Shown: one piece after another, positions 1 to 64,000 of the stretch | Numbering within the stretch: position 1 is the first letter of the stretch | Layout of the letters: each line of letters begins with the position of its first letter | Notes under the pieces: generated by a model | What the model was told of the DNA's origin: nothing | What the model saw: the letters and a program-made list of their open reading frames with translations, nothing else | The model's database searches: none | Translations under genes and position numbers: made by a program | Assembly: GCA_947396885.1 (NCBI GenBank) | Contig: OX377205.1 | Coordinates: 60,608,969 to 60,672,968, forward strand | Direction: 5' to 3' | DNA: 64,000 nt | Origin: Heligmosomoides polygyrus polygyrus | Taxonomy: Eukaryota > Nematoda > Chromadorea > Rhabditida > Heligmosomidae

Positions 1-930
1 AGAAAATTAGTTTGATGAGAAGTCCATCGTCCGGTTGCCATTCCGTCGTCGATTCCAAAAGTGTCTCAAAAATTTTGTAGAGAAAGCACTTAAGTCAGCT
101 TTAGATACGAACACTCGGCATTGTATAGAGTACAATTTCGAATGCAGATGTTGCTCCTTCATGTACAAAAATTGTGCCGTGTCCACGAGATGCTCGGAAA
201 GTGTGAAAAGTTGAACTCTTTGTGATCAACTCGACAACTGCTCTCAGAGAATTTTTTTTATTTTCAACTGTAAACAAACAAATTATTATTATCAAAAGAT
301 TACGTACACAAAACCTTTATCAGCGTTTTTTCTAACAAATTATTAATCAAACAGTTACTCAGCAACACTCTTTCGTGAACTGATCTGACACAGTCGATGC
401 TGCACCTGGAAAGAAGGACCTATTAAAGGGTTCAGAAATCGTATAATTTTTTTAATTCAAGGAGGATAGGAAATAAAACGGTGGTCTACACAAGGGGGGT
501 CGTGCCAGATCCGTTCTGGGTGGGGGTCGTAAATTCTCGGCAAAAATCGAACCCCACGCTTGACCCTGCCCCGAGGTTCATCATCTGAGCCAGAGAGAGA
601 TACTATTGAATAGAGGAAACGTGATCGGACAAAATGTAAACCTTAATTCAACCGACTTGACTACCACACTCCACATGCTATGCAAAACACATGAAAGCAA
701 GACACATTTGTTCAGAAGTCGTAATAGTAACGAAACTTGGAAAGTTCGCAAATTTTATGTATAATGAAATGAAGTGTGAAGCCCTGAATGTTTCTTTCCT
801 CGACGAGAAGTGAGAGCTTTTCGATACATGCACTGCTTTTGTTGTTGTTGTTGTTAAAGAATGGGTTCCTCTTTAAAGAATGGTCATATTCTGTTAAACT
901 GCATCTCGCGTTAATGAGTCAGATATCTGA
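1..930. other. No gene recognised
   Basis: Open frames here are short and lack recognisable motifs. I see no paired splice sites, tRNA arms or inverted repeats that I can support. Confidence 0.5.
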
Positions 931-934
931 AATC

Positions 935-1012
935 CAGGGTCCTCAAAATCGCCCTTATCCGAATCATCCAATTATCCGAAGATTTTCGATCGGATCCAAT
1001 GTATAGTGTAGA
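935..1012 (+). repeat. Fragment of ATCCGA-rich repeat family
   Basis: A short stretch built from ATCCGAA/CATCC motifs, ending in a TCGGATCCAAT segment. The same segment closes the larger copy at 17697-17892, and related units form 12705-12960. It appears to be a truncated copy of that family. Confidence 0.5.
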
Positions 1013-1074
1013 GATCTGTTTATAGTCTGCGACGAGAGTGGCGCCAGCGACAGTTACCCGCGCGCCCGATGCAT

Positions 1075-1440
1075 ATGAATTATACTTATGCTCGAATGAC
1101 CTATTCGAATAGGTATTCGAATGATTTTCATTCGAATTTGAATATTCGAATTCGAATATTCGAAAAATCGCGTTTTTCGAATATATTCGAATTCGAATGT
1201 TCAAAAAATTGCGTTTTTCGAATGTATTCGAATTCGAGTATTCAAAAAATCGCGTTTTTCGAATGTATTCGAATTCGAATACTCAGGAAAATCGCGTTTT
1301 TCGAATATATTCGGTTTCGAATGCTCGAAAATTTTCGGTATTCGAAACTGTTCGAATATTCAAAATTTCCCGGGAAGCGAAAATTATTCGACTACTCGAA
1401 AAGTGTCATTCGAATGCCCAACGAGAATTTGTGTAGCGGC
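1075..1440 (+). repeat. TTCGAA-rich palindromic element, copy 1
   Basis: The left end carries ATTATACTTATGCTCG, the inverted form of the right end of the copy at 2821-3076. Next comes a conserved GACCTATTCGAAT segment. The interior is about five imperfect units of roughly 45 bp mixing TTCGAA palindromes with AAATCGCGTTTTTCGAA. The right terminal repeat is missing. Open frames here are an artefact of the repeat. It is probably a non-autonomous DNA element with a minisatellite core. Confidence 0.6.
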
Positions 1441-1893
1441 GTATTCTAAACAGGCTTGTTAGGTTTTTCGAGTAATTAGGATCTTCAAAACGATTCTTTC
1501 TGTGAATCAAATCTCTGTTACGATAGCGCCTCGTCGATTCTGATCATCGCCTGTGCAAAGAGGTCGAGAAAGAGTAGGAATTCTTAACTGCAATTAAAAC
1601 TTGGAAATTATGATTCTTACGGTGTTTCAAACGGACGGGACTTGTCCTTCACGCTGCAGTTAGGAGTCTGCGACCATAGGCCATCAAATGTCTGCAGCAT
1701 GAGAGTGAGGGTGAACAGGGATGCGCTGCAGTCTAGTGCCACGTCTGATGTATTCTCGTGCAGTGCAATGCCTTATGGAGTCAGCCTTGTGATTTTCCTC
1801 TAACTGCTCGTTATGCTCTTCTGCTCCTCCGTGGTCGCTGAATGCTCTTCTGCTTTTCGTTTCTACAACTACGGTTCCGCAAAAGCTGTATGA
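1441..1893. other. No gene recognised
   Basis: Spacer between a TTCGAA element and a mariner relic. No feature can be supported. Confidence 0.4.
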
Positions 1894-2805
1894 TTAGGTT
1901 GTATGGAAACTCCCCCGGGTGCTTACGGTCGGTATGGGTAACGAACGCTTCAGAAGGGATTTTTCTCAGCGTTTTGATGCTTCACTTTGAACTACAATAA
2001 CTTTATCAAAGCTTATCGGATTTAGTCGAGATAAACACCGTTCGAATCAACAGACGTTTGCAAACGAGTGGCCAGTGAATTTATTCCGTTTGCGAAAAAA
2101 TGAGGCGGTCGAGATTCGACAGAATCCACGGAAGCTGTTTTGGCTTGGTCCTGACTGTGGAATGTTTCACCAGCGAGAAAGTTCTGAAAGTTGTTGAAAA
2201 GATGGTGGTCGTTTGGTGAGAGGTCTGAAGAATATGACAGGTGAGACAGAACTTCAAAATCCGTTCAATTTTCAAAGTGATTTGTGAAAAGTGTGGGCGG
2301 GCGTTATCGTGCAAAACAGTCGGGCCTCTTCCGTTGACCAATAATAGCTGAAGTTGGCGCAATTTCCGGTGCATTTTGTCGATTTCTTTACAGTAGGACT
2401 CTGCTATCGTTTGGCTTCGTGCCAAAAAGTTGTGGATTACACTAGGCGCCGACCGCCACACAGTGACCATTACCTTTTTTGGTGGAGGCCCGCCTTTGGA
2501 AAATGCCAAGGGGGTTCGTCGGCGTCCATCCACTGACTGGAACGTTCGCTTTTATCATACAAAATCTCTATCTCATCACAAGTGATGATTCGATCCGAAA
2601 ACGGGTCAGTTTGTTGCGTAAAAGTAGAGAAGAACAAATCCCGAAACGTGACAATTCTTCCGCTCCCTCAACTCGTAGGGCACCCCCTCTTCGAGCTTTT
2701 TCACCTTCCCAAGGCGTTTCAATGCTTCCGCAACCGCAGTTCCCCTGACATCTAGCTCTTCCGAGATCCCGCGAACTGTTTGGGATTTTTCCTGTCTATC
2801 ATGTC
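1894..2805 (-). mobile_element. mariner relic (transposase pseudogene)
   Basis: Reading the minus strand from about 2800 to 2081 gives mariner transposase pieces. These include a DPFSDRIITCDE stretch (catalytic Asp context), KKVMVTVWRSAPSVIH, and ARSQTIAESYCKEIDKMH followed by VLHDNARPH. The HDNARPH box is the family's second catalytic Asp region. The far end at 1894 begins TTAGGTTG, the mariner terminus, but the other end is lost where the TTCGAA element begins. Frames are interrupted, so it is dead. It belongs to the same lineage as the copy at 52878-54246, which shares the [12 protein letters not shown] stretch. Confidence 0.8.
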
Positions 2806-2820
2806 TATCAGCCAGCCTGA

Positions 2821-3076
2821 TTTTTCATTCGAATTCGAATATTCGAAAAATTGCGTTTTTCGAATATTCGAATTCGAATGTTCAAAAAATCGCGTTTTTC
2901 GAATGTATTCGAATTCGAATATTCAAAAAATCGCGTTTTTCGAATGTATTCGAATTCGAATATTCAGAAAAACAACGTTTTTCGAATATATTCGACTTCG
3001 AATGCTCGAAAATTTTCGGTATTCGAAGCTATTCGAATATTCGAAATTTTGGCGAGAGCATAAGTATAATATGAAT
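2821..3076 (+). repeat. TTCGAA-rich palindromic element, copy 2
   Basis: Lacks the left end but keeps the right terminal repeat CGAGAGCATAAGTATAAT, which inverts to match the left end of copy 1. The core has about four units of TTCGAATTCGAAT plus AAATCGCGTTTTTCG, then the diverged end segment ATGCTCGAAAATTTTCGGTA that is also in copy 1. It abuts the truncated mariner relic on its left. Confidence 0.6.
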
Positions 3077-3232
3077 CAATTAATATCGAGTGGTCGTCTT
3101 CCTGAAATCGACAGTTATGTATTGCTTCGGCGGCTAGTCGCTCGCCGCCCTCGTCGAGAACTATGGACAGGCTCTAGGCCTTTGTGAGTGAGGTTGAGGT
3201 TAGTGGTATTGCATCGCCGACTTTGTCCAAGG

Positions 3233-3534
3233 GGCGCGTGGAGCGCAGTCGGAGGAGGCGCCGGCTGTCGCCTGCACCCGATACCAGGTTCCTAGTTGGA
3301 ATTCCCCCCCCCCCATGCAAACCAAGCCTTCCATCCTTTCGGGTCGGTGAATTGCTACCAGACTTGTCTGGGAAGGGTAACGCGCTGACTTGTTCATCGG
3401 CTGGCCACCGCAAGCCATTGTATCGCCAAATACGCATTCAACTCGCCTCCACGACATCCCGTAGAAGTAGAATGCGTGGCGCATCCCAAAGGTGATTGAA
3501 TAACGCCGTCCTTTGTCCTTTATCCTTATGTTGT
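3233..3534 (+). mobile_element. tRNA-derived SINE, copy 1
   Basis: Starts GGGGCGCGTGGAGCGCAGTCGG, a pol III A-box-like TAGCGCAGTCGG context with one change. About 60 bp later there is a decayed B box near TTCCTAGTTGGAATTCC. The body ends in the tail GTCCTTTGTCCTTTATCCTTA. It is about 300 bp and shares the full architecture with 15424-15718 and the minus-strand copy 58866-59163. Long open frames across it are repeat shadows. Confidence 0.7.
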
Positions 3535-3810
3535 CCAAACATTGTGTAGGAGGTCATTTGGGTGGTCTAATTTGGCCCGGATCTAGCATCCGTTTTTGAC
3601 TTCTTTCATGGTGGGATGATTGCTTTACCTACAATGTATAGTTTAGAGGGTCCTTTTGGGCACAATTAGTGGAAGCGTCCCTCGCTAATGAGTATCCCCT
3701 GGCACTTTCAAAAATAGCGGTCAAGAACGGAGAAACGAAAAATATTATTAAGGATCTGGGTAGATCTCGTCGAGGGGATCACAGTGGTATATCAGTTTTT
3801 TTTAGAAAGG
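3535..3810. other. No gene recognised
   Basis: Spacer between the SINE and a possible gene start. The last part is T-rich and ends in a TTTTTTTTAG acceptor at 3797-3805. Confidence 0.4.
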
Positions 3811-3891
3811 ATGAAGGTCAAGACGACTACAGCAAAAGAACAGAAAGAACGCGGAAAACGCGCCTACCGCGCCCTTTTTCCAATGCTTATG
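3811..3891 (+). CDS. Possible first exon of an unrecognised gene
   Basis: An ATG sits five bases after a strong TTTTTTTTAG acceptor, the layout of a nematode SL trans-splice site. The 27-codon open stretch reads MKVKTTTAKEQKERGKRAYR and continues to PMLM, basic and hydrophilic, then meets a GTGTGT donor in phase 0. It may be the start of the gene whose last exons are at 4245-5282, but an intermediate exon would be needed because the phases do not join directly. No family recognised. Confidence 0.3.
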
Positions 3892-4244
3892 GTGTGTATT
3901 GTAGAAAAGCTGCGCTGCTAGATAGCTCGACATGCATTCACATAACCATCTAACAGTCGGCGCGATAAACCTTAACTACGAATATAAACCTTGGCGTCAG
4001 GTCTCGTTCCGAAGAGGCATTCTGCAATTTTGACCTGCACTTTTGTAATCAGCGTCCCTGGCTCCATCCAGCTGCTTAGGTCGCACCCCTAAGCTGCGGG
4101 GGTTGAAATCCTTGCCTGGAACGAAGAGACCCGTGAGCTTCGACCTTGGGCATTACGTCTGTTGGTTGTCCGGTGATAATACATTCGCCCTCGATACATG
4201 TTTAAGCGCTACTGCAGTAAGCCATTGGCATTTTGTATGTGTAG

Positions 4245-5282
4245 GATAACGGCGCAAAGTGTAAAGTTGACGGGATCACCGCCACATGGCATAGTCACGA
4301 ATGCAAGGCAGAACAACGTTTTCCCCAACCTTGGAATGACCGATGATGAGGCAGAGCCTTCGTGCCCATTAGTTTGCGTGAACAGATGACTTGTCCGGCG
4401 GCCCGGAGGGTTGCCTCGCCACATGACCGCTGAAATTGCCCGGGCTATCCGGAACTGTTGTGCTGCTATGACGTCCCGGGGGATCGGAAATTTGCTTACG
4501 CTTCCTGTATGGACACCGTTTAGGCACTGACCATGAATGCGACCTCTTTCTGAAATTTTGGTCGCTTACAGTAGGTTACGATAAGTGTGGCTAGGAGTAA
4601 TGAGGCAGGATCACCAATTTCACTCAATCGTTGTCGGCGAGGGCTGTATGATGTGCTAACGTCTAACATGCTTCGGTGTAACTCCGGAATATGGTACGTG
4701 CCGTACGTGTCAGGGTCAGTTCAGAACTAATTCGAATCAGCTTCTCTCCGAATTTATCCTTAGGGTGTTGTTTGGGGTGCCATTAACGAATATTGAATTC
4801 TTTTTGTGTAGAATCGGTTTTTGTGCGCAATTTGCGATCCGAATGTAGGAGGCTGGAAAATATAATATTCCAACTAGGTGAAGGATACGGTGCTATTGAC
4901 ACATTTTTCGGTGTCCACCTATCGCAACGCGGATGGCATGTTTGTGACCAGCACTCCAAATAGCCCGTTTACCGTGGGAAATTTCAAGAGGGGATGGACA
5001 ACGAGTCCTCAAACAACGTCTCTGTGCATTCCTCGACTTTTCAACCTCTTTTGTCCTTATAGCACAGCAAAGTGCCACCATTCTTGCAGCCACCCTATTT
5101 ACTGTCCTGCAAACCTTTCAGCTAACTAACAGGGTTCTCCTGCCGCGATTGGAAATTTTGGGGTTCCCAACGTTGGAGGGCCTACATCTCTTCAACAGAT
5201 TTCTTCACATCCGAGTGCTGAGGGGATGGATGCGTCTAGCCAGTTGCTTGCCTCAACAGTCGCAGACTACAGTAAAGCCTAG
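4245..5282 (+). CDS. Unrecognised gene, three 3' exons
   Basis: Three exons join in frame: 4245-4377 (after GTGTAG, entering in phase 2, donor GTGAAC), 4878-4973 (after CCAACTAG, donor GTGGGA) and 5133-5282 (after ACTAACAG), with stop TAG at 5280. The last two junctions are phase 0. The peptide includes SPPHGIVTNARQNNVFPNLG, an acidic MTDDEAEP stretch, then Ser/Thr/Pro-rich FVTSTPNSPFT and GNFGVPNVGGPTSL, ending in DASSQLLASTVADYSKA. No domain was recognised, and the Ser/Pro-rich, low-complexity tail suggests a disordered C-terminus. Upstream exons are not settled. The next gene's acceptor is 73 nt downstream, suggesting an operon. Confidence 0.45.
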
Positions 5283-5355
5283 CTTTTTTTGACCGATCTG
5301 TAGTGTTTTCCTCACTTCAGTTTTTTTCTGCTCAGACGATTCGATGTAGTTGTAG

Positions 5356-6227
5356 GTCACAATGACACGAGGGCTACCTATCACCGCGGCGGTGCTGGGG
5401 TCGTTGTACTTCGCTCGTACCCGCCTACCTGCGCAGTATCACTTTGGGCCGAAAGGGTGGCCTTTCTACGCGATTATGGGCATTGGAACACTCACGACCG
5501 TCAATGTGTTCTCGATGGGATCGTGTCGCGAGCGGGTGCAGCCGCTAATCGCAAAGATGTGGCAGAAAGTGCGTGTTTCTTCTTCATTCCCTTCCTCTTC
5601 CTTTTCATCCCATTTCACCCTTTAGTACAATATCGGTCATTCCTCCACCAGCTATGAAGAAATTCGTCGACGTCACAGACAGGAACAAGGATTTAGCACG
5701 TCTGACGCAGGCCACGCAGCCCATGCGCGGTCGAGAGTGCCCGAATTCAGTGCGCTGACCGATCAGACCTACGGAAACATGGTTGGTTTTTTAGCCTCAT
5801 TGTAATGCTTTTCAGGTGTACTTCGCGCATCTGGTAAAGGGCAATATTATGCGTTTCGTGCGTGGAAAGGTTCCAGGGTAAAATGATATGGTGCTACTAT
5901 AGCAAAGCGATAACTGCGACGACTACGAAAAGGATGACCCGTACGGATGGGGCGGTTTTGAAGGACCATACGCAGACCATGTGACCAGTGGAGGCTCCCC
6001 TGGAACGGGCCGTTCAGAATTGAGCCTTGCTGGGTTAGAATGCTCCACCCAAAAAAATTGGAGAAAATTTAGCCTATGAGCCTGGGTGGACCAAGCTGCG
6101 TTGGAGCCAGGAAGTGCACGTCGAGTCCCATGAGATGTGGAGGTCTTTGATTTTAACATTCTTTCAGGGACCGAGGGTTATCGACAGTAGAACTATTCTA
6201 GAACTAGACTACATTAAAGGCCGGTAA
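5356..6227 (+). CDS. OCIA-domain-like membrane protein
   Basis: Firm exons are 5356-5568 (after GTTGTAG; ATG at 5362; donor GTGCGT) and 5626-5781 (after CCCTTTAG; donor GTTGGT), both phase 0. Proposed 3' exons are 5816-5833, 5904-5981 and 6168-6227 with stop TAA. The first exon encodes RGLPITAAVLGSLYFARTRL, then GPKGWPFYAIMGIGTLTTVN and a CRERV motif: two hydrophobic segments as in OCIA-domain proteins, which in animals sit in mitochondrial or endosomal membranes. The second encodes SYEEIRRRHRQE, matching the post-domain region of that family. The usual N-terminal Cys/Trp-containing lead into RGLP is absent if the ATG at 5362 is the start; an upstream exon may be missed. The 18-nt exon is the weakest part. 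Position right behind another gene suggests SL2 trans-splicing at 5355. Confidence 0.55.
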
Positions 6228-7001
6228 TCTAGGGCACTTGACTCCACTCTTCAGTGCGTGAGCCGTGATTCATTGAAACCTTAAGCACCTCTTTCGACAA
6301 GAATTCGTAGAAGATCCCAGGGTAAAAAGTTGGAGAAGACATTTTGTGGTAACTTAGCCATGCTGGACTCCTTGTGATGTGTAGTACAGAGGGGCGGGTA
6401 AGGATAGCCCTGTTCTGAAGTATCCACTAGTGCGCGCTAACGTGACCACAGCATAGGACTCGCCTGGCTATCAAGTTGCATGGTTGGTCATCTGAACAAC
6501 AACCTCAGACTTCGATTTTTATACAGTTCTATTCGTTGCAAGGAAAAATTCAAAGAAAAGGAACAAGATTGGAGGAGAGTGAGCTGTTAGAAGCAAAGGA
6601 GCTGCGCATTTGGATTTCTGATTGGTTGCTGATCTTTGAACGAAGCTCGTTTACATCGTGCGGTCACCCCGTGTTCATCGCGCGAAACACAGGGCTCCCT
6701 TTAACCTTGATATATCTAGGTACCGGCCTTGAGAATGCGCCAAACCGGCAGACAATACTCTGGTTTTGGGTGAGGTGGCACGCTCTGCGGTGAAGTTATC
6801 CGTGGTAAAAGTATTGTAAAGCTGACCTCTTTATCAAGAGAGGCAGACTCACGATGAAGTTGTCGATGACGGTGCCTCGATTTTTCCATAACAGGAAGAA
6901 TTGGTGGGTCAGGGACACCGTTAGGTCGGTGGTGTGCAGACACGGGGTGCATTGTGTATGAGGTCAACGAGGCCGTTAGAATGGGCCTTTCTCCTATGCA
7001 G
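6228..7001. other. No certain gene; possible missed exons
   Basis: Several T-rich acceptors occur, for example before 6897, with short open stretches behind them. None joins in phase to the exons downstream. The region probably holds introns or upstream exons of the gene ending at 7970. Confidence 0.3.
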
Positions 7002-7970
7002 CGGTCTGCGAACGATTGATAGTCCCACATTGAGAACTTGGGAAAAGTCACCGATCAAGCTTGGTTGGCCTAAGCCCGTGATAGGATTGAGGTAACTGAT
7101 TCGTGTGCACATAAACGGCGGGGCAGATTCTGCCGCCTGTGCTCACAGCAACAGTCGAGCAGCTTGGAGTAAGCAAGTACAGGTCGTTCAAGTGGCTGGT
7201 TTCAGACGGATTCGTACGGGATAAGCACGGATACGATGCCTGCGAATGACGGTTCGATGAGCAGAGATTACACGAAGCCGAGCGGTGAACGAACCTTCGA
7301 CCTAAGCCAGGACGGCAGCCCGGGCGCAACGGATTCTCGTCGAACACCAATGCCTCCGCAGGGCTACATGTATGGCAGTGAAGCTCCGTCATACATGTCG
7401 GGCACACCTGTTACCCCGAGAGGGGCGCAGTCCCCATCCAGCGATGAATATTTTAGGTGATTCCGTCGATCACGTATAGCTGTTACGAGGTGTCTTAGGG
7501 AAAGCCGTTTCATAACACGATAGCTACCTTGTACCATAATGGCAATTTGGTTAAAAGTTCTGCAAAAGTTGTGGTTTCGACAGAGGCATTTTTCAAGTAA
7601 CGAGTCGGCAATGACTAGATCGCCAATGACCGGCCGGGTACCAAAAATTGAGTTGTCATAGGTTTTTTGGCGCATTTGGAGAACTGATTGGCGATATGCT
7701 GATCACAATCCAATTTCCTGCTCCGTTCTTGTTCATCACTTGCGCCTGTACGTTGAATTTGTGTTAAGGCTTCCTAGGTTTTATCGTGTTTTGTTGTCTC
7801 ACTCAAGCCCACATTGTTGTGATTACAAGCTCGTCATAGAATTTTAATGAATTAAATTAAAATGAGTTGATCTTCTTGGCTGCATCATTAGGTCCTCGAT
7901 GGATGCTTCCGATGCCAGCGTGCCGCCGCTGTTAGCAGATCGTCATCCTAGTACTTCGTCCCTCGCCTAG
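7002..7970 (+). CDS. Unrecognised Ser/Pro-rich protein, 3' exons
   Basis: Two exons join cleanly: 7206-7456 (after GGTTTCAG, donor GTGATT, phase 2) and 7892-7970 (after TCATTAG), with stop TAG at 7968. The joined peptide runs from TDSYGISTDTMPANDGS through PMPPQGYMYGSEAPSYMSG and TPVTPRGAQSPSSDEYFR to SSMDASDASVPPLLADR and a PSTSSLA end. It is rich in Ser, Pro, Tyr and acidic residues, like a disordered tail with phosphosites; no domain is visible. A likely preceding exon, 7002-7091, encodes TIDSPTLRTWEKSPIKLGWP, but its phase 2 end does not match the strong acceptor at 7205. Upstream exons were not found. Confidence 0.5.
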
Positions 7971-8178
7971 TTCTGTTGCAGGTCTTATGGTTCTCCCTGT
8001 ATCATTCAACGCTCTCACAAACATGCATGGGTAACGCATCAGGAAGCAGTTCTGTGCTTGTGGCATCAATCATGTCCAGCCTTTGCTCTTGCGCAGTGAA
8101 TCTCATGGAACGGTAATGCACGGGATTAGAGTAACTGTCGGAGACTTGACTGACGCGGCGATGCCTCTGACTCTATAG

Positions 8179-8385
8179 ATGAACCCCAATGTTCTGTATG
8201 CATGTACACTAGAACACATCAAATGTCGACGAATGTGCAATGAGGCGATGTTGCTGGAAATGTGCCTCGTTATGGATCAGGCAATTTTTGCGAAAGGCAA
8301 GATAGAAGAGCTCAAAAATGGCCGGAAAGCAGAATATGAAACACGGAAACGGAAATACGGATACAAACTTCTGTTCATTATTTAA
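8179..8385 (+). CDS. Small ORF behind an acceptor-like site
   Basis: An ATG directly follows CTCTATAG, an SL-type acceptor context. The 68-codon frame is Cys/Met/Lys-rich: MNPNVLYACTLEHIKCRRMC near the start and a Lys/Arg-rich helix-forming end. It has no recognised family. An AT-rich stretch follows the stop, and the sequence then has no other coding sign. It could be a small gene, a 3' exon or chance. Confidence 0.2.
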   Translation: MNPNVLYACTLEHIKCRRMCNEAMLLEMCLVMDQAIFAKGKIEELKNGRKAEYETRKRKYGYKLLFII

Positions 8386-8819
8386 TTTATATTCATTTAT
8401 TCTTGCCAATGCTTTTGATAAGACACAATGTACACACTGAATGAGAAAATAGAGTAATTAGCTGAGAACTACTAAAAAAAAACTGAAGGAGAGGAGAGAG
8501 ATATAGTGCCTACAACTTGGAGAAGTGGGAAATTCAAAAGAACGACAAGAAAACTAAATAGAGCTCAACTGGAAGAGAATTAGCGCAAAGGGGCTTAAGT
8601 CGATTCCTTCTATTTCGTTTAGAAAGCACAAGTCTGCAGTTCGCCGACCCTTGAGTCAGATGACAATCAGATGGGCATACTACTACTGCCATAGGAGGGG
8701 CTGCGAGCAACGATACTCAATTGCAGCCATGCGCGCGGTCGCAGCGCGGCGTAGCAGCCCGGGCCGCCTACGGCCGCAAGTGGGCCGCGTACTAGACTTG
8801 AGCTCGATTAATCGGGCGA

Positions 8820-9540
8820 ATAATTGTTCGAGCGATTTCGAACATTTAATCGCTCGATTACTCGAAAATCTTAAATTGTTGTTGTTCGAACATTATTCGA
8901 AATCGGGTTTCGCGAAAAACCATTATTCGAACATTGATCGAGATCGACTTTCGCGAAAAACCGTTATTCAAACATTGATCGAAATCGACTTTCGCGAAAA
9001 ATCATTATTCGAACATTGATCGAAATCGACATTCGCGAAAAACCGTTGTTCGAACATTGTTCGAAATCGACTTTCGCGAAAAACCGTTATTCGAACATTG
9101 TTCGAAATCGAAGATAGGAAGACGTTGTTCGAACATTGTTCGAAATCGAAGATATGAAGACGTTGTTCGAACATTGTTTGAAATCGACATTCGCGTAAAA
9201 CGTTATTCGAACATTGTTCGAAATCGATGATGGCGAAAAAGCATTGTTTGAATATTGTTCGTAATCGAATATTGCGAAAAAGTATTGCTCGAGTATTGTT
9301 CGAAATCGAACAATGTTCGAACAATATCAAGAGTAGGCCGCCTGAGTATGGATCGTCTCCGTTCCCCGAAAAGCCCACGTTCAAACTCGCTCCACTTCTG
9401 CGCCTACAGTAATTGGCGGGAACGATTTGCGATTTCCTTTCGAGGGTTCTGGCGGCGGACTCTTGACATTGTTCGAACATTGTCCGATTTCGAACAATAT
9501 TCAAACAATGCTTTTTCGCGATAATCAATCTGTGATTTCA
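8820..9540 (+). repeat. CGAACATTGTTCG palindromic tandem array
   Basis: About fifteen imperfect units of 40-48 bp, each with a CGAACATTGTTCG-type palindrome plus AAATCGACTTTCGCGAAAAA. The array is interrupted at roughly 9325-9460 by unrelated sequence and resumes with the motif. Both strands stay open for long stretches because of the unit composition. The reading frames are not genes. Confidence 0.75.
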
Positions 9541-9864
9541 TTTGGAGGGTTCGAGTTTGAAAATCGCGAAGTTTTGTTAGAACGTATTTCGAAATCGAAA
9601 ATGCTTGAGATCGAGGGATCGTCATAGTGAATTAAAGAGGGAGTTCAAATAGAAGTGGCAGTTAACTAGAGCTAATGCGATATTTTGTTGGTTGCTTTGA
9701 ACATACCTAGGATGTAAGAGTCCGATTTTTCTAGGTTATTACAATCACTGAGAGTTCTCGAAAATCTCATGAGCATTAAGCAGCGTCAGGAAACTGCTGT
9801 CTAGTCGATTCTGGTGGCGATATTATGATTTTGGAAACTATCTCATTCTCATGTCTAGTATTGT

Positions 9865-10095
9865 GTATAGTTTTGTTCGGATGACCTATTCAAACAGGTA
9901 TTCCAACGATTTTCATTCGAACTTAGATAATGAATTCGAAATCTAAAAAACCGCGTTTTTCGCATGTATTCGAATCCTAACCTTTATAAAACCACTTTTC
10001 GATTACGCTTGAATTCGAATACTCGAAAACCACGGGCATTTGAAACCCTTCCAATAGTCGAAAATTTTGCGAGAGCACAACTATAGTTGTGCGTA
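9865..10095 (+). repeat. TTCGAA-rich element, copy 3 (degraded)
   Basis: Has both ends of the family in decayed form: GTATAGTTTTGTTCGGATGACC on the left and TTTTGCGAGAGCACAACTATAG on the right. The middle keeps only one clear AACCGCGTTTTTCGCATG unit. It shows that the family unit is about 230-380 bp and is bounded by terminal inverted repeats. Confidence 0.5.
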
Positions 10096-11060
10096 TAGTT
10101 GATCCTATACTGGTTGTTTCAACTGATAATAATAAGTGGTAATAAACTATGATTTTGGTAAAAAAAAGCCTGATAAAGTTTTCAAGTGATAAAATAAAAT
10201 TTTTTGTAAAAGTGATGATGTATTTCAACAGAGATGTATGGATGTATCAGCGAGGTTCTAGCTTAAACTATTTCTGTGGGCCATTTCAAGCAGTTTGAAC
10301 ATCGTTGAGAGCTGTGCTGCTTTCTTATTGCGTGCTCCGATGGGAATACGGCGTGCTACGTCGGTTTCGGTAGTTATTGCGTATTGTAATCGTATGCAAG
10401 TGTCTGGGTGTGTAGGCCGGCGCGCCTCTGAACATACTGAAGCTTGTCGTGATCGTTGCCGAACGTCGCGGCCGCCACGGTCGCAGTGCATTAGAAAATG
10501 TTCTGTTTTACCATGTGTAGATCAGAGCAATTCCTCATTAAACGTGCATTAAAACTGCGGACGAATTGTCGCCGTCGTAAAACGCGCTCGGTGAACGTCA
10601 AAATCGTCATTCTTTTCAAAACCAACCCAGGCGCGAATTTCAAACCGCGTACAGTGACTATACGTCGAATCACGCTTTTTTCTTAAATTTATGAAAATGG
10701 GCTCGAAGGATGAGGGAGTCACCATACCATGTAAGGCACCCCAACACGCATTTTGTGTCGCGCGAAAATGGAAGTGTTACTCAACACTACTGTGTCGTAC
10801 CCCTTGTTGTTCCATTGAATTGTGTTGTTCCATTTTTGATGTAAATCGACATTCATGGGCCTTCTCACGAAGAGGGACAACCACAAACTAAAGGTGGCCT
10901 CCTCCACCAATTAACTGACTAACACCGTCCTTTATCCGTATCCTTTTCTTGTCCGAGCTGGAAAGAGCTGAACAGGAGCAAAGAGCTGACTCTTGAACAT
11001 AATAGGATAGAAGCTACCTTACAAACCGTACGGATTTATATGTGTGCTGAAGAAAATATG
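10096..11060. other. No gene recognised; SINE tail remnant at 10912-10960
   Basis: No convincing exon is present. The stretch 10912-10960 (ACTAACACCGTCCTTTATCCGT) matches the 3' tail of the SINE family at 3233 and 15424 and is a solo remnant. Confidence 0.5.
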
Positions 11061-11064
11061 CTAT

Positions 11065-11275
11065 ACCCGAAGCCGGCAAGCCTGGCGTGGCCCCCCACGC
11101 CCAGCGTAGGGGACCGGCGAAGCCGGCGACGGACATTGGCTGAGGAAGCGTTCCTAGCTAGGATGGGCTACGTTCCCAGCGTGTCCGCCCTCCCGAAGCA
11201 GGCAAAGCCGGCAAGCCTGACGTGGCCCGCACGTCCAGCATACGGCGCGGCGAAGCCGGCGACGGACGCTGGTAA
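11065..11275 (+). repeat. GC-rich minisatellite, copy A
   Basis: Two to three imperfect units of AAGCCGGCAAGCCTGGCGTG plus GCCCGCACGCCCAGCGTA. The same motif in inverse orientation forms 14855-15000. Markedly more GC-rich than its surroundings. Confidence 0.55.
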
Positions 11276-11545
11276 TGGGATAATTCGATAATTTAGTGAC
11301 ATCGACTCGCAAATGAAGAACCCGTGACAGATAGCAAATTACGCGTAGGAGTGAGGAAAATCCCTTCCTTTGGCAGCACCTCAACCCTACCTCCGAAAAT
11401 GTCCACTACTTGCAAAATAAATGACCATGTTATTCCGGTCTTCTGATTGGATTGTAAACGATGATTCAGTTATCTTCCTAAGTTCAACCCTTTTCTTCCA
11501 CAACTGTAGTTTTGTTCTGTCTTCTTTCGGTTCTCTGTTGAACGT

Positions 11546-11812
11546 GCTTCGAGATCGAGTTATTCGATTGTTCGATTTTCGAAGATGGCGAAAAATCGAG
11601 TTACTCGATTGTTCGATTTTCGAGGACGGCGAAGAGTCGAGTTATTCGATTGTTCGATTTTCGAAGACAGCGAAAAATCGAGTTATTCGATTGTTCGGTT
11701 TTCGAAGACGGCGAAAAATCGAGTTATTCGTTTGTTCGACTTTCGAAAATTTCAAAAAATCGAGTTATTCGATTGTTCGACTTTCGAAAAAAAATGTCGA
11801 AAAGCTCAACTC
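11546..11812 (+). repeat. TTATTCGATTGTTCGA tandem array
   Basis: Six imperfect units of about 47 bp, each reading roughly AAATCGAGTTATTCGATTGT then TCGATTTTCGAAGACGGCG. Another member of the short TTCGAA-like array class. The resulting open frames are not genes. Confidence 0.75.
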
Positions 11813-12271
11813 TACCGCGTACGAGCTGCACCTTGCGCCATTTTGGTCCCGCCACGAAGCCATGCGCTCGGCAAGTTGCCATACGTGGCTCCACCCACCA
11901 AAATCAATATGGGTCCGATTAATTCGCACTCAGGACACGATCAAACTGGTAGTGGACACTGACTGAGGTGAACAATACGTTGAGTGTCGAGCTGCACATT
12001 AGATGGACTACTTTCCGACGCACTCTCCAAAACTAAGGATAAGAGGAGCTCAACATTATTGAATGTTTTTTTTAAAACAAATAAGACTCGAATAAGTATG
12101 CTTCAATGCATCTGAGGGAGTTCTTCAGCGCAGAATTCCATTACAGTTCAGTGGTTATCCAACTAAGGTGGCGGGCAGAATCACAGCTGAAGGGTGGTAA
12201 ATAAAATAGTGTCTATGGTGAAAGGTTAACTCAGATGAATAGTTTGCAAACGAGTTTTTGCGCATTCTTCA

Positions 12272-12690
12272 CTACTGCCATTGGCAAATAAGCGCAACTC
12301 TTCCTTCATGCAGTTCTCTTAGGGTCATCTGGCCTATGCGCGTGGCTATGACCGCTGGAGTGCTTCTGCGCGCCTTTGGTGTGGATGATGCGGCCTCAGT
12401 GGGTGTCTCGTCCAGCTGCAGTCTGTTCCTGCCATCACTCAGAGCCACGCGACATTGGCTGGGCAATGGCTTAGAGCATCCGGCTATGTTTGTGCGAAGA
12501 TCGGGCAATCTCGTCCCTTCACCGCACGAGGCGAAGCGATCCCACCCCTGACGAGGTACGCGCGCGCAACCGCACGCGTCAAAATGAGTATCGCTGCCTT
12601 CTCCTCCATAGGCAAGACGGGCGGGTCTTGTATTTCGAACACCTCTTTAAACTGGTACGCACCCGAGGCTACCCCGTAGGAGATCATGAG
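12272..12690 (-). pseudogene. Coding-like open stretches, unrecognised
   Basis: Two overlapping minus-strand frames (12484-12687 and 12272-12508) have GC-rich third positions and hydrophilic peptides. One includes DETPTEAASSTPKARRST and MTLRELHEGRVAL. They look like a former exon or an element fragment with a frame break. No family recognised. Confidence 0.2.
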
Positions 12691-12704
12691 GGCTCAATTT
12701 ATTA

Positions 12705-12960
12705 GACATGGAATCCGAATCATGTATTTTCGGATATACGGCCGGATTTATCCGGTTTCGGATTATCCGAAATCCGGCTAGACCGAAAATGGCGATATCT
12801 TAATCATCCGAAAATCCGAGGTTTCTAAATTTTTACTCATCTGAATCATCCGAAGAACCGGGGTTTTCAAAATTGCCCTCATCTGAATCACCCGAAAATC
12901 CGGGGTTTTGAAAAACGCAATGATTCGGATCAAATCGGATAAAAATCGGTTAATAGGAGG
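12705..12960 (+). repeat. ATCCGA-rich palindromic repeat
   Basis: Four to five diverged units of about 50 bp made of TGAATCATCCGAAAATCCGG and GGTTTTCAAAATTGCCCTCA, opened by TCGGATTATCCGAAATCCGG-like palindromes. Same family as 17697-17892 and the fragment at 935-1012. Confidence 0.65.
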
Positions 12961-13040
12961 TTAGCGCGCCTTGCTGCCGAACTCTGCGCCGTTGATAATC
13001 TGACGTTTTCGCCAAGATTTTGCAATCATTTGGCGAGAAT

Positions 13041-14600
13041 TGCTTCACAAGGGAAGGGTCTGAAGCGTATGTATCTGAACGGGAAGAGCGAGTCATCCTA
13101 TTAAGTAGGAATAATCCCCACCCCTCAATTACCATAAAGATGTGCTTGTTTTCTTCCAAGTCGTTAAACCCAAGGAGTAGGGGATCCTTGAAGTTACAGT
13201 GGAATCGGTGCGTCACGAGTTCGGGGGTCTTGTATGCCCGCGATGCCTCTGAGGGCAAGCAGCTCGGAACGCAATGGGTAGTGATGATGCTCCATGGAAG
13301 GAAGGTCGTGGGTTCGATCCTCATGCACTGCTGCATTTCAGCTTTTCAACTGGTTGATTGAGATTTGAGGGATTCTGACGTCTATCATTTTCAGACGTTT
13401 TCTGCGCACTTTCCAGCTGCATGCTGTGGTACTCAACATGATGATGCATAAATATACAACACCAGTGATACACGGTACAAAGTGCATGAAGCAGAACTGG
13501 GCACAATACGGGTAGCGTAAGGCTACAGGCTCCTCACAGTTTGTTTCCCTACAGCGGCCAATGACCTCGGGTAAAACCATCCTGCTCGGATTTTCAAAGG
13601 AGACCAGGATGTGGCGTCACATGTGGTTAAAATGAGAAAGTCTGTGGATCCCGCAAATTGACCTAAACGGCATCGACAAACTCTTTCCCTCATGTCTGCC
13701 TGTCACCTGGAAATCAGAGATCTGCTGGAGGTTCTCTAAAACCTAACATCAACAATGTCGCCGATGCTCGAATGGTAATCCACCTGCTCACGCTGAAGTG
13801 TGGCCACCTTTAGACAAGGAATCTTCGAGGGAAGAAATCAAGCTGGCCGAACGGATGACCAGCATACTTAAGGACTTCGAAGCACGTCAACTTGAAGTTG
13901 ACGAAGACGAACAGCCGGAAGTGGCGGAAAAACAAGAAGAAGGTTGGGATCCGCAAGGTGAACTGATAGACGTGGAAAGGTTTCGGAGGAAAGAGTACTT
14001 CTTTAACTTCATTTCATCTAGGAGCCGACGTCATTGGTTCATGTATGGCTAGAAACTATAAGGAGCCTGTAGCTTTTACACGCTGTCCCTATTTTGACCA
14101 GTGCTTCTGTTTCATGCACGTTGTGTCTGTGTATCACTGATGTTAAACGTTTATACATTATTATGTTGAACTGCTTTCTCATTGCCTTTTGGTTAAAAAA
14201 GCGGTCAATAATAAACCAATGGCAACAAAGTTACTCTCCACGGCATACGTCGGGAAAAATTATGCAGAAAACATCTAAAATGGTATAGACGTCAGAATCC
14301 CTAAAAGCTCACTTGAAATGCAAAAATGCAGCAGCGCAGAAAAGTCGGAACCCCGACCTCCTCATGGAGCAACGTCGCTATCAACTGCGCTTCGAGCCGC
14401 TTCCCGCCAGCGACATCGCCCGAACTCGTGAGGCGCCGATTCCATTGTAAATTCAGGGGCTTCCTACTCCTTAAGTTGAACGACTTCGCCAAAAAAACAC
14501 ATTTTTATGCTAACTGAAGGGTGAGCATTCTTCCTATATGGCTCGCTCCTCCCCGCTCAGACATATGCTCCAGACACTTCCCTCGTCAGAGCTCGAGAAA
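13041..14600. mobile_element. Long-inverted-repeat element (1.56 kb)
   Basis: The left arm, about 13041-13580, recurs inverted at about 14040-14600. Paired landmarks are GCGAGTCATCC with GGCTCGCTCCTC, TTCCACTGTAA with TTCCATTGTAA, and AGTGATACACGG with its inverse near 14135. Arms are roughly 550 bp and diverged, with a 45-bp insertion in the right arm. Each arm contains a GGTTCGATCC-like box, so the arms may derive from a tRNA-related repeat. Part of the family recurs at 28394-28450. Confidence 0.6.
13798..14052 (+). CDS. ORF in the spacer of the inverted-repeat element
   Basis: 84 codons, strongly charged. The middle runs RMTSILKDFEARQLEVDEDE, then an acidic EKQEEGWDPQGELIDVERF and a basic, aromatic end RRKEYFFNFISSRSRRHW. 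The last dozen codons lie in the right arm of the inverted repeat. Composition looks like real coding DNA rather than chance, but no family is recognised. It may be an exon captured by the element or a remnant of its own gene. Confidence 0.3.
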   Translation: MWPPLDKESSREEIKLAERMTSILKDFEARQLEVDEDEQPEVAEKQEEGWDPQGELIDVERFRRKEYFFNFISSRSRRHWFMYG

Positions 14601-14854
14601 TTTCTTGCGGGACTAATTTCGTAATCGTTTCATTGTCCTTTACACGGCTACGCTGTGCATTGCCAACTCACTATTGTTATCGCGTGGGTAGTGGCTCGTT
14701 GGGGTCTTAATTCTGTTTTCTGCTTATTCTTTAGGCGCAAACTAGCTATGAGGAGGGATCCCCTTGGAAGGCAGCCAAACACGAGACATCTTTTATCTAT
14801 AACTATGTGTTCTGCTCCAGTGGTGGACTGAGCTACGCCAGTTATGGTGAATAA

Positions 14855-15000
14855 CCAGCGTCGGTCGCCGGCTCCGCCGGCGCCGACGCTGGAGTGGGCG
14901 GGCCACGCCAGGCCGGCCAGCTTCGCCGGCATCGCATCCGCGGGCCACAGCGGCTAGCCGGCTCCGCCGGCGCCGACGCTGAGTAAGGAAGCAACCCTAG
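14855..15000 (-). repeat. GC-rich minisatellite, copy B
   Basis: Units of CCGGCTCCGCCGGCGCCGAC and GGGCGGGCCACGCCAGGCCG, the inverse of the motif at 11065-11275. Short GC island in AT-richer DNA. Confidence 0.5.
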
Positions 15001-15401
15001 CGTCGAGCTCGTTGAAACGTGCACGTACTCCAGATTGATTCCTTACTTGGTACCACTCACATCCCAGTGCAGCACTCAGAAAAATGTCCTCTTCGTCTAG
15101 CGTTGGGTTCACAGCCTATTGCAGCTCATCAAGCCTAATGAAATGTCTGACATTTCTGTCCAGTCGCCGTGCTTCAAGCCACGAGGTGTGATGAATCCCA
15201 GAAATGGTGGCTTAAGACAAAAATGCTATCCTCTTCTGTACATAGTATAGTATGTGAACTGGTCAAACTACTGCTGAAAATTGACGACCCTGAGGCAAGA
15301 CTTGGTTAAAAACGTAGTCGTACCGAGCGCAGGTCCCAGCAACTTTCTTCGTTAGCCTGTCTTGGCCCACCGCTGAAAACTGGAGAACCTGGGCAGGTAG
15401 A

Positions 15402-15818
15402 AAAAGCGTAGTATCACCTGTATATGGGCGCGTGTAGCGCAGTCGGAGGAGGCGCGACTGCCGCGTGCACCCGATACCAGGTTCCTGGTTCGGATTTCCC
15501 GCCCAGGCCAACCAAGCCTTCCATCCCTCCGGGGTCGGTGAATTGGTACCAGACTTGTCTGGGAAGGATAAAGCGCTGACTTGTCCATCGGCTGGCCACC
15601 GCAAGTCATTGTATGGCCAAATACGCATTCATGTCGCCTCCACGACATCCCGTAGAAGTAGAATGCGCTGGCGCATCCCAGAAGGGATTGAGTAACGCCG
15701 TCCTTTATCCTTTATCCTTATCACCTGTATCACCTGTCGTCCCGTTGATCATCGAATTGCTCGAGCGGGTGCCAGCAGCGTCTCCATTCGTCCCTGTCGC
15801 GTGAGGAAAAGCGTAGTA
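15402..15818 (-). mobile_element. 5'-truncated RTE 3' end, split by a SINE
   Basis: Minus-strand 15721-15802 matches the 3' end of the RTE at 37919-38003 (last ORF2 codons and the TGATACAGGTGATACAGG tail). The insertion is bounded by AAAAGCGTAGTA at 15402-15413 and 15807-15818, a 12-bp target-site duplication. The SINE at 15424-15718 sits inside the tail. Target-primed reverse transcription with 5' truncation is the family's known insertion mode. Confidence 0.8.
15424..15718 (+). mobile_element. tRNA-derived SINE, copy 2
   Basis: Best-preserved copy. The head GGGCGCGTGTAGCGCAGTCGG carries an A box, and a B-box-like GGTTCGGATTTCC follows about 60 bp later. A 200-bp body then leads to the tail GTCCTTTATCCTTTATCCTTA. 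It is flanked by TATCACCTGTAT at 15412-15423 and 15719-15730, a 12-bp target-site duplication made from the RTE tail it entered. Mobilised by a partner LINE, not identified. Confidence 0.8.
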
Positions 15819-16483
15819 ACCCGAGTAAATACGTCCGCACCATTGGCCACTGATTTTGATGGAGCGTACGGTAAAAATTATATACGAGAGCCTGATGTAG
15901 TCAAGAACTGAGGAGTGGGACGGGAACTTGATTTCCGCAGTTGACGAAACACCAAGGCAGTGACTCATGCCTCCTCCTTTATATATGGTGGGATTTGCTG
16001 TCTCTGATCTTCCTTCCTCCAGTGCATCAGAGAGAAATTCAGTATCGCGTACAAAAGATCGATAATATTGATCGATATTGACTGTCTGATCAAAACTCCC
16101 AATCAGCTGTGGGGCGCTTCCGTCGGCCAACACAGTCAGGCAACTCCCACATAGATCTATCTGTATTCATAATCGGTTGCGTGTGCTTCGGCCATAAAGT
16201 TGATCTCGTCCTGATCTTAATATTTGACACAGCTCAATCTTCCAATAATTGACTCCGCTCCGTCTCACAACAGTATTATAAATTGTTGCCATAGTCAGAA
16301 GTAGTAAAAATAATTTTGTGAATAATACATAGTTCCATTAAATATTGATTCACTTGCACGCTGCTACGTTCTGCTATCGGAGTAATAAGCATCCAACTCA
16401 AATGCTACGACAGAACTGTTCACGTCGAATTGGACACTCTTCCAAGACGTTGCGAATTTTATTCGACTGATTGCAGAAGTTGA

Positions 16484-17130
16484 ACAACAAATACAACAGT
16501 GAGGAACGCATATAACCCCACTTTGGTGGTTCACATAAGTGCAATAAATAGGAAGCGTGAGTGGGCGGGAGAAACTGATGCATGCGCTCAACTCAACGAA
16601 CTTCGAGAGGGAGAATCTTACTTACAGCCCACAGCTAAGAAGCAAGCATACAGTGCAATAAAAGATGAGATCGTGCCATGTACTCCAAAGTGTACCGCAG
16701 CTTTTATTTGATTGGTAGTGTGAATGCCACTTACATGAACCACCAAAGTGGGGCTATGTGTGCTCCTCACTGTTGTATTTGTTGTTAAACCTCTGCAATC
16801 AATCGAATAAAAATGAAAACGTATTGGAAGACTGCCCAAGCGATAATAGGAGGCACGGGTGGGCGGGAGAAATAGTTGCATGGGCTCAACGAACCTCGAG
16901 TGGGAGAATCTTACTTACAGCCCACAGCTGAGAAGCAAGCTTACAGTGCAATAAAAGATGAGATCGCGCCATTCACTCCAAAAGTCCCCGCAGATTTTAT
17001 TCGATTAACAGCTTTTATTTGGTTGGGAGTGTAAATCCCACTTACAAAACCACCAAACTAGGGATCCAAGCGATAAGTAGGAAGCATGAGTGGGCGGAAG
17101 AAACGGATGCATGTGCTCAACACAACGAAC
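16484..17130 (+). repeat. Mixed direct/inverted repeat cluster
   Basis: A unit of about 130 bp (GTGGGCGGGAGAAAC to GATGAGATCGTGCCAT) occurs at 16561-16690 and 16859-16972, with a partial third copy at about 17091. A separate inverted pair, 16484-16540 and 16729-16787, shares ACAACAGTGAGGA and CCACTTTGGTGGTTCA. The motif TTTTATTTGATTGGTAGTGT links it to the MITE family at 39561, 41050 and 51081. Confidence 0.6.
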
Positions 17131-17696
17131 TTGGGATAGTATAGGAAAATCCCGAACACAGGGGAGGTAGGAAGGAATGAGCTGTGACCTCGGCCGGAGC
17201 ACACAGACGGCGAGCCGTACTCCGCAGCAACAACTGCAGCAGCACTGCAGCATACTGCAGGTCCACTAATTGAACGGTAGCGAGGACAGGAGCCTTCAAG
17301 GGGCCAGTTTGAGGCAGTAGCCGCCCAACACGTGCGCGGACAGAGCCGCGGCGCCGGCCTATTTCGCAACGCCTCACGTGTCCTCGGCAGCGGCGATTGC
17401 TCACCTCCCGGCGCTCCCCTTCTGAGAGAGAAGTCGTGCCTCAAACTTGGGTGATTAAACCATCGAGCCCACGAAGTTTACGAAGTTCCGAAGAATTACG
17501 AACAGATTAAAAGACCCTCCTCTATTATGTATGGTGGGATGGTGGGATTGGGCATTCGTTTGCCTTGCTATTACGGCACATAACCACTCAATTAAAGGTG
17601 AGGTGCTTCAAGCTGCTTTACGACTTCTATTGGTCAATGAAATAAACGCAGAGTTACTTATGTGTTCCGTTTTTAAGATGTTGCGAGCCCCTACTA
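17131..17696. other. No gene recognised
   Basis: Locally GC-rich around 17200-17430, which keeps minus-strand frames open, but there are no splice sites or motifs I can support. Confidence 0.4.
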
Positions 17697-17892
17697 TATC
17701 ACTTATCCGTTTGTATCCGAATCGGATATCCGATATCCGGCTCGGCCGAAAAAGGCGTTATCTGAACCATCCGAAGATCCGGGGTTTCTAAAATTGCCCT
17801 CATCTGAATCATCCGAAGATCCGGGTTTTGAAAAAATGGCCTATCTGAATCATCGGATTATCCGGAAAATCGGAGTCGGATCCAATATCTGC
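17697..17892 (+). repeat. ATCCGA-rich palindromic repeat
   Basis: Opens with ATCCGAATCGGATATCCGAT, then TGAACCATCCGAAGATCCGG and TTCTAAAATTGCCCTCATCT units, and ends TCGGAGTCGGATCCAATATC. Same family as 12705-12960. Confidence 0.65.
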
Positions 17893-18499
17893 AATTCATA
17901 TAGGCCTTCCAGTGGCTGCGGGCAGAACCTGAACTGATGGTGAGCATTAGAGCGTCCACTGCTATTTACGATATGTGTAGAAGAACTAAGCTCCCCATTG
18001 CAATGATTGTGCATGTTGTCAGGAAAATATGCTCATAATGAAAACAGAGACATTGCGAAAGAAACGTTATCTGTGTGACTGTACTGCTGAACGTCCAGGG
18101 ACGTCGAGCTGCTTCGTAAACTCTTCTCTGTATTGGCATGTTTATATGTACAACCGTATCACATTCATCATCGAGGACTTGTCATCTTGACCTATACATC
18201 TCCACTATTTGGCCACTGATCTTTCTAGAGTTTTCTGCCGTCGCATATAAGGGGTCTCAAAGTCCGTAGCCGCATGTCTGTTGCAGCGACCGCCCACCTC
18301 GCTTCCTACGAAGGAATCGCGAAAATGACATCCCGTCTGAATAAACTCTTTGCAGGTCGCTACACTAGAGGGACATTGCCACCTATATGGGACGTCAATA
18401 CAGCGCGCGCACGCGCTGCACTATTGCGCACGGGGCGTCGGTCAGTGTGGAGGCACTCAAGTGCAGGATTCGCCAACCACAGTGTAGCTGTTATTGTAG
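17893..18499. other. No gene recognised
   Basis: A 91-codon plus-strand frame at 18274 (MSVAATAHLASYEGIAKMTS) has no recognised similarity or paired splice sites. Nothing else is supported. Confidence 0.3.
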
Positions 18500-19996
18500 T
18501 TATGACACGTGAGGTTTACCAAGATCTCGGATTTGGTGCACATCATTAGCCCTTAGTTGTAGGGCCAAACGGGTCTGGAATGCGTGAGACTTTCTATGAA
18601 TGGAGAGATTGGGATGCAGATTATTCCACTCTGCAACTCTTCGAACAAGAAAGGTTTTCATAGCCCGTCGAGTTATGTTTTCAGGTCTTATACGGAATGT
18701 GTGGCCCTTCAATCTACCTATAGTCTGTGAGACCTCGAAGACGTCAGAAATGCTAAGATTAATCTCATTTGTTGTCAGCTTATACATTAGTGTATAGTCG
18801 ACTAGCTATCTTGCGTCTAAATTCTAGTGCTTCGGAATTAAGTCTAGACAAACGCTCGTAAGAAAGACCCAAATGACCGCATCGGCTGAAGCAGCGATAA
18901 GACCCTTTCAATTTGGCTGTTTTGCGGTGACCATATCCGTGAGCAATACTCTAATAGCGGCCTTTCACACAAGACAAATAGCCTAAAAAGCAAAGCCGTA
19001 TCTCGCATTCGGAAAGATCTGAGGACGAAGTTCGAACGCCTGAGCGCTTTCCTCACACTTTCGTGGATATATTCTTCAAAAGTTTGCAGTAGGCAATACC
19101 TAGGTCACGTATCTTGTTAACGTAGCTTAAGGTAGCACTTTGTAAGGTAAACGATACATTGGGGTGGTGAAGTCTTAAAGTCCAGACATCGGTTTTTTGA
19201 GCAGAAACCTCTAAGGACCATGCCTTCGACCATCCTACAACGGCATCTATTGAGTCTTGAACGTTCTGGTAGTGGTTGACTGTAAAAATTTTGCTGTCGG
19301 AATAAGTGCTGCGGTGGCAACCGAAAGGGAGAACACTGGGTAAGTCGTTAATAAAGATTATGAACAAAAGGGGACCCCTTTGCATAACCTAGGTAGCAGA
19401 CAGCCACATAGTTTCCTCTGTCTAATTCTCTATGCCATAACGGGATGTTGGAAATTAGTGCAGACGTAGTTGATTTCTGCTCAAGTAGCCCATGTTGTTC
19501 TTTATGAAGTAGGTGATTTCCATTTAGATAAGCGGTAATCTTTCTGCACAAAATGCGCTCCATAGCTTTGCTCAGACATTTGGGTCTGTAATTATTAACA
19601 TCGTTTTTTGGCTCTTTGCTAAGGATTCGTAGTACAAGGCCAGTTTTCCACAGTTTTGATACCTCGCCATGTAACAGAAGTCGGTTGAAAAGCATAATCA
19701 AAAGAGGGGTGAGTCCTAGAGCTGCCTTTTTCAAGAATATTTAAGGAATACTGTCAGGTGATGCGGACATTCTGCTGGGTAGCTTGCGCACAACACTGTA
19801 CACTGTTTGGCTCGTGATGTCTATCCAGTTCAATCCACTGTCGGTAAGGCATTCTAACTCTCGTATCACACTGTTGCTTGTAAACTGACCAGAAATAGTC
19901 AGCAAATAGCTTGGACTTACCATTGCCATCTCGAATGTAACCCCCATCACTGATGAGGTCTGGGATACACTTAGTCACAATCAGCTTCTTTCGGCA
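18500..19996 (-). mobile_element. CR1/jockey-type LINE relic (reverse transcriptase)
   Basis: Minus-strand pieces run in RT order. The pre-RT linker is SDGGYIRDGNGKSKLFADYF, the N-terminal RT has VSKLWKTGLVLRIL and NNYRPKCLSKAMERIL, and a finger region holds LLHKEQHGLLEQKSTTSAL. The palm is GPLLFIIFINDLPSVLP, with the FADD-type active site decayed to YSDSKIF. The thumb has WSLEVSAQKTD and PLLEYCSRIWSPQ, and the last piece is VRRVAEWNNLHPNLS. At least three frame breaks make it non-functional. The 5' part (endonuclease, ORF1) is absent. Confidence 0.8.
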
Positions 19997-20070
19997 GTAG
20001 TTAAAGAAGCGCTTTGGACTACCGCAACAAGCAATTATTTTTTTGTTTAGATATCTAGTACCTAGCTAGG

Positions 20071-20200
20071 TGCCGAAAGAAGCTGATTGTGACTAAGTGT
20101 ATCCCAGACCTCATCAGTGATGGAGGTTACATTCGAGATGGCAATGGTAAGTCCAAGCTATTTGCTGACTATTTCTGGTCAGTTTACAAGCAACAGTGTG
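20071..20200 (+). mobile_element. Inverted duplicate of the LINE linker
   Basis: A 130-bp inverse of 19867-19996 with a single mismatch by eye, separated by a 74-bp spacer. It encodes the same linker peptide on the plus strand. Likely a twin-priming 5' inversion or a later local inversion-duplication. Confidence 0.75.
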
Positions 20201-21640
20201 GCTCTACAAAATCCATAACAGGGATTTTGTACATTGTGCATCGGTGGTCAAAAATAATTTTGTCTCCGGCTTACCTAGGTAAAATATCATAATTCTTTTG
20301 ACTTCGTACTTGCATTGCACCCGAGATCTGCGGTTGGTTATGACCAACCAGCATCTTGTTTGCCTGGAACATTTTCTTGCGGTTGGTGTTGTGCTAACCT
20401 GCATTGCTGACGTCAGTTTGGAAAAAAATCTGCGTCACGCGTGGAGTGGTCTGCATCTGGTTTTGCCTTGGCCTTGGGGGCCAACTGCGGTAGTTCTCAT
20501 AACCTGCATCTTCCTCTCCATTCACCTTGGGAGCTCGTTACGGAAAATTCGAAACCACATCATCAAAACTCTCGCAGTGTATAACTAACCATCACTCACT
20601 CAAAATCCTCTTAAAAATAAAATTCTCGGAACTCGTACTGATCGTACAGGTGCAAAGTTCACACAGCTTAAGTTCACTGTTATCGCTATGCGCGATCAGC
20701 TACATCCCGCCAGCGCCTGTCCGCCCATCGTCCAGCTCACGTTTTTATTCTTCCTTTGCCTCCAGCGGAAGGAGTCCCTTTTCCTTCATCTCCTCGTACT
20801 CTACGTTTTTATGGCTAGTCCAGCTGCAGACTCGTCCGTTCCTTTTTGCACTCTTGCGGCGACGAAACAGCGCCTGATAGGATACGGTATCAAATTTTAT
20901 ATAAATGGTCCGAGCCGTGACCTTTCTCTTTATATAATTTTCTTCCGTTTCCGTTCAAGGCTTATTCATCTTATTAATGGCAGTTGTTGCTGCAAGCTAC
21001 CTGCACTGGAACCGCGGAGCTCTATCTCTCCTATCTGCGTATTACCAGCCGGTACTGTATTGCTTCATTATTATCGTTCTGATCAACCGCTCCTCGGGCC
21101 ATTGCCAGGGGCGTACCAGTACAACGAGGTTCCCGAAAGACGGTACCCGCCTGGTGGTGCGTCCGAGGGAGTAATAGATTCAAACACATTAAACTATGTG
21201 TTCAAATATGGATATTGGGAATTAACCTCTTCATTTCTTGCTTTTGGCTTTGCTGGTTCTAGTAATGGATTGATTCTTTAATGTCTTTTCCCTTATTTTC
21301 CTTTTTGGATAATTTGTGATTATTTGTCACGTATACAATATGACTCGTCCGTTTAATTAATACCATCTCAGCTTACTGTTTATTTGCTGGGAGTGACAAT
21401 TTCGGCCATGAAACCAGTTTGTATTCTTGGACTGTCCTGTTGTGAGTGTTTTGTTTTTTTCTCTCTCTATGACTCTAGAGTATTAGTACTTTCCTTCACC
21501 TCCTTCTGTTCTTTTTTGTTCTTTGCCGTTCCTCTACAATTGTATTGTATTCAGCATTCGTTTGTTCCTCTTTGCTTTCTGATTATGCAGACACTGACGT
21601 AATTGAATAAATAAATAAATTTAAGAATACTTATAGAACT
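20201..21640. other. No gene recognised; (AAAT)n end at 21605-21622
   Basis: A 197-codon plus-strand frame at 20688-21281 is hydrophobic and Leu/Ser-rich, without a recognised motif. The stretch ends in TTGAATAAATAAATAAAT, which resembles a LINE 3' tail, so part of it may be an untranslated LINE region on the plus strand. Confidence 0.35.
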
Positions 21641-21735
21641 ATGAATCCAATTTTCGTTTCAAACCAGATCTAGGAATAAGGAGAGCTACCCAATAAGGAA
21701 ATAATTCGCTGGTTTGAACACTCTTTGCGTGTACA

Positions 21736-22311
21736 TTAGAGAACGTATTTCTCGTGGAATCCGGAGCCCATATGCCACACATCAGTCGGCTCTTTCATTC
21801 TAGAACTATACCCATGATTCAATTCAGAAAGATGGGTATCGAATGATTTATCATGGTTTGATACATGGCTCCGCGCTTCCCAACACTCTTCGTACTGTTT
21901 AATCCGAAGAAAAAACTTATTCCTTGGTATGAATGTGCAACTCTCGGGCATCCTGATGCAGCAGTTTTGATCCAAAGTTCGTGGAATAATTTTCGGCGAA
22001 TTGGAAGACTGCTTTACACCGCTGATCAAGTGAGCGTTGTAGTGCACATTGTCGTGGATGAGAGAACAGAGCGATTTTTGGTGAAGACGTTTGTTTTCAC
22101 TCTTTAAATCTAATGTATAATTGGCATACAGTTTATGAAAAAAACCTAAAGCATAACATAATTTAACACTTAATAAACTTTTGGAGCATGTACACTCCCT
22201 GCTAGCGAGCTGGGCTACGTCATGGCTAAAAGTCAATTTTTTTCTGATATAATCAAAATGCTGTTTTCTAGCCAGTAAGAATTGGGTCTGGTTAGCACAC
22301 TGTTTCCACAT
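21736..22311 (-). mobile_element. Probable mariner-family transposase relic
   Basis: A single 191-codon frame. The stretch KSLCSLIHDNVHYNAHLISG resembles the mariner LHDNARPH catalytic box. The preceding CSKSLLSVKLCYALGFFHK and the following C-terminal region with RMKEPTDVWHMGSGFHEKYV resemble the fY..GI..Lp.rW....G.Y ending. The similarity is weak and no terminal repeats were found. Confidence 0.45.
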
Positions 22312-23418
22312 CAGAACAGCGAACCACTACCCTTCAGAAGCCATCCGAAAAGAAGGCGATGCACAGCTGATTATTTCTTCCTCGGCCTTCTAATTAGATT
22401 CAATATGTGGTCAGTCAACTCAAAACAATAAACGTTGATCGACGAGTCGTGGATCATAAGCAATTATTTCTGCTCCGTCTTCAGGTCCAAAAATTGGAAC
22501 CATAAACGCGGAACGAAAATCTTCACGGTGGGCGGAAACCGGAATTCGGCACACGGAAACAGAAATTACGCACATCTAGCTATGGATACGCAGGTATTGG
22601 AAGGTGAGCTCTTCTGAAGGTCACCATTACAAAGCATTGAATGCTTTGCAACAAACCGGTCAAGTCTACTACATAGGCGCTATGCGGGTTAACGGCGCTC
22701 ACCCCTAGACGTGAATTTCTTTAATATACAGCTCACGCTACGACAGCAAGTTGCGTTTCCCTTACAAGGGAAGTGTGCTAGTGTATCCGCTCCTCATCCG
22801 GGATTTCGTTGGAGGTGAGGCTTTACTAAGGAACAGAGATGAGAGAAGTGACCATCACTGCACTGCACCCCTGCACGCACTGCGCCTGGAACCATCCGAG
22901 GAACGGGAGGTGCAGCGATTAGCGGCGTTTCCTGTATAGCTGGAAGAAACGGTGCGATCCTTTTTGGTGGTGGCCGCTCTTAAACGATCTCATAAAAACT
23001 GAATGCATACAGTGTTGTCATATGCTGGACCCATTTATTCCATAGAGAACAACTAACTAATCAAAATAAATAACACAAAAAACACGAGAATGTATAACGT
23101 TTGTGAGCTAGAACAAGACGTTCTCAGGCACTGGGAGTGACCTGAATGCGAAATATTTTGACGCTACAGGTGACCTATAGGAGCAATTTAGGTGTTTCAG
23201 TGAGCCACTGCCGGTCATTTCGCCGCTTGCGTTATACGCTATGCAAGTAGTTGTAGGTCTGAAAAGGTCATTCAGAAAATTTGCGAATGACTGGAGAAAG
23301 GGCATGAGGTACAATGCCATTCCTGTGTCCACCGATTTTTCACCGTATTTAAAGAGGTACTTGATTGATGGTGTTTTGGACAATTTCTTTACTTCACTGG
23401 TCTTATCTGTTTTGTCTG
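22312..23418. other. No gene recognised
   Basis: Spacer with short random frames. A GGTGGTGGCCGCTCTTA segment at about 22968 recurs inverted near 23815. No other structure supported. Confidence 0.4.
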
Positions 23419-23622
23419 CAGGGGCCGGATTCATCAACGACTTACGTAACTTTAACGGAGGATTGTAAGCTTATCAAGCGATATGGTGAACGATAAGCCG
23501 CGTTATCTGAACTTTGAGTAAGCGAAAAGCTCAGATAACTAGGCTTATTGCTCACCATATCGCTTGATAAGCTTACAATTATCCGTTAAAGTTACGTAAT
23601 TCGTTGATGAATCCGGCCCCTG
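23419..23622. mobile_element. Hairpin MITE, 204 bp
   Basis: Two arms of about 90 bp pair almost end to end. CAGGGGCCGGATTCATCAAC opens and its inverse closes at 23622. Inner parts share TAAGCTTATCAAGCGATATG. The centre has GATAAGCCGCGTTATCTGA and its partial inverse. It carries no coding capacity. A shorter relative with the same ends is at 39399-39554, and a single end occurs at 34622-34648. Confidence 0.8.
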
Positions 23623-23939
23623 GATAACAATCCATTCTCGGTGCAAATCTAGTAAGTGCTCCTTCACTAGATCCGCACCGAGAAAGGTCCTTTTTAGGCC
23701 CCCTCCCAAATAGGTACTCGGAAACTGAATCTATCTGGGCAATCAGGTTGCTAAATATATTTATCACTATATGCTGTCTTCATCATGCTTCGTTATGTAC
23801 GGAAATTGTGTGAGAGCGGCCACCACCTATTATAATTGCACCGAAAAAACCGAGATCCATGCGAAGGGTCCTGAAATGGTGTATCAGTGAGCGCTGAAGC
23901 TATCCAAGCGCGTCAATGAAAACGATTCCTCATTTAAGG

Positions 23940-23946
23940 TGATAAG
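23940..23946 (+). promoter_or_regulatory. GATA site (TGATAAG)
   Basis: Lies 78 bp before the ATG of the SSQ-like gene. In C. elegans, sperm-specific genes of the msp class depend on GATA sites close to the start. Use here is inferred. Confidence 0.4.
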
Positions 23947-23970
23947 CGGAAACAGACCGGTTACTGGAAG

Positions 23971-23978
23971 TATTTAAG
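23971..23978 (+). promoter_or_regulatory. TATA-like box (TATTTAAG)
   Basis: About 46 bp before the ATG of the SSQ-like gene, leaving room for a very short 5' UTR. No AG acceptor stands near the ATG, so the transcript is probably not trans-spliced. Inferred. Confidence 0.35.
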
Positions 23979-24023
23979 CCAAAAGCAGGGATAGGTTGGC
24001 ATGTTCGTTCTACTTGCTTAACG

Positions 24024-24456
24024 ATGACTTCCGTCTACCTTGGGTCCGGCGGTAGCGGCGGTGGCGGAGCTCAGTCTCAGTACTTTGGCGTACCAGGCAG
24101 TGGCGGTGGTGGAGGTAAATCGACGTCACCTGCGCCGGCAGGAGGAGGAGGAGCAGGAGGAGCCCAGTCAGCGTACTTCGGCGTCGGAGGAGGTGGCGGT
24201 GGAGGAGCCCAATCGGCCTACTTCTCCGTAGGCGGCTCTGGAGGAGCAGGTAAGCTGGATGCGTGATTTGGGCAACTGCGACAAGGAGCGTGTGTGACAA
24301 CGACTTTTGCAGCAGCAGCAGCTCCAGCAGCAGCAGCGCCAGCAGCTGGACGCTCAACGATGACCGCCGTCGGAGCACCCGCTGGCACGTCTACGATGAC
24401 AGCGGTTGGCGCACCGGCTGGCGCCTCCACCATGACAGCGGTAGGAGCACCTGCAG
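24024..24456 (+). CDS. SSQ-like gene, exons 1-2
   Basis: Exon 1 (24024-24249, donor GTAAGC) encodes the Gly-rich head with three Y-F/L-G modules and a [15 protein letters not shown] linker. Exon 2 (24313-24456, after CTTTTGCAG, donor GTATTG) opens with an Ala/Pro run ([14 protein letters not shown]) and then gives three [11 protein letters not shown] units. The 63-nt intron 1 stays open into a KLDA stop, so its retention would yield a short Gly-rich peptide. Confidence 0.8.
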
Positions 24457-27400
24457 GTATTGTTTCACTTCTCGTCCATAGAGCCACCCCTTCGGCTGTT
24501 CAATAATGAGATGTCGTCGACACCACCAGGCTAGGATCCAGAAAATTTACCAACTTTGTCCGAACCTATCCTAGTGGTAGGATGATGCGTGGATTTGTTT
24601 GTTCGACGACAACCGGAAATGTTAGAAGTGAACCATTCTGGAACAACAACGCACTAAAGGCCTGTTCGTGCTCCACGACGAGAGCGACATAGCAAAGCAT
24701 ACGTGTAGAATTGTGCCGAGCTATCGCCTGGGAAAAGGGGGGGGGGAGTGCCACCATTACGTAGCATTCCGTGGCTTGCACGCATGGCCCGCACGCTACA
24801 TAAGCCAATGTCAATGCAGTCTTATCTCCACTTCTCGACTACCGATCCGCCTTCTAGGGAAGAAAAAGGAAAGCAGTAATTGAAGGCCATTTTTCACATG
24901 AATGCTTTAGTTGGCCACACCCTGTCCCTTCCCTCGCCAAATTGTGCGCTATCCGTGTCAACGGCATAGCATTGTTCAGCCGGGCGCAGATAGGGTCGGG
25001 GTGGTCACCCACTACTCAGTGGTTGTACGCCTTGGTAAGAGAGCACGTGTGTGTCCAGTTACATCATAAATGGCGTTCATTGTTGAGGTATTAGGTTGTC
25101 CGAAAATTAATGCAGCTTTTCGACTCCAACTTTAGAGCGAGATTTCTTGGCAAAACTTTACCTTGCAATAGTGTATAATTCTACACTGCTACAAAGCTGG
25201 TTTTACGCGTTTTGTTACTGTTCTACTCCTTTTTAATGTAGAGTACTTCATGGCAGATTCTGTAGTGTATAAATGGACGTGTCAAAGCAGCTATTTCGGC
25301 ACTTTTATTTCTATGAGTTCACTCTCGGTCGTATTTCAGCGGAAACAACTCGCAACATCAGCCAGGAATGGGGCCAAGGAAGTGTGTGTTAAAGGCTCGA
25401 GCACACTTCGCTGCCTTTGCTGCGGCAGCAATGATAAAGGCAGCGAAGTGTGTTCGAGCCTTAACGAATCCGCAGTGATGCGCTGGTTTCAAACACGTCG
25501 TTGAGGTGAACTCGATCTTGAAGATGAGGCAGGTCGTGAACGTCGACAACGAGTTGAAAATCTTGGTGGAAGCAAATACATGTGTAAACGTTCGAGAACT
25601 TGCGAAAGAACTCTTTGTAAGCAGATCAAGTGTTTGGGAACATCTGCGGAAAATTGGAAAGAGGAAGAACTTAGATAAATAGATAGCAGACGAGTTGAGC
25701 GCCCATCAAAAAAATCGTTGGTTCGAAGCGTCGTCAGCGTTACGTCTTCGTAACAAGAATTTTTCCATTTCTCGACCTATCGTAACTTGTGACAAGAGCT
25801 GAATCCTGCATGATTACCGGAGACGATCGGCTCACTGGGTGGACCGCGATGAAGCTCCGCAGCTGTTCCACAACCCGAAATTGCACCAAAAGAAGATCAT
25901 GGTAACTGTTTGGTGGTCTGCTTCTGGATTAATTCACCCCAACTTCTTGAATTCGGACGAAACAATGACGGCAGAGAAGTATGTACGTCTATCGACGAAA
26001 TGCACTAAAAATTCCGATATGCATCCGGCAGTGGTCAACAGAAAAGGAGCGGCCCTTCTCCACGACAAAGCGCGATCACATGTTCCGCTTCCGATGCTGC
26101 ATAGGTTGAATGAGTTGGGCGCCGAAACTCTACCACACCCACCATATTCACCGGAACTTTCTGCCAAGCGACTGCGACTTCTTCATCTGGATAAGTTCCT
26201 GTGCGAGAAATGCTTCAATAACGGAGCCCAGGTGGAAACCGCCTTCGACGAATTCATCAGCTCCAGAACTTCGGAATTCTAGGCAACAGGGACATGTAAG
26301 CAAGTATCTCGTTGGCAAAGAAGTGTAGACTCAAGTGGTTCTTACGTCAATTGATAAAGTTGTGTGTAAGCTGGGATATGTTGTTTTAAAGTTTAAGGTC
26401 CAAAATCTGCATTAATTTCCGGATAACCTAATAGAACACACTATTTCTGCAAAAACAAAAAACCGGTTTCAAAAAGCAAATAGGGCTGAACTGTCAACGA
26501 GGCCACTATTGTACTTTCGGGACTCCAGTGGTCGAGGGGAGGTGAAAAGAATTTCGCCCAAACTTCGCACAGGGGTTATTTGGGGTGCTGATCACGAATC
26601 TGACATCCATTTCTGAAATCTCCGCCGATTACGGTAGGTTACGGTAGGTACCGGTGACTAAGGTCACAGACACCGATTTCGCCCAAACTTCGCCAAGGGG
26701 GGTTGTTTGGGATAATGATCACGAATCTGACATCCATTTTAGTTTTACGCTGGAACATCCCCCCCCCTAGGCACAGATTGGGCGAAATCGGAGATTATGA
26801 TCTCGTCGCCCGTACCTACTGTAACCTATCGTAATCGGCCGAAATTTCAGAAACGGGTGTTAGATTCATGATCAGCACCCCCCAAATAACTCCCTGGGCG
26901 AAGTTTGTGTGAAAATTTTGGCGCAATGGTGGGGGAGGCAGCCTGGGCTTCAACCGCCCTGAGCGTAGCAGGAGGACATAGCCGCATGCACACTCGGCAG
27001 CGGCTGCAGCGGCAGTCGTAATTCAGCAAAAATTCCGCCAAATGGATTCCCGCCAAGTCGATGCCCCTATATTAATCAGGCCTGCTGAGTGTGCATGCGG
27101 CTTATGATGACGTGGAATTTCCCTCATTGCACGCAAAACTGACGCGTAGATACGTATTTTTGTGGGCCGCGGTCCGTTGCTGAAAGTTGCTCGCCCAAAT
27201 CACGATTAGTGACGCCACGGGGAAATACCAGTAACAGTATAGACGGCCAAAACCGCTCCACGAATTACCTCGAACTTGATTAATTAAACTTTTATCAATT
27301 AATTAACACAACAATAATACGAATAACGGAACACAAACATCGGAATGACTGAGATGAACAAAGGCTTCAATGAGTAATGACCTAGCCTTATGTTAAGAAT

Positions 27401-30400
27401 TCTACGATGGTTGCTCCCTTACTAAGGCTAGGCTAAACCCGCTGGTAAATTTAACTATACAAGGGACTAATGGTGAGTGACTTTGCTCCGTCCAGTACAA
27501 CTATGACAAATCCACATGAGAGCAAGTGACGTGGGAATTCAAATGAGTACGTGAGTTTGAGTGATGACACAATCCCAGAACACGACCCGTGGAGCCGCTG
27601 TCGAAACCACTATCGAACTTCCCAGGCGTCGCTTGCTTCGCTTACCGCGCTCCCGCTAGACTACCCGCCACGCTCCTTAGGATTGTCATCGCGCCATGAT
27701 GGGAGTACAACCCTAACGTAAGTAGAGAGAATAACAAGAAATGCACCGAGAGCAGGACGAGCACAGCCGCTGTCGATTATTGGGTGCCCTCGCAGGCGGT
27801 TGCCGAGCTCCCGCCAGATCATGCGCTTCCTTAATGATTGGGTCACGTTAGCAGTCAAAACGAACGGCTCGAAGGCAGCGGCCCTGCCGTCAACGCCGGC
27901 GCGCTCTTTCCAACCGATTGTTCATAGGTCACGCCCTTGGTCAAGCGAGGGGTAAGGTTCAACCGAAGGATTCAAAAGAGGACTGCTTTGCCGACACGTG
28001 TAATGCAAGTTGCAGCGAGAGAGGCCTAAGTCAAACGGTTCGTCACGGGCCAACCAAACGTGTAAAAACTCTTTCACATGTGGAAAATACCGCGTCACCT
28101 CGTACTTGTGTGTGAGTGCTGATGGGCTGCCCCCTCTTCCTTGCATTGCTCCAAAAAAATTTTTCAACCTCTCCTCGACCTCTGGAGTCCCGAAAGTACA
28201 ATAGTGCCCTCGTCCCTTTTTCGTGCCACTTTTTGTAAAGCGACCCACCTCCCCCAACTACCTAGCGCCTGCTTTGCTCTGTCGCTTCCATCGCGGAGTA
28301 TGAACAGGCCCTAAAGTAGTTATCAACATCGCGGTCGGGTAAGCCCTCCTTGTTTGTGCACATTTCGATGTTCTAGCGGCGGCCTTCACCACTAACAAGG
28401 GAAGGGCCTAAAACGTATGTCTGAACGGGAAAGCGAGTCATGACAAGTCATAGAAGCGCGCTGTTAAGTCAGCGTGTCATGAAAGCGAACTGTTAAGAGG
28501 TTAGAAATTTAATGGCCATTCAAACGATGAAGCTTTTTGTCGAAGCATCATGCATAGGATAGGGTAGAGTTTTCGAATCAACAACTTTCTCGATTTTCAT
28601 AAAACGTGTAAAGTTTGATTTAAGAGGTTTCGTTTGATCAGATAGTAAACAAAAAGTAAAAAAGGTTTGGCACGAAAACTTCCCAGCTTGGATTGAATAT
28701 AACACGACAAATGAACAAATATTGGATCATCTTGTATTAGCGTTATCAGAAAAACCTATAAAAACTGAGCTGTATTGCACAACACGTAAGCTCTTGCGAT
28801 TTACGATTTACGACGGATTTTCGTAATTACGCTTTACGATTTGTGAAATTTCGAGTTGCATTTACGCACACTCCTGGACCCATCCCATCGTGTCTTCCCG
28901 TCTTGTTTCTGCGTCTGCCGCTGTGACCCTTGAAGGTAGCCGTCGCGGAGTAGCCACGACCACGGGAGCAACGCTGGAGACGCTGAAGACGCTCACCACA
29001 GCGTAGATCTCCTACTCTCCGTGCTCATTTTACCGCTACAGCTCGTGTGAGTGTTGTGGTCTTGCCTTTTGGCCTTTATATATCAAAAATCTTTTCATCG
29101 CAACCTGTGAACTTGTCCATCTTAGGCGTATGTGCGGGAACTTTCCAGTTTGTTGGCCGAAACGTGTGCCGAGCAAGAAAGCTTTGTGAAATTCTTTCAA
29201 TGAGCAGCCAACAGGGGCATGAATACTATAGAAAATCGCAAAACAAAACAGGAACAAATAAAAGAAGAAAGCAGTGGAAAACGATCGGTGTAGAACAATC
29301 AAGGGCTTGTAACTGCTCTTTCCTTTTGGAGCAAAAGTGAGAAGCGTGTATTTATTCGCCGGTGACGGCGATCACTAGGGATCGAGCGAATGGCTTCGTG
29401 TCGATACAGTATAAACTAGATTTGAGATATGGATGCTAGAGAAGGCATATGCTGTATAAAAACCTTTGGTTTACCAGCACTCACCGCTTCTTTACGAGGT
29501 TAACTTCAGGCGGACGTTCCACAATGACGGCTGTTGGTGCCCCCGCAGGTGCGTCCACAATGACTGCAGTTGGAGCGCCAGCAGGTAATCCTCTGCTATA
29601 GTTTGACCACAAACTAATTCATCCTACATGCTAACAACAGTAATGCATTAGACCAAAACACCATGGTGGGTAGCTTCGTGTCGGATACCATTTAGGTGGT
29701 CATTCAACGATGACTGCAGTTGGCGCACCTGCAGGTGCATCTACGATGACAGCAGTTGGAGCGCCAGCAGGTAATCCTTTACTATGATTGTGCCACAAAA
29801 TATTAGGTTAGTCGGAAAGCCCTGATGGGGTTTCCTTCAAAGTCCAGAACTTCCGACTTTCACTTGATGCCCGTGATCTCCCATGTGCTAGTCGTAGAAC
29901 ATTCTTGAAGCTTCTCTGAGAAGTGTATATAAGCGCGCATGTTCTTCTTTGGGTTTTTGTGCGATGTCAATTTCACAGGAGCATATTCGAGCGATCATCT
30001 TCTGCGAACGGTGCCGTGGCACTGGACCACCGTGGTACTGGTGTCCGCAACATCAACAGCGCATTGGGACAGCACACCACTATCAACACCAACCGTTGGT
30101 TCGCTCGCAAAGAGAGACACGACACGGACGAGCATCCAGCCGCTGCGACGAGACTCGGAAGTTCTCAATCGACGGTAGTCAGCAGCCTCCAAACCCTTGA
30201 CTTAGGCCGATAGCATGGGATTCTCTCGCATATCCATCCGTCAGTCTCTCCTTCTCCACTTGCTTCGTACAGAGTTTTTGAAAAACCTGGTTGCCTGAGA
30301 CGAGAGCTGGTACGACGCACATCGTGTCGCTCGGCTTCTCTAGGAGAAGAGCCACCTACGCAAGCAAGTCAAACGTACATCTCTAGAAGGTTCTTCGCTG

Positions 30401-33400
30401 CTTCTGGGACTCGAAGGGAATGCTGTACTACGAGCTGCTCCATCAGGGCACACGTTCATGGCTGCCATTTACGCCTTCAGATCCAGAAACTCGCTGAAGG
30501 TGTTCGGGAATAGCGACCGAGAGGACCTTTAGACACTTCCTTCGTGAAAACGCGAGATAGCATAGCTAAGCTAAAGAAATTCTCCAAAAATGAAGGCGTC
30601 GGGCTGCGAAACCCTATCCCGTCTGCCATATTCTCCTGAAACACCCCTCAGATTTTCACTTGTTCCGTTACCTAAAAGCTTTCTTGGCAAAGAAAAGTTT
30701 CACAACGTTTAAAGACTTAAATCGCGAGGCCGCCGACTTCTTCGACTTCCGGTCCCCTGGTCTGGGAAAAGGGACCACTGACCTGCCCAGCAGGTAGACA
30801 CCGGGGTGACTAAAAGTGTGATTATGTCGTTGATTGATTTGCATTCCAAACTGAATAATAATAGAAAAACAAAAAAACGTTTTAGCCAATTTAACAATTC
30901 AGTCTATATGTTAGCAACAGTGATGCATTAGATCCAGACAACGTGGTCAGTAGTTTCGTGCCGCATACCATTTAGGTGGACATTCAACGATGACCGCAGT
31001 TGGCGCACCTGCAGGCGCATCTACGATGACGGCGGTTGGAGCGCCAGCAGGTGAGGTTCCACTTCGGAAGGCAGATCCATATAAGGGCACCGCTGAAGCA
31101 AGCGAAGAACAAAAGCACCAAACTGGGTATTCGATGTCGTTTAGGCGGCCACTCCACAATGACGGCTGTTGGTGCTCCCGCGGGTGCATCTACAATGACT
31201 GCTGTTGGAGCGCCGGCAGGTACTCCTCTGATATAATTTTGCCACCAAATGATTCAGCCTACATGCTAACAACAGTGCTGCAACATTCGATCAAAACATG
31301 ACGAGTAGCTTCGTCGCCGATACCATTTAGGTGGTCATTCAACGATGACTGCAGTTGGTGCACCTGCAGCTGCTTCTACTATGACTGCGGTTGGAGCGCC
31401 AGCAGGTTAATCTTTTCAGATATTGATACGCTATGAATCGAACATTACTCAGTAATTGAGAGCAACTCAATATATTTGTGTTTTCAAATAAAAAATCTCA
31501 ACAGATTTTTCATTTGAAAAGTACCAAAACGGACAACATCCTCTGTGAACTTTGCACCGCTCTAACAAACTTACAACGAAAAAAAAAACAATTAGCAAGC
31601 AATAGCAAACAAATAACACTATGGCAGCCACATCGTCGCAAACCCCCTTTGTATCGATGACACGCGCCCAGCAAAAAGTCAATGAATTTCTTCCTTGTCA
31701 ACTGAGAGATTTTCCTCCATTCTTCCACGACTTACCTGGACTTCTCTAGATTGTCGGCACTGTTCCTAACCAAATGTCGCGCTAGCTCGTTCCATAGGGG
31801 TTCAATGAGATTCAGGTCAGGTGGCCTTCTTAGCCACTCCATTAGGGGCACCTGGTTGTGTAGGAACCTTATCCTCTAGAGTTTGAGTAGTCCATTCATA
31901 GTTTTGAGGCACAAGCTTATCCCGTTCACTGAGTCTTGTGCGTTTGCCCTCAGACTTTCCCTGAGCAAGAGGATTTTCTCCATAATGTCAAGCCCCTTAC
32001 TCTCGCAGGGTCTCGAAAATTGCTCAGAACTCCGAGAAATCCTCAACGTCGCCGTAAAATTTCGGTAACGTCGTTTGGGAAGGTTCCATTGAACGACATC
32101 GTCGTGTCTCACTTCCACTTACATTATCGGCAATCGAATCCAACAGTGCTTGAGAGATATTAGTGTTCGCAGTTTCAGTCGGCTCAGTTTGATTAGCCTC
32201 ATCTCCCTGCGGACCAGTACCGCACGCGTTCTGCAGTATTGAGGCTCTCTGTGAGATGTACCCTAGTTTTATGCTCATCGTGTCTCTCACGCACTTGGAT
32301 TCCTCACGACGTGTAGTAGTTCATGAGCTAATTTGTCCGCACTAGCTAGCTCTTTATGCAGCTGTGAGTCATCTTCTATTTGCTCAATTTCTAGCATTAT
32401 GTCCTTTTTATCAGTCTTATTTTTACAATTTTTGTACTCTTCTCGAACATGTTGATAGAGCTTTTCGAGTTTCCCTTTTCCCTCTTTTACATGCTTTATA
32501 CCGCTTTGCAAAAGTGCAGTAGTAGACTTACATTTACTGTGTACTTTGTATACGTTACCACAAGGTCTCTCAGCGTTGACGCGCTGCTCATGATGGAGGT
32601 TCTGTGGAAGTCCACCGCCATTTTATGGGGACTTCTCGTGGGCCTCTTTGAACTTAAGAGATACTACTCCTGATGTTTTGGGCAGTGGGACTACTTTCGG
32701 TGATGAAAGGTTTATAGTGCTACACGGAAATTTGCTCCTCGTAATGAATACGAGTCTTGCAGTCTCTCAATTAGAAGCTGTGGTCGTAATTGGACCAACT
32801 CAAGGAGTGAACCGAGAGTAATTCTCTTAATTTGAGATTGAGATCAAAGTTGTGATCGACTTGCCTTCTAGGTGTTCTACTCGGGAGGTTTACGATTCCC
32901 TTTAGTCTAGAGAGTGCGATCTGCATAGGTCGACTTGTGACTCAGGCGATGTACGCGGAGACTTACAGTACGGCTTATTAGGCCGATACACCAAAATATA
33001 CCCGTTGTACGGATAGCGGGAGCGGAAGAGATAGGAAAATGTTGGAGTAACGCGTTTCTTTTTCTGCACACAATTCAGGATGGTTCAGTGACTAATCATC
33101 GTACCATATATAATATTTATGTATAATGAGCAGGAGAGGGAGATACGACTATTCGTCACAACCATGTGGGAGAAGTCTAGCATACGCCGCTATCTTCTGG
33201 CCATGGTGACCTATCCCGACCACGTGCAGTGGACGGCTCAAGCGCTCCGCCCACTTCTGCGGCGTTGCCGCTGCCCTATCCTTAACCATAGCGGCGAGCG
33301 GCGTTGCCGCAGAAGTGTGTGGGGGCCTTAATCCCTCTTCTGGTAGAGGCATCGTCGTCGCCGACGACAGTGTTGTAACCACTCGCGCAGTACAGAGGCA

Positions 33401-36400
33401 CGACGCCTTGAGTCGTTGTCTTTCTGGAAAACAAAGTCATGCCCGTGGGTGTGCAATGCGTGCAGACACATGACATCGTCGAGACCTCGGTCTATGCATG
33501 AGCATTAATCAGGCCTTGGCTTTCTGTGAAGTGTTCCTCTTGCTTTTCCTGAGAACCCACCCTAAACCAAGACTGAACCCCGCCAAGCTTCATGGTTCAA
33601 AGTCGACAATTCTGATCGAGTCGCTCTTCGTTAGCCATCGCAGCCCCCTCCATCGCAGCCAAACTTCGTAAACGTTTGCTTTTGTCGCTTGAGATGAAGT
33701 TGGACCACTGTAATGATGCCTAGACACGAGCCCACTCTTACACGCAGAAATATGCGGCTTCTTTGCTGGCCTTTTTGCTCATCTTGCGCAGACAAGGCGA
33801 ACAATGCAACAGAAGGCTTTGCTGCGTAGACAACGAAGTCTCTTCCAGAATGTCGGCTGCTGTAAGAACAGACGCACGACACTCCTAACTACCCCTAACT
33901 GCAGCAGAGTTTGCGCAATAGTCACATTCTTATCCACCTGTTGACGCTGCTTCCGAAGCCCTCCATCATTTGACAGAACATCTCACATCTGACTTCGGGG
34001 CTGCGATTCACTGCGCAAAACACATGAAAACCCTTCCTTGACCTTTCCTCCTTCTAAAATTGCCTTCCGTTGCCGTTTCTCCTAATTGCAACCGCCACGC
34101 GTCTTCTACAAATCCTTCAGTACAAATTTGTTCTCAGCTCACGTAGAAGATCAAGAAAAGTTCAAGAAATTTGAAAGTATTGCCGCGCATTGTTTGCGGT
34201 TCTCGACTACAGTTCTAGAAGAAGCAGGTGCTTCGCTCGCAGTTCGTCCAGCTTGTCAAAGACAGACTGTTAGACTGCCTTGATGATACTTGGCTTCTTT
34301 CTTCAGCTCGGTTCATAAAAGTTTAAAGCTATGATTTAAAAAAGCGTATATATTTTTATTCTCTACTGTATAATACGAAGATATGTATTAATATAACAGA
34401 ACATAACGTATATACTGTTTTCGCGTCAAACTAGATTTCAAATCCAATTGAACACTATTCCGTGCAAGCGCAGCGCTTTTCAAATCAAACTGAATATCCT
34501 TCAACTCAAGAGAAAACGAGCGTCTTCTGAATAAAACAAGAGACTCTCCGAAAGTGCAGAAGTAGTCTTCTTCTACTTTCTTTCTCAGCGTTTGGCCCGC
34601 CTCGTAGCGGGGTCCACTATTCTGGGGCCGGATTCATGAACGACTTACCTGTGGTGAGTGCAAGATTTACCCCCACTCCCCACTTACGCGCGATTCATCA
34701 ACGCGCGGCCCGGACAACCCGAGGTAAATGTCGAGGTACGGATCTCCCTCGATAAAGAGCCGTCGGGCTCTCTGGTTAAGGGGATCTCGGACCGCTTGTC
34801 GCAGAGCCACGTGGTGCATCCCCGGTTGGTGGATAGGGGAATTAAACGCGAACCAAATGCGACCGTGTATTGCCCAGAGACGCAGGTTGGATGCAGGGGA
34901 TGGACTCCTTGCTCCTGCTGTGTCGGATCGACGCGCTGCTTGTGAGTGGGAGCAGCATGTTCATGCACAGTGTGCGTGGATGTGTTCGCGCCTGTGCGGA
35001 TTGTAACTGTGTCGGCCCGGCCAAAAGCTTGCACTCGGTAGACTGGGAGTACATGTAAATCGATTCGAGACCGCCTCAATAGTCTCGCTCCGTCCCTTCG
35101 GGCAGTCTGGCTGGCTGCTCGGAGTTCTTCGCCCGCACGACAGAGCCTGACTAGCTACCCTTGTTGTATTGCAGTCAAACACAACAACACTGGAGGGCCT
35201 CATTCCCCTTACCCCGAAAGAGCCACCATTTTTGCAGCGATGGGAAGGACGAGTACGAAGAGGCTGCTAAAATCTCAGGGCCTAACCAGACTGCGCAAAT
35301 TGAGTACTAGGATGACGATCTGTACTTACAACGCCCGCACACTTGCATCGGAAGCATACGTCGAGGACCTGATGACGCAAGCCAGGAAGATCAAGTACGA
35401 CGTCATCGGACTGACCGAGAACAGAAGACATAACCCCCTTCACGCCGCCTACGACCCCGAAGAAGAACTGTTCCTCGGAACATCCGACAGCAGGGGAGTA
35501 GGCGGCATTGGTGTCCTCGTCAACACGCATTTGGCCATGAACATCGATTCGTACGAGTCCCTGACAAGCCGAATCGGACGTCTGCGACTGAAGCGATGTG
35601 GCTCCGTGCCAGCTTTGGCTGTGTTCGTCGCGTATGCTCCACCATCCGACTACGGCGACGAAGATGTCGAAGCCTTCTACGCGGAGCTGGAGAAGTTCTA
35701 TGAAGAAGATCACACTTTCTACAAGGTGATCGTCGGCGTCTTCAACGCCAAGATCGGACCGCGAAGGTCGCCGGGAGAACTTCACATCGAAACCCACGGT
35801 TTGGAGTGGAACGAGCAAGGTGAAAGGCTGTCTGAGTTTATCATGTCGACCAAGACCATCCATGGAAACTCACAGTTCCAGAAGCCTCCCTCCCTACGAT
35901 GGACCTGGGAATTCCTCTTTGGCCAGTTCCACAACGAGATCGACCACATCATCTTCAATCGCAAGTATTGCCTTATCGCCGTCTCCGTTGCCCCCAAGTT
36001 TTACACGGGATCGGAACACCTTTTCCTTCGCGCGAGATTTCGCTTTTCGCGTCAAGGAGAGAAGGCCGCTAAGTTCAAGAAGAGGAATCGCAGAACGGCC
36101 ATCAACTGGGGCCTCTACACCTCTCTTGCCAACCTTTGGAAAGATGGCGTCATAGGCAACGTTGACCGCTTCGTGTACCATCTCCACGATAGTGCTAAGG
36201 GAGGCGAGAGCTTGAAGACCACCAAGAGACGCTTGTCTTCGGAAACTCTCGAGCTTATAGCCAGCGTGGAGCAGCACGAGAGTCAGGCAACTACCAGCTG
36301 ACGTCCGAGATTGCGAAGCTATGCAGAGCGGCGATAAAGGAAGATCTCAAGGAGAGAAGGGCGGAAGTGTTGGCTGAAGCAGCAGAGGCAGGGTTGAGCA

Positions 36401-39400
36401 TCCGCAATACCCGCCTGAGCTTAACATCTTCAAGACCAAGATGGTCACTCTCCAACGTCCTGACGGAACCGTCATCTCTTCCAGAAGGACCATGGAAAAG
36501 GTCATCCACGACTTCTACTCCGACCTCTTCGATAGCCACGTCCACCTGCCCCCATGCCATCTTCCGTCGTTCCCTCTGTTCTCCCTTCAGAGATCCGACA
36601 CGCCATCTCGTCGGTGAAGAAACGTACGGCACCCGGCCCTGACAGGATCAGACCCGAACAGAACCTACCGCCAGCGTTCATTAACACCCTGGCACGGCTC
36701 TTCACGCGCTACCTGTCGGAGTGCAGGGTTCCATCTCAGTGGAAGACCAGCAGGACCGTCTTGCTGTACAAGAAGAGAGACGTGCACGACATTGACAACT
36801 ATCGCCCGATCTGCCTGTTGTCCGTAGTTTACAAGCTGTTCACTCGAGTGATCCTGAATAGGATCAGCAGAACGCTGGACGAAGGACAGCTATGCGAGCA
36901 AGCAGGATTTCGGAGAGGATTCAGCACGATCGAAACTGAAGCGGTCATCGACGCCTACTCACTCAGAGCGTTCCTACTCAGTACATCAGAGTCCTTCGAG
37001 AGCTGTACAGTGGATTCACGACAAAGATCTCTCCATTCTACAACGACGTCGTCATCGACGTGAAGAGAGGGTTCGGCAAGGAGATACCATACCCTCGAAG
37101 CTCTTCAGCGCCATCCTCGAAAACGTCATGCGCGAACTAGAATGGGAAGACATGGGAGTGAAAGTCGACGGCCGGCAACTACACCATCTTTGCTTCGCTG
37201 ACGTCATCGTGCTCATAACACCAAGCATCAGCCAGGCGGAGCGAATGCTGGCCGACTTCGATCGTGTATGTGGGAACGTTGGACTGCAGCTGAATCTTAC
37301 GAAGACGATGTTCATGAGGAACGGATGGGTTTCTGATGCCCCATTCTCGCTCAACGGAACGAACGTCTCCGAATGCTCCAGCTATGTGTATCTGGGTCGC
37401 GAAGTCAACATGGCCAACGCCCTAGCACCAGAGCTGAGCAGGGAAAAAGAGCGGCTTGTGGAGCTTTCAGGAGCGTCGAAGAAGTCGTGAAAAAGACGAA
37501 GAACGTCCGACTCCGTGCCCACCTATTCGACTCCACTGTTCTTCCTGCCCTTACATACGCCTCATAGACCTGAGCCATACGAAAGCGGAATCAGCGTCGT
37601 GCAACGTGGAATCGAGAGGACGATGCTCGGAGTGACACGACTCACGCAAGTGAGAGAAGGCCTCCGGAGTTCCGAGCTTCGCCGACGTTCGAAGATCAGA
37701 GTCGCTGTCGCCTGGGCCAAGTTGTCAACAATTAGGTGGGCCGGCCACGTAATGCGATTTGCAGACACCCGCTGGACGAGAGCCATCACCGACTGGATTC
37801 CGCGGAATGTCAAGAGGACGCCCACCAACGCGTTGGTCGGACTTCTTCGTGAAAGCCCTGAACGACCGATATGACGCTCTTCGTGTTCCACGAGCGAGGA
37901 GGATCCATTGGACCACTCTGGCACGCGACAGGGACGAATGGAGACGCTGCTGGCGCCCGCTCGAGCAAGCCTATGATCCACGGGACGACAGATGATACAG
38001 GTGAAGTGTCACAAGTAGGTGTCGTCTGCAATCGAGTTTCGTGTTCGGCTTAGCTCGCAGAGCGAACAGTTCCCAGTGGCACCACGTAGAGGAACGAACA
38101 TCGTCACCTGAAATAGATCTCTTTTCTATTTAAGGAAAATTTAGCATGACTTTATTTGGCATTTTTAATTGACCTGCTTCAATAACGCAATGACTGAAAT
38201 CGTAGTGAAGTTTTATAAACAATTTATGGTTAAATGAAAATAAAGTTTAAAAAATAAAAAATAAAAAATTAAGTTAAATTAAAGCTAAATTAAAATTAAA
38301 TTAAATTATTTACAAAATTGTAAAATTAAATTATTTTTTTAACATTTTTATTAAAAAAAATAAGGTTAAATTAAAGCCTATTTTTGAGCGCAAAAGGCAT
38401 AGTTTTTAACATAGAAGAAAGATTGCTGATATTATAGTGATGTACAAGATTCTCGCTTAAAGCTATCCATAAATCCAACGGATTTCTTCGATGGAATACT
38501 GGCGAGGTCTGTAAGAGGAAAGCTGAAACTTGGGGTATCGGTTGCTAAATCACGTGTCAGGTCCGAGTTCCTAACCTATAGAGCTCTCAAGGAGTTCAAC
38601 CTCTTGTTTGGTAAGCATGATGACCTGAGGGAATTCTCTGTTCAAACTGCAGAAGGAGTTCCTCAAGGTGAAAATTGTGGACTGCCCCAATATGACAGAC
38701 GCCGAGCCGATGATGGTATCCTGTTTTATTCGGCTGATGCTTTGAGTTGCGTATGTTGTTGTAATTCTAGATTGTTTGTGTTTTTGTACTGAATTGTTAT
38801 GTGTTTCTAAAATATGCGTTTTCTTACAATTGCTTTTGCTTTACCTTTGAAATGTGTGTAACTCCATAGAAACAAGATTTTGGCTGTCAGTCGAATGAAA
38901 ACCGCGACGATCTAGGCGAATGCATGGCGCATTTTCTTCTTTTAACTCTAAAAACGTGCAGTTTCCTAAATTTTGAATAATAATTTTTTCTGGGAAAAAA
39001 ACAAAATTCAAACAGTGAGTTCACCTTTTGTGGCAGGTCAATAACAAAATTTCAAAGAAAGTCCAGGTAGTTCTTGCTTCAGCAAGCTCTTTTTATTCTT
39101 CTATGCATGCCTAACTCTTTTGAAATCATGATTATCTTATAAGTCAAAACGGGGTACTTCCACATAAAACTGGAACTAAACCACTTTTCAAAAAGGTTAG
39201 AATATTTTTTTTTGTTCAAATAAAACTTTATATAAATTTCTTTGAAGTTTTAACTCACTTATTTAAAAAGTTAACGCATTGTTTAAGATTTTATAAAATT
39301 CTTATTTTTTAGAAATGATAATGGTATAAAGTTTGTTTTAATGCGGAGAAAGGCGGCCATATTTTAGTGTTAAAAGGAAAATTGCAATTTGCCTCCACCA

Positions 39401-42400
39401 GGGGCCGAATTCACCAACGACTTACAGCAGTTTTACAGATAAAATTACAACCAAAACCCCTGATATGTATGGGGAGCGATAAGCCGCGTTATCTGAGTTT
39501 TCTGCCGTGAATTCTCTGTCAAAGTTATGTAAGTCGTTGATGAATCCGACACCAGGATGTCGCGATTTTTATTCGATTGATAGTAAAATGTCTTTGCATA
39601 GAGCTTCTCACCTGTAAACGATACAACAAAACAAGTGCTGTAAAGAACACTCACTTCCTCACTTTGATGCTTTATGTAAACAGCATTTACATTATCAGTC
39701 GTATAAAAGTGGCAAGGGGGTTTTTGGGTGCATGGCGCGAAGTCGTCTTTTAATGCACTAAATGATAGATCCTTGTTACGCTTTGAAAAATTAATTTATT
39801 ATTTCTTCTCAAAATTAAAAATTTAATAAAATTAGAACTATAATTCGGGTAGCTGAACTAAAAAAATAGAAATAAGTTATACTGAATTTTTCCTAAATAA
39901 AAAATTATTCTAGCCATCTTGGAGAGCATGTAGTTTAACCTATAAGAAGCTAGCTTCGATTGTAATGACGTTTACTTTGATTTTAGAAGCATTAAAGTTG
40001 GTAAGGGTAGGTGTGTGGACACTTCTAAACAAATTTGATGCATCTGAAATCAAGGTGAACGTCTTCCAAATAGAAATGACCTTCCCACACGTTAAACTAC
40101 GGGCGACTTTCCAAAATGGTTAGAATAGTATTTTGTTCAAGAAAAATTCGGTGTAACTTTGTTTGACATTTTTTGGTTCACCTGCTCATTGAATGTGATA
40201 ATTGTACAGGGTGCGTAAAAAGTATTGACGCAGTAAATGGCGGTTGTGGAAATAGTATTGCGCAGTAAGTTTTCAAATATTCACTTGAAAAATATGGAAA
40301 ATGATCTTACAAATACGATAGAATAACTCGCAGTCGACATTGGCTCCTTTACTGTGAATACAGGAGCGAAAACGGCGGAAAAATTCATGAGCACGCGCCG
40401 CAAGTATTCGCTTGCATTTTGTTCCGTGCTTCGAACAGGGTAGCCTTCTGCGACTGGTCACTTCTGTTGAAAGTAGCGCAGACCTCATTCTTCAAAATCG
40501 CCTAGAAAGAGTAATCCAGCGGATTCACGTTTAAGCTGTGCTAGTCTGAGAAGCTGTCCACACCTGCGCGTGTTATCTGTTTGCCGTTATGGGACAGAGG
40601 TTGACAATTTTTGATTTGAACGTTATCGTGCTTGAACATCTTGTAATCATCATCTGTTATGACAGAGCCGCGGCTGACGTTGGGGTTGTTGACCTCTTTT
40701 CTCATCCACCATTTCAAACACAGCTTAATTCTTTTGTTAATGAAGTATTCATTTCCTTTGGTAACAGCCAGGAAAGGCTCACCGTAACCACGACGGTATC
40801 ATGTTTCTTCAGTTTTTACAAGAATATTTTTTGACCACGATATAGACAACAAAAATAACACACAAAAACTTTGAAAAGTAGAAAGAGAAAGTTGGAGCTG
40901 AAACAAAAACTAGGTGCGTCAATACTTTTTACGCACCCTGTATAAAAATTTTATTTTTTGAGAAAAAATAATACACTAAATTTGTCTTAAAGCATAGCAA
41001 AGAGGCAATAATATAGCACACTAGAGGCGTCATGCGCTCGAAAAGCTCGTTGCGATTTTTATTTGATTGATAGTGTAAGTACTGCTTACATAAAGCATCT
41101 AAATAAGGATATGTGTTCTTTACAATTGTTTCTGTTGCAGGCGTGAAACCACATGCAAGTTAAAACCTGGCTATCAGTCGTATAAAAATCGCAACGTCTT
41201 GGATGAGGGCATGGCGCAATCTTTTTGGCACTGAAAAATGACTACCTTCCTGCTCTTTAAAACTAGCTCTAAACCATTACTCTTTTTCTAAAAACTACAA
41301 TTGCATGAAATTTCAAGCATTGTATTAACTTATTGCGTAGATGACTTAAAACTTCAAAGAAAGTTATACTAAAATTTGCAATGTACAAAACATTCATCAT
41401 CATTTTCATTAGCGTCTGTCCCGCTTGGTGGCGGGGTCCGCTCTTCTGGTGTGGTCAAGCCATTTCTGCCGATCAAATGCTTGATCAGGGTGCACACCAG
41501 CAATCTTTAAGTCCAAGTGCAACGTATCTAGCCAACGTTGCTTCGGGCGTCCCCTGGGCCGCTTTCAAGGAACCTCAAGGTACAGGCCAATCTTACGGAC
41601 GGTGTCGTCGTTAGCGCGAAGAACATGGCCGTACCATCGAAGACGAGCTTCGCGCAGCTTCTCGGCTATCGGGGCCAGCACTCAGCACCGTACGGCTACT
41701 GGGCGGACGACTGTTCAATAAACCTTCGATTTGATGTGCTCAGGTATTGTCCTGTCGCAAAGCACCCCAGTCAGTGAGCGCCGTTTGGACAAGACTGCAC
41801 TCACGCGCGCGTTCACCCCCAATATTAGGCTGCCATCGGACGTGACTGTTGATTCGAGATACTTGAAAGATGTGACTCGTGAGAGCTCAGTACCATTGAT
41901 CTTAAGAGATCCCTGCTCATTCACATCCGTCGTCAAGTATTCCGTCTTTTTGACGTTTAGCTTGAGTCCGAACAATGCCAAGCGAACGCACCACGCCTGT
42001 GCCCGTCGCTCGAGTTCGGTTTTATCTTCACATGCAAGCATGACGTCGTCAGCATACAGCAACGTCCAAGGTGCCGCCATTTGGAGATCTCGTGATATTG
42101 CATCCATTACGACGACGAAGAGCAGTGGGGATAGCGCAGGTTCCTGATGCACTCCTACAGAGGTGGGAAATTCCGTCAAGGTGCCCGCTAGCGCTCGCAC
42201 TCGACTCCTTGGGCAAGAGTACAGAATGCGCACCCACTCAATAAGCACTTCAGGGATACCTTGTTGCCGCAACGCGCACCATGTAACTTCTCGCGGAACA
42301 CAGTCAAAGGCCTTCTCCAAGTCCAGGAAGGCAAAATGCACCGGTTTCTGTTTCTCGCGGTGCTTCTCTAGCAAAAGACGAACAGCGTTAATGGCACCAA

Positions 42401-45400
42401 TAGTGCCACAGCCAGAGACGAAACCACACTGATTCGTGGAAAGCTGGACGACATCCCAGATACGTCCATCGACAATTCGCTCAAAGATATTTTCATGGTG
42501 TGCGAAAGAAGGCGAATTGGACGATAACTAGCGCTGTCCGCAGAACTGCCCTTCTTCTTCCAAATCGGGATGGTCGTGCTTTGCTGCCAGCTCTCGATCA
42601 CTTTCTTCTCAGCAACAACCTGATTGAAAAACTCTGTCAGCCAGTCAGCAGGGCACCAGCCCTTCGACTTCCACAGATCGGCTGGCAGGTCATCGGGGCC
42701 AGTGGCTTTGCCTGACTTCGTCTTCCTCCAGAGCTGCTTTGGTTTCGCTCACTGTGATCTTCCGAACGGTACCGTATACAGGAGATGCAAAAAGAATAGC
42801 AGGATGGCCAAATTCAACATTCGAGATTTCCTCGAATTAATCGTGCCATCGCTTCACAGCTCTCTTACGATCCATCAGAAGACGTCCGTTGTCGTCGTTA
42901 ATGCCAAAGAACTTCTCGATGTCTTCTGCTTGGCGACGGCGAGCATACGTAATCAATTGGAACAAAGCATGCCGTAAACTAGCTTGAGATACAGGCCTTT
43001 GAGATACAGGGCCCGCCCTGGGATCGTGTGCATAGAAGGTCGTAGACCTAGCGCATTACGCTCATGAGCCAAATGTCTTACGGTAAATTTTTTGTTTTCG
43101 CGTTTTTTTTTGAAAGCAGCATAGGCATTATTTTTCTTTCGTTAAATATGTATGCACTGGGCTAGTCTTTCGGCAAAGCAAGATGCCATTCCTTCCGTTA
43201 TTTTTTAAAATTTAACTTCAAAGCTAAAATAGCTATGTTTTTATGTAATGTAGACAGTGGGTACGTGCAGCAGGGATACCAGAATTTTAATAGGCCAAGT
43301 TGTTGGGTGACCTAGGTTTCATGGTTGCTCACAAATTCTAAAACCATAGTGACACCGCTCTGGACTTCTCGACTTCCAGTTTCCTCCTAGCGGCTTGCGT
43401 TTTTCTTCCTCCTTAAATTTCTTATTCTTTTGACTGCATTTTTACCGCCGATCATTCTTGAGTACGTTTTTTGTGTTAGTTGTCTGGCTTTGACACTTTG
43501 CTAGTGTAAATATACTATGGTCGCTGCTGTGCTTGAGCGCGTCCTACGACGTATGATAAATAATAAATTAACTATATGGTCCACTTATGTTTAGGTGGTC
43601 GTTCAACAATGACAGCCGTCGGTGCCCCTATGGCTTCTACCATGACTGCAGTTGGTGCCCCGGCAGGTGATTTCTTAACGTAGAGCTCTAGCAGATGGAG
43701 TCGCACATCATGCATTTTTGGCGGCCGATCTGTCCATTTGGGAATAAAACGTTTGTGAAAATAATGTTGGTATAATTCAGGTGGCCACTCAACGATGACC
43801 GCCGTTGGTGCTCCCATGGCTTCCACTATGACTGCTGTTGGCGCACCTGCAGGTGGCGCTGCATCTACCATGACAGCGGTTGGTGCTCCTGCAGGTAAAG
43901 CTGTAGCTTTGGGCTCAACTCTAGAAAGAACGGTTGTACGGTAGCGAACTCGGTTGGGCAACAATGTCTGGTTTTGGTTGGTGATAGTGTCTGTAGCACC
44001 AGCATACTGTAACACCGATCACATCTCTGCGGTGTATGAAAAGAGGTACCCCGGAGCTTAGTTCGATGCAATACTGGAGTAGCGGTTAATATCGTTACGT
44101 TTGCAATTTCTTAGGACAAAGCGGGATTACGTTGCTGGAAGGACCGGAGAACTAGCCATTTCACTTACAAAGCAATGGTCTGAGGAGCATGAGTGTGAAT
44201 GGCAAAAAAGAGTAGCACACTAAGATTCTCTTCCCGTTCAAGTTTTGAAGCAAATCATGTTTCATTTCTGAGGGGTTGCCAGACGAGCTACGAGCGCTCA
44301 AAAATTCCACTTGGATCGCGGGCCAGGTGTGCACCCACACCAGATATACGAGAGATCACGAAAGCTGGTTCATCAAAAAGATGGGAATCGAGGGATCGCA
44401 CTTCTGCTATTCACTAGTTCTGGAGGTAGTCGCTTCCGTAGACCTTCAGAGCTCTTATGACATCATCGGTTGTAAAGCATGTGAGGCTGTGAATTTAACC
44501 GCAAATGTTCACAAGGAGCATCACAAAATCAAGCACGATATCGCAGCATTAGTGGTGTGCGGGGACAGACGCATGCATGAAGCAGTGGTAGTATATGCTG
44601 ACGTCCTCGAGCTGGAACACGAGAAGCAAACCTCAGCAGTTGGACCTCTGCTACCCAAAAGTAGGCCTGAACGGCAGTGAAGTGTATATGGGAAGAAGGG
44701 CCTCTGCCTCAGATATAAGAAAAATCAAGTGTCTCGATCCTCCGAGCTCGTGTGGGGAAGTGGGTTTCAGATGATTAGCATTCGGTGCAGTAGCCTCTCG
44801 CTGTTTAATGTTTGCTTCGACTTGAGCTTCGGCCTAGAGGATGGGGTGGCGGACCCGCGGAAAAAGGCTAGGGGATCGATTCCGACTATTGTGATCTGTT
44901 CCGCATGCTTATAAAAATGAAGAACATTGCGTTAAATTGCAGTATTACTGGATTTCGTTGTTTCGCTCCCATTTTTTGCACAATATAAAGTCTTACTGGA
45001 CCTATTTTCTTTCTTTGTTTTTTTTCCGAAATCTGCCTACAGGTGATTCGATTCGGTCTCGAGATTAGCCTGTGCATGTGCCAACATTACATTATAAGAA
45101 TCGAGACCATGTCATAACCAACAAACAGCTGAAAACCAAAAATATCAAAGAACCTGGAAAAGTTACGGAAGCAAGTCAGTGGCAAGTGTTGGTAACTGTA
45201 GCACACCGACTGGTCGGTCGCAGTCATTACTATTACTATTACTATTACTATTTATTACGCAGCATAAGGCACACGTCAGATAAACAAACTCAACAGAAAC
45301 ACCAGCAGAACAGATCCAAAAACAAGCAGAACGATCAATTTATCTACGGGTAACTCAAAACTTAATAGCCGCTTCCCTGCTATTCGCCTACAGGCCGGGA

Positions 45401-48400
45401 GACATGGAGGACTTGGTGCAACTTCGAGTTTGAGCGATAGGTATTCGGACGCGACCCTACATGTAAACATGTGCAGCCGAATACTTAACCGAGGAACTCG
45501 AAACCTAATTTTCACCGAGCCGCCCCTAGTTCTGGATTCAAAAACATTAAAGAATTTGGAGGAATCGACTTTGAGGATGCCAGATATTATTTTGAACACC
45601 ATGCAAACATCATGAGATTTCCGGCGCGATTCAAGTGTGTGTAGTTTGAGCACAGCATTCCTGGTATTCCTGGGAGGAACTCTGGAAAATGTGCACTTGC
45701 CCGATCGTATGTAGGTCTTTCGGGTGAAGTTATTTTGAATTTTTTCCAAGAGACAAATGTCTCTCTTTTTATGGGGCGAGAATACCGGAGTTCCATTTTC
45801 TAAAATCGGTCTGACATATGTAGTATATGCTTTAATTAGCATGTTTTCTTCACATGTAGAAATGCCTTTAAAAATTTGGTATGTGCGAACCGAGGCCTTT
45901 TTGCACAGCTCTCTATAATGCTCTGTAAAGTCAAGCTTGTTATCATACCGAAAACCAAGATCCTTTACAGAACATACTTGCTTCAAAAGGCATTCTCCCA
46001 GGGTATAATTCCCTTGTAATTGAGAACAGCCTATTCTCAAATACACAGTTTTTTCAGGAGCTAATGGCAAACTCCAAGCTTCAGACCAATCATAGACCTT
46101 ATGCAAAGCCGACTGAACTTTAGCCCTGTCATTGTCACCATCTAGCACACGATGTATCTTCAGATCGTCAGCAAATTGCTTGCAAATTACTCCACACTCC
46201 TCTAAAACAGGAGGTAAATCGGCAGAATAGAAAGTGACAAAATAGGCGACAGTACACCTCCTTGAGGGACACCGCTAACAGCAGGCTTGACTGACGAAAA
46301 ACTTGAACGTATTCTCACTCGAAAACTTCTTTCTTATAAAAATTCTTTCAACCAGCGAAGAATGACCTGGTGAAATCCAAATTGGGAAATTTTTAGCAGA
46401 CGCTTGGAATGATTCACTCTATCGAACGCTTTTGCAAAATCAAGATAAACAACGTCACAGGACTTTTTCTCATCTAGATAATCACTCCAATCATTGAGGC
46501 TTTCCAGAAGATTTGTCACGGTCGATCTTCCATTAACAAACCCATGTTGATTTTACGGTATGATTGAGTTCTTATCCAGATGAGTCATTTAGTGGGCTTT
46601 CAAGACCTTTTCAAAAATTCTGCAAAAAAAAAACGATGTAATACTGACTGGTCTATAGTTGACCACCAAGTTCGCAGGTTCTTTTTTCAAGAGGGGAGTA
46701 ACAAACGAACGCTTCCATCTTAGTGGAACTTCAGAGAAAATAGCGACTGGTTAAAAATATAAGCTAATGATCCCGCAATAAAATGAGCTATGTTCTTCAC
46801 AAAAGTAGGAGGGATAAGGTCAGGAGTAAGAGAAAGGGAGGAAGGTAAGTTCTTTAAATAGCCATATAAAGTAACCCCATCGAAATTTGGAAAGGTTAGC
46901 ATTGGAAAATCAACTGAGAATTGGAAGGAAGGAGAATCACCGTCATTAACAACGAAAACCTCAGAGAACTTGTTTGCTAATAAATTAGCCTTGTCAACAT
47001 CTGAAACAGCAACTTCGTTATCCAGTTCTAAATAGGGAATCTTCACAGAAGGTTTCAGCTTTTTATTCAAGTACCTGAAAAAACTTTGTTGGCTTCCTGT
47101 GCTAGTTATCCTTTTCTCCACATTTCTGTTAAACTTTTCTAGGGAAATGTGAAGTCTCTTTGAATACCTACGGAATTTTTTCCAATCCTCTTTTGAGTTT
47201 GATACGCTAGCTAATCTAAACAAACAGCTTCTGTGATCCACAATGTTTTACAGATATCGTGTAAGGAATGACCGTGTAGCCCACACACGTTTTAAAGGCA
47301 CAAAAAGAGCGATAGAGTTGCCAAAAGCATTTCGTATTTTTCATTTATGCTTTTTGCAGATTCCAGTGAGTCCCTCCAAGCAACTGCTGAGAGATAATCG
47401 CAAACGCTGTTATAATCACAGCCTGAGTAGTGTCTTCGATACAAGAACAGTGGTTCGGTAGTTCGGAACGAAAGTTCAAAGGCAAAACTATTGTGGTCGC
47501 TACTCCCTACCGGTGGCTTAACATGCACATTTCTAATTATTGTATCATCGTTAGACAGCAGCAGGTCTAAAATGACGCTTCCTCTCATTGGTGCAGCAAC
47601 ATACTGCCTAAAATCATGGCTGTTCAACATATCCACGAATGCGGACGATGCTGGGGAAGAAATTTGCAGAGTAAATTCCAATCTATTTCAGGATAATTGA
47701 AACCACCCAAAAGGATTACAGGATGTTCGCACATAGCCAAATCACTAATGACCTTTACGAGACGCTCGTTGAGAGTAACTGAACAGGAAGGCGTCCTATA
47801 TACTGTAATGGTTCTAAACTTGGTACAATCGCTGTGGATATCAAGCGATAAAACCTCAAATCCATCTGGGAGTGACTCGGAGAAAACTTCAATGTAGTTG
47901 AATTTGTTCCTAATTAGTATCGCAACACCACCACCTTGTCTTCTCGCCTTATCGCAACGAATCACATGGTAGTTGCTATTCATACAACAAAATAAGGATG
48001 AATTCAAGTGTGAGGAACTTAGCCACGTCTCAGTAAAGAAATAGCAGTCGCCTAGCACCAACTCAATATAGCGGGAATTTTTTGCAATCGACCTTACACT
48101 GGAACAAAAACATGAGATACAGCTACTATGAGAATCATAACCCGCAATCAGTTTAAAGAGGGTTCAACAGAAGGAACATTCGAGATATTCTCAGATTCTG
48201 CCTGAGAACAGTGCGGGGCAGATTTAGCATAAGAAACACCCTGAGAGCTAGAAGAAACATGAGAGTTCCTCTCACGTCTGCGTAACCTCTCCTGTACTGT
48301 TTGGGATTCCCGAAGGAATAGTCCCTTTCCAGGAAATCTTCGCAGCCATAAGGATCTTCTCACAGCAAGCTTTTGGTATAATGATGACGGCAAAACAACC

Positions 48401-51400
48401 TTTAGTAAACGCTTCCTACTTTGGTTAGGACTTCCTAACCTGTAAACCGCGACAGGATGACATTCAATGTTCAAGTGATCAAGAATATTCAAAACACTGT
48501 TAAAGTCATAACTTCTACGATGACGCAGGGATAGGTGAGACAGTTCAGGCACATTGCCAATAATGACAGAACGAAGCCGTTCCTTCTCACAACAATCCGA
48601 CTTGTTCAGGGGTGGCACATCAGGCTGAGAGAGCAACGAGGAGGTAGAAACACTTTTAGTTTCTAATCTTCTAAGCTTTTCCTTTAGCATATAATTCTCT
48701 TTCCGAAGTTCCGGAATGATCTTATTCTCTTGGCGGAGAATGGCATTTTCCTTCATCAAGCAACTTAGCTGCACCGTAATCTGTGCGAGTAACTTCTTGA
48801 GACACGACGGAATTGACTGCGTTTCGTTGACCTCGTCGATCGTCTCCAAGAGTTCACGTGGAAACACCGCATCAAGCTGGCCATCCATTTTAACCTCAAA
48901 AATACGCCCAAGAAAACCGAGTACGCTAAGACGACCGAAATCAACTCGACCTCAACCTCTCAAAGTGGCAATTAGGAATGAACACCGGAATTTGTCCGCT
49001 TGCCACTAGGAACAACACAGAAATCTATCAGGGGTCCGTCGACAGCTCCGCAGTGCTGGACACAGAGTCTTGCCCGTCCTCAGAATACCATAGAAGAGCC
49101 GAATACCAAAAGATGACGATGGAAGACGACTCCGGTCGAAAATATAGCAGAATAGTGGAGAGGATCGATGAGGTGGGCACACAGCGAACGTCCACCCGAC
49201 CGCTCATGACGGGTGCAGGGACTTACGTTCTCATTTTGAAGGCTATTTCCGCCTCCAAAATAACACAACGTATTTCCCACAGCAGGTCCTCGTAGTTTTG
49301 TGCCTCAATGTTCCTCAACGTCCGTGTGCGACCTGACAAATGATCTTTAGCAGGGCTCCTTCCCTCAATTAGTACAGAGATACATGTGACTGCAACAAGC
49401 AACAGTCCATCACTATGAGCAAAATCAAGTGGCATCGTTGGCGAATCCATTTATCTGTAGCTGTATAAGCGGACCGCAAAGAGCGATCTGTATGTATGTT
49501 TACTACATGGATTCATGCAGAAAAATGCCTGAGTGACGAGAACGTAACACAACACATCAACTCTAAAAGTTCTCGAAGTAATACTCAAATCGGAAACTAC
49601 AACAAGAAAAAATGGGCAATTAAGTGGTAGAACCTAACGAGTTTGCCGAAAAATGAGAGCTGACATCTTTCACTTGTTATTTAATCTTACAGATAGCTAT
49701 CCAGCTGCTTCATTAACGTACAATGCATTATGCAACCTGCTGCGTTTTGCTGAATTTACCCAATTCTGTGCCTTCTCTGTCTACGAAGAAAACATTCCTT
49801 ATGTTTTTCTTGGCCTTGGTTACAAACACCATTAAAGTGGATACCCATGTGCGTGACGGCATTAAGGCAAATAGCTCACTGGCTTCTGTCGGTCAGTATA
49901 TGATTTCGTATAACATTAAAGGCACCCGCAGACTTCTGCGGCGAGCGGCGACGGCGAACGGCGAAACCGCTGAGCGGCTTGACTCATCATCAGTGGGAGC
50001 GGTGACGGCGAGGTACTGTACTGTTTCTAGTTCGGGACCGACTGGTGCTTAACAATAACGCGCCCCGATGACGATCGCGTCCGTCTCCGCTCTGGATCCC
50101 GCCGCGAAAGAGCAGAGCGCAGAGCGCAGACAGACAGACGCTGGAGCGGCGCCGCCGGGTGGAATGATTCAAGTCATTTCCGCCAGCGACGCCGCCGGCG
50201 CCGCCGGTGCCGCTGGCGGCGAGCTCTGCGTCCCTGCCCTATGGTTAAGCATAGGGCAGCGGCAACGCCGCAGAAGTCTTCGTGGCCTTAAGAGGTCATT
50301 CTTCATTCTTCTCTTGGCTTAAAATTGGAGTCCAAAATTGATATTTCTCGTCGTATCATCACCTGGGATTAGTTCGCATGCAAACTCTAGAGATCTAATC
50401 ATAGGATTCAAACCAGGGGTGATCGTTGAACGGTTAGCGAGTTAACATTTTTTAACGGAATAACGGCACTTTCCGTTGAAATCTGGCTTAACGAAATAGC
50501 GGAATTTTTCAAAAGTTTAACGAAATTTTAACGGATATATTCGGAAATTTGCATTGAATTGAAGATCCACCGACAGTTCTGCTGTTCTCAATCCAGCAAA
50601 ACATGAATGGAAGTTTTTAGGGAAAAATTCCGATAAAATAGAAAACGCTGCCCAAAAGGAGCATGAAATAAGGCGCTCTTGAATGGAAGCCCAAAATCTG
50701 TCGAGGTGCCATTTTTCATGCTTCACCATTCGCATCTTGAGCTTGCTCGAGAGCACTCACATATTTCGATGAGTTCAAGGATCTGAGGAGGAAGAGAAAG
50801 GGATCTTGGCCAAATTTAGGAGATCACGTCAAACATGACACCCTTGAAATCGTCCAAAGCCCTCTAGATCTAACTGAACACTCTAAGAAGACTGAAACAG
50901 ATCTTCGATCTTCCAAATTTACACAGACTTTGCCAGAAAATTTATAATTGAACTGACTCAAGAAGTGGTTACAGCGAAATGCTATGAATTTTCTATTTAA
51001 AATTGCACTATGTGAGGTTATTCCAGTATGCGAGAAATCAGCAGGTTTTCAGTTCATTACGAAAAGTGCTCCATGCACTCGTCTTCGGCTTTCATTTGAT
51101 TGATAGTGAAAATGCTGCTTACGTCAAGCCGCAAAGTGAAGATACATCCATTTCCTACAATGTGTCTGGCGCTGACCAGTGGGTAACCGTACGCTAACAA
51201 TTTTAGCTATGAATAAAATGAACGCCGCATCAAGACCAATGCATGGCGCGATCTCTTATTAAAGCATATAGATCTTGGAGTCGTGGAGTGGCGAGAGTCA
51301 TCTCTGTCTATAGGAGACGACGTGCTTACGACAAGTAGAAGTTTCGCATGCTTAATCATTTCTCTCTCCAGTGAATTTCACATGCGATGGACGTCGTCTA

Positions 51401-54400
51401 TTAGATTGCCTATTAGGAAGTGCACAATTTTCTGATTTTTGCACTTTCTAATAGGTTTAAAACAGTTTTTCTGGCACAAAGAACAAAATAGTTTATGACA
51501 GTTCAGACACTGTTAAAGGGTATGTGGTATGTTGGAAGCGCATGACAAGTTTTGGAGCAAATTTCAAATTACAAAATCAAAAAAGCATAGTCAATCTATT
51601 TCTGAGGCAGCGTCGCTTCTGTCCACATGCACCAATCAGCCGTTCATTGCCAGACTTACCGTTGATATAGTCTCCTGATGAGAGGAAGTCTCATGCCTAG
51701 AATCTGGAATATATGTCTTCGTGGTGATGGAACGTGGCGATACGTAATTACGTTGGGAAATCGAGCAGGCTCGTTTCGTACAAGCGGCGCTTTGTGGAAA
51801 ACTGTCTCCATGTTCTTGAACGTGGCGTCAATTTTCCACAATTTTCCAATGGAGTCGAGCTCTCCTTGCATCTGTAGACAGGGGGGGGGGGCTGCAACCA
51901 CATAGCACAGCTAGCAATAAGCAAACTCGTTCAACATTGAGCATGATATGCAATAGCGTGCAAAGGTTTGTGAACGCTTGCATTTTTTGCCAGAACTTGC
52001 TTCCAATCAGCTTTAAAAATGTGAACTTTGGACATATTTATGACAACTAACAATCTTATACCGCATCATCGCTGCGGTCCTATATAGGTCCTTTCCATAT
52101 TTCAAGCATAAAAACGAAGAAACCGTGAAATCTGCCACATTAGTTACTGCGCTTCAGCAGCCTTCTTTATTGTCAAAGTCGGACAAGTTATATTCTGAAG
52201 CAATGTAGCTTTATTAGTAGCGAGTAGCAAAACCTTTTGGTTTATGAGCTGTCATAACGATGTTTTGTTGCGATCAAAACTTCTAGCGCCAGGCGGGACT
52301 CGAACCCGCACCTCTCTCTAACCGGGAGGAATGCTCTACGCCATTACATCACCGGCGTCGTTTGGTCGAATTGATATCACCAGCCAGCTCATTCCGGATA
52401 CGGGTGAGTGCTGATCTGTCCCACGAGGTGTGGATGTTGCGTTCGACCTTTTGAACCTATTGGTTTAATTACAGCCTCATATCTCCTCGGCGTGGACTCT
52501 AGAAATTTCTTGATCACGTTGGCTTCTACATCTTCTCATTTTTGCCTTAACTGTTCAAACTTTCGGCCTTGTTTCTTGCTGCGGGACTTGCTAAACTTCT
52601 AGATAGTTTGCTAAAGACCACAGTATGTGACGATACTATATTGGCTTCATAAGAAAATGTATTGATAAATACACTCCATGCTTTAGCAGATCCCCCCTTT
52701 GACCGTTGCGGAATATACTGACCTTGCACTTGCAAAAAATTGACAATAAGGAACGTAGCTCAAGGCGTCGTTGTTGCGATCTAATTTCCTACCACATGTC
52801 CCAATTTCACTCCGCTTGGACTTTTTAAGGGGTTATGACTGAAAATGCAAGCGTTCACTAACTTTTGCACGCCTGCATTAGGTTGTCCGGAAAGTTCTCA
52901 GCGTTTTATGTTACTATTTTTCATTCGCCTATTATTAAGTAAAAATCCAACTTGCATTGCGCATTAATGCTGCTCTCTGTGCAGAACTTTTCGCGGTATC
53001 TGGCTAAATAGTTTGTTTCAACGTTGTTTTATATTTCTGTCCTTGAAGGAGTTACTGAAGTATGTCAAAAGAGTAATTCCGAACGACATTTTATTTTAAC
53101 TTCAGATTGGGACAGTCCACAGCCGAGGTAGCTCAACAAATCAATTAACTGTGGGACCTAATAGTGTTAGGGAAAGCACCGTGCGCCAGTGGTTCAGTAC
53201 ATTTCGGACCGGAGAATTCAGCCTCGAGGACGACCCCCGCAGCGGTCAAGCTAAAGCAATCGTGGACGATGAGTTAAAGGAATTGGTGGAAGCCGAACCA
53301 TCCCAAACAGTTCGCTGAATCGCGGAAGAGCTAGACGTCGGTAAAACTGCTGTTGCGGATGCTTTGAAACGCCTTGGGAATGTGGAAAAAAAAAGTTCGA
53401 AGAGTGGACCCACGAGTTGAGTGAGTGACAGAAATGATCACGGTTCGAGATTTGTTCTGATCTACTTTACGCAGCAAAACTGACCCGTTTTAAGATCGAA
53501 TCATCACTTGTGATGGAAAGTGGATCACGCATTATAGCAAGAAAGGAGTGGCTCGACGCCGACGAACCTCTAGATTCAAATCAGTTTCATTAAGCCTCAA
53601 GTGGCTGGTATCGAGGTTGTGAGCTGTCATAACGATGTTTTGTTGCGATCAAAACTTCTAGCGCCAGGCGGGACTCGAACCCGCACCTCCCTCTAACCGG
53701 GCGGGAATGCTCTACGCCATTACACCACCGGCGCCGTTTGATCGAACGCAACATCCACACCTCGTGGGACCGATCAGCACCCACCCGCTACCTCTAGATA
53801 TTTTCCAAAGGCGAACCTCCTCCAAAAAAGCTGATGCTCACTGCGTGGTGGTCGGCGGCTGGTGTGATCCATTACAACTTTTTGGCACCAAGCCAAACGA
53901 TCACATCAGAGCCCTGCTATGAGGAAATCGACGAAATGCACCGAAAATTGCGTCAACTTCTGCCAGCATGTCAGAAGAGGCTCGATTCCTTTGCACGATA
54001 ATGCCCGACCACACGTTTCACAAATCACTTTTCGAAAATTGACCGAATTAAAAGCTGAAGTTCTGCCTGCTGTCGAATCTCGATTACCAATTTTTTCGCT
54101 GATGGAATAGGTCGAGTGGTATCCCGTAGGCAAAAGTGTGCTGATTCGAACGGTGCTTAGTTCGACTAAACCCGATAAGATTTGGGTAAGTTATGGTAGT
54201 TCAAAGTGAATCACTCAAAGCGCTGAGAAGTTTCCGGACAACCTTATAAATACTCGACTCCCAGTACGACTGTATCCATGCTTGAGTGACCTATTCGAAT
54301 GCTGTACGAATGATTTTCACTGGAATCCGAGTATCCGAGATCTTTTTTTTACAGTGCATTCGGTTTCGAGCGCTCAAAAATTTTACGTTTTGAAAGTCTT

Positions 54401-56914
54401 GAACCGTTTGAAGATTTGGAAACTTCCTGAGAGCGTGGCTATTGAATCGAAGCCCTGCCGAATGTGCTCCTACTGCTTTATTTATTTATTTGCACGTTCA
54501 TGGACACACAATTATGAGCAATACAACGTGGTGAGAAAGAAAAAACAAGAAACCCCAGCGATCCAAATAAAATGTGATGTACTAAATTCATATTTGCAAG
54601 ACGGAGGAATTTTGCTGAAAAAAGGAGCTGTGAAATATTGTGATGTAGGCAAACATTAAGGGCTATTGGTCTAGTTCGTACTGGTGAAGAAGAGAGTGGC
54701 GCGCCAGATACTGAACGTCGCGATTGAAAACGGCTCCAGATACCAGCCTACTAGGTCCGTTGACTCCATCAGCCACGTGACATCTGTTGCATGAAGAAGA
54801 AAGAAGGCGGGGTTTCTCAGTGCTAGACAGGAGGCTGTACAGAACTGCCGTGGAATGTATACGAAATAGCAACAATGGTGAGCAAGAACAACATGGCCTG
54901 ATGAGCGTTAGAAACGCACATTGGGCATGGAGAAAAAGAGTAAGGACACAATTACACACTAGAGCAAAACATTCATTTATATGAAATTAAGGCACTTCAG
55001 AACTCTGGTCAAAGGCGAAGGAGTTTATACAGATTGTACTTGCGTACCACGAATTTTAGGTCTCACGTATCGCTTGTCAACGGTCCTTGCCTTGATTGTT
55101 CTATAGTTCAAAATGTGGTACGGACGCGGGGGGGGGGGGGGGGCGACTGAGGAGGATATTCACAGTGAACTCGTGCTCGAAGGCCAATAGCGCAGTAAAT
55201 GCCTTAGAGACTTGAGGAAGCGATTACCCGTGAAACAACGAGTGAGTAGAAGAAGGTGCTAAAATGGTCTCACATTAGGCAACAATTCCTCGTCAGCGCA
55301 GCTATAAAGCATCGTCTCTCAAGACCACTACTCCCAGCCTCTTGCTCGGGCAGCTTTCGCGATCCTCGCTAATTCCACGCCTCCGCTGAAGCAGCTTTCG
55401 TGGTTTTCCGCCTTGTTTGTGGCAGATGCATGCGGCCCCGCGACCTAGTAGAATTTTTGGAGACTTCCAGCTTGCCTAGCCTGATGCTCCTCGAAACGAG
55501 AACATGACTAACACCTTCGCGACGGTGTCCATTCATATGAGTGGACAGTGGAGAGGGCACGATGAACGGTGTCCGCTCATTTGAGTAGACGGAGGAGTTT
55601 TTGGGAAGATCTCTCTTTATTGATGTTCTTGTTCAGTTTTCTCCTCAAATTCGCAAATTATAGTAATAAATCAGTGTTGGGTATGCGTAGGCAGAGAAAT
55701 GACTCGCTTTTTCTCGTAACTAACAAGGCAAGAACTTTTCCCATCACTGAAAGCGCATATACTTCTGTGTAGACGAGAATTTATGCACAAACTTCTGATG
55801 AAACATGAATTGAACACTTAGATGAAACGACCTAAGCTCTGACTGATGACAATAAACAAACATTCAACAGGAACACTTCCTAGACTCACTGCCCAGGAGC
55901 ACTATTCCGTTCGATGTTCTTAAGCTTAACTTGAAAGCTTCGGCTTTCAAGAAAATTAAATAATTTATTGTTTAGCCTAAAGGTCTCGCATTTATTGCAT
56001 ACGCATTTGTAGGATTTTAGGTGGCCGATCGACAATGACTGCTGTTGGTGCCCCCGCGGGTGCATCTACTATGACCGCAGTTGGCGCACCCGCAGGTAAT
56101 CGTTTGGCCTCAACTACGAGGAAAGCTTTTGCCCTTCATTCAAGAAGGCAAAGTATTGCTAGTTAGAAGCGTGCGATTCTCAATTCTCTTCCTCACCTTG
56201 TTTTAGGAGGTCGCTCAACAATGACTGCAGTTGGCGCTCCCGCTGGCGCCTCGACCATGACTGCCGTTGGAGCTCCCGCAGGTATTCCTTTGTCTCTCTT
56301 GAGGTTTAGGAGAACGTGCACTGCGTATGCGAGAAGACTGAGAAGTTTCTTTCAAACATGGTCAACGATCAGCTAACTGCGAAGCTAGTTGTAGGTGGTC
56401 GCTCAACCATGACAGCAGTTGGCGCTCCCGCTGGCGGAACAGGCACATCTACAATGACTGCAGTCGGCGCCCCGGCCGGTGGAACAGGTGCGTCTGCTGC
56501 TGCTGTAGTTGGTGCCCCCCGGGTGCAACTTTGCTCGCCTGCCTCCCTAGCTGCGGGCGAAGTTCCAGCTCGAGAGGGGAGAAGGATTGGATGAGAGCTA
56601 TACGGGCTGTTTCAGGAGCCTCGACCATGACCGCTGTCGGAGCCGCAGCAGGTGGAGCCGCCCACCCAGCCGCGGGAGGAGGCGGTGGCGCAGGCGGAGG
56701 CGGCGCTCAGTCCGCGTACTTCGGCGTCGGCGGCGGCGGCGGCGGAGGCGCGCAGTCCGCGTACTTCGGCGTCGGCGGAGGCGGCGGCGGCGGGGTGAAG
56801 GCCACTTCGCCGAAGCCGGCCGCCGGCGGTGTCGCTGGACAGTCCGCGTACTTCGGCGTAGGTGCTGGTGGTGCAGCTGGTGGTGCTCAGTCAGCGTACT
56901 TTGCCCCCAAATAA
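24024..56914 (+). CDS. SSQ-like (sperm-specific class Q) repeat protein
   Basis: Thirteen exons join in one frame: 24024-24249, 24313-24456, 29510-29584, 29696-29770, 30976-31050, 31145-31219, 31331-31405, 43595-43666, 43781-43894, 56021-56095, 56207-56281, 56395-56487, 56616-56914 (stop TAA). The total is 1473 nt, 490 residues. All introns are GT-AG and phase 1, splitting a Gly or Ala codon; every internal exon is a multiple of three. The N-terminus reads [15 protein letters not shown] with AQSQYFGV and AQSAYFGV modules, the middle has 25 TMTAVGA repeats spaced by PAGAS or PMAS, and the C-terminus has AQSAYFGV modules and ends AYFAPK. There is no signal peptide or membrane segment. It resembles nematode SSQ sperm proteins from memory; biochemical function is unknown. 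Introns 2, 7 and 9 (5.1, 12.2 and 12.1 kb) hold most of the transposons described here. Confidence 0.8.
24457..25090. other. Start of intron 2, no feature
   Basis: Intronic spacer with a GGGGGGGGG run near 24738. No exon with the repeat grammar was found here. Confidence 0.5.
25091..26431 (+). mobile_element. mariner element with both TIRs
   Basis: Left end TTAGGTTGTCCGAAAATTAA and right end inverse TTAGGTTATCCGGAAATTAA, with TA on each side (25089-25090 and 26432-26433). Transposase pieces: the N-terminal helix-turn-helix region with [19 protein letters not shown], then the [20 protein letters not shown] block with [12 protein letters not shown]. The region of [10 protein letters not shown] holds the second catalytic box and PHPPYSPEL follows. 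There are several stops and frame breaks. Without the 72-bp hairpin insertion it is about 1.27 kb, the normal mariner length. Lies in intron 2. Confidence 0.9.
25389..25464. mobile_element. TTAA-flanked hairpin MITE, 68 bp
   Basis: Inserted in the mariner transposase. Arms AGGCTCGAGCACACTTCGCT and its inverse pair over about 26 bp with one mismatch, around a short loop. TTAA stands at both ends (25389-25392, 25461-25464). Removing it restores the GSVNESAV reading of the host mariner. TTAA duplication is typical of piggyBac-type transposition. Confidence 0.8.
26498..28213. mobile_element. Foldback element with nested inverted repeats
   Basis: The outer ends CACTATTGTACTTTCGGGAC at about 26504 and its inverse near 28190 share about 45 bp, including GTCGAGG(G/A)GAGGT. 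Inside, 26540-26650 pairs with 26810-26935 (ATTTGGGGTGCTGATCA, CCGATTACG..AGGTTAC). A further pair is GCCGCATGCACACTC at 26982 and its inverse at 27086. No transposase recognised. Non-autonomous and in intron 2. Confidence 0.55.
28214..29509. other. End of intron 2; repeat fragment at 28394-28450
   Basis: 28394-28450 (AACAAGGGAAGGGCCTAAAA, GAACGGGAAAGCGAGTCATG) matches the outer arm of the 13041-14600 element. The rest has short chance frames only. Confidence 0.45.
29510..31405 (+). CDS. SSQ-like gene, exons 3-7
   Basis: Five exons of exactly 75 nt, each encoding GG(R/H)[11 protein letters not shown] plus [12 protein letters not shown]. Acceptors are TTCAG or TTTAG; donors are GTAATC, GTAATC, GTGAGG, GTACTC and GTTAAT (the last is weak). 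Introns 3 and 6 (111 nt each) are visibly homologous, sharing CTACATGCTAACAACAGT and GATACCATTTAG. Exon 7 has AAAS in place of AGAS. This cluster arose by tandem duplication of exon-intron cassettes. Confidence 0.8.
29802..30897 (+). mobile_element. mariner relic interrupting intron 4
   Basis: Begins TTAGGTTAGTCGGAAAGCCC, a mariner terminus. Pieces in order are [25 protein letters not shown] from the DNA-binding half, a decayed middle, and the C-terminal [20 protein letters not shown] followed by NREAADFFD. No frame is intact. Sequence on either side (29771-29801 and 30898-30975) matches the two halves of the 111-nt introns 3 and 6. The insertion therefore split an intron of that type and lengthened it to 1205 nt without touching the splice sites. 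Confidence 0.8.
31660..31875 (-). mobile_element. Tc1-type transposase C-terminal fragment
   Basis: The minus strand reads [20 protein letters not shown], the Tc1 family's DLNPIE box with the third catalytic acid, then [20 protein letters not shown], the family's C-terminal helix, broken by one stop. The first two catalytic residues are not present. Directly followed by the gag-like fragment on the same strand. Confidence 0.7.
31876..32640 (-). mobile_element. BEL/Pao-type gag fragment
   Basis: Minus-strand pieces: [12 protein letters not shown] near 32600, a Lys/Glu-rich coiled coil with [19 protein letters not shown], then [14 protein letters not shown], and after a frame break [20 protein letters not shown]. 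The order and the L-P-K-F-x-G-D and MEK-LLL-ESLR motifs fit the DUF1759-type capsid region of nematode BEL/Pao LTR retrotransposons. No protease, RT or LTRs nearby. Broken fragment in intron 7. Confidence 0.65.
32641..33249. other. Intron 7 spacer, no feature
   Basis: Short frames only; no exon, terminal repeat or motif supported. Confidence 0.4.
33250..33331. mobile_element. TTAA-type hairpin MITE fragment
   Basis: CACTTCTGCGGCGTTGCCGC pairs with the inverse GCGGCGTTGCCGCAGAAGTG across an 18-base loop. The right end is GGGGGCCTTAA. Shares CTTCTGCGGC..GCCGC and CCTATGGTTAA-like motifs with 49916-50291. Confidence 0.5.
33332..34686. other. Intron 7 spacer with RTE and MITE end scraps
   Basis: 34588-34620 (GTTTGGCCCGCCTCGTAGCG) resembles the 3' end of the RTE copies at 41393 and 61683. 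34622-34648 is a single end of the 23419 MITE family. Otherwise nothing supported. Confidence 0.4.
35240..36301 (+). CDS. RTE endonuclease-domain ORF
   Basis: The longest intact frame of the RTE at 34687-38003. The apurinic-type endonuclease fold spans about residues 25-270; the rest is the linker before RT, with a Lys/Arg-rich [13 protein letters not shown] segment. In the family this domain nicks target DNA for reverse transcription. VFNAKIGP replaces the usual GDFNAKIG, and DRNLL-type end motifs are weak, so activity is doubtful. The frame stops before the RT. Confidence 0.75.
   Translation: MGRTSTKRLLKSQGLTRLRKLSTRMTICTYNARTLASEAYVEDLMTQARKIKYDVIGLTENRRHNPLHAAYDPEEELFLGTSDSRGVGGIGVLVNTHLAMNIDSYESLTSRIGRLRLKRCGSVPALAVFVAYAPPSDYGDEDVEAFYAELEKFYEEDHTFYKVIVGVFNAKIGPRRSPGELHIETHGLEWNEQGERLSEFIMSTKTIHGNSQFQKPPSLRWTWEFLFGQFHNEIDHIIFNRKYCLIAVSVAPKFYTGSEHLFLRARFRFSRQGEKAAKFKKRNRRTAINWGLYTSLANLWKDGVIGNVDRFVYHLHDSAKGGESLKTTKRRLSSETLELIASVEQHESQATTS
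36554..37490 (+). pseudogene. RTE reverse transcriptase, frameshifted
   Basis: Two frames, 36554-37063 and 37128-37490, carry RT fingers and palm as listed for the parent element. The palm's catalytic pair reads FADV instead of YADD or FADD. A loss of about one third of the palm between the frames is also likely, since the usual LDLKAFD-type aspartate is not evident. Confidence 0.75.
38004..39398. other. AT-rich spacer in intron 7
   Basis: 38220-38380 is a run of TTAAATTAAA-like repeats. 38876-38935 (CTGTCAGTCGAATGAAAACC, CATGGCGCATTTTC) is a scrap of the TTGATAGT MITE family. No gene seen. Confidence 0.5.
39399..39554. mobile_element. MITE, relative of the 23419 hairpin
   Basis: Ends CAGGGGCCGAATTCACCAAC and the inverse of CTGGTGTCGGATTCATCAAC. 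Interior GAGCGATAAGCCGCGTTATC is shared with 23419-23622. 156 bp, non-coding. Confidence 0.65.
39561..39714. mobile_element. TTGATAGT MITE, copy 1
   Basis: CGATTTTTATTCGATTGATA on the left pairs loosely with TATCAGTCGTATAAAAG on the right. About 154 bp. Followed by GGGTGCATGGCGCGAAGTC, a segment also seen after the other copies. Confidence 0.55.
39715..40206. other. Intron 7 spacer, no feature
   Basis: AT-rich, no open frame or repeat that I can support. Confidence 0.4.
40207..40940 (-). mobile_element. Internally deleted Tc1-like element
   Basis: Perfect ends CAGGGTGCGTAAAAAGTATT and its inverse at 40921-40940, flanked by TA at 40205-40206 and 40941-40942. Minus-strand remnants include a [19 protein letters not shown] block, the PLDYS-W box of a Tc1/mariner lineage, with stops. 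At 734 bp it lacks roughly half a transposase. Confidence 0.8.
41050..41196. mobile_element. TTGATAGT MITE, copy 2
   Basis: Perfect 14-bp terminal repeats GTTGCGATTTTTAT at 41050 and inverse ending at 41196, plus the diverged GATTGATAGT and CTATCAGTC sub-terminal pair. 147 bp, non-coding. Followed by GGGCATGGCGCAATC. Confidence 0.7.
41393..42945 (-). mobile_element. RTE LINE, 5'-truncated and internally deleted
   Basis: Minus-strand RT pieces: [74 protein letters not shown] (YADD kept) and [15 protein letters not shown]. The tail ends in ATGATGATG. Compared with the copy at 61683-64000, about 130 bp are missing around 41674. The 5' part, including the endonuclease, is absent. A Gly to Glu change sits in the QGSALSPLLF box. 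Confidence 0.85.
42946..43594. other. End of intron 7, no feature
   Basis: No repeat or exon seen before exon 8 at 43595. Confidence 0.4.
43595..43894 (+). CDS. SSQ-like gene, exons 8-9
   Basis: Exon 8 (72 nt) and exon 9 (114 nt) carry the variant linker [12 protein letters not shown], with Met replacing AG. Exon 9 has a third repeat introduced by PAGGAAS. A 114-nt intron separates them. Flanked by the two 12-kb introns. Confidence 0.8.
44276..44680 (+). CDS. Unrecognised ORF in intron 9
   Basis: 134 codons, hydrophilic, with [20 protein letters not shown] then [20 protein letters not shown] (Cys/His-rich, suggestive of metal binding). No acceptor fits its start, no family is recognised, and it lies inside an SSQ-like intron. 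It may be a transposon remnant or chance. Confidence 0.2.
   Translation: MPDELRALKNSTWIAGQVCTHTRYTRDHESWFIKKMGIEGSHFCYSLVLEVVASVDLQSSYDIIGCKACEAVNLTANVHKEHHKIKHDIAALVVCGDRRMHEAVVVYADVLELEHEKQTSAVGPLLPKSRPERQ
45226..49250 (-). mobile_element. CR1-like LINE, near full length
   Basis: Ordered on the minus strand: 5' region, ORF1 (48148-48888), endonuclease (about 47292-48110), RT (45290-47241), then a hexamer tail (ATAGTA)n at 45226-45252, the short 3' tandem repeat typical of CR1. Endonuclease motifs: [51 protein letters not shown] and [13 protein letters not shown] motifs: [57 protein letters not shown] and [10 protein letters not shown]. Several stops and shifts occur in ORF2. Lies in intron 9, antisense to the host gene. 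Confidence 0.85.
48148..48888 (-). CDS. CR1-like LINE ORF1 protein
   Basis: 246 codons uninterrupted. An N-terminal leucine-rich coiled coil (about residues 30-95: [20 protein letters not shown] then [14 protein letters not shown]) is followed by a nucleic-acid-binding-like domain with [24 protein letters not shown] and [12 protein letters not shown]. The C-terminal tail is Arg-rich, then Ser-rich. In LINEs, ORF1 proteins trimerise through the coil and coat the RNA. The start ATG follows an AGGTTAAA context. It is the only intact frame of this element. Confidence 0.75.
   Translation of the reverse strand: MDGQLDAVFPRELLETIDEVNETQSIPSCLKKLLAQITVQLSCLMKENAILRQENKIIPELRKENYMLKEKLRRLETKSVSTSSLLSQPDVPPLNKSDCCEKERLRSVIIGNVPELSHLSLRHRRSYDFNSVLNILDHLNIECHPVAVYRLGSPNQSRKRLLKVVLPSSLYQKLAVRRSLWLRRFPGKGLFLRESQTVQERLRRRERNSHVSSSSQGVSYAKSAPHCSQAESENISNVPSVEPSLN
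49251..49915. other. Intron 9 spacer, no feature
   Basis: May include the extreme 5' end of the CR1-like element, whose boundary I cannot fix. No exon seen. Confidence 0.35.
49916..50291. mobile_element. TTAA-flanked hairpin MITE, 376 bp
   Basis: TTAA at 49916 and 50288. Ends AAGGCACCCGCAGACTTCTG and inverse CGCAGAAGTCTTCGTGGCCTT pair. The GC-rich interior has GCGGCGAGCGGCGACGGCGA and its partial inverses. A shorter relative is at 33250-33331. Non-coding despite open frames. Confidence 0.7.
50292..51080. other. Intron 9 spacer; TTAACGGAA-rich stretch
   Basis: 50425-50535 repeats TTAACGGAAT/TTAACGAAAT motifs several times, resembling the start of another short palindromic array. Otherwise no feature. 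Confidence 0.35.
51081..51260. mobile_element. TTGATAGT MITE, copy 3 (decayed)
   Basis: TTTCATTTGATTGATAGTGA on the left, ATGCATGGCGCGATCTCTTA to the right. Similar to 39561 and 41050 but the right terminal repeat is not clear. Confidence 0.45.
51261..52237. other. Intron 9 spacer, no feature
   Basis: An inverted pair ATTAGGAAGTGCACAATTTTCT and TTTGCACTTTCTAATAG occurs at 51411-51461. No exon or element otherwise. Confidence 0.35.
52238..52470 (-). repeat. tRNA-derived repeat, copy 1
   Basis: Minus-strand 52285-52358 has a tRNA-like core with the T arm GCGGGTTCGAGTCCCGC (5-bp stem, 7-nt loop) and acceptor halves ACGCCGG/CTGGCGC, mismatched at the first pair. The D arm and a 7-nt anticodon loop cannot be drawn, so it is not a working tRNA. 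It shares flanks with copy 2, but the tail CACGAGGTGTGGATGTTGCG is inverted here. Confidence 0.6.
52878..54246 (+). mobile_element. mariner relic carrying a tRNA-derived repeat
   Basis: Left end TTAGGTTGTCCGGAAAGTTC; right end inverse TAAGGTTGTCCGGAAACTTC, with TA at 54247-54248. Transposase pieces: [58 protein letters not shown], then after the insertion [20 protein letters not shown] and [13 protein letters not shown]. Multiple stops and shifts. The insertion near 53580-53810 splits the transposase. Closely related to the copy at 1894-2805. Confidence 0.85.
53615..53805 (-). repeat. tRNA-derived repeat, copy 2
   Basis: The tRNA-like core at 53660-53734 (75 nt, minus) has a fully pairing acceptor GCGCCGG/CTGGCGC with one wobble, a perfect T arm, and a TGGTGTAATGGC box A-like segment. 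The anticodon region TTCCCGCCCGGTTAGAGGGA gives an 11-nt loop and the D stem is poor. I call it tRNA-derived, not a functional tRNA. Flanks GAGCTGTCATAACGATGTTT are shared with copy 1. Confidence 0.6.
54283..54440 (+). repeat. TTCGAA-rich element, copy 4 (degraded)
   Basis: Left end CATGCTTGAGTGACCTATTC matches copy 1. The right end CTTCCTGAGAGCGTGGCTAT corresponds to GCGAGAGCATAAGTATA. The tandem core has been lost. Confidence 0.5.
54441..56020. other. End of intron 9; 16-nt G run
   Basis: 55128-55143 is an uninterrupted run of 16 G. Random short frames elsewhere. No further exon with the TMTAVG grammar was found. Confidence 0.5.
56021..56914 (+). CDS. SSQ-like gene, exons 10-13
   Basis: Exons 10 and 11 are standard 75-nt units. 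Exon 12 (56395-56487) has the linker [10 protein letters not shown] and a GTGCGT donor. Exon 13 (56616-56914, after GGCTGTTTCAG) has the last TMTAVGA unit, an Ala/Gly-rich bridge, two [15 protein letters not shown] units, a [11 protein letters not shown] linker like that of exon 1, and the AYFAPK end. If intron 12 is retained, the frame stays open to a stop at 56592. Confidence 0.8.
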
Positions 56915-56927
56915 CTTGTCCAACTCG

Positions 56928-56933
56928 AATAAA
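56928..56933 (+). terminator. Poly(A) signal AATAAA
   Basis: Perfect hexamer 13 nt after the stop of the SSQ-like gene, implying a very short 3' UTR. Confidence 0.65.
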
Positions 56934-57959
56934 CCACTCTCAACTCTGTTATACCGACGTGGTTTGTCAACGAGAACAGTGAAACACCGGTATAAAAAAT
57001 TTCTGTGATCTTCACTGCTGACATTGCACTGGAATACAGAGAATAATAATAGCGTGGCAGCATCACACCACAAACCATGCCTTCTATTCGTGGAAGGCTT
57101 CTCGATACTGAAACAAGCTGCGGCACACACAGGCGCGTGCGCTGTAACACAGAAATCAGCAGCGCGTTCTCAACGCCAATGGATGTGAACGAGCATTTGG
57201 GCAAGGCAGGGCAAGGCGAAGAGCGGCTGTATGTACACTTCAGCGTTGGGTGAGCTGTGGTGTTCCCAAATATGACTTCAGTTTATGGCACCGACCATTA
57301 GACCTCGAGTAGATTGTGTTTACTTTCGAAGAAGGGAAACAGACGTTTAGAAGGGTAAGCCTGGATAGCAGTCGCAGAATGTTTCAGTATTTGCATAACT
57401 TGACCTACTGACGGTAGTAAATGGGAAGTAATGTGCTGGGAGATGTACACTGCTCCGAATATACCGCCTCTAGTTTGCATTCTATGTGTAGTAATTTACC
57501 ACTCTATACTTATGATTCTCCGCAGCTAACAATTAGATGTGATTTGGAACCTACCGCATTCCCTCAAGGATTGCCATGTGCGGCCATCACGGAATTGAAG
57601 GTCATACCCAAATTCGAGATACACTCACTGGTTCACATCCATGTCAACACTGTCTAAACCGTGAGGATGCGATGAGAGCAGCTAATAATAAGTGCCTTCA
57701 AGAGAAGATTCTGAATATTAGCACCGAGCGGCCAAGTATTAACTTTGGGGAGGCATCGACTTTTCAAATGCTAGCAATCTGTAGAACTAAGAAAGGGGTC
57801 GCTGCGAATCATTCTAAAGGAATAGCTCGAGCTCATTAAGTAGGCTTACAAGGGAACTTAGCGGCACGCCGGAACGGCAGGAATCTTTCATATCAGAATC
57901 TACATCCTCCAAATAGTATCAAAATACATTTTGTTTTTGCCCAATCCTTGAGGCAAACG
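56934..57959. other. No gene recognised downstream of the SSQ-like gene
   Basis: An 87-codon frame at 57576-57839 contains HPCQHCLNREDAMRAANN, with a CxxC, but has no recognised family or splice signals. Nothing else supported. Confidence 0.35.
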
Positions 57960-58690
57960 AGGAAGAGGCACCGAGAGCTTTTAATGGTTAAGGGTGTGCT
58001 GGGTCGAGCTTACTACGGAGACGCAAAGAGCTGGCGGCGTGACCTGAGTGGCAGTGGTAGAAGTGCTCCTTCGTATAATGACGGCGAAGGTTCGACTCAC
58101 GAGCTATGCCTCGCCCTCGGAATTTTACCGTAGTATGGAGTCCCCATACAGGGGTGAAATGCCGAAGGCGAAGCATAGCTGTGAGTATTATCGTATGTAT
58201 CATTTCTTCTCTACGTACGCTCCGCAGACAGGCCACTCCGAGCGACTGCAAGCGTGGAACGTTACAGTGACCGCTTGATGAAGGTCGTTGTTGCTGCTGA
58301 ACAGCGCATGTGTCATTTCTTCTCTGCGTACGCTCCGCAGACAGGCTGCTCCGAGCGAGCGAAGCACGAGTTTTGGACCTTGCTTGATGAGAAGACAGCA
58401 GAGGTGCCGCCAGAACACGATGTCGCTGTCGCAGGTGATCTCAACGGCCACGTTGGGACTGCGAAAGATGGTTACAGCTATCGTGGCGGTTTAGGCTATG
58501 GAGCACGTAACGCTGATGGTGAACGAACTCTTAAGTATGGGAACTCGCATAGCCTCACCATCGCGAGCACAATGTTTCGAAAGCGTGACTCCCATCTCGT
58601 GTCTTTCTAGCGGGAATACCAAGACGCAGATTGAGTTTATCCTTACCAGCGATCGAAGACTGGTCACAGATAACGACTGTCCTACGATCC
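57960..58690 (+). mobile_element. RTE endonuclease fragment with internal duplication
   Basis: Plus-strand HFFSAYAPQTGCSERAKHEF, then VAVAGDLNGHVGTAKDGYSY and ERTLKYGNSHSLTIASTMFR, then after a frame break SGNTKTQIEFILTSDRR. These are middle and late blocks of an APE-type endonuclease of the same family as 61683-64000. The HFFSAYAPQTG block is present twice (58195-58245 and 58309-58361), a partial tandem duplication. No RT follows. Confidence 0.8.
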
Positions 58691-58865
58691 CTAACTCACG
58701 TTCGTCAAGAATTATGTAAAAAACTGAATTTTCACCTAATGAACCCAAAAGGGCAGCATTTCAGCAGAACAGCTGAAATGCAAGAGAAACGAAAGACAAT
58801 GCACTTCGAGGTTTTGCAGGTTGTTCTGTCCACGCCAGCTCTTACATTAAACCCCAAAGCGTCTC

Positions 58866-59163
58866 CTCATAATAGGATAAAGGACGGCGTTACTCAATCT
58901 TTTTTGGGATGCGCCACGCATTCTACTTCTACGAGGTATCGTGGAGGCTATTTTGAACACGTGTTTGGCCATACAATGACTTGCGGTAGCCAGCTGATGA
59001 ACAACTCAGCGCTCTATCCTTCTGAGACATGTATGGTACCAATTCACCAACCCGGAGGGAGGGAAGGCTTGGTTGGCCTGGGCGGGAAATCCGAACCATG
59101 ATCCTGGTATCGGGTGCTCGCGACAGCCGGCACCTCCTTCGACTGCGCTACACGCGCCCTGCC
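58866..59163 (-). mobile_element. tRNA-derived SINE, copy 3
   Basis: On the minus strand it starts AGGGCGCGTGTAGCGCAGTC and ends AACGCCGTCCTTTATCCTAT. It is collinear with 3233-3534 and 15424-15718, with scattered differences. The B-box area reads ATGGTTCGGATTTCC. No clear target duplication seen. Confidence 0.75.
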
Positions 59164-59787
59164 TCCTTATACTGCGATGGAATTTTACAAAGCGGATGAT
59201 GCTCTGCCCATATCCTCGAAGCGATATTCGAATTTTTTCGTGAGGTTTTACTGTTGTTGTCTGAAGTTGTCCGGCGCAATTTTGCTTCTCGATGGCTCTT
59301 CTCAGAATTAAAGGTTGTTAAGTCTCTGTAAAGACGCTTACTACATGCTTCCTTGGTCCTACAAACGTCGATCAGCTGCCAACAGTCACAAGAGGGATGT
59401 AAAGGTTCTCAGGAGGTAATTGCTTCATGCGAAGAAGGAGCGGCCGTAAACCTACAGCAGCCCTTTGGCCTACCGTGACCCTCAAAAACCCAAAAAATCT
59501 TCAAACTGATTTGGTAGATCTTATACTATTTGATAGTAAATTCGAGCCTCATTTCAAATATGAGCTTATTTTCAAAGAGAGATCATTTGAAAGAAGTTAC
59601 TGCAAACGGCGCTTTCTCGCCTGAAACGGAGCAAAAGACGGGCTCTTGCGCCGCATGAACAAAAGATAGGGCTGGTATTGTACTGAGTTTCGAACTCACC
59701 AGCGCATTCGTAACGCAATCACCGAGCAGTCGCCAACCGATTGATAAGTTCGATTCTACATGCATTGTTCACGGCACACCCCAAAGG
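59164..59787. other. No gene recognised
   Basis: A weak tRNA-like stretch on the minus strand at about 59690-59755 has GAGTTCGAAACTC but fails the acceptor pairing. No other feature. Confidence 0.35.
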
Positions 59788-60159
59788 CTAGCTGGACAGC
59801 CTTAGAGAACTTTCTGAGTAGGACGGCTGAAAATTTCTGATAGCATTCTCGAAACGGTTCGAAATAATCTTGAAGACTTCGCACTTCCCAGTAAAAGAAG
59901 ATAGAAGCGCAATGGACATGCGTTCGCCCACTCCATTGGAGAACAGATTTATTCCTAGTGATGCTCTAAAGATGTTATATGTTCGCAGCATAGCCGTATT
60001 ACATATAGCAGGTATATGCCTTCCAAGGTCTAGGTTATTGCTATAAGAAAAACCCAAATCCTTCACAGAGTCCATTTCACGTAAAGCACATCTTTCAGTG
60101 TTGTACCTATAAGAGAAGGTTTCCATTCCAGAACAAAGATGTAAGACTACTTCACTCAC
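59788..60159 (-). mobile_element. LINE reverse transcriptase thumb fragment
   Basis: The minus strand reads RCALREMDSVKDLGFSYSNN, LDLGRHIPAICNTAMLRTYN and IFRASLG, collinear with [21 protein letters not shown] of the CR1-like element at 45226. A 124-codon frame without start or end context. Truncated relic. Confidence 0.7.
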
Positions 60160-60179
60160 TGGTCCCTCTATCCTTCACC

Positions 60180-60530
60180 GATCCCATTACTGGTCGCACC
60201 CTCACTGGTCCCCTTTTATTCGTCAACCCTTTTTAGGTTCCCCCTCCATTGGACCCCTCCCTTCACCGGTCCCCATTACTGGTCCCTTCCTCATCGCTCC
60301 CCCCCCCCCCTTCACATGGTCCCCTTCACTGGTCAACCTTCTACCGGTCCACACTTCACTGGACCCCTCCCCTCCCCTTCACTCGTCTCCATTACTGGTC
60401 CCTTCCTGATCGCCCCCCCCCCCTTCACATTGTCCTCCTTCACTGGTCCCTTCCTCACCGGTTCCCTTCACTGGACCTCCCCCCATCCTTCACCGGTCCA
60501 CCACTACTGGTCCACGTTCACTGGTAACAT
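60180..60530 (+). repeat. CT-rich TTCACTGGTCCC minisatellite
   Basis: Irregular array of TTCACTGGTCCC, TTCACCGGTCC and CATTACTGGTCCC units with runs of C. Frames read as Pro/Ser/Leu/His repeats and are not genes. Confidence 0.75.
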
Positions 60531-61265
60531 GTCGTGCGAATCTGTAACCCTTGGCGCGACATCGGTGACACCTCTTCTAAACCCGGACGTCCTTTGCGCG
60601 GCATTGGTGATATGCCTTTTGAACTCAGGCACTTGATGAACGACGTCGGTGACATGTCTTCTCAAGCCGGACGTGCTTTGCGCGACATCTTTGAGACGTC
60701 GTGTAAATCCGGAACCCCTGGCGCGAAATCGGTGACAGGTCGTCTGAATCCGGACAGGCCTTTCGCGACTTCGGTTACACCTCTTATGAACACAGGCACC
60801 TGATGAACTACGTCGGTGACATGTCTTCTGAAGCCGTACGTACTTTGCGCGGCATTGGTGACATGTCTTCTGAACCCAGGTACCTGATGAACGACGTGGT
60901 GACAGGTCTTCCCAAGCCGGACGTGCTTTGCGCAACATCGTTGAGACGTCGTGTGAATCCGGAAACCTTGATGCGACATCGGTGACACATCGTCTGAATT
61001 CGGACAGGCCTTTCGCGACATCGGTGACAACTCTTCTCAACCCGGACGTCCTTTGCACGGCATTGGTGACATGTCTTCTGAACCCAGACGCTTGTTGAAC
61101 GACGTCGGTGACGTCTCTTCTGAACTCAGACGCTCGCTTTAACAACGTCGATGACTCATGCTCGGAAGTCGGACACCCTTTGCGTGATATCGGCGACACG
61201 TCTTCTGACCTCTCTCAACACGACGTAGGTGACACCTCGCCTGAACTCGGATGGCTACTACTCGA
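60530..61265 (+). repeat. 42-bp minisatellite, about 17 units
   Basis: The unit is approximately GCGCGACATCGGTGACATGT plus CTTCTGAACCCGGACGTCCTTT. Spacing between GG(T/C)GACA anchors is close to 42 bp, a multiple of three, so frames stay open on both strands; the minus strand gives 231 codons of a FRRHVTDV-type repeat. The array ends in a GGACAGACAGACGG microsatellite at about 61290. Confidence 0.75.
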
Positions 61266-61682
61266 CGTTTACGAAAGGCCGGATGTACAGACGGACAGAC
61301 AGACGGACGGACCACACAACCGCTTACTCTCTTACATATGACCACCTATATATAAAAGAGTTTGTCCGTCGAGTGATCTAGCCTAATCGTAAGTGAAATA
61401 CGCCTCATCATCTACAGCGCGGGCAAAACTTGCTATTAGGATGTTGCCGCAGCTGGAGAAGCGTAGTCCTATACTGTTTAACACAACAGCACTCGCTTTC
61501 ACAACGTGCGTTTCTGAGCGTCCAGATTCAGAAGCCTTGCCGCCGACTCCATACCGCATGAGAAGACCACTAAAGCGGTAAGAGTAGAAGGGGGAATTCG
61601 AGGGTGAAGAATCAACACGAACCAACAAGAAGGGAGTCGTAAGGAAATTCATATGGGAACAAGGAATCTGCCATACATATGC

Positions 61683-64000
61683 ATCATCATCATTTTCAAT
61701 AGCGTTTGTCCCGCTTGGTGGCGGGTCCGCTCTTCTGGTCTGGTGACGCCACTTCTCCCGATCAAACGCTTGGTCGGGATGGACACCAGCTAACTTCAAG
61801 TCCATATGCAACGTATCTAGCCAACGTTGTTTCGGGCGTCCTCTGGGCCGTTTTCCAGGGACCTCAAGATTCAGGCCAATCTTACACACGGTGTCGTCGT
61901 TAGCGCGAAGGACGTGACCATACCATCGTAGACGTGCTTCGCGCAACTTGTCAGCTATCGAGGCGACACCGAACCTTTGTCGCATGGTTTCATTGCGAAC
62001 GCGGTCCAATCGCGTTACTCCAGCCGTCCACCTTAGCATTTTCGTCTCCATTACACTGAGGCGGCTTTCAATTTCCTTCGTCACAGGCCAGCACTCAGCA
62101 CCGTACGTCGCTACTGGGCGGACGACTGCTCTATACACTTTTGACTTGAGGTACTCAGGTATTGTCTTGTCGCAAAGCACCCCAGTCAACGAACGCCATT
62201 TGGACCAGGCTGCACTCACACGTGCGTTCACCTCCAACTTTAGACTGCCATCGAACGTGACTGTTGATCCAAGATACTTGAATGATGTAACTCGTGAGAG
62301 CTCAGTACCATTGATCTTAATGGATCCATGCTCATTCACATCCGTCGTCAAGTATTCCGTCTTTTTGACGTTTAGCTTGAGTCCGAACAATGCTAAGCGA
62401 TCGCACCACGCCTGTGCCTGTCGCTCGAGCTCTGCTTTGTCTCGGCATGCAAGCATGACGTCGTCGGCATACAGCAGCGTCCAAGGAGCTGCTCTTTGGA
62501 GATCGCGTGTAATTGCAACCATGACGACCACGAAGAGTAGTGGGGAGAGCGCAGATCCCTGGTGCACTCCGACAGAGATTGGAAACTCCATCGAGGTGCC
62601 CGCTGGTGCTCGCACTCGGCTTATTGGGCACGAGTATAGGATGCGCACCCACTCAATAAGCTCTTCAGGGATACCATGTCGTCGCAACGCGTACCATATC
62701 CCGCGGAACGCGGTCGAAGGCCTTCTCCAAGTCCAGGAAGGCAAAATGCACCGGTTTATATTTCTCGCGGTGTTTCTCTAGCAAAAGACGAACAGCGTGA
62801 ATGGCATCAACAGTGCCACAGCCAGAGACGAAACCACACTGATTCGTGGAAAGCTGGACGACATCCCGAATACGTCCATCGACAATTCGCTCAAAGATTT
62901 TCATGGTGTGCGAAAGAAGGCGAATTGGTCGGTAACTAGCACAGTCTGCAGGACTGCCCTTCTTCTTCCAAATCGGGATAGTCGTGCTTTGCTGCCAATC
63001 CTCAGGCACTTTCTTCTCAGCAACAACCTGATTGAAAAACTCAGTCAGCCAGTCAGCAGGGCACCAGCCCTTCGACTTCCACAGGTCAGCTGGCAGGTCA
63101 TCGGGGCCAGTGGCTTTGCCTGACTTCGTCTTTCTCAGACCTGCTTCAGTTTCGCTCACTGTGATCTTCTGAACGGGACCGTATACAGGTGATGCAAAGG
63201 GAACAGCAGGATGTTCAAATTCTACATTCGAGATTTCCTTGAAGTATTCGCGCCATCTCTTCACAGCCCTCTTACGATCTCTATCAGAAGATGACCGTTC
63301 TCGTCGTTAATGCCAAAGAACTTCTCGATGTCTTCTGCTTGGCGACAGCGAGCTTTGGCGAGGCGGTAAAGATAACTCTCGCCATCGCGCGTCTCCAGTT
63401 TTCCATTCACATCAGCGTAGTGTGCGGCTTTAGCACCCGCCACTGCCTTCTTTGCCGCTTTCTTCGCTTCTCGATAATTCCGCCAATTATCGACTGTTTT
63501 ATCACCGATAAATACGTGATATAGCCGTTTCTTTTCCCTGACCTTCTCTCTGACATCGCCAGTCCACATCCAAGCCTGCTTGTCGACCCAACGCCGTCTA
63601 GGCTTCGTTGTGCCGAGTTCGAGGCGCGCAGCCCGAGTTATCGCGGTAGCATCCTTCCAGGTTTCGTCGACAGTTGTTACCGTCGGCAACCGAATGCGAG
63701 AAATAACAGCTGCTTCCTTCTCTTTCAGTCGCCACCATTTGATTCTAGCCGTCACGCATCGCTCAACACGTTTACACCTCGGAGGTGTGATCTTCAGCGA
63801 GCAGATAAGTGGACGGTGTTGCGTGGCAACCGTCTCATACGGCACGGTCTTCGCGTCTGTGACAACACCTTGGTCGCGACGCCTAACAAGGACATAGTCA
63901 ATCTGCGTTTTGGCGTTCCCGCTATAAAACGAGATGAGGTGGGAGTCACACTTTCGAAACTTGGTGTTCACGATGGTGAGGTCGTGTGAGTCTGCATACT
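61683..64000 (-). mobile_element. RTE LINE, continues past the right edge
   Basis: Minus-strand order from the edge: endonuclease end (SHLISFYSGNAKTQIDYVLV, the late catalytic block TQHRPLICSL), linker, RT start ([40 protein letters not shown]), [33 protein letters not shown], then [49 protein letters not shown] and the zinc-knuckle-free C-terminus [17 protein letters not shown] with [16 protein letters not shown]. The tail is ATGATGATG at 61683. Breaks seen: near 63262, near 62700 and a missing G near 61725 that removes the usual stop. All catalytic motifs visible are intact. Confidence 0.9.

Follow-up and report, generated by a model that had tools for sequence, protein, structure and literature searches.

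A 13-exon gene on the plus strand of Heligmosomoides polygyrus polygyrus contig OX377205.1 holds one 490-residue frame across 33 kb, and this frame is under strong purifying selection, i.e. the gene is intact and selectively maintained. Taking gene, type, and origin jointly, we consider it likely that the gene is functional, single-copy, and of the nematode SSQ type (sperm-specific family, class Q), and that it has grown by duplication of exon units. Positions refer throughout to the window, i.e. the whole stretch of 64,000 nucleotides that was analyzed.

Rebuilt from its splice sites, the gene model consists of 13 exons, from 24024-24249 through 56616-56914. When joined, these make up 1,473 nt including the stop codon and translate into 490 residues, with a single terminal stop and 25 copies of TMTAVGA. 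The original prediction had given the same numbers of exons, residues, and motifs. The exons, the longer introns, and one candidate relic are as follows.

24024..24249, plus strand: exon 1, with the start codon, glycine-rich, carrying three (A)QS(A/Q)YF(G/S)V motifs
24313..24456, plus strand: exon 2, 144 nt, with a poly-Ala/Pro stretch and three TMTAVGA motifs
24457..29509, plus strand: intron 2, 5,053 nt, with a mariner-type transposase piece inside
29510..29584, plus strand: exon 3, 75 nt, two motifs
29696..29770, plus strand: exon 4, 75 nt, two motifs
29771..30975, plus strand: intron 4, 1,205 nt, with an insert of ~1.1 kb of unclassified type
30976..31050, plus strand: exon 5, 75 nt, two motifs
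31145..31219, plus strand: exon 6, 75 nt, two motifs
31331..31405, plus strand: exon 7, 75 nt, two motifs
31406..43594, plus strand: intron 7, 12,189 nt, with LINE pieces on both strands
43595..43666, plus strand: exon 8, 72 nt, two motifs
43781..43894, plus strand: exon 9, 114 nt, three motifs
43895..56020, plus strand: intron 9, 12,126 nt, with weak LINE-like pieces on the minus strand
56021..56095, plus strand: exon 10, 75 nt, two motifs
56207..56281, plus strand: exon 11, 75 nt, two motifs
56395..56487, plus strand: exon 12, 93 nt, two motifs
56487..56519, plus strand: candidate decayed motif, 11 residues in frame at the start of intron 12
56616..56914, plus strand: exon 13, with one motif, a glycine-rich QSAYFGV part, and the stop codon

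Every intron (12 of 12) is in phase 1 and every internal exon (11 of 11) has a length that is a multiple of three, as had been claimed; the internal exons measure 72-144 nt and are exactly 75 nt long in 7 of 11 cases. Donors read CAG|GT and acceptors end in YAG at every one of the 12 introns, whose lengths are, from first to last, 63, 5053, 111, 1205, 94, 111, 12189, 114, 12126, 111, 113, and 128 nt. The further claim, that any subset of internal exons can be removed in frame, holds as arithmetic: enumeration of the subsets of the 11 internal exons keeps the frame with one terminal stop in 2,048 of 2,048. Reading on from the upstream exons into an intron meets an in-frame stop in 11 of the 12 introns, the sole exception being intron 5, where the 94-nt length would shift the frame. 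An AATAAA signal starts 14 nt past the end of the stop codon.

Upstream of the ATG lie a GATA site (at 84 nt) and a TATTTAA (at 53 nt), which would fit a sperm promoter. As a sperm-promoter signal the GATA site was rejected, given a chance expectation of 0.48 WGATAR per 300 nt.

Introns 2-11 each interrupt a Gly codon preceded by Ala, at the CAG|GT with which the exon's last motif block ends, while intron 12 falls between Thr and Gly and intron 1 within an Ala codon. With the intron site placed at this Gly codon, duplications stay in frame and large intron insertions are therefore tolerated. The history of such duplications is preserved in the introns themselves. Intron 3 shares 78% identity with intron 6 and 80% with the final 80 nt of intron 4, and shuffle z-scores among these three sequences reach 15.1, 9.8, and 8.7. 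The block formed by exon 3, intron 3, and exon 4 matches that of exon 6, intron 6, and exon 7 at 84.6% over 280 bp (29505-29780 vs 31140-31416), and the block around exon 5 aligns with exons 4 and 7, each with its preceding intron. Both ends of intron 4 resemble the 111-nt introns and are separated by ~1.1 kb (the likeness of its start was judged by eye, z 2.9 vs intron 6). As judged from these alignments, the exon 3-7 region expanded through tandem duplication of a ~186-bp unit (a 75-nt two-motif exon plus a 111-nt intron), this growth included the copying of a two-exon block (3-4 and 6-7), and one ~111-nt intron, now intron 4, was later split by ~1.1 kb of inserted DNA. At 22%, the divergence between introns 3 and 6 is similar in size to that at synonymous sites of the exon pairs beside them (0.35 for 3-6 and 0.22 for 4-7), so silent sites look roughly neutral.

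For exons 8-12, we infer the same tandem-duplication origin. The short introns of that part are near-equal in length (114, 111, and 113 nt for introns 8, 10, and 11) and do not detectably resemble intron 3 or intron 6; among the 25 best pairs listed, 6-11 is the sole one to link the two groups (z 1.4). At the start of intron 12, the candidate decayed motif matches at 23 of 33 nt, more than any other among 62,079 plus-strand places scored outside exons (next best 22/33). This in-frame stretch of 11 residues is at most a plausible relic, perhaps a motif that has dropped out of the mRNA.

Pairwise comparison of the 25 STMTAVGA blocks reveals no difference at codon position 1 (0/2,400) or position 2 (0/2,400), against 1,434 of 2,400 (60%) at position 3. 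A six-frame scan of the window that allows up to four mismatches to STMTAVGAP finds 24 perfect copies and one copy with a single mismatch, all in exons, none with two or three mismatches, and six with four, all outside exons. Because nothing is found at two or three mismatches, the conservation is not an artefact of choosing perfect matches; five mononucleotide shuffles of the window gave, in total, 23 copies with four mismatches and one with three. Among the seven 75-nt exons (3, 4, 5, 6, 7, 10, and 11; 21 pairs), pS is 0.557 and pN 0.018, a count that leaves out exons 2, 8, 9, and 12, which differ in length. As pN is low in all of the compared exons, this suggests that all of them are probably used.

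Similarity among the exons also ends where coding ends. In exons 3 and 8-12 the first 25 bases average 0.79 identity vs 0.26 in the preceding intron, and the last 25 bases average 0.68 (in imperfect register, the exons differing in length) vs 0.29 in the following intron, i.e. identity drops to chance level at the splice sites. By these substitution patterns, the DNA copies are not homogenized and the peptide is under selection. We argue that each motif copy matters, because 25 of them are unchanged despite the third-position differences.

Could the symmetric exons serve regulated skipping, so that alternative splicing of a real SSQ-type gene varies the number of repeats per protein? Every exon subset does remain in frame, and 3 of the 8 AG|GT sites inside exons coincide with a boundary between motifs (in exons 3, 4, and 9), where they read CAG|GT in phase 1 without an intron and are possible alternative donors. 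Exon symmetry is nevertheless no evidence for skipping, because it follows automatically from duplicating one phase-1 unit, and the seven compared 75-nt exons are all strongly constrained, as expected if all are used. We therefore regard regulated skipping as unlikely, and in the favored reading, a functional SSQ-type gene grown by exon-unit duplication, the exons would be spliced constitutively.

The search for further copies covered the 656 Mb assembly (1,130 contigs), in which pattern counts may be lower bounds. The TMTAVG(A) pattern has 25 exact matches, all in exons of the gene described here (reversed control 1), and the four matches of the QSAYFGV pattern are confined to exons 1 and 13. 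The protein of exon 13 matches only exon 13 itself and two stretches of exon 1. A TMTAVGG pattern has its sole assembly match in a collagen-like tail (G000:C39:106975188) containing a single TMTAVGGGA. No second copy of the gene was found in the assembly with either repeat pattern, and the gene appears to be single-copy since both patterns match only this gene, apart from the one collagen-like near-match; a strongly diverged paralogue may exist, the counts possibly being lower bounds. SSQ proteins occur in nematodes, and the genome fits in this respect because it holds 2,235 exact copies (1,197 forward, 1,038 reverse; reversed control 0) of the SL1 leader.

Relatives were sought with a 218-residue query, using words from its TMTAVG part; 8,000 candidates were scored and five reach E <= 0.01. 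The lowest E is that of a Panagrolaimus davidi protein (A0A914PEK6, P0001; E 2e-21) with STMTAVGG(A)P repeats, followed by Cooperia oncophora COOONC_26745 (P0002; E 1.6e-9), which has both repeat types. Two Caenorhabditis nigoni predictions (P0003 and P0005; E 4.5e-5 and 4.2e-3) carry STMTAVGG(A)P repeats, and an ENA sequence of 124 aa (P0004; E 4.1e-3) carries TMTAVGG repeats. Two other searches, one with the full 490-residue model and one in which only residues 124-175 were scored, returned nothing at E <= 0.001 among 8,000 candidates; our guess is that glycine- and alanine-rich proteins crowded the candidates and that length limits played a part. Motif pattern scans elsewhere gave 1 match in a prokaryote collection and 11 in a viral one, which carry no evidential weight.

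The Cooperia protein shares the TMTAVGA repeats and a near-identical C-terminus, where 25 of 27 aligned columns are identical in a local alignment with the window (tail score 159 vs a maximum of 108 in 200 shuffles). This likeness points to a strongylid as the probable source of the window. It is a prediction of only 176 residues from a 6,327-base contig, and is probably incomplete or may be mispredicted. The YFGV motif is absent from the given sequences of the other four relatives (P0001, P0003, P0004, and P0005), which have the TMTAVG type only. The Panagrolaimus and C. nigoni predictions share their repeats with the gene but differ in flanking sequence and may be mispredicted; in the former, the N-terminus is unlike that of the gene and contains acidic residues. 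Between the two C. nigoni predictions, the sequence that follows the repeats in P0003 is similar to that preceding them in P0005 (score 64, with 0/1,000 shuffles as high), and two other spacer comparisons are weak (9/1,000 and 150/1,000 shuffles as high). Duplicated repeat-plus-spacer units could thus exist in Caenorhabditis too, a lead against the uniqueness of the present architecture. By eye, the TMTAVGG repeats of P0004 are broken by a non-repeat stretch resembling an unspliced short intron at the repeat-boundary glycine. This stretch may mean that another nematode has introns at the corresponding position.

C. elegans SSQ proteins are glycine-rich, with QSAYFGV and STMTAVG repeats, and both repeat types are present in the window and in one of the five relatives (P0002). 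By motif, the gene is thus probably of the nematode SSQ type. The name rests on these motifs together with published SSQ expression and a lungworm transcript table. Named members of the C. elegans family include ssq-1, ssq-2, and ssq-4 (PMC3683130), spermatocytes contain ssq-1 mRNA (PMC4878318), and SSQ-1 is described as highly expressed in sperm with a largely elusive function (PMC10909979). Abundant transcription of strongylid relatives is indicated by a table in PMC2131760, in which counts fall from top to bottom and row 9 is a Dictyocaulus viviparus contig with similarity to ssq-2 of C. elegans (142/237). Of the original claim of an SSQ-like gene, the intact exon-modular structure stands and a Cooperia relative with both repeat types has been added to it; the SSQ link itself is probable.

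A different assignment would make this a nematode-specific low-complexity repeat gene not orthologous to SSQ, its motifs being common to unrelated glycine-rich proteins. Consistent with this, four of the five relatives have the TMTAVG repeat alone, the Panagrolaimus protein departs at its N-terminus, which has acidic residues, and SSQ likeness was judged by motifs. Against it stand the Cooperia relative, with both repeat types and its C-terminal identity, and the restriction of both repeat types to one gene in the assembly. The original prediction had named homologues lacking both repeat types as evidence against itself, and Cooperia oncophora has both, the other four having one. We hold the non-SSQ assignment to be improbable and retain the SSQ type.

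The predicted product has 490 residues and a mass of 41.8 kDa, and is basic (pI 10.4, calculated charge ~+10). It contains 130 G, 127 A, 57 T, and 41 S, and lacks C, D, E, I, N, and W. It is repetitive and, by its composition, probably largely disordered; the disorder is a guess because the mean hydropathy is positive (+0.35), unlike that of most disordered proteins. A Protein Data Bank search with a 76-residue repeat piece gave no match at E up to 1, and a Pfam search with the 490-residue model, also at E up to 1, gave no family, the MSP domain (PF00635) included. An MSP domain protein, including SSP class P, was rejected as a candidate on that result. One account describes ssp, ssq, ssr, and sss products as MSP-like in structure and acting in MSP polymerization (PMC3343087); for the present product the absence of a Pfam match does not support this.

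If the gene is of the SSQ type, it would be transcribed in spermatocytes, and the QSAYFGV ends and 25-fold TMTAVGA core of its product would offer weak binding sites many times over. That the product serves as a scaffold or structural component of the sperm cytoplasm is a tentative suggestion, SSQ-1 function being called largely elusive (PMC10909979). As the 8-residue motif is unchanged in 25 copies, STMTAVGAP offers a minimal peptide for binding tests.

The original description of the locus as 33 kb of transposons is broadly right, in that mariner and LINE pieces lie in introns 2, 7, and 9 (5.1, 12.2, and 12.1 kb). The transposon scan covered 20 reading frames among the 200 stop-to-stop frames of >=80 codons in the window. 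Intron 2 contains a mariner-type transposase piece at 25803-26279 (plus strand; E 1.7e-20, above the Pfam cut-off). In intron 7, LINE pieces at 35042-37487 (plus strand) include a reverse transcriptase stretch at 36858-37487 above the Pfam cut-off, with an endonuclease and another reverse transcriptase piece below it, and a LINE reverse transcriptase at 41718-42527 (minus strand; E 2.6e-25) is above the cut-off. Intron 9 has endonuclease, reverse transcriptase, and leucine-zipper matches at 45279-48951 (minus strand), all below the cut-off.

Other repeats are scattered in and around the gene. A LINE-type reverse transcriptase element has two copies, at 41673-42944 (minus strand), inside intron 7, and at 62086-63353 (minus strand), 89% identical over 1,276 bp. 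Intron 9 has, at 53660-53734 (minus strand), a match of 38 bits to the Rfam tRNA family, and the 130-bp stretch that contains it is repeated at 52242-52370, ~1.4 kb away, with 94.6% identity; this is possibly a tRNA-derived short element. Upstream of the gene are arrays of 41-bp TTCGAA-like-rich units (1142-1322, 2827-3038, 8881-9309, and 11554-11788) and another mariner-type transposase piece (2084-2551, minus strand). Near-perfect self-inverse stretches (87-88%) at 19867-20200 and 23419-23622, the second ~400 bp upstream of the start codon, are probably foldback elements. At 60254-61124, ~3 kb downstream of the gene, tandem arrays with periods of 42, 83, 116, 167, and 250 bp overlap.

Three introns longer than 5 kb that carry transposon pieces could mean that the locus is two or more genes, or a broken one, with exons 1-2 and 10-13 as separate transcripts and the middle clusters as relics. 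The middle exons, however, all have intact motifs (pN 0.018 vs pS 0.56 over the seven 75-nt exons), no exon contains a stop or a frameshift, exons 3-12 are flanked on both sides by phase-1 acceptors and donors, and the start codon and stop are confined to the outer clusters, so we consider such a split very improbable. A non-coding satellite that is open by accident, which the tandem, partly ~186-bp-periodic units might recall, is virtually untenable, being contradicted by differences among the 25 motifs at third codon positions only and by identity that stops at splice sites, and having no other copies in the genome. The likely account is one SSQ-type gene grown by exon-unit duplication, a readable case of protein growth by the copying of symmetric exons within a transposon-rich gene.

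The C. elegans ssq genes are small, intron-poor, and several per genome. Here, by contrast, there is one gene with 12 introns and 25 motifs over 33 kb, which nevertheless shares with the SSQ proteins of that species a nematode origin and apparently the QSAYFGV and STMTAVG repeats. The difference does not exclude SSQ membership, as a small, intron-poor, multi-gene organization characterizes the C. elegans members without defining the family. The locus is a test case for whether exon copies can stand in for gene copies and vice versa. It is conceivable, if quite unlikely, that this one gene replaces several C. elegans ssq genes by exon multiplication, with exon copy number and combinatorial in-frame skipping in spermatocytes setting the number of repeats; if so, a ladder of sperm proteins with 1 to 25 TMTAVGA motifs would result.

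The original prediction knew of no exon-modular expansion in the SSQ family. In agreement, no exon-modular SSQ gene appears among the titles and abstracts listed, in several cases the first of a longer list and largely without subscription journals, which is weak evidence of novelty; a literature search for the motif strings gave nothing relevant. The exon-modular architecture looks new within the SSQ family, while its kind is known in other repeat proteins. The genes of tropoelastin and of the PEVK part of titin have many small symmetric phase-1 exons that can be copied or skipped in frame. With no kinship of sequence claimed, the gene described here is like these vertebrate or muscle structural proteins in its symmetric phase-1 repeat exons.
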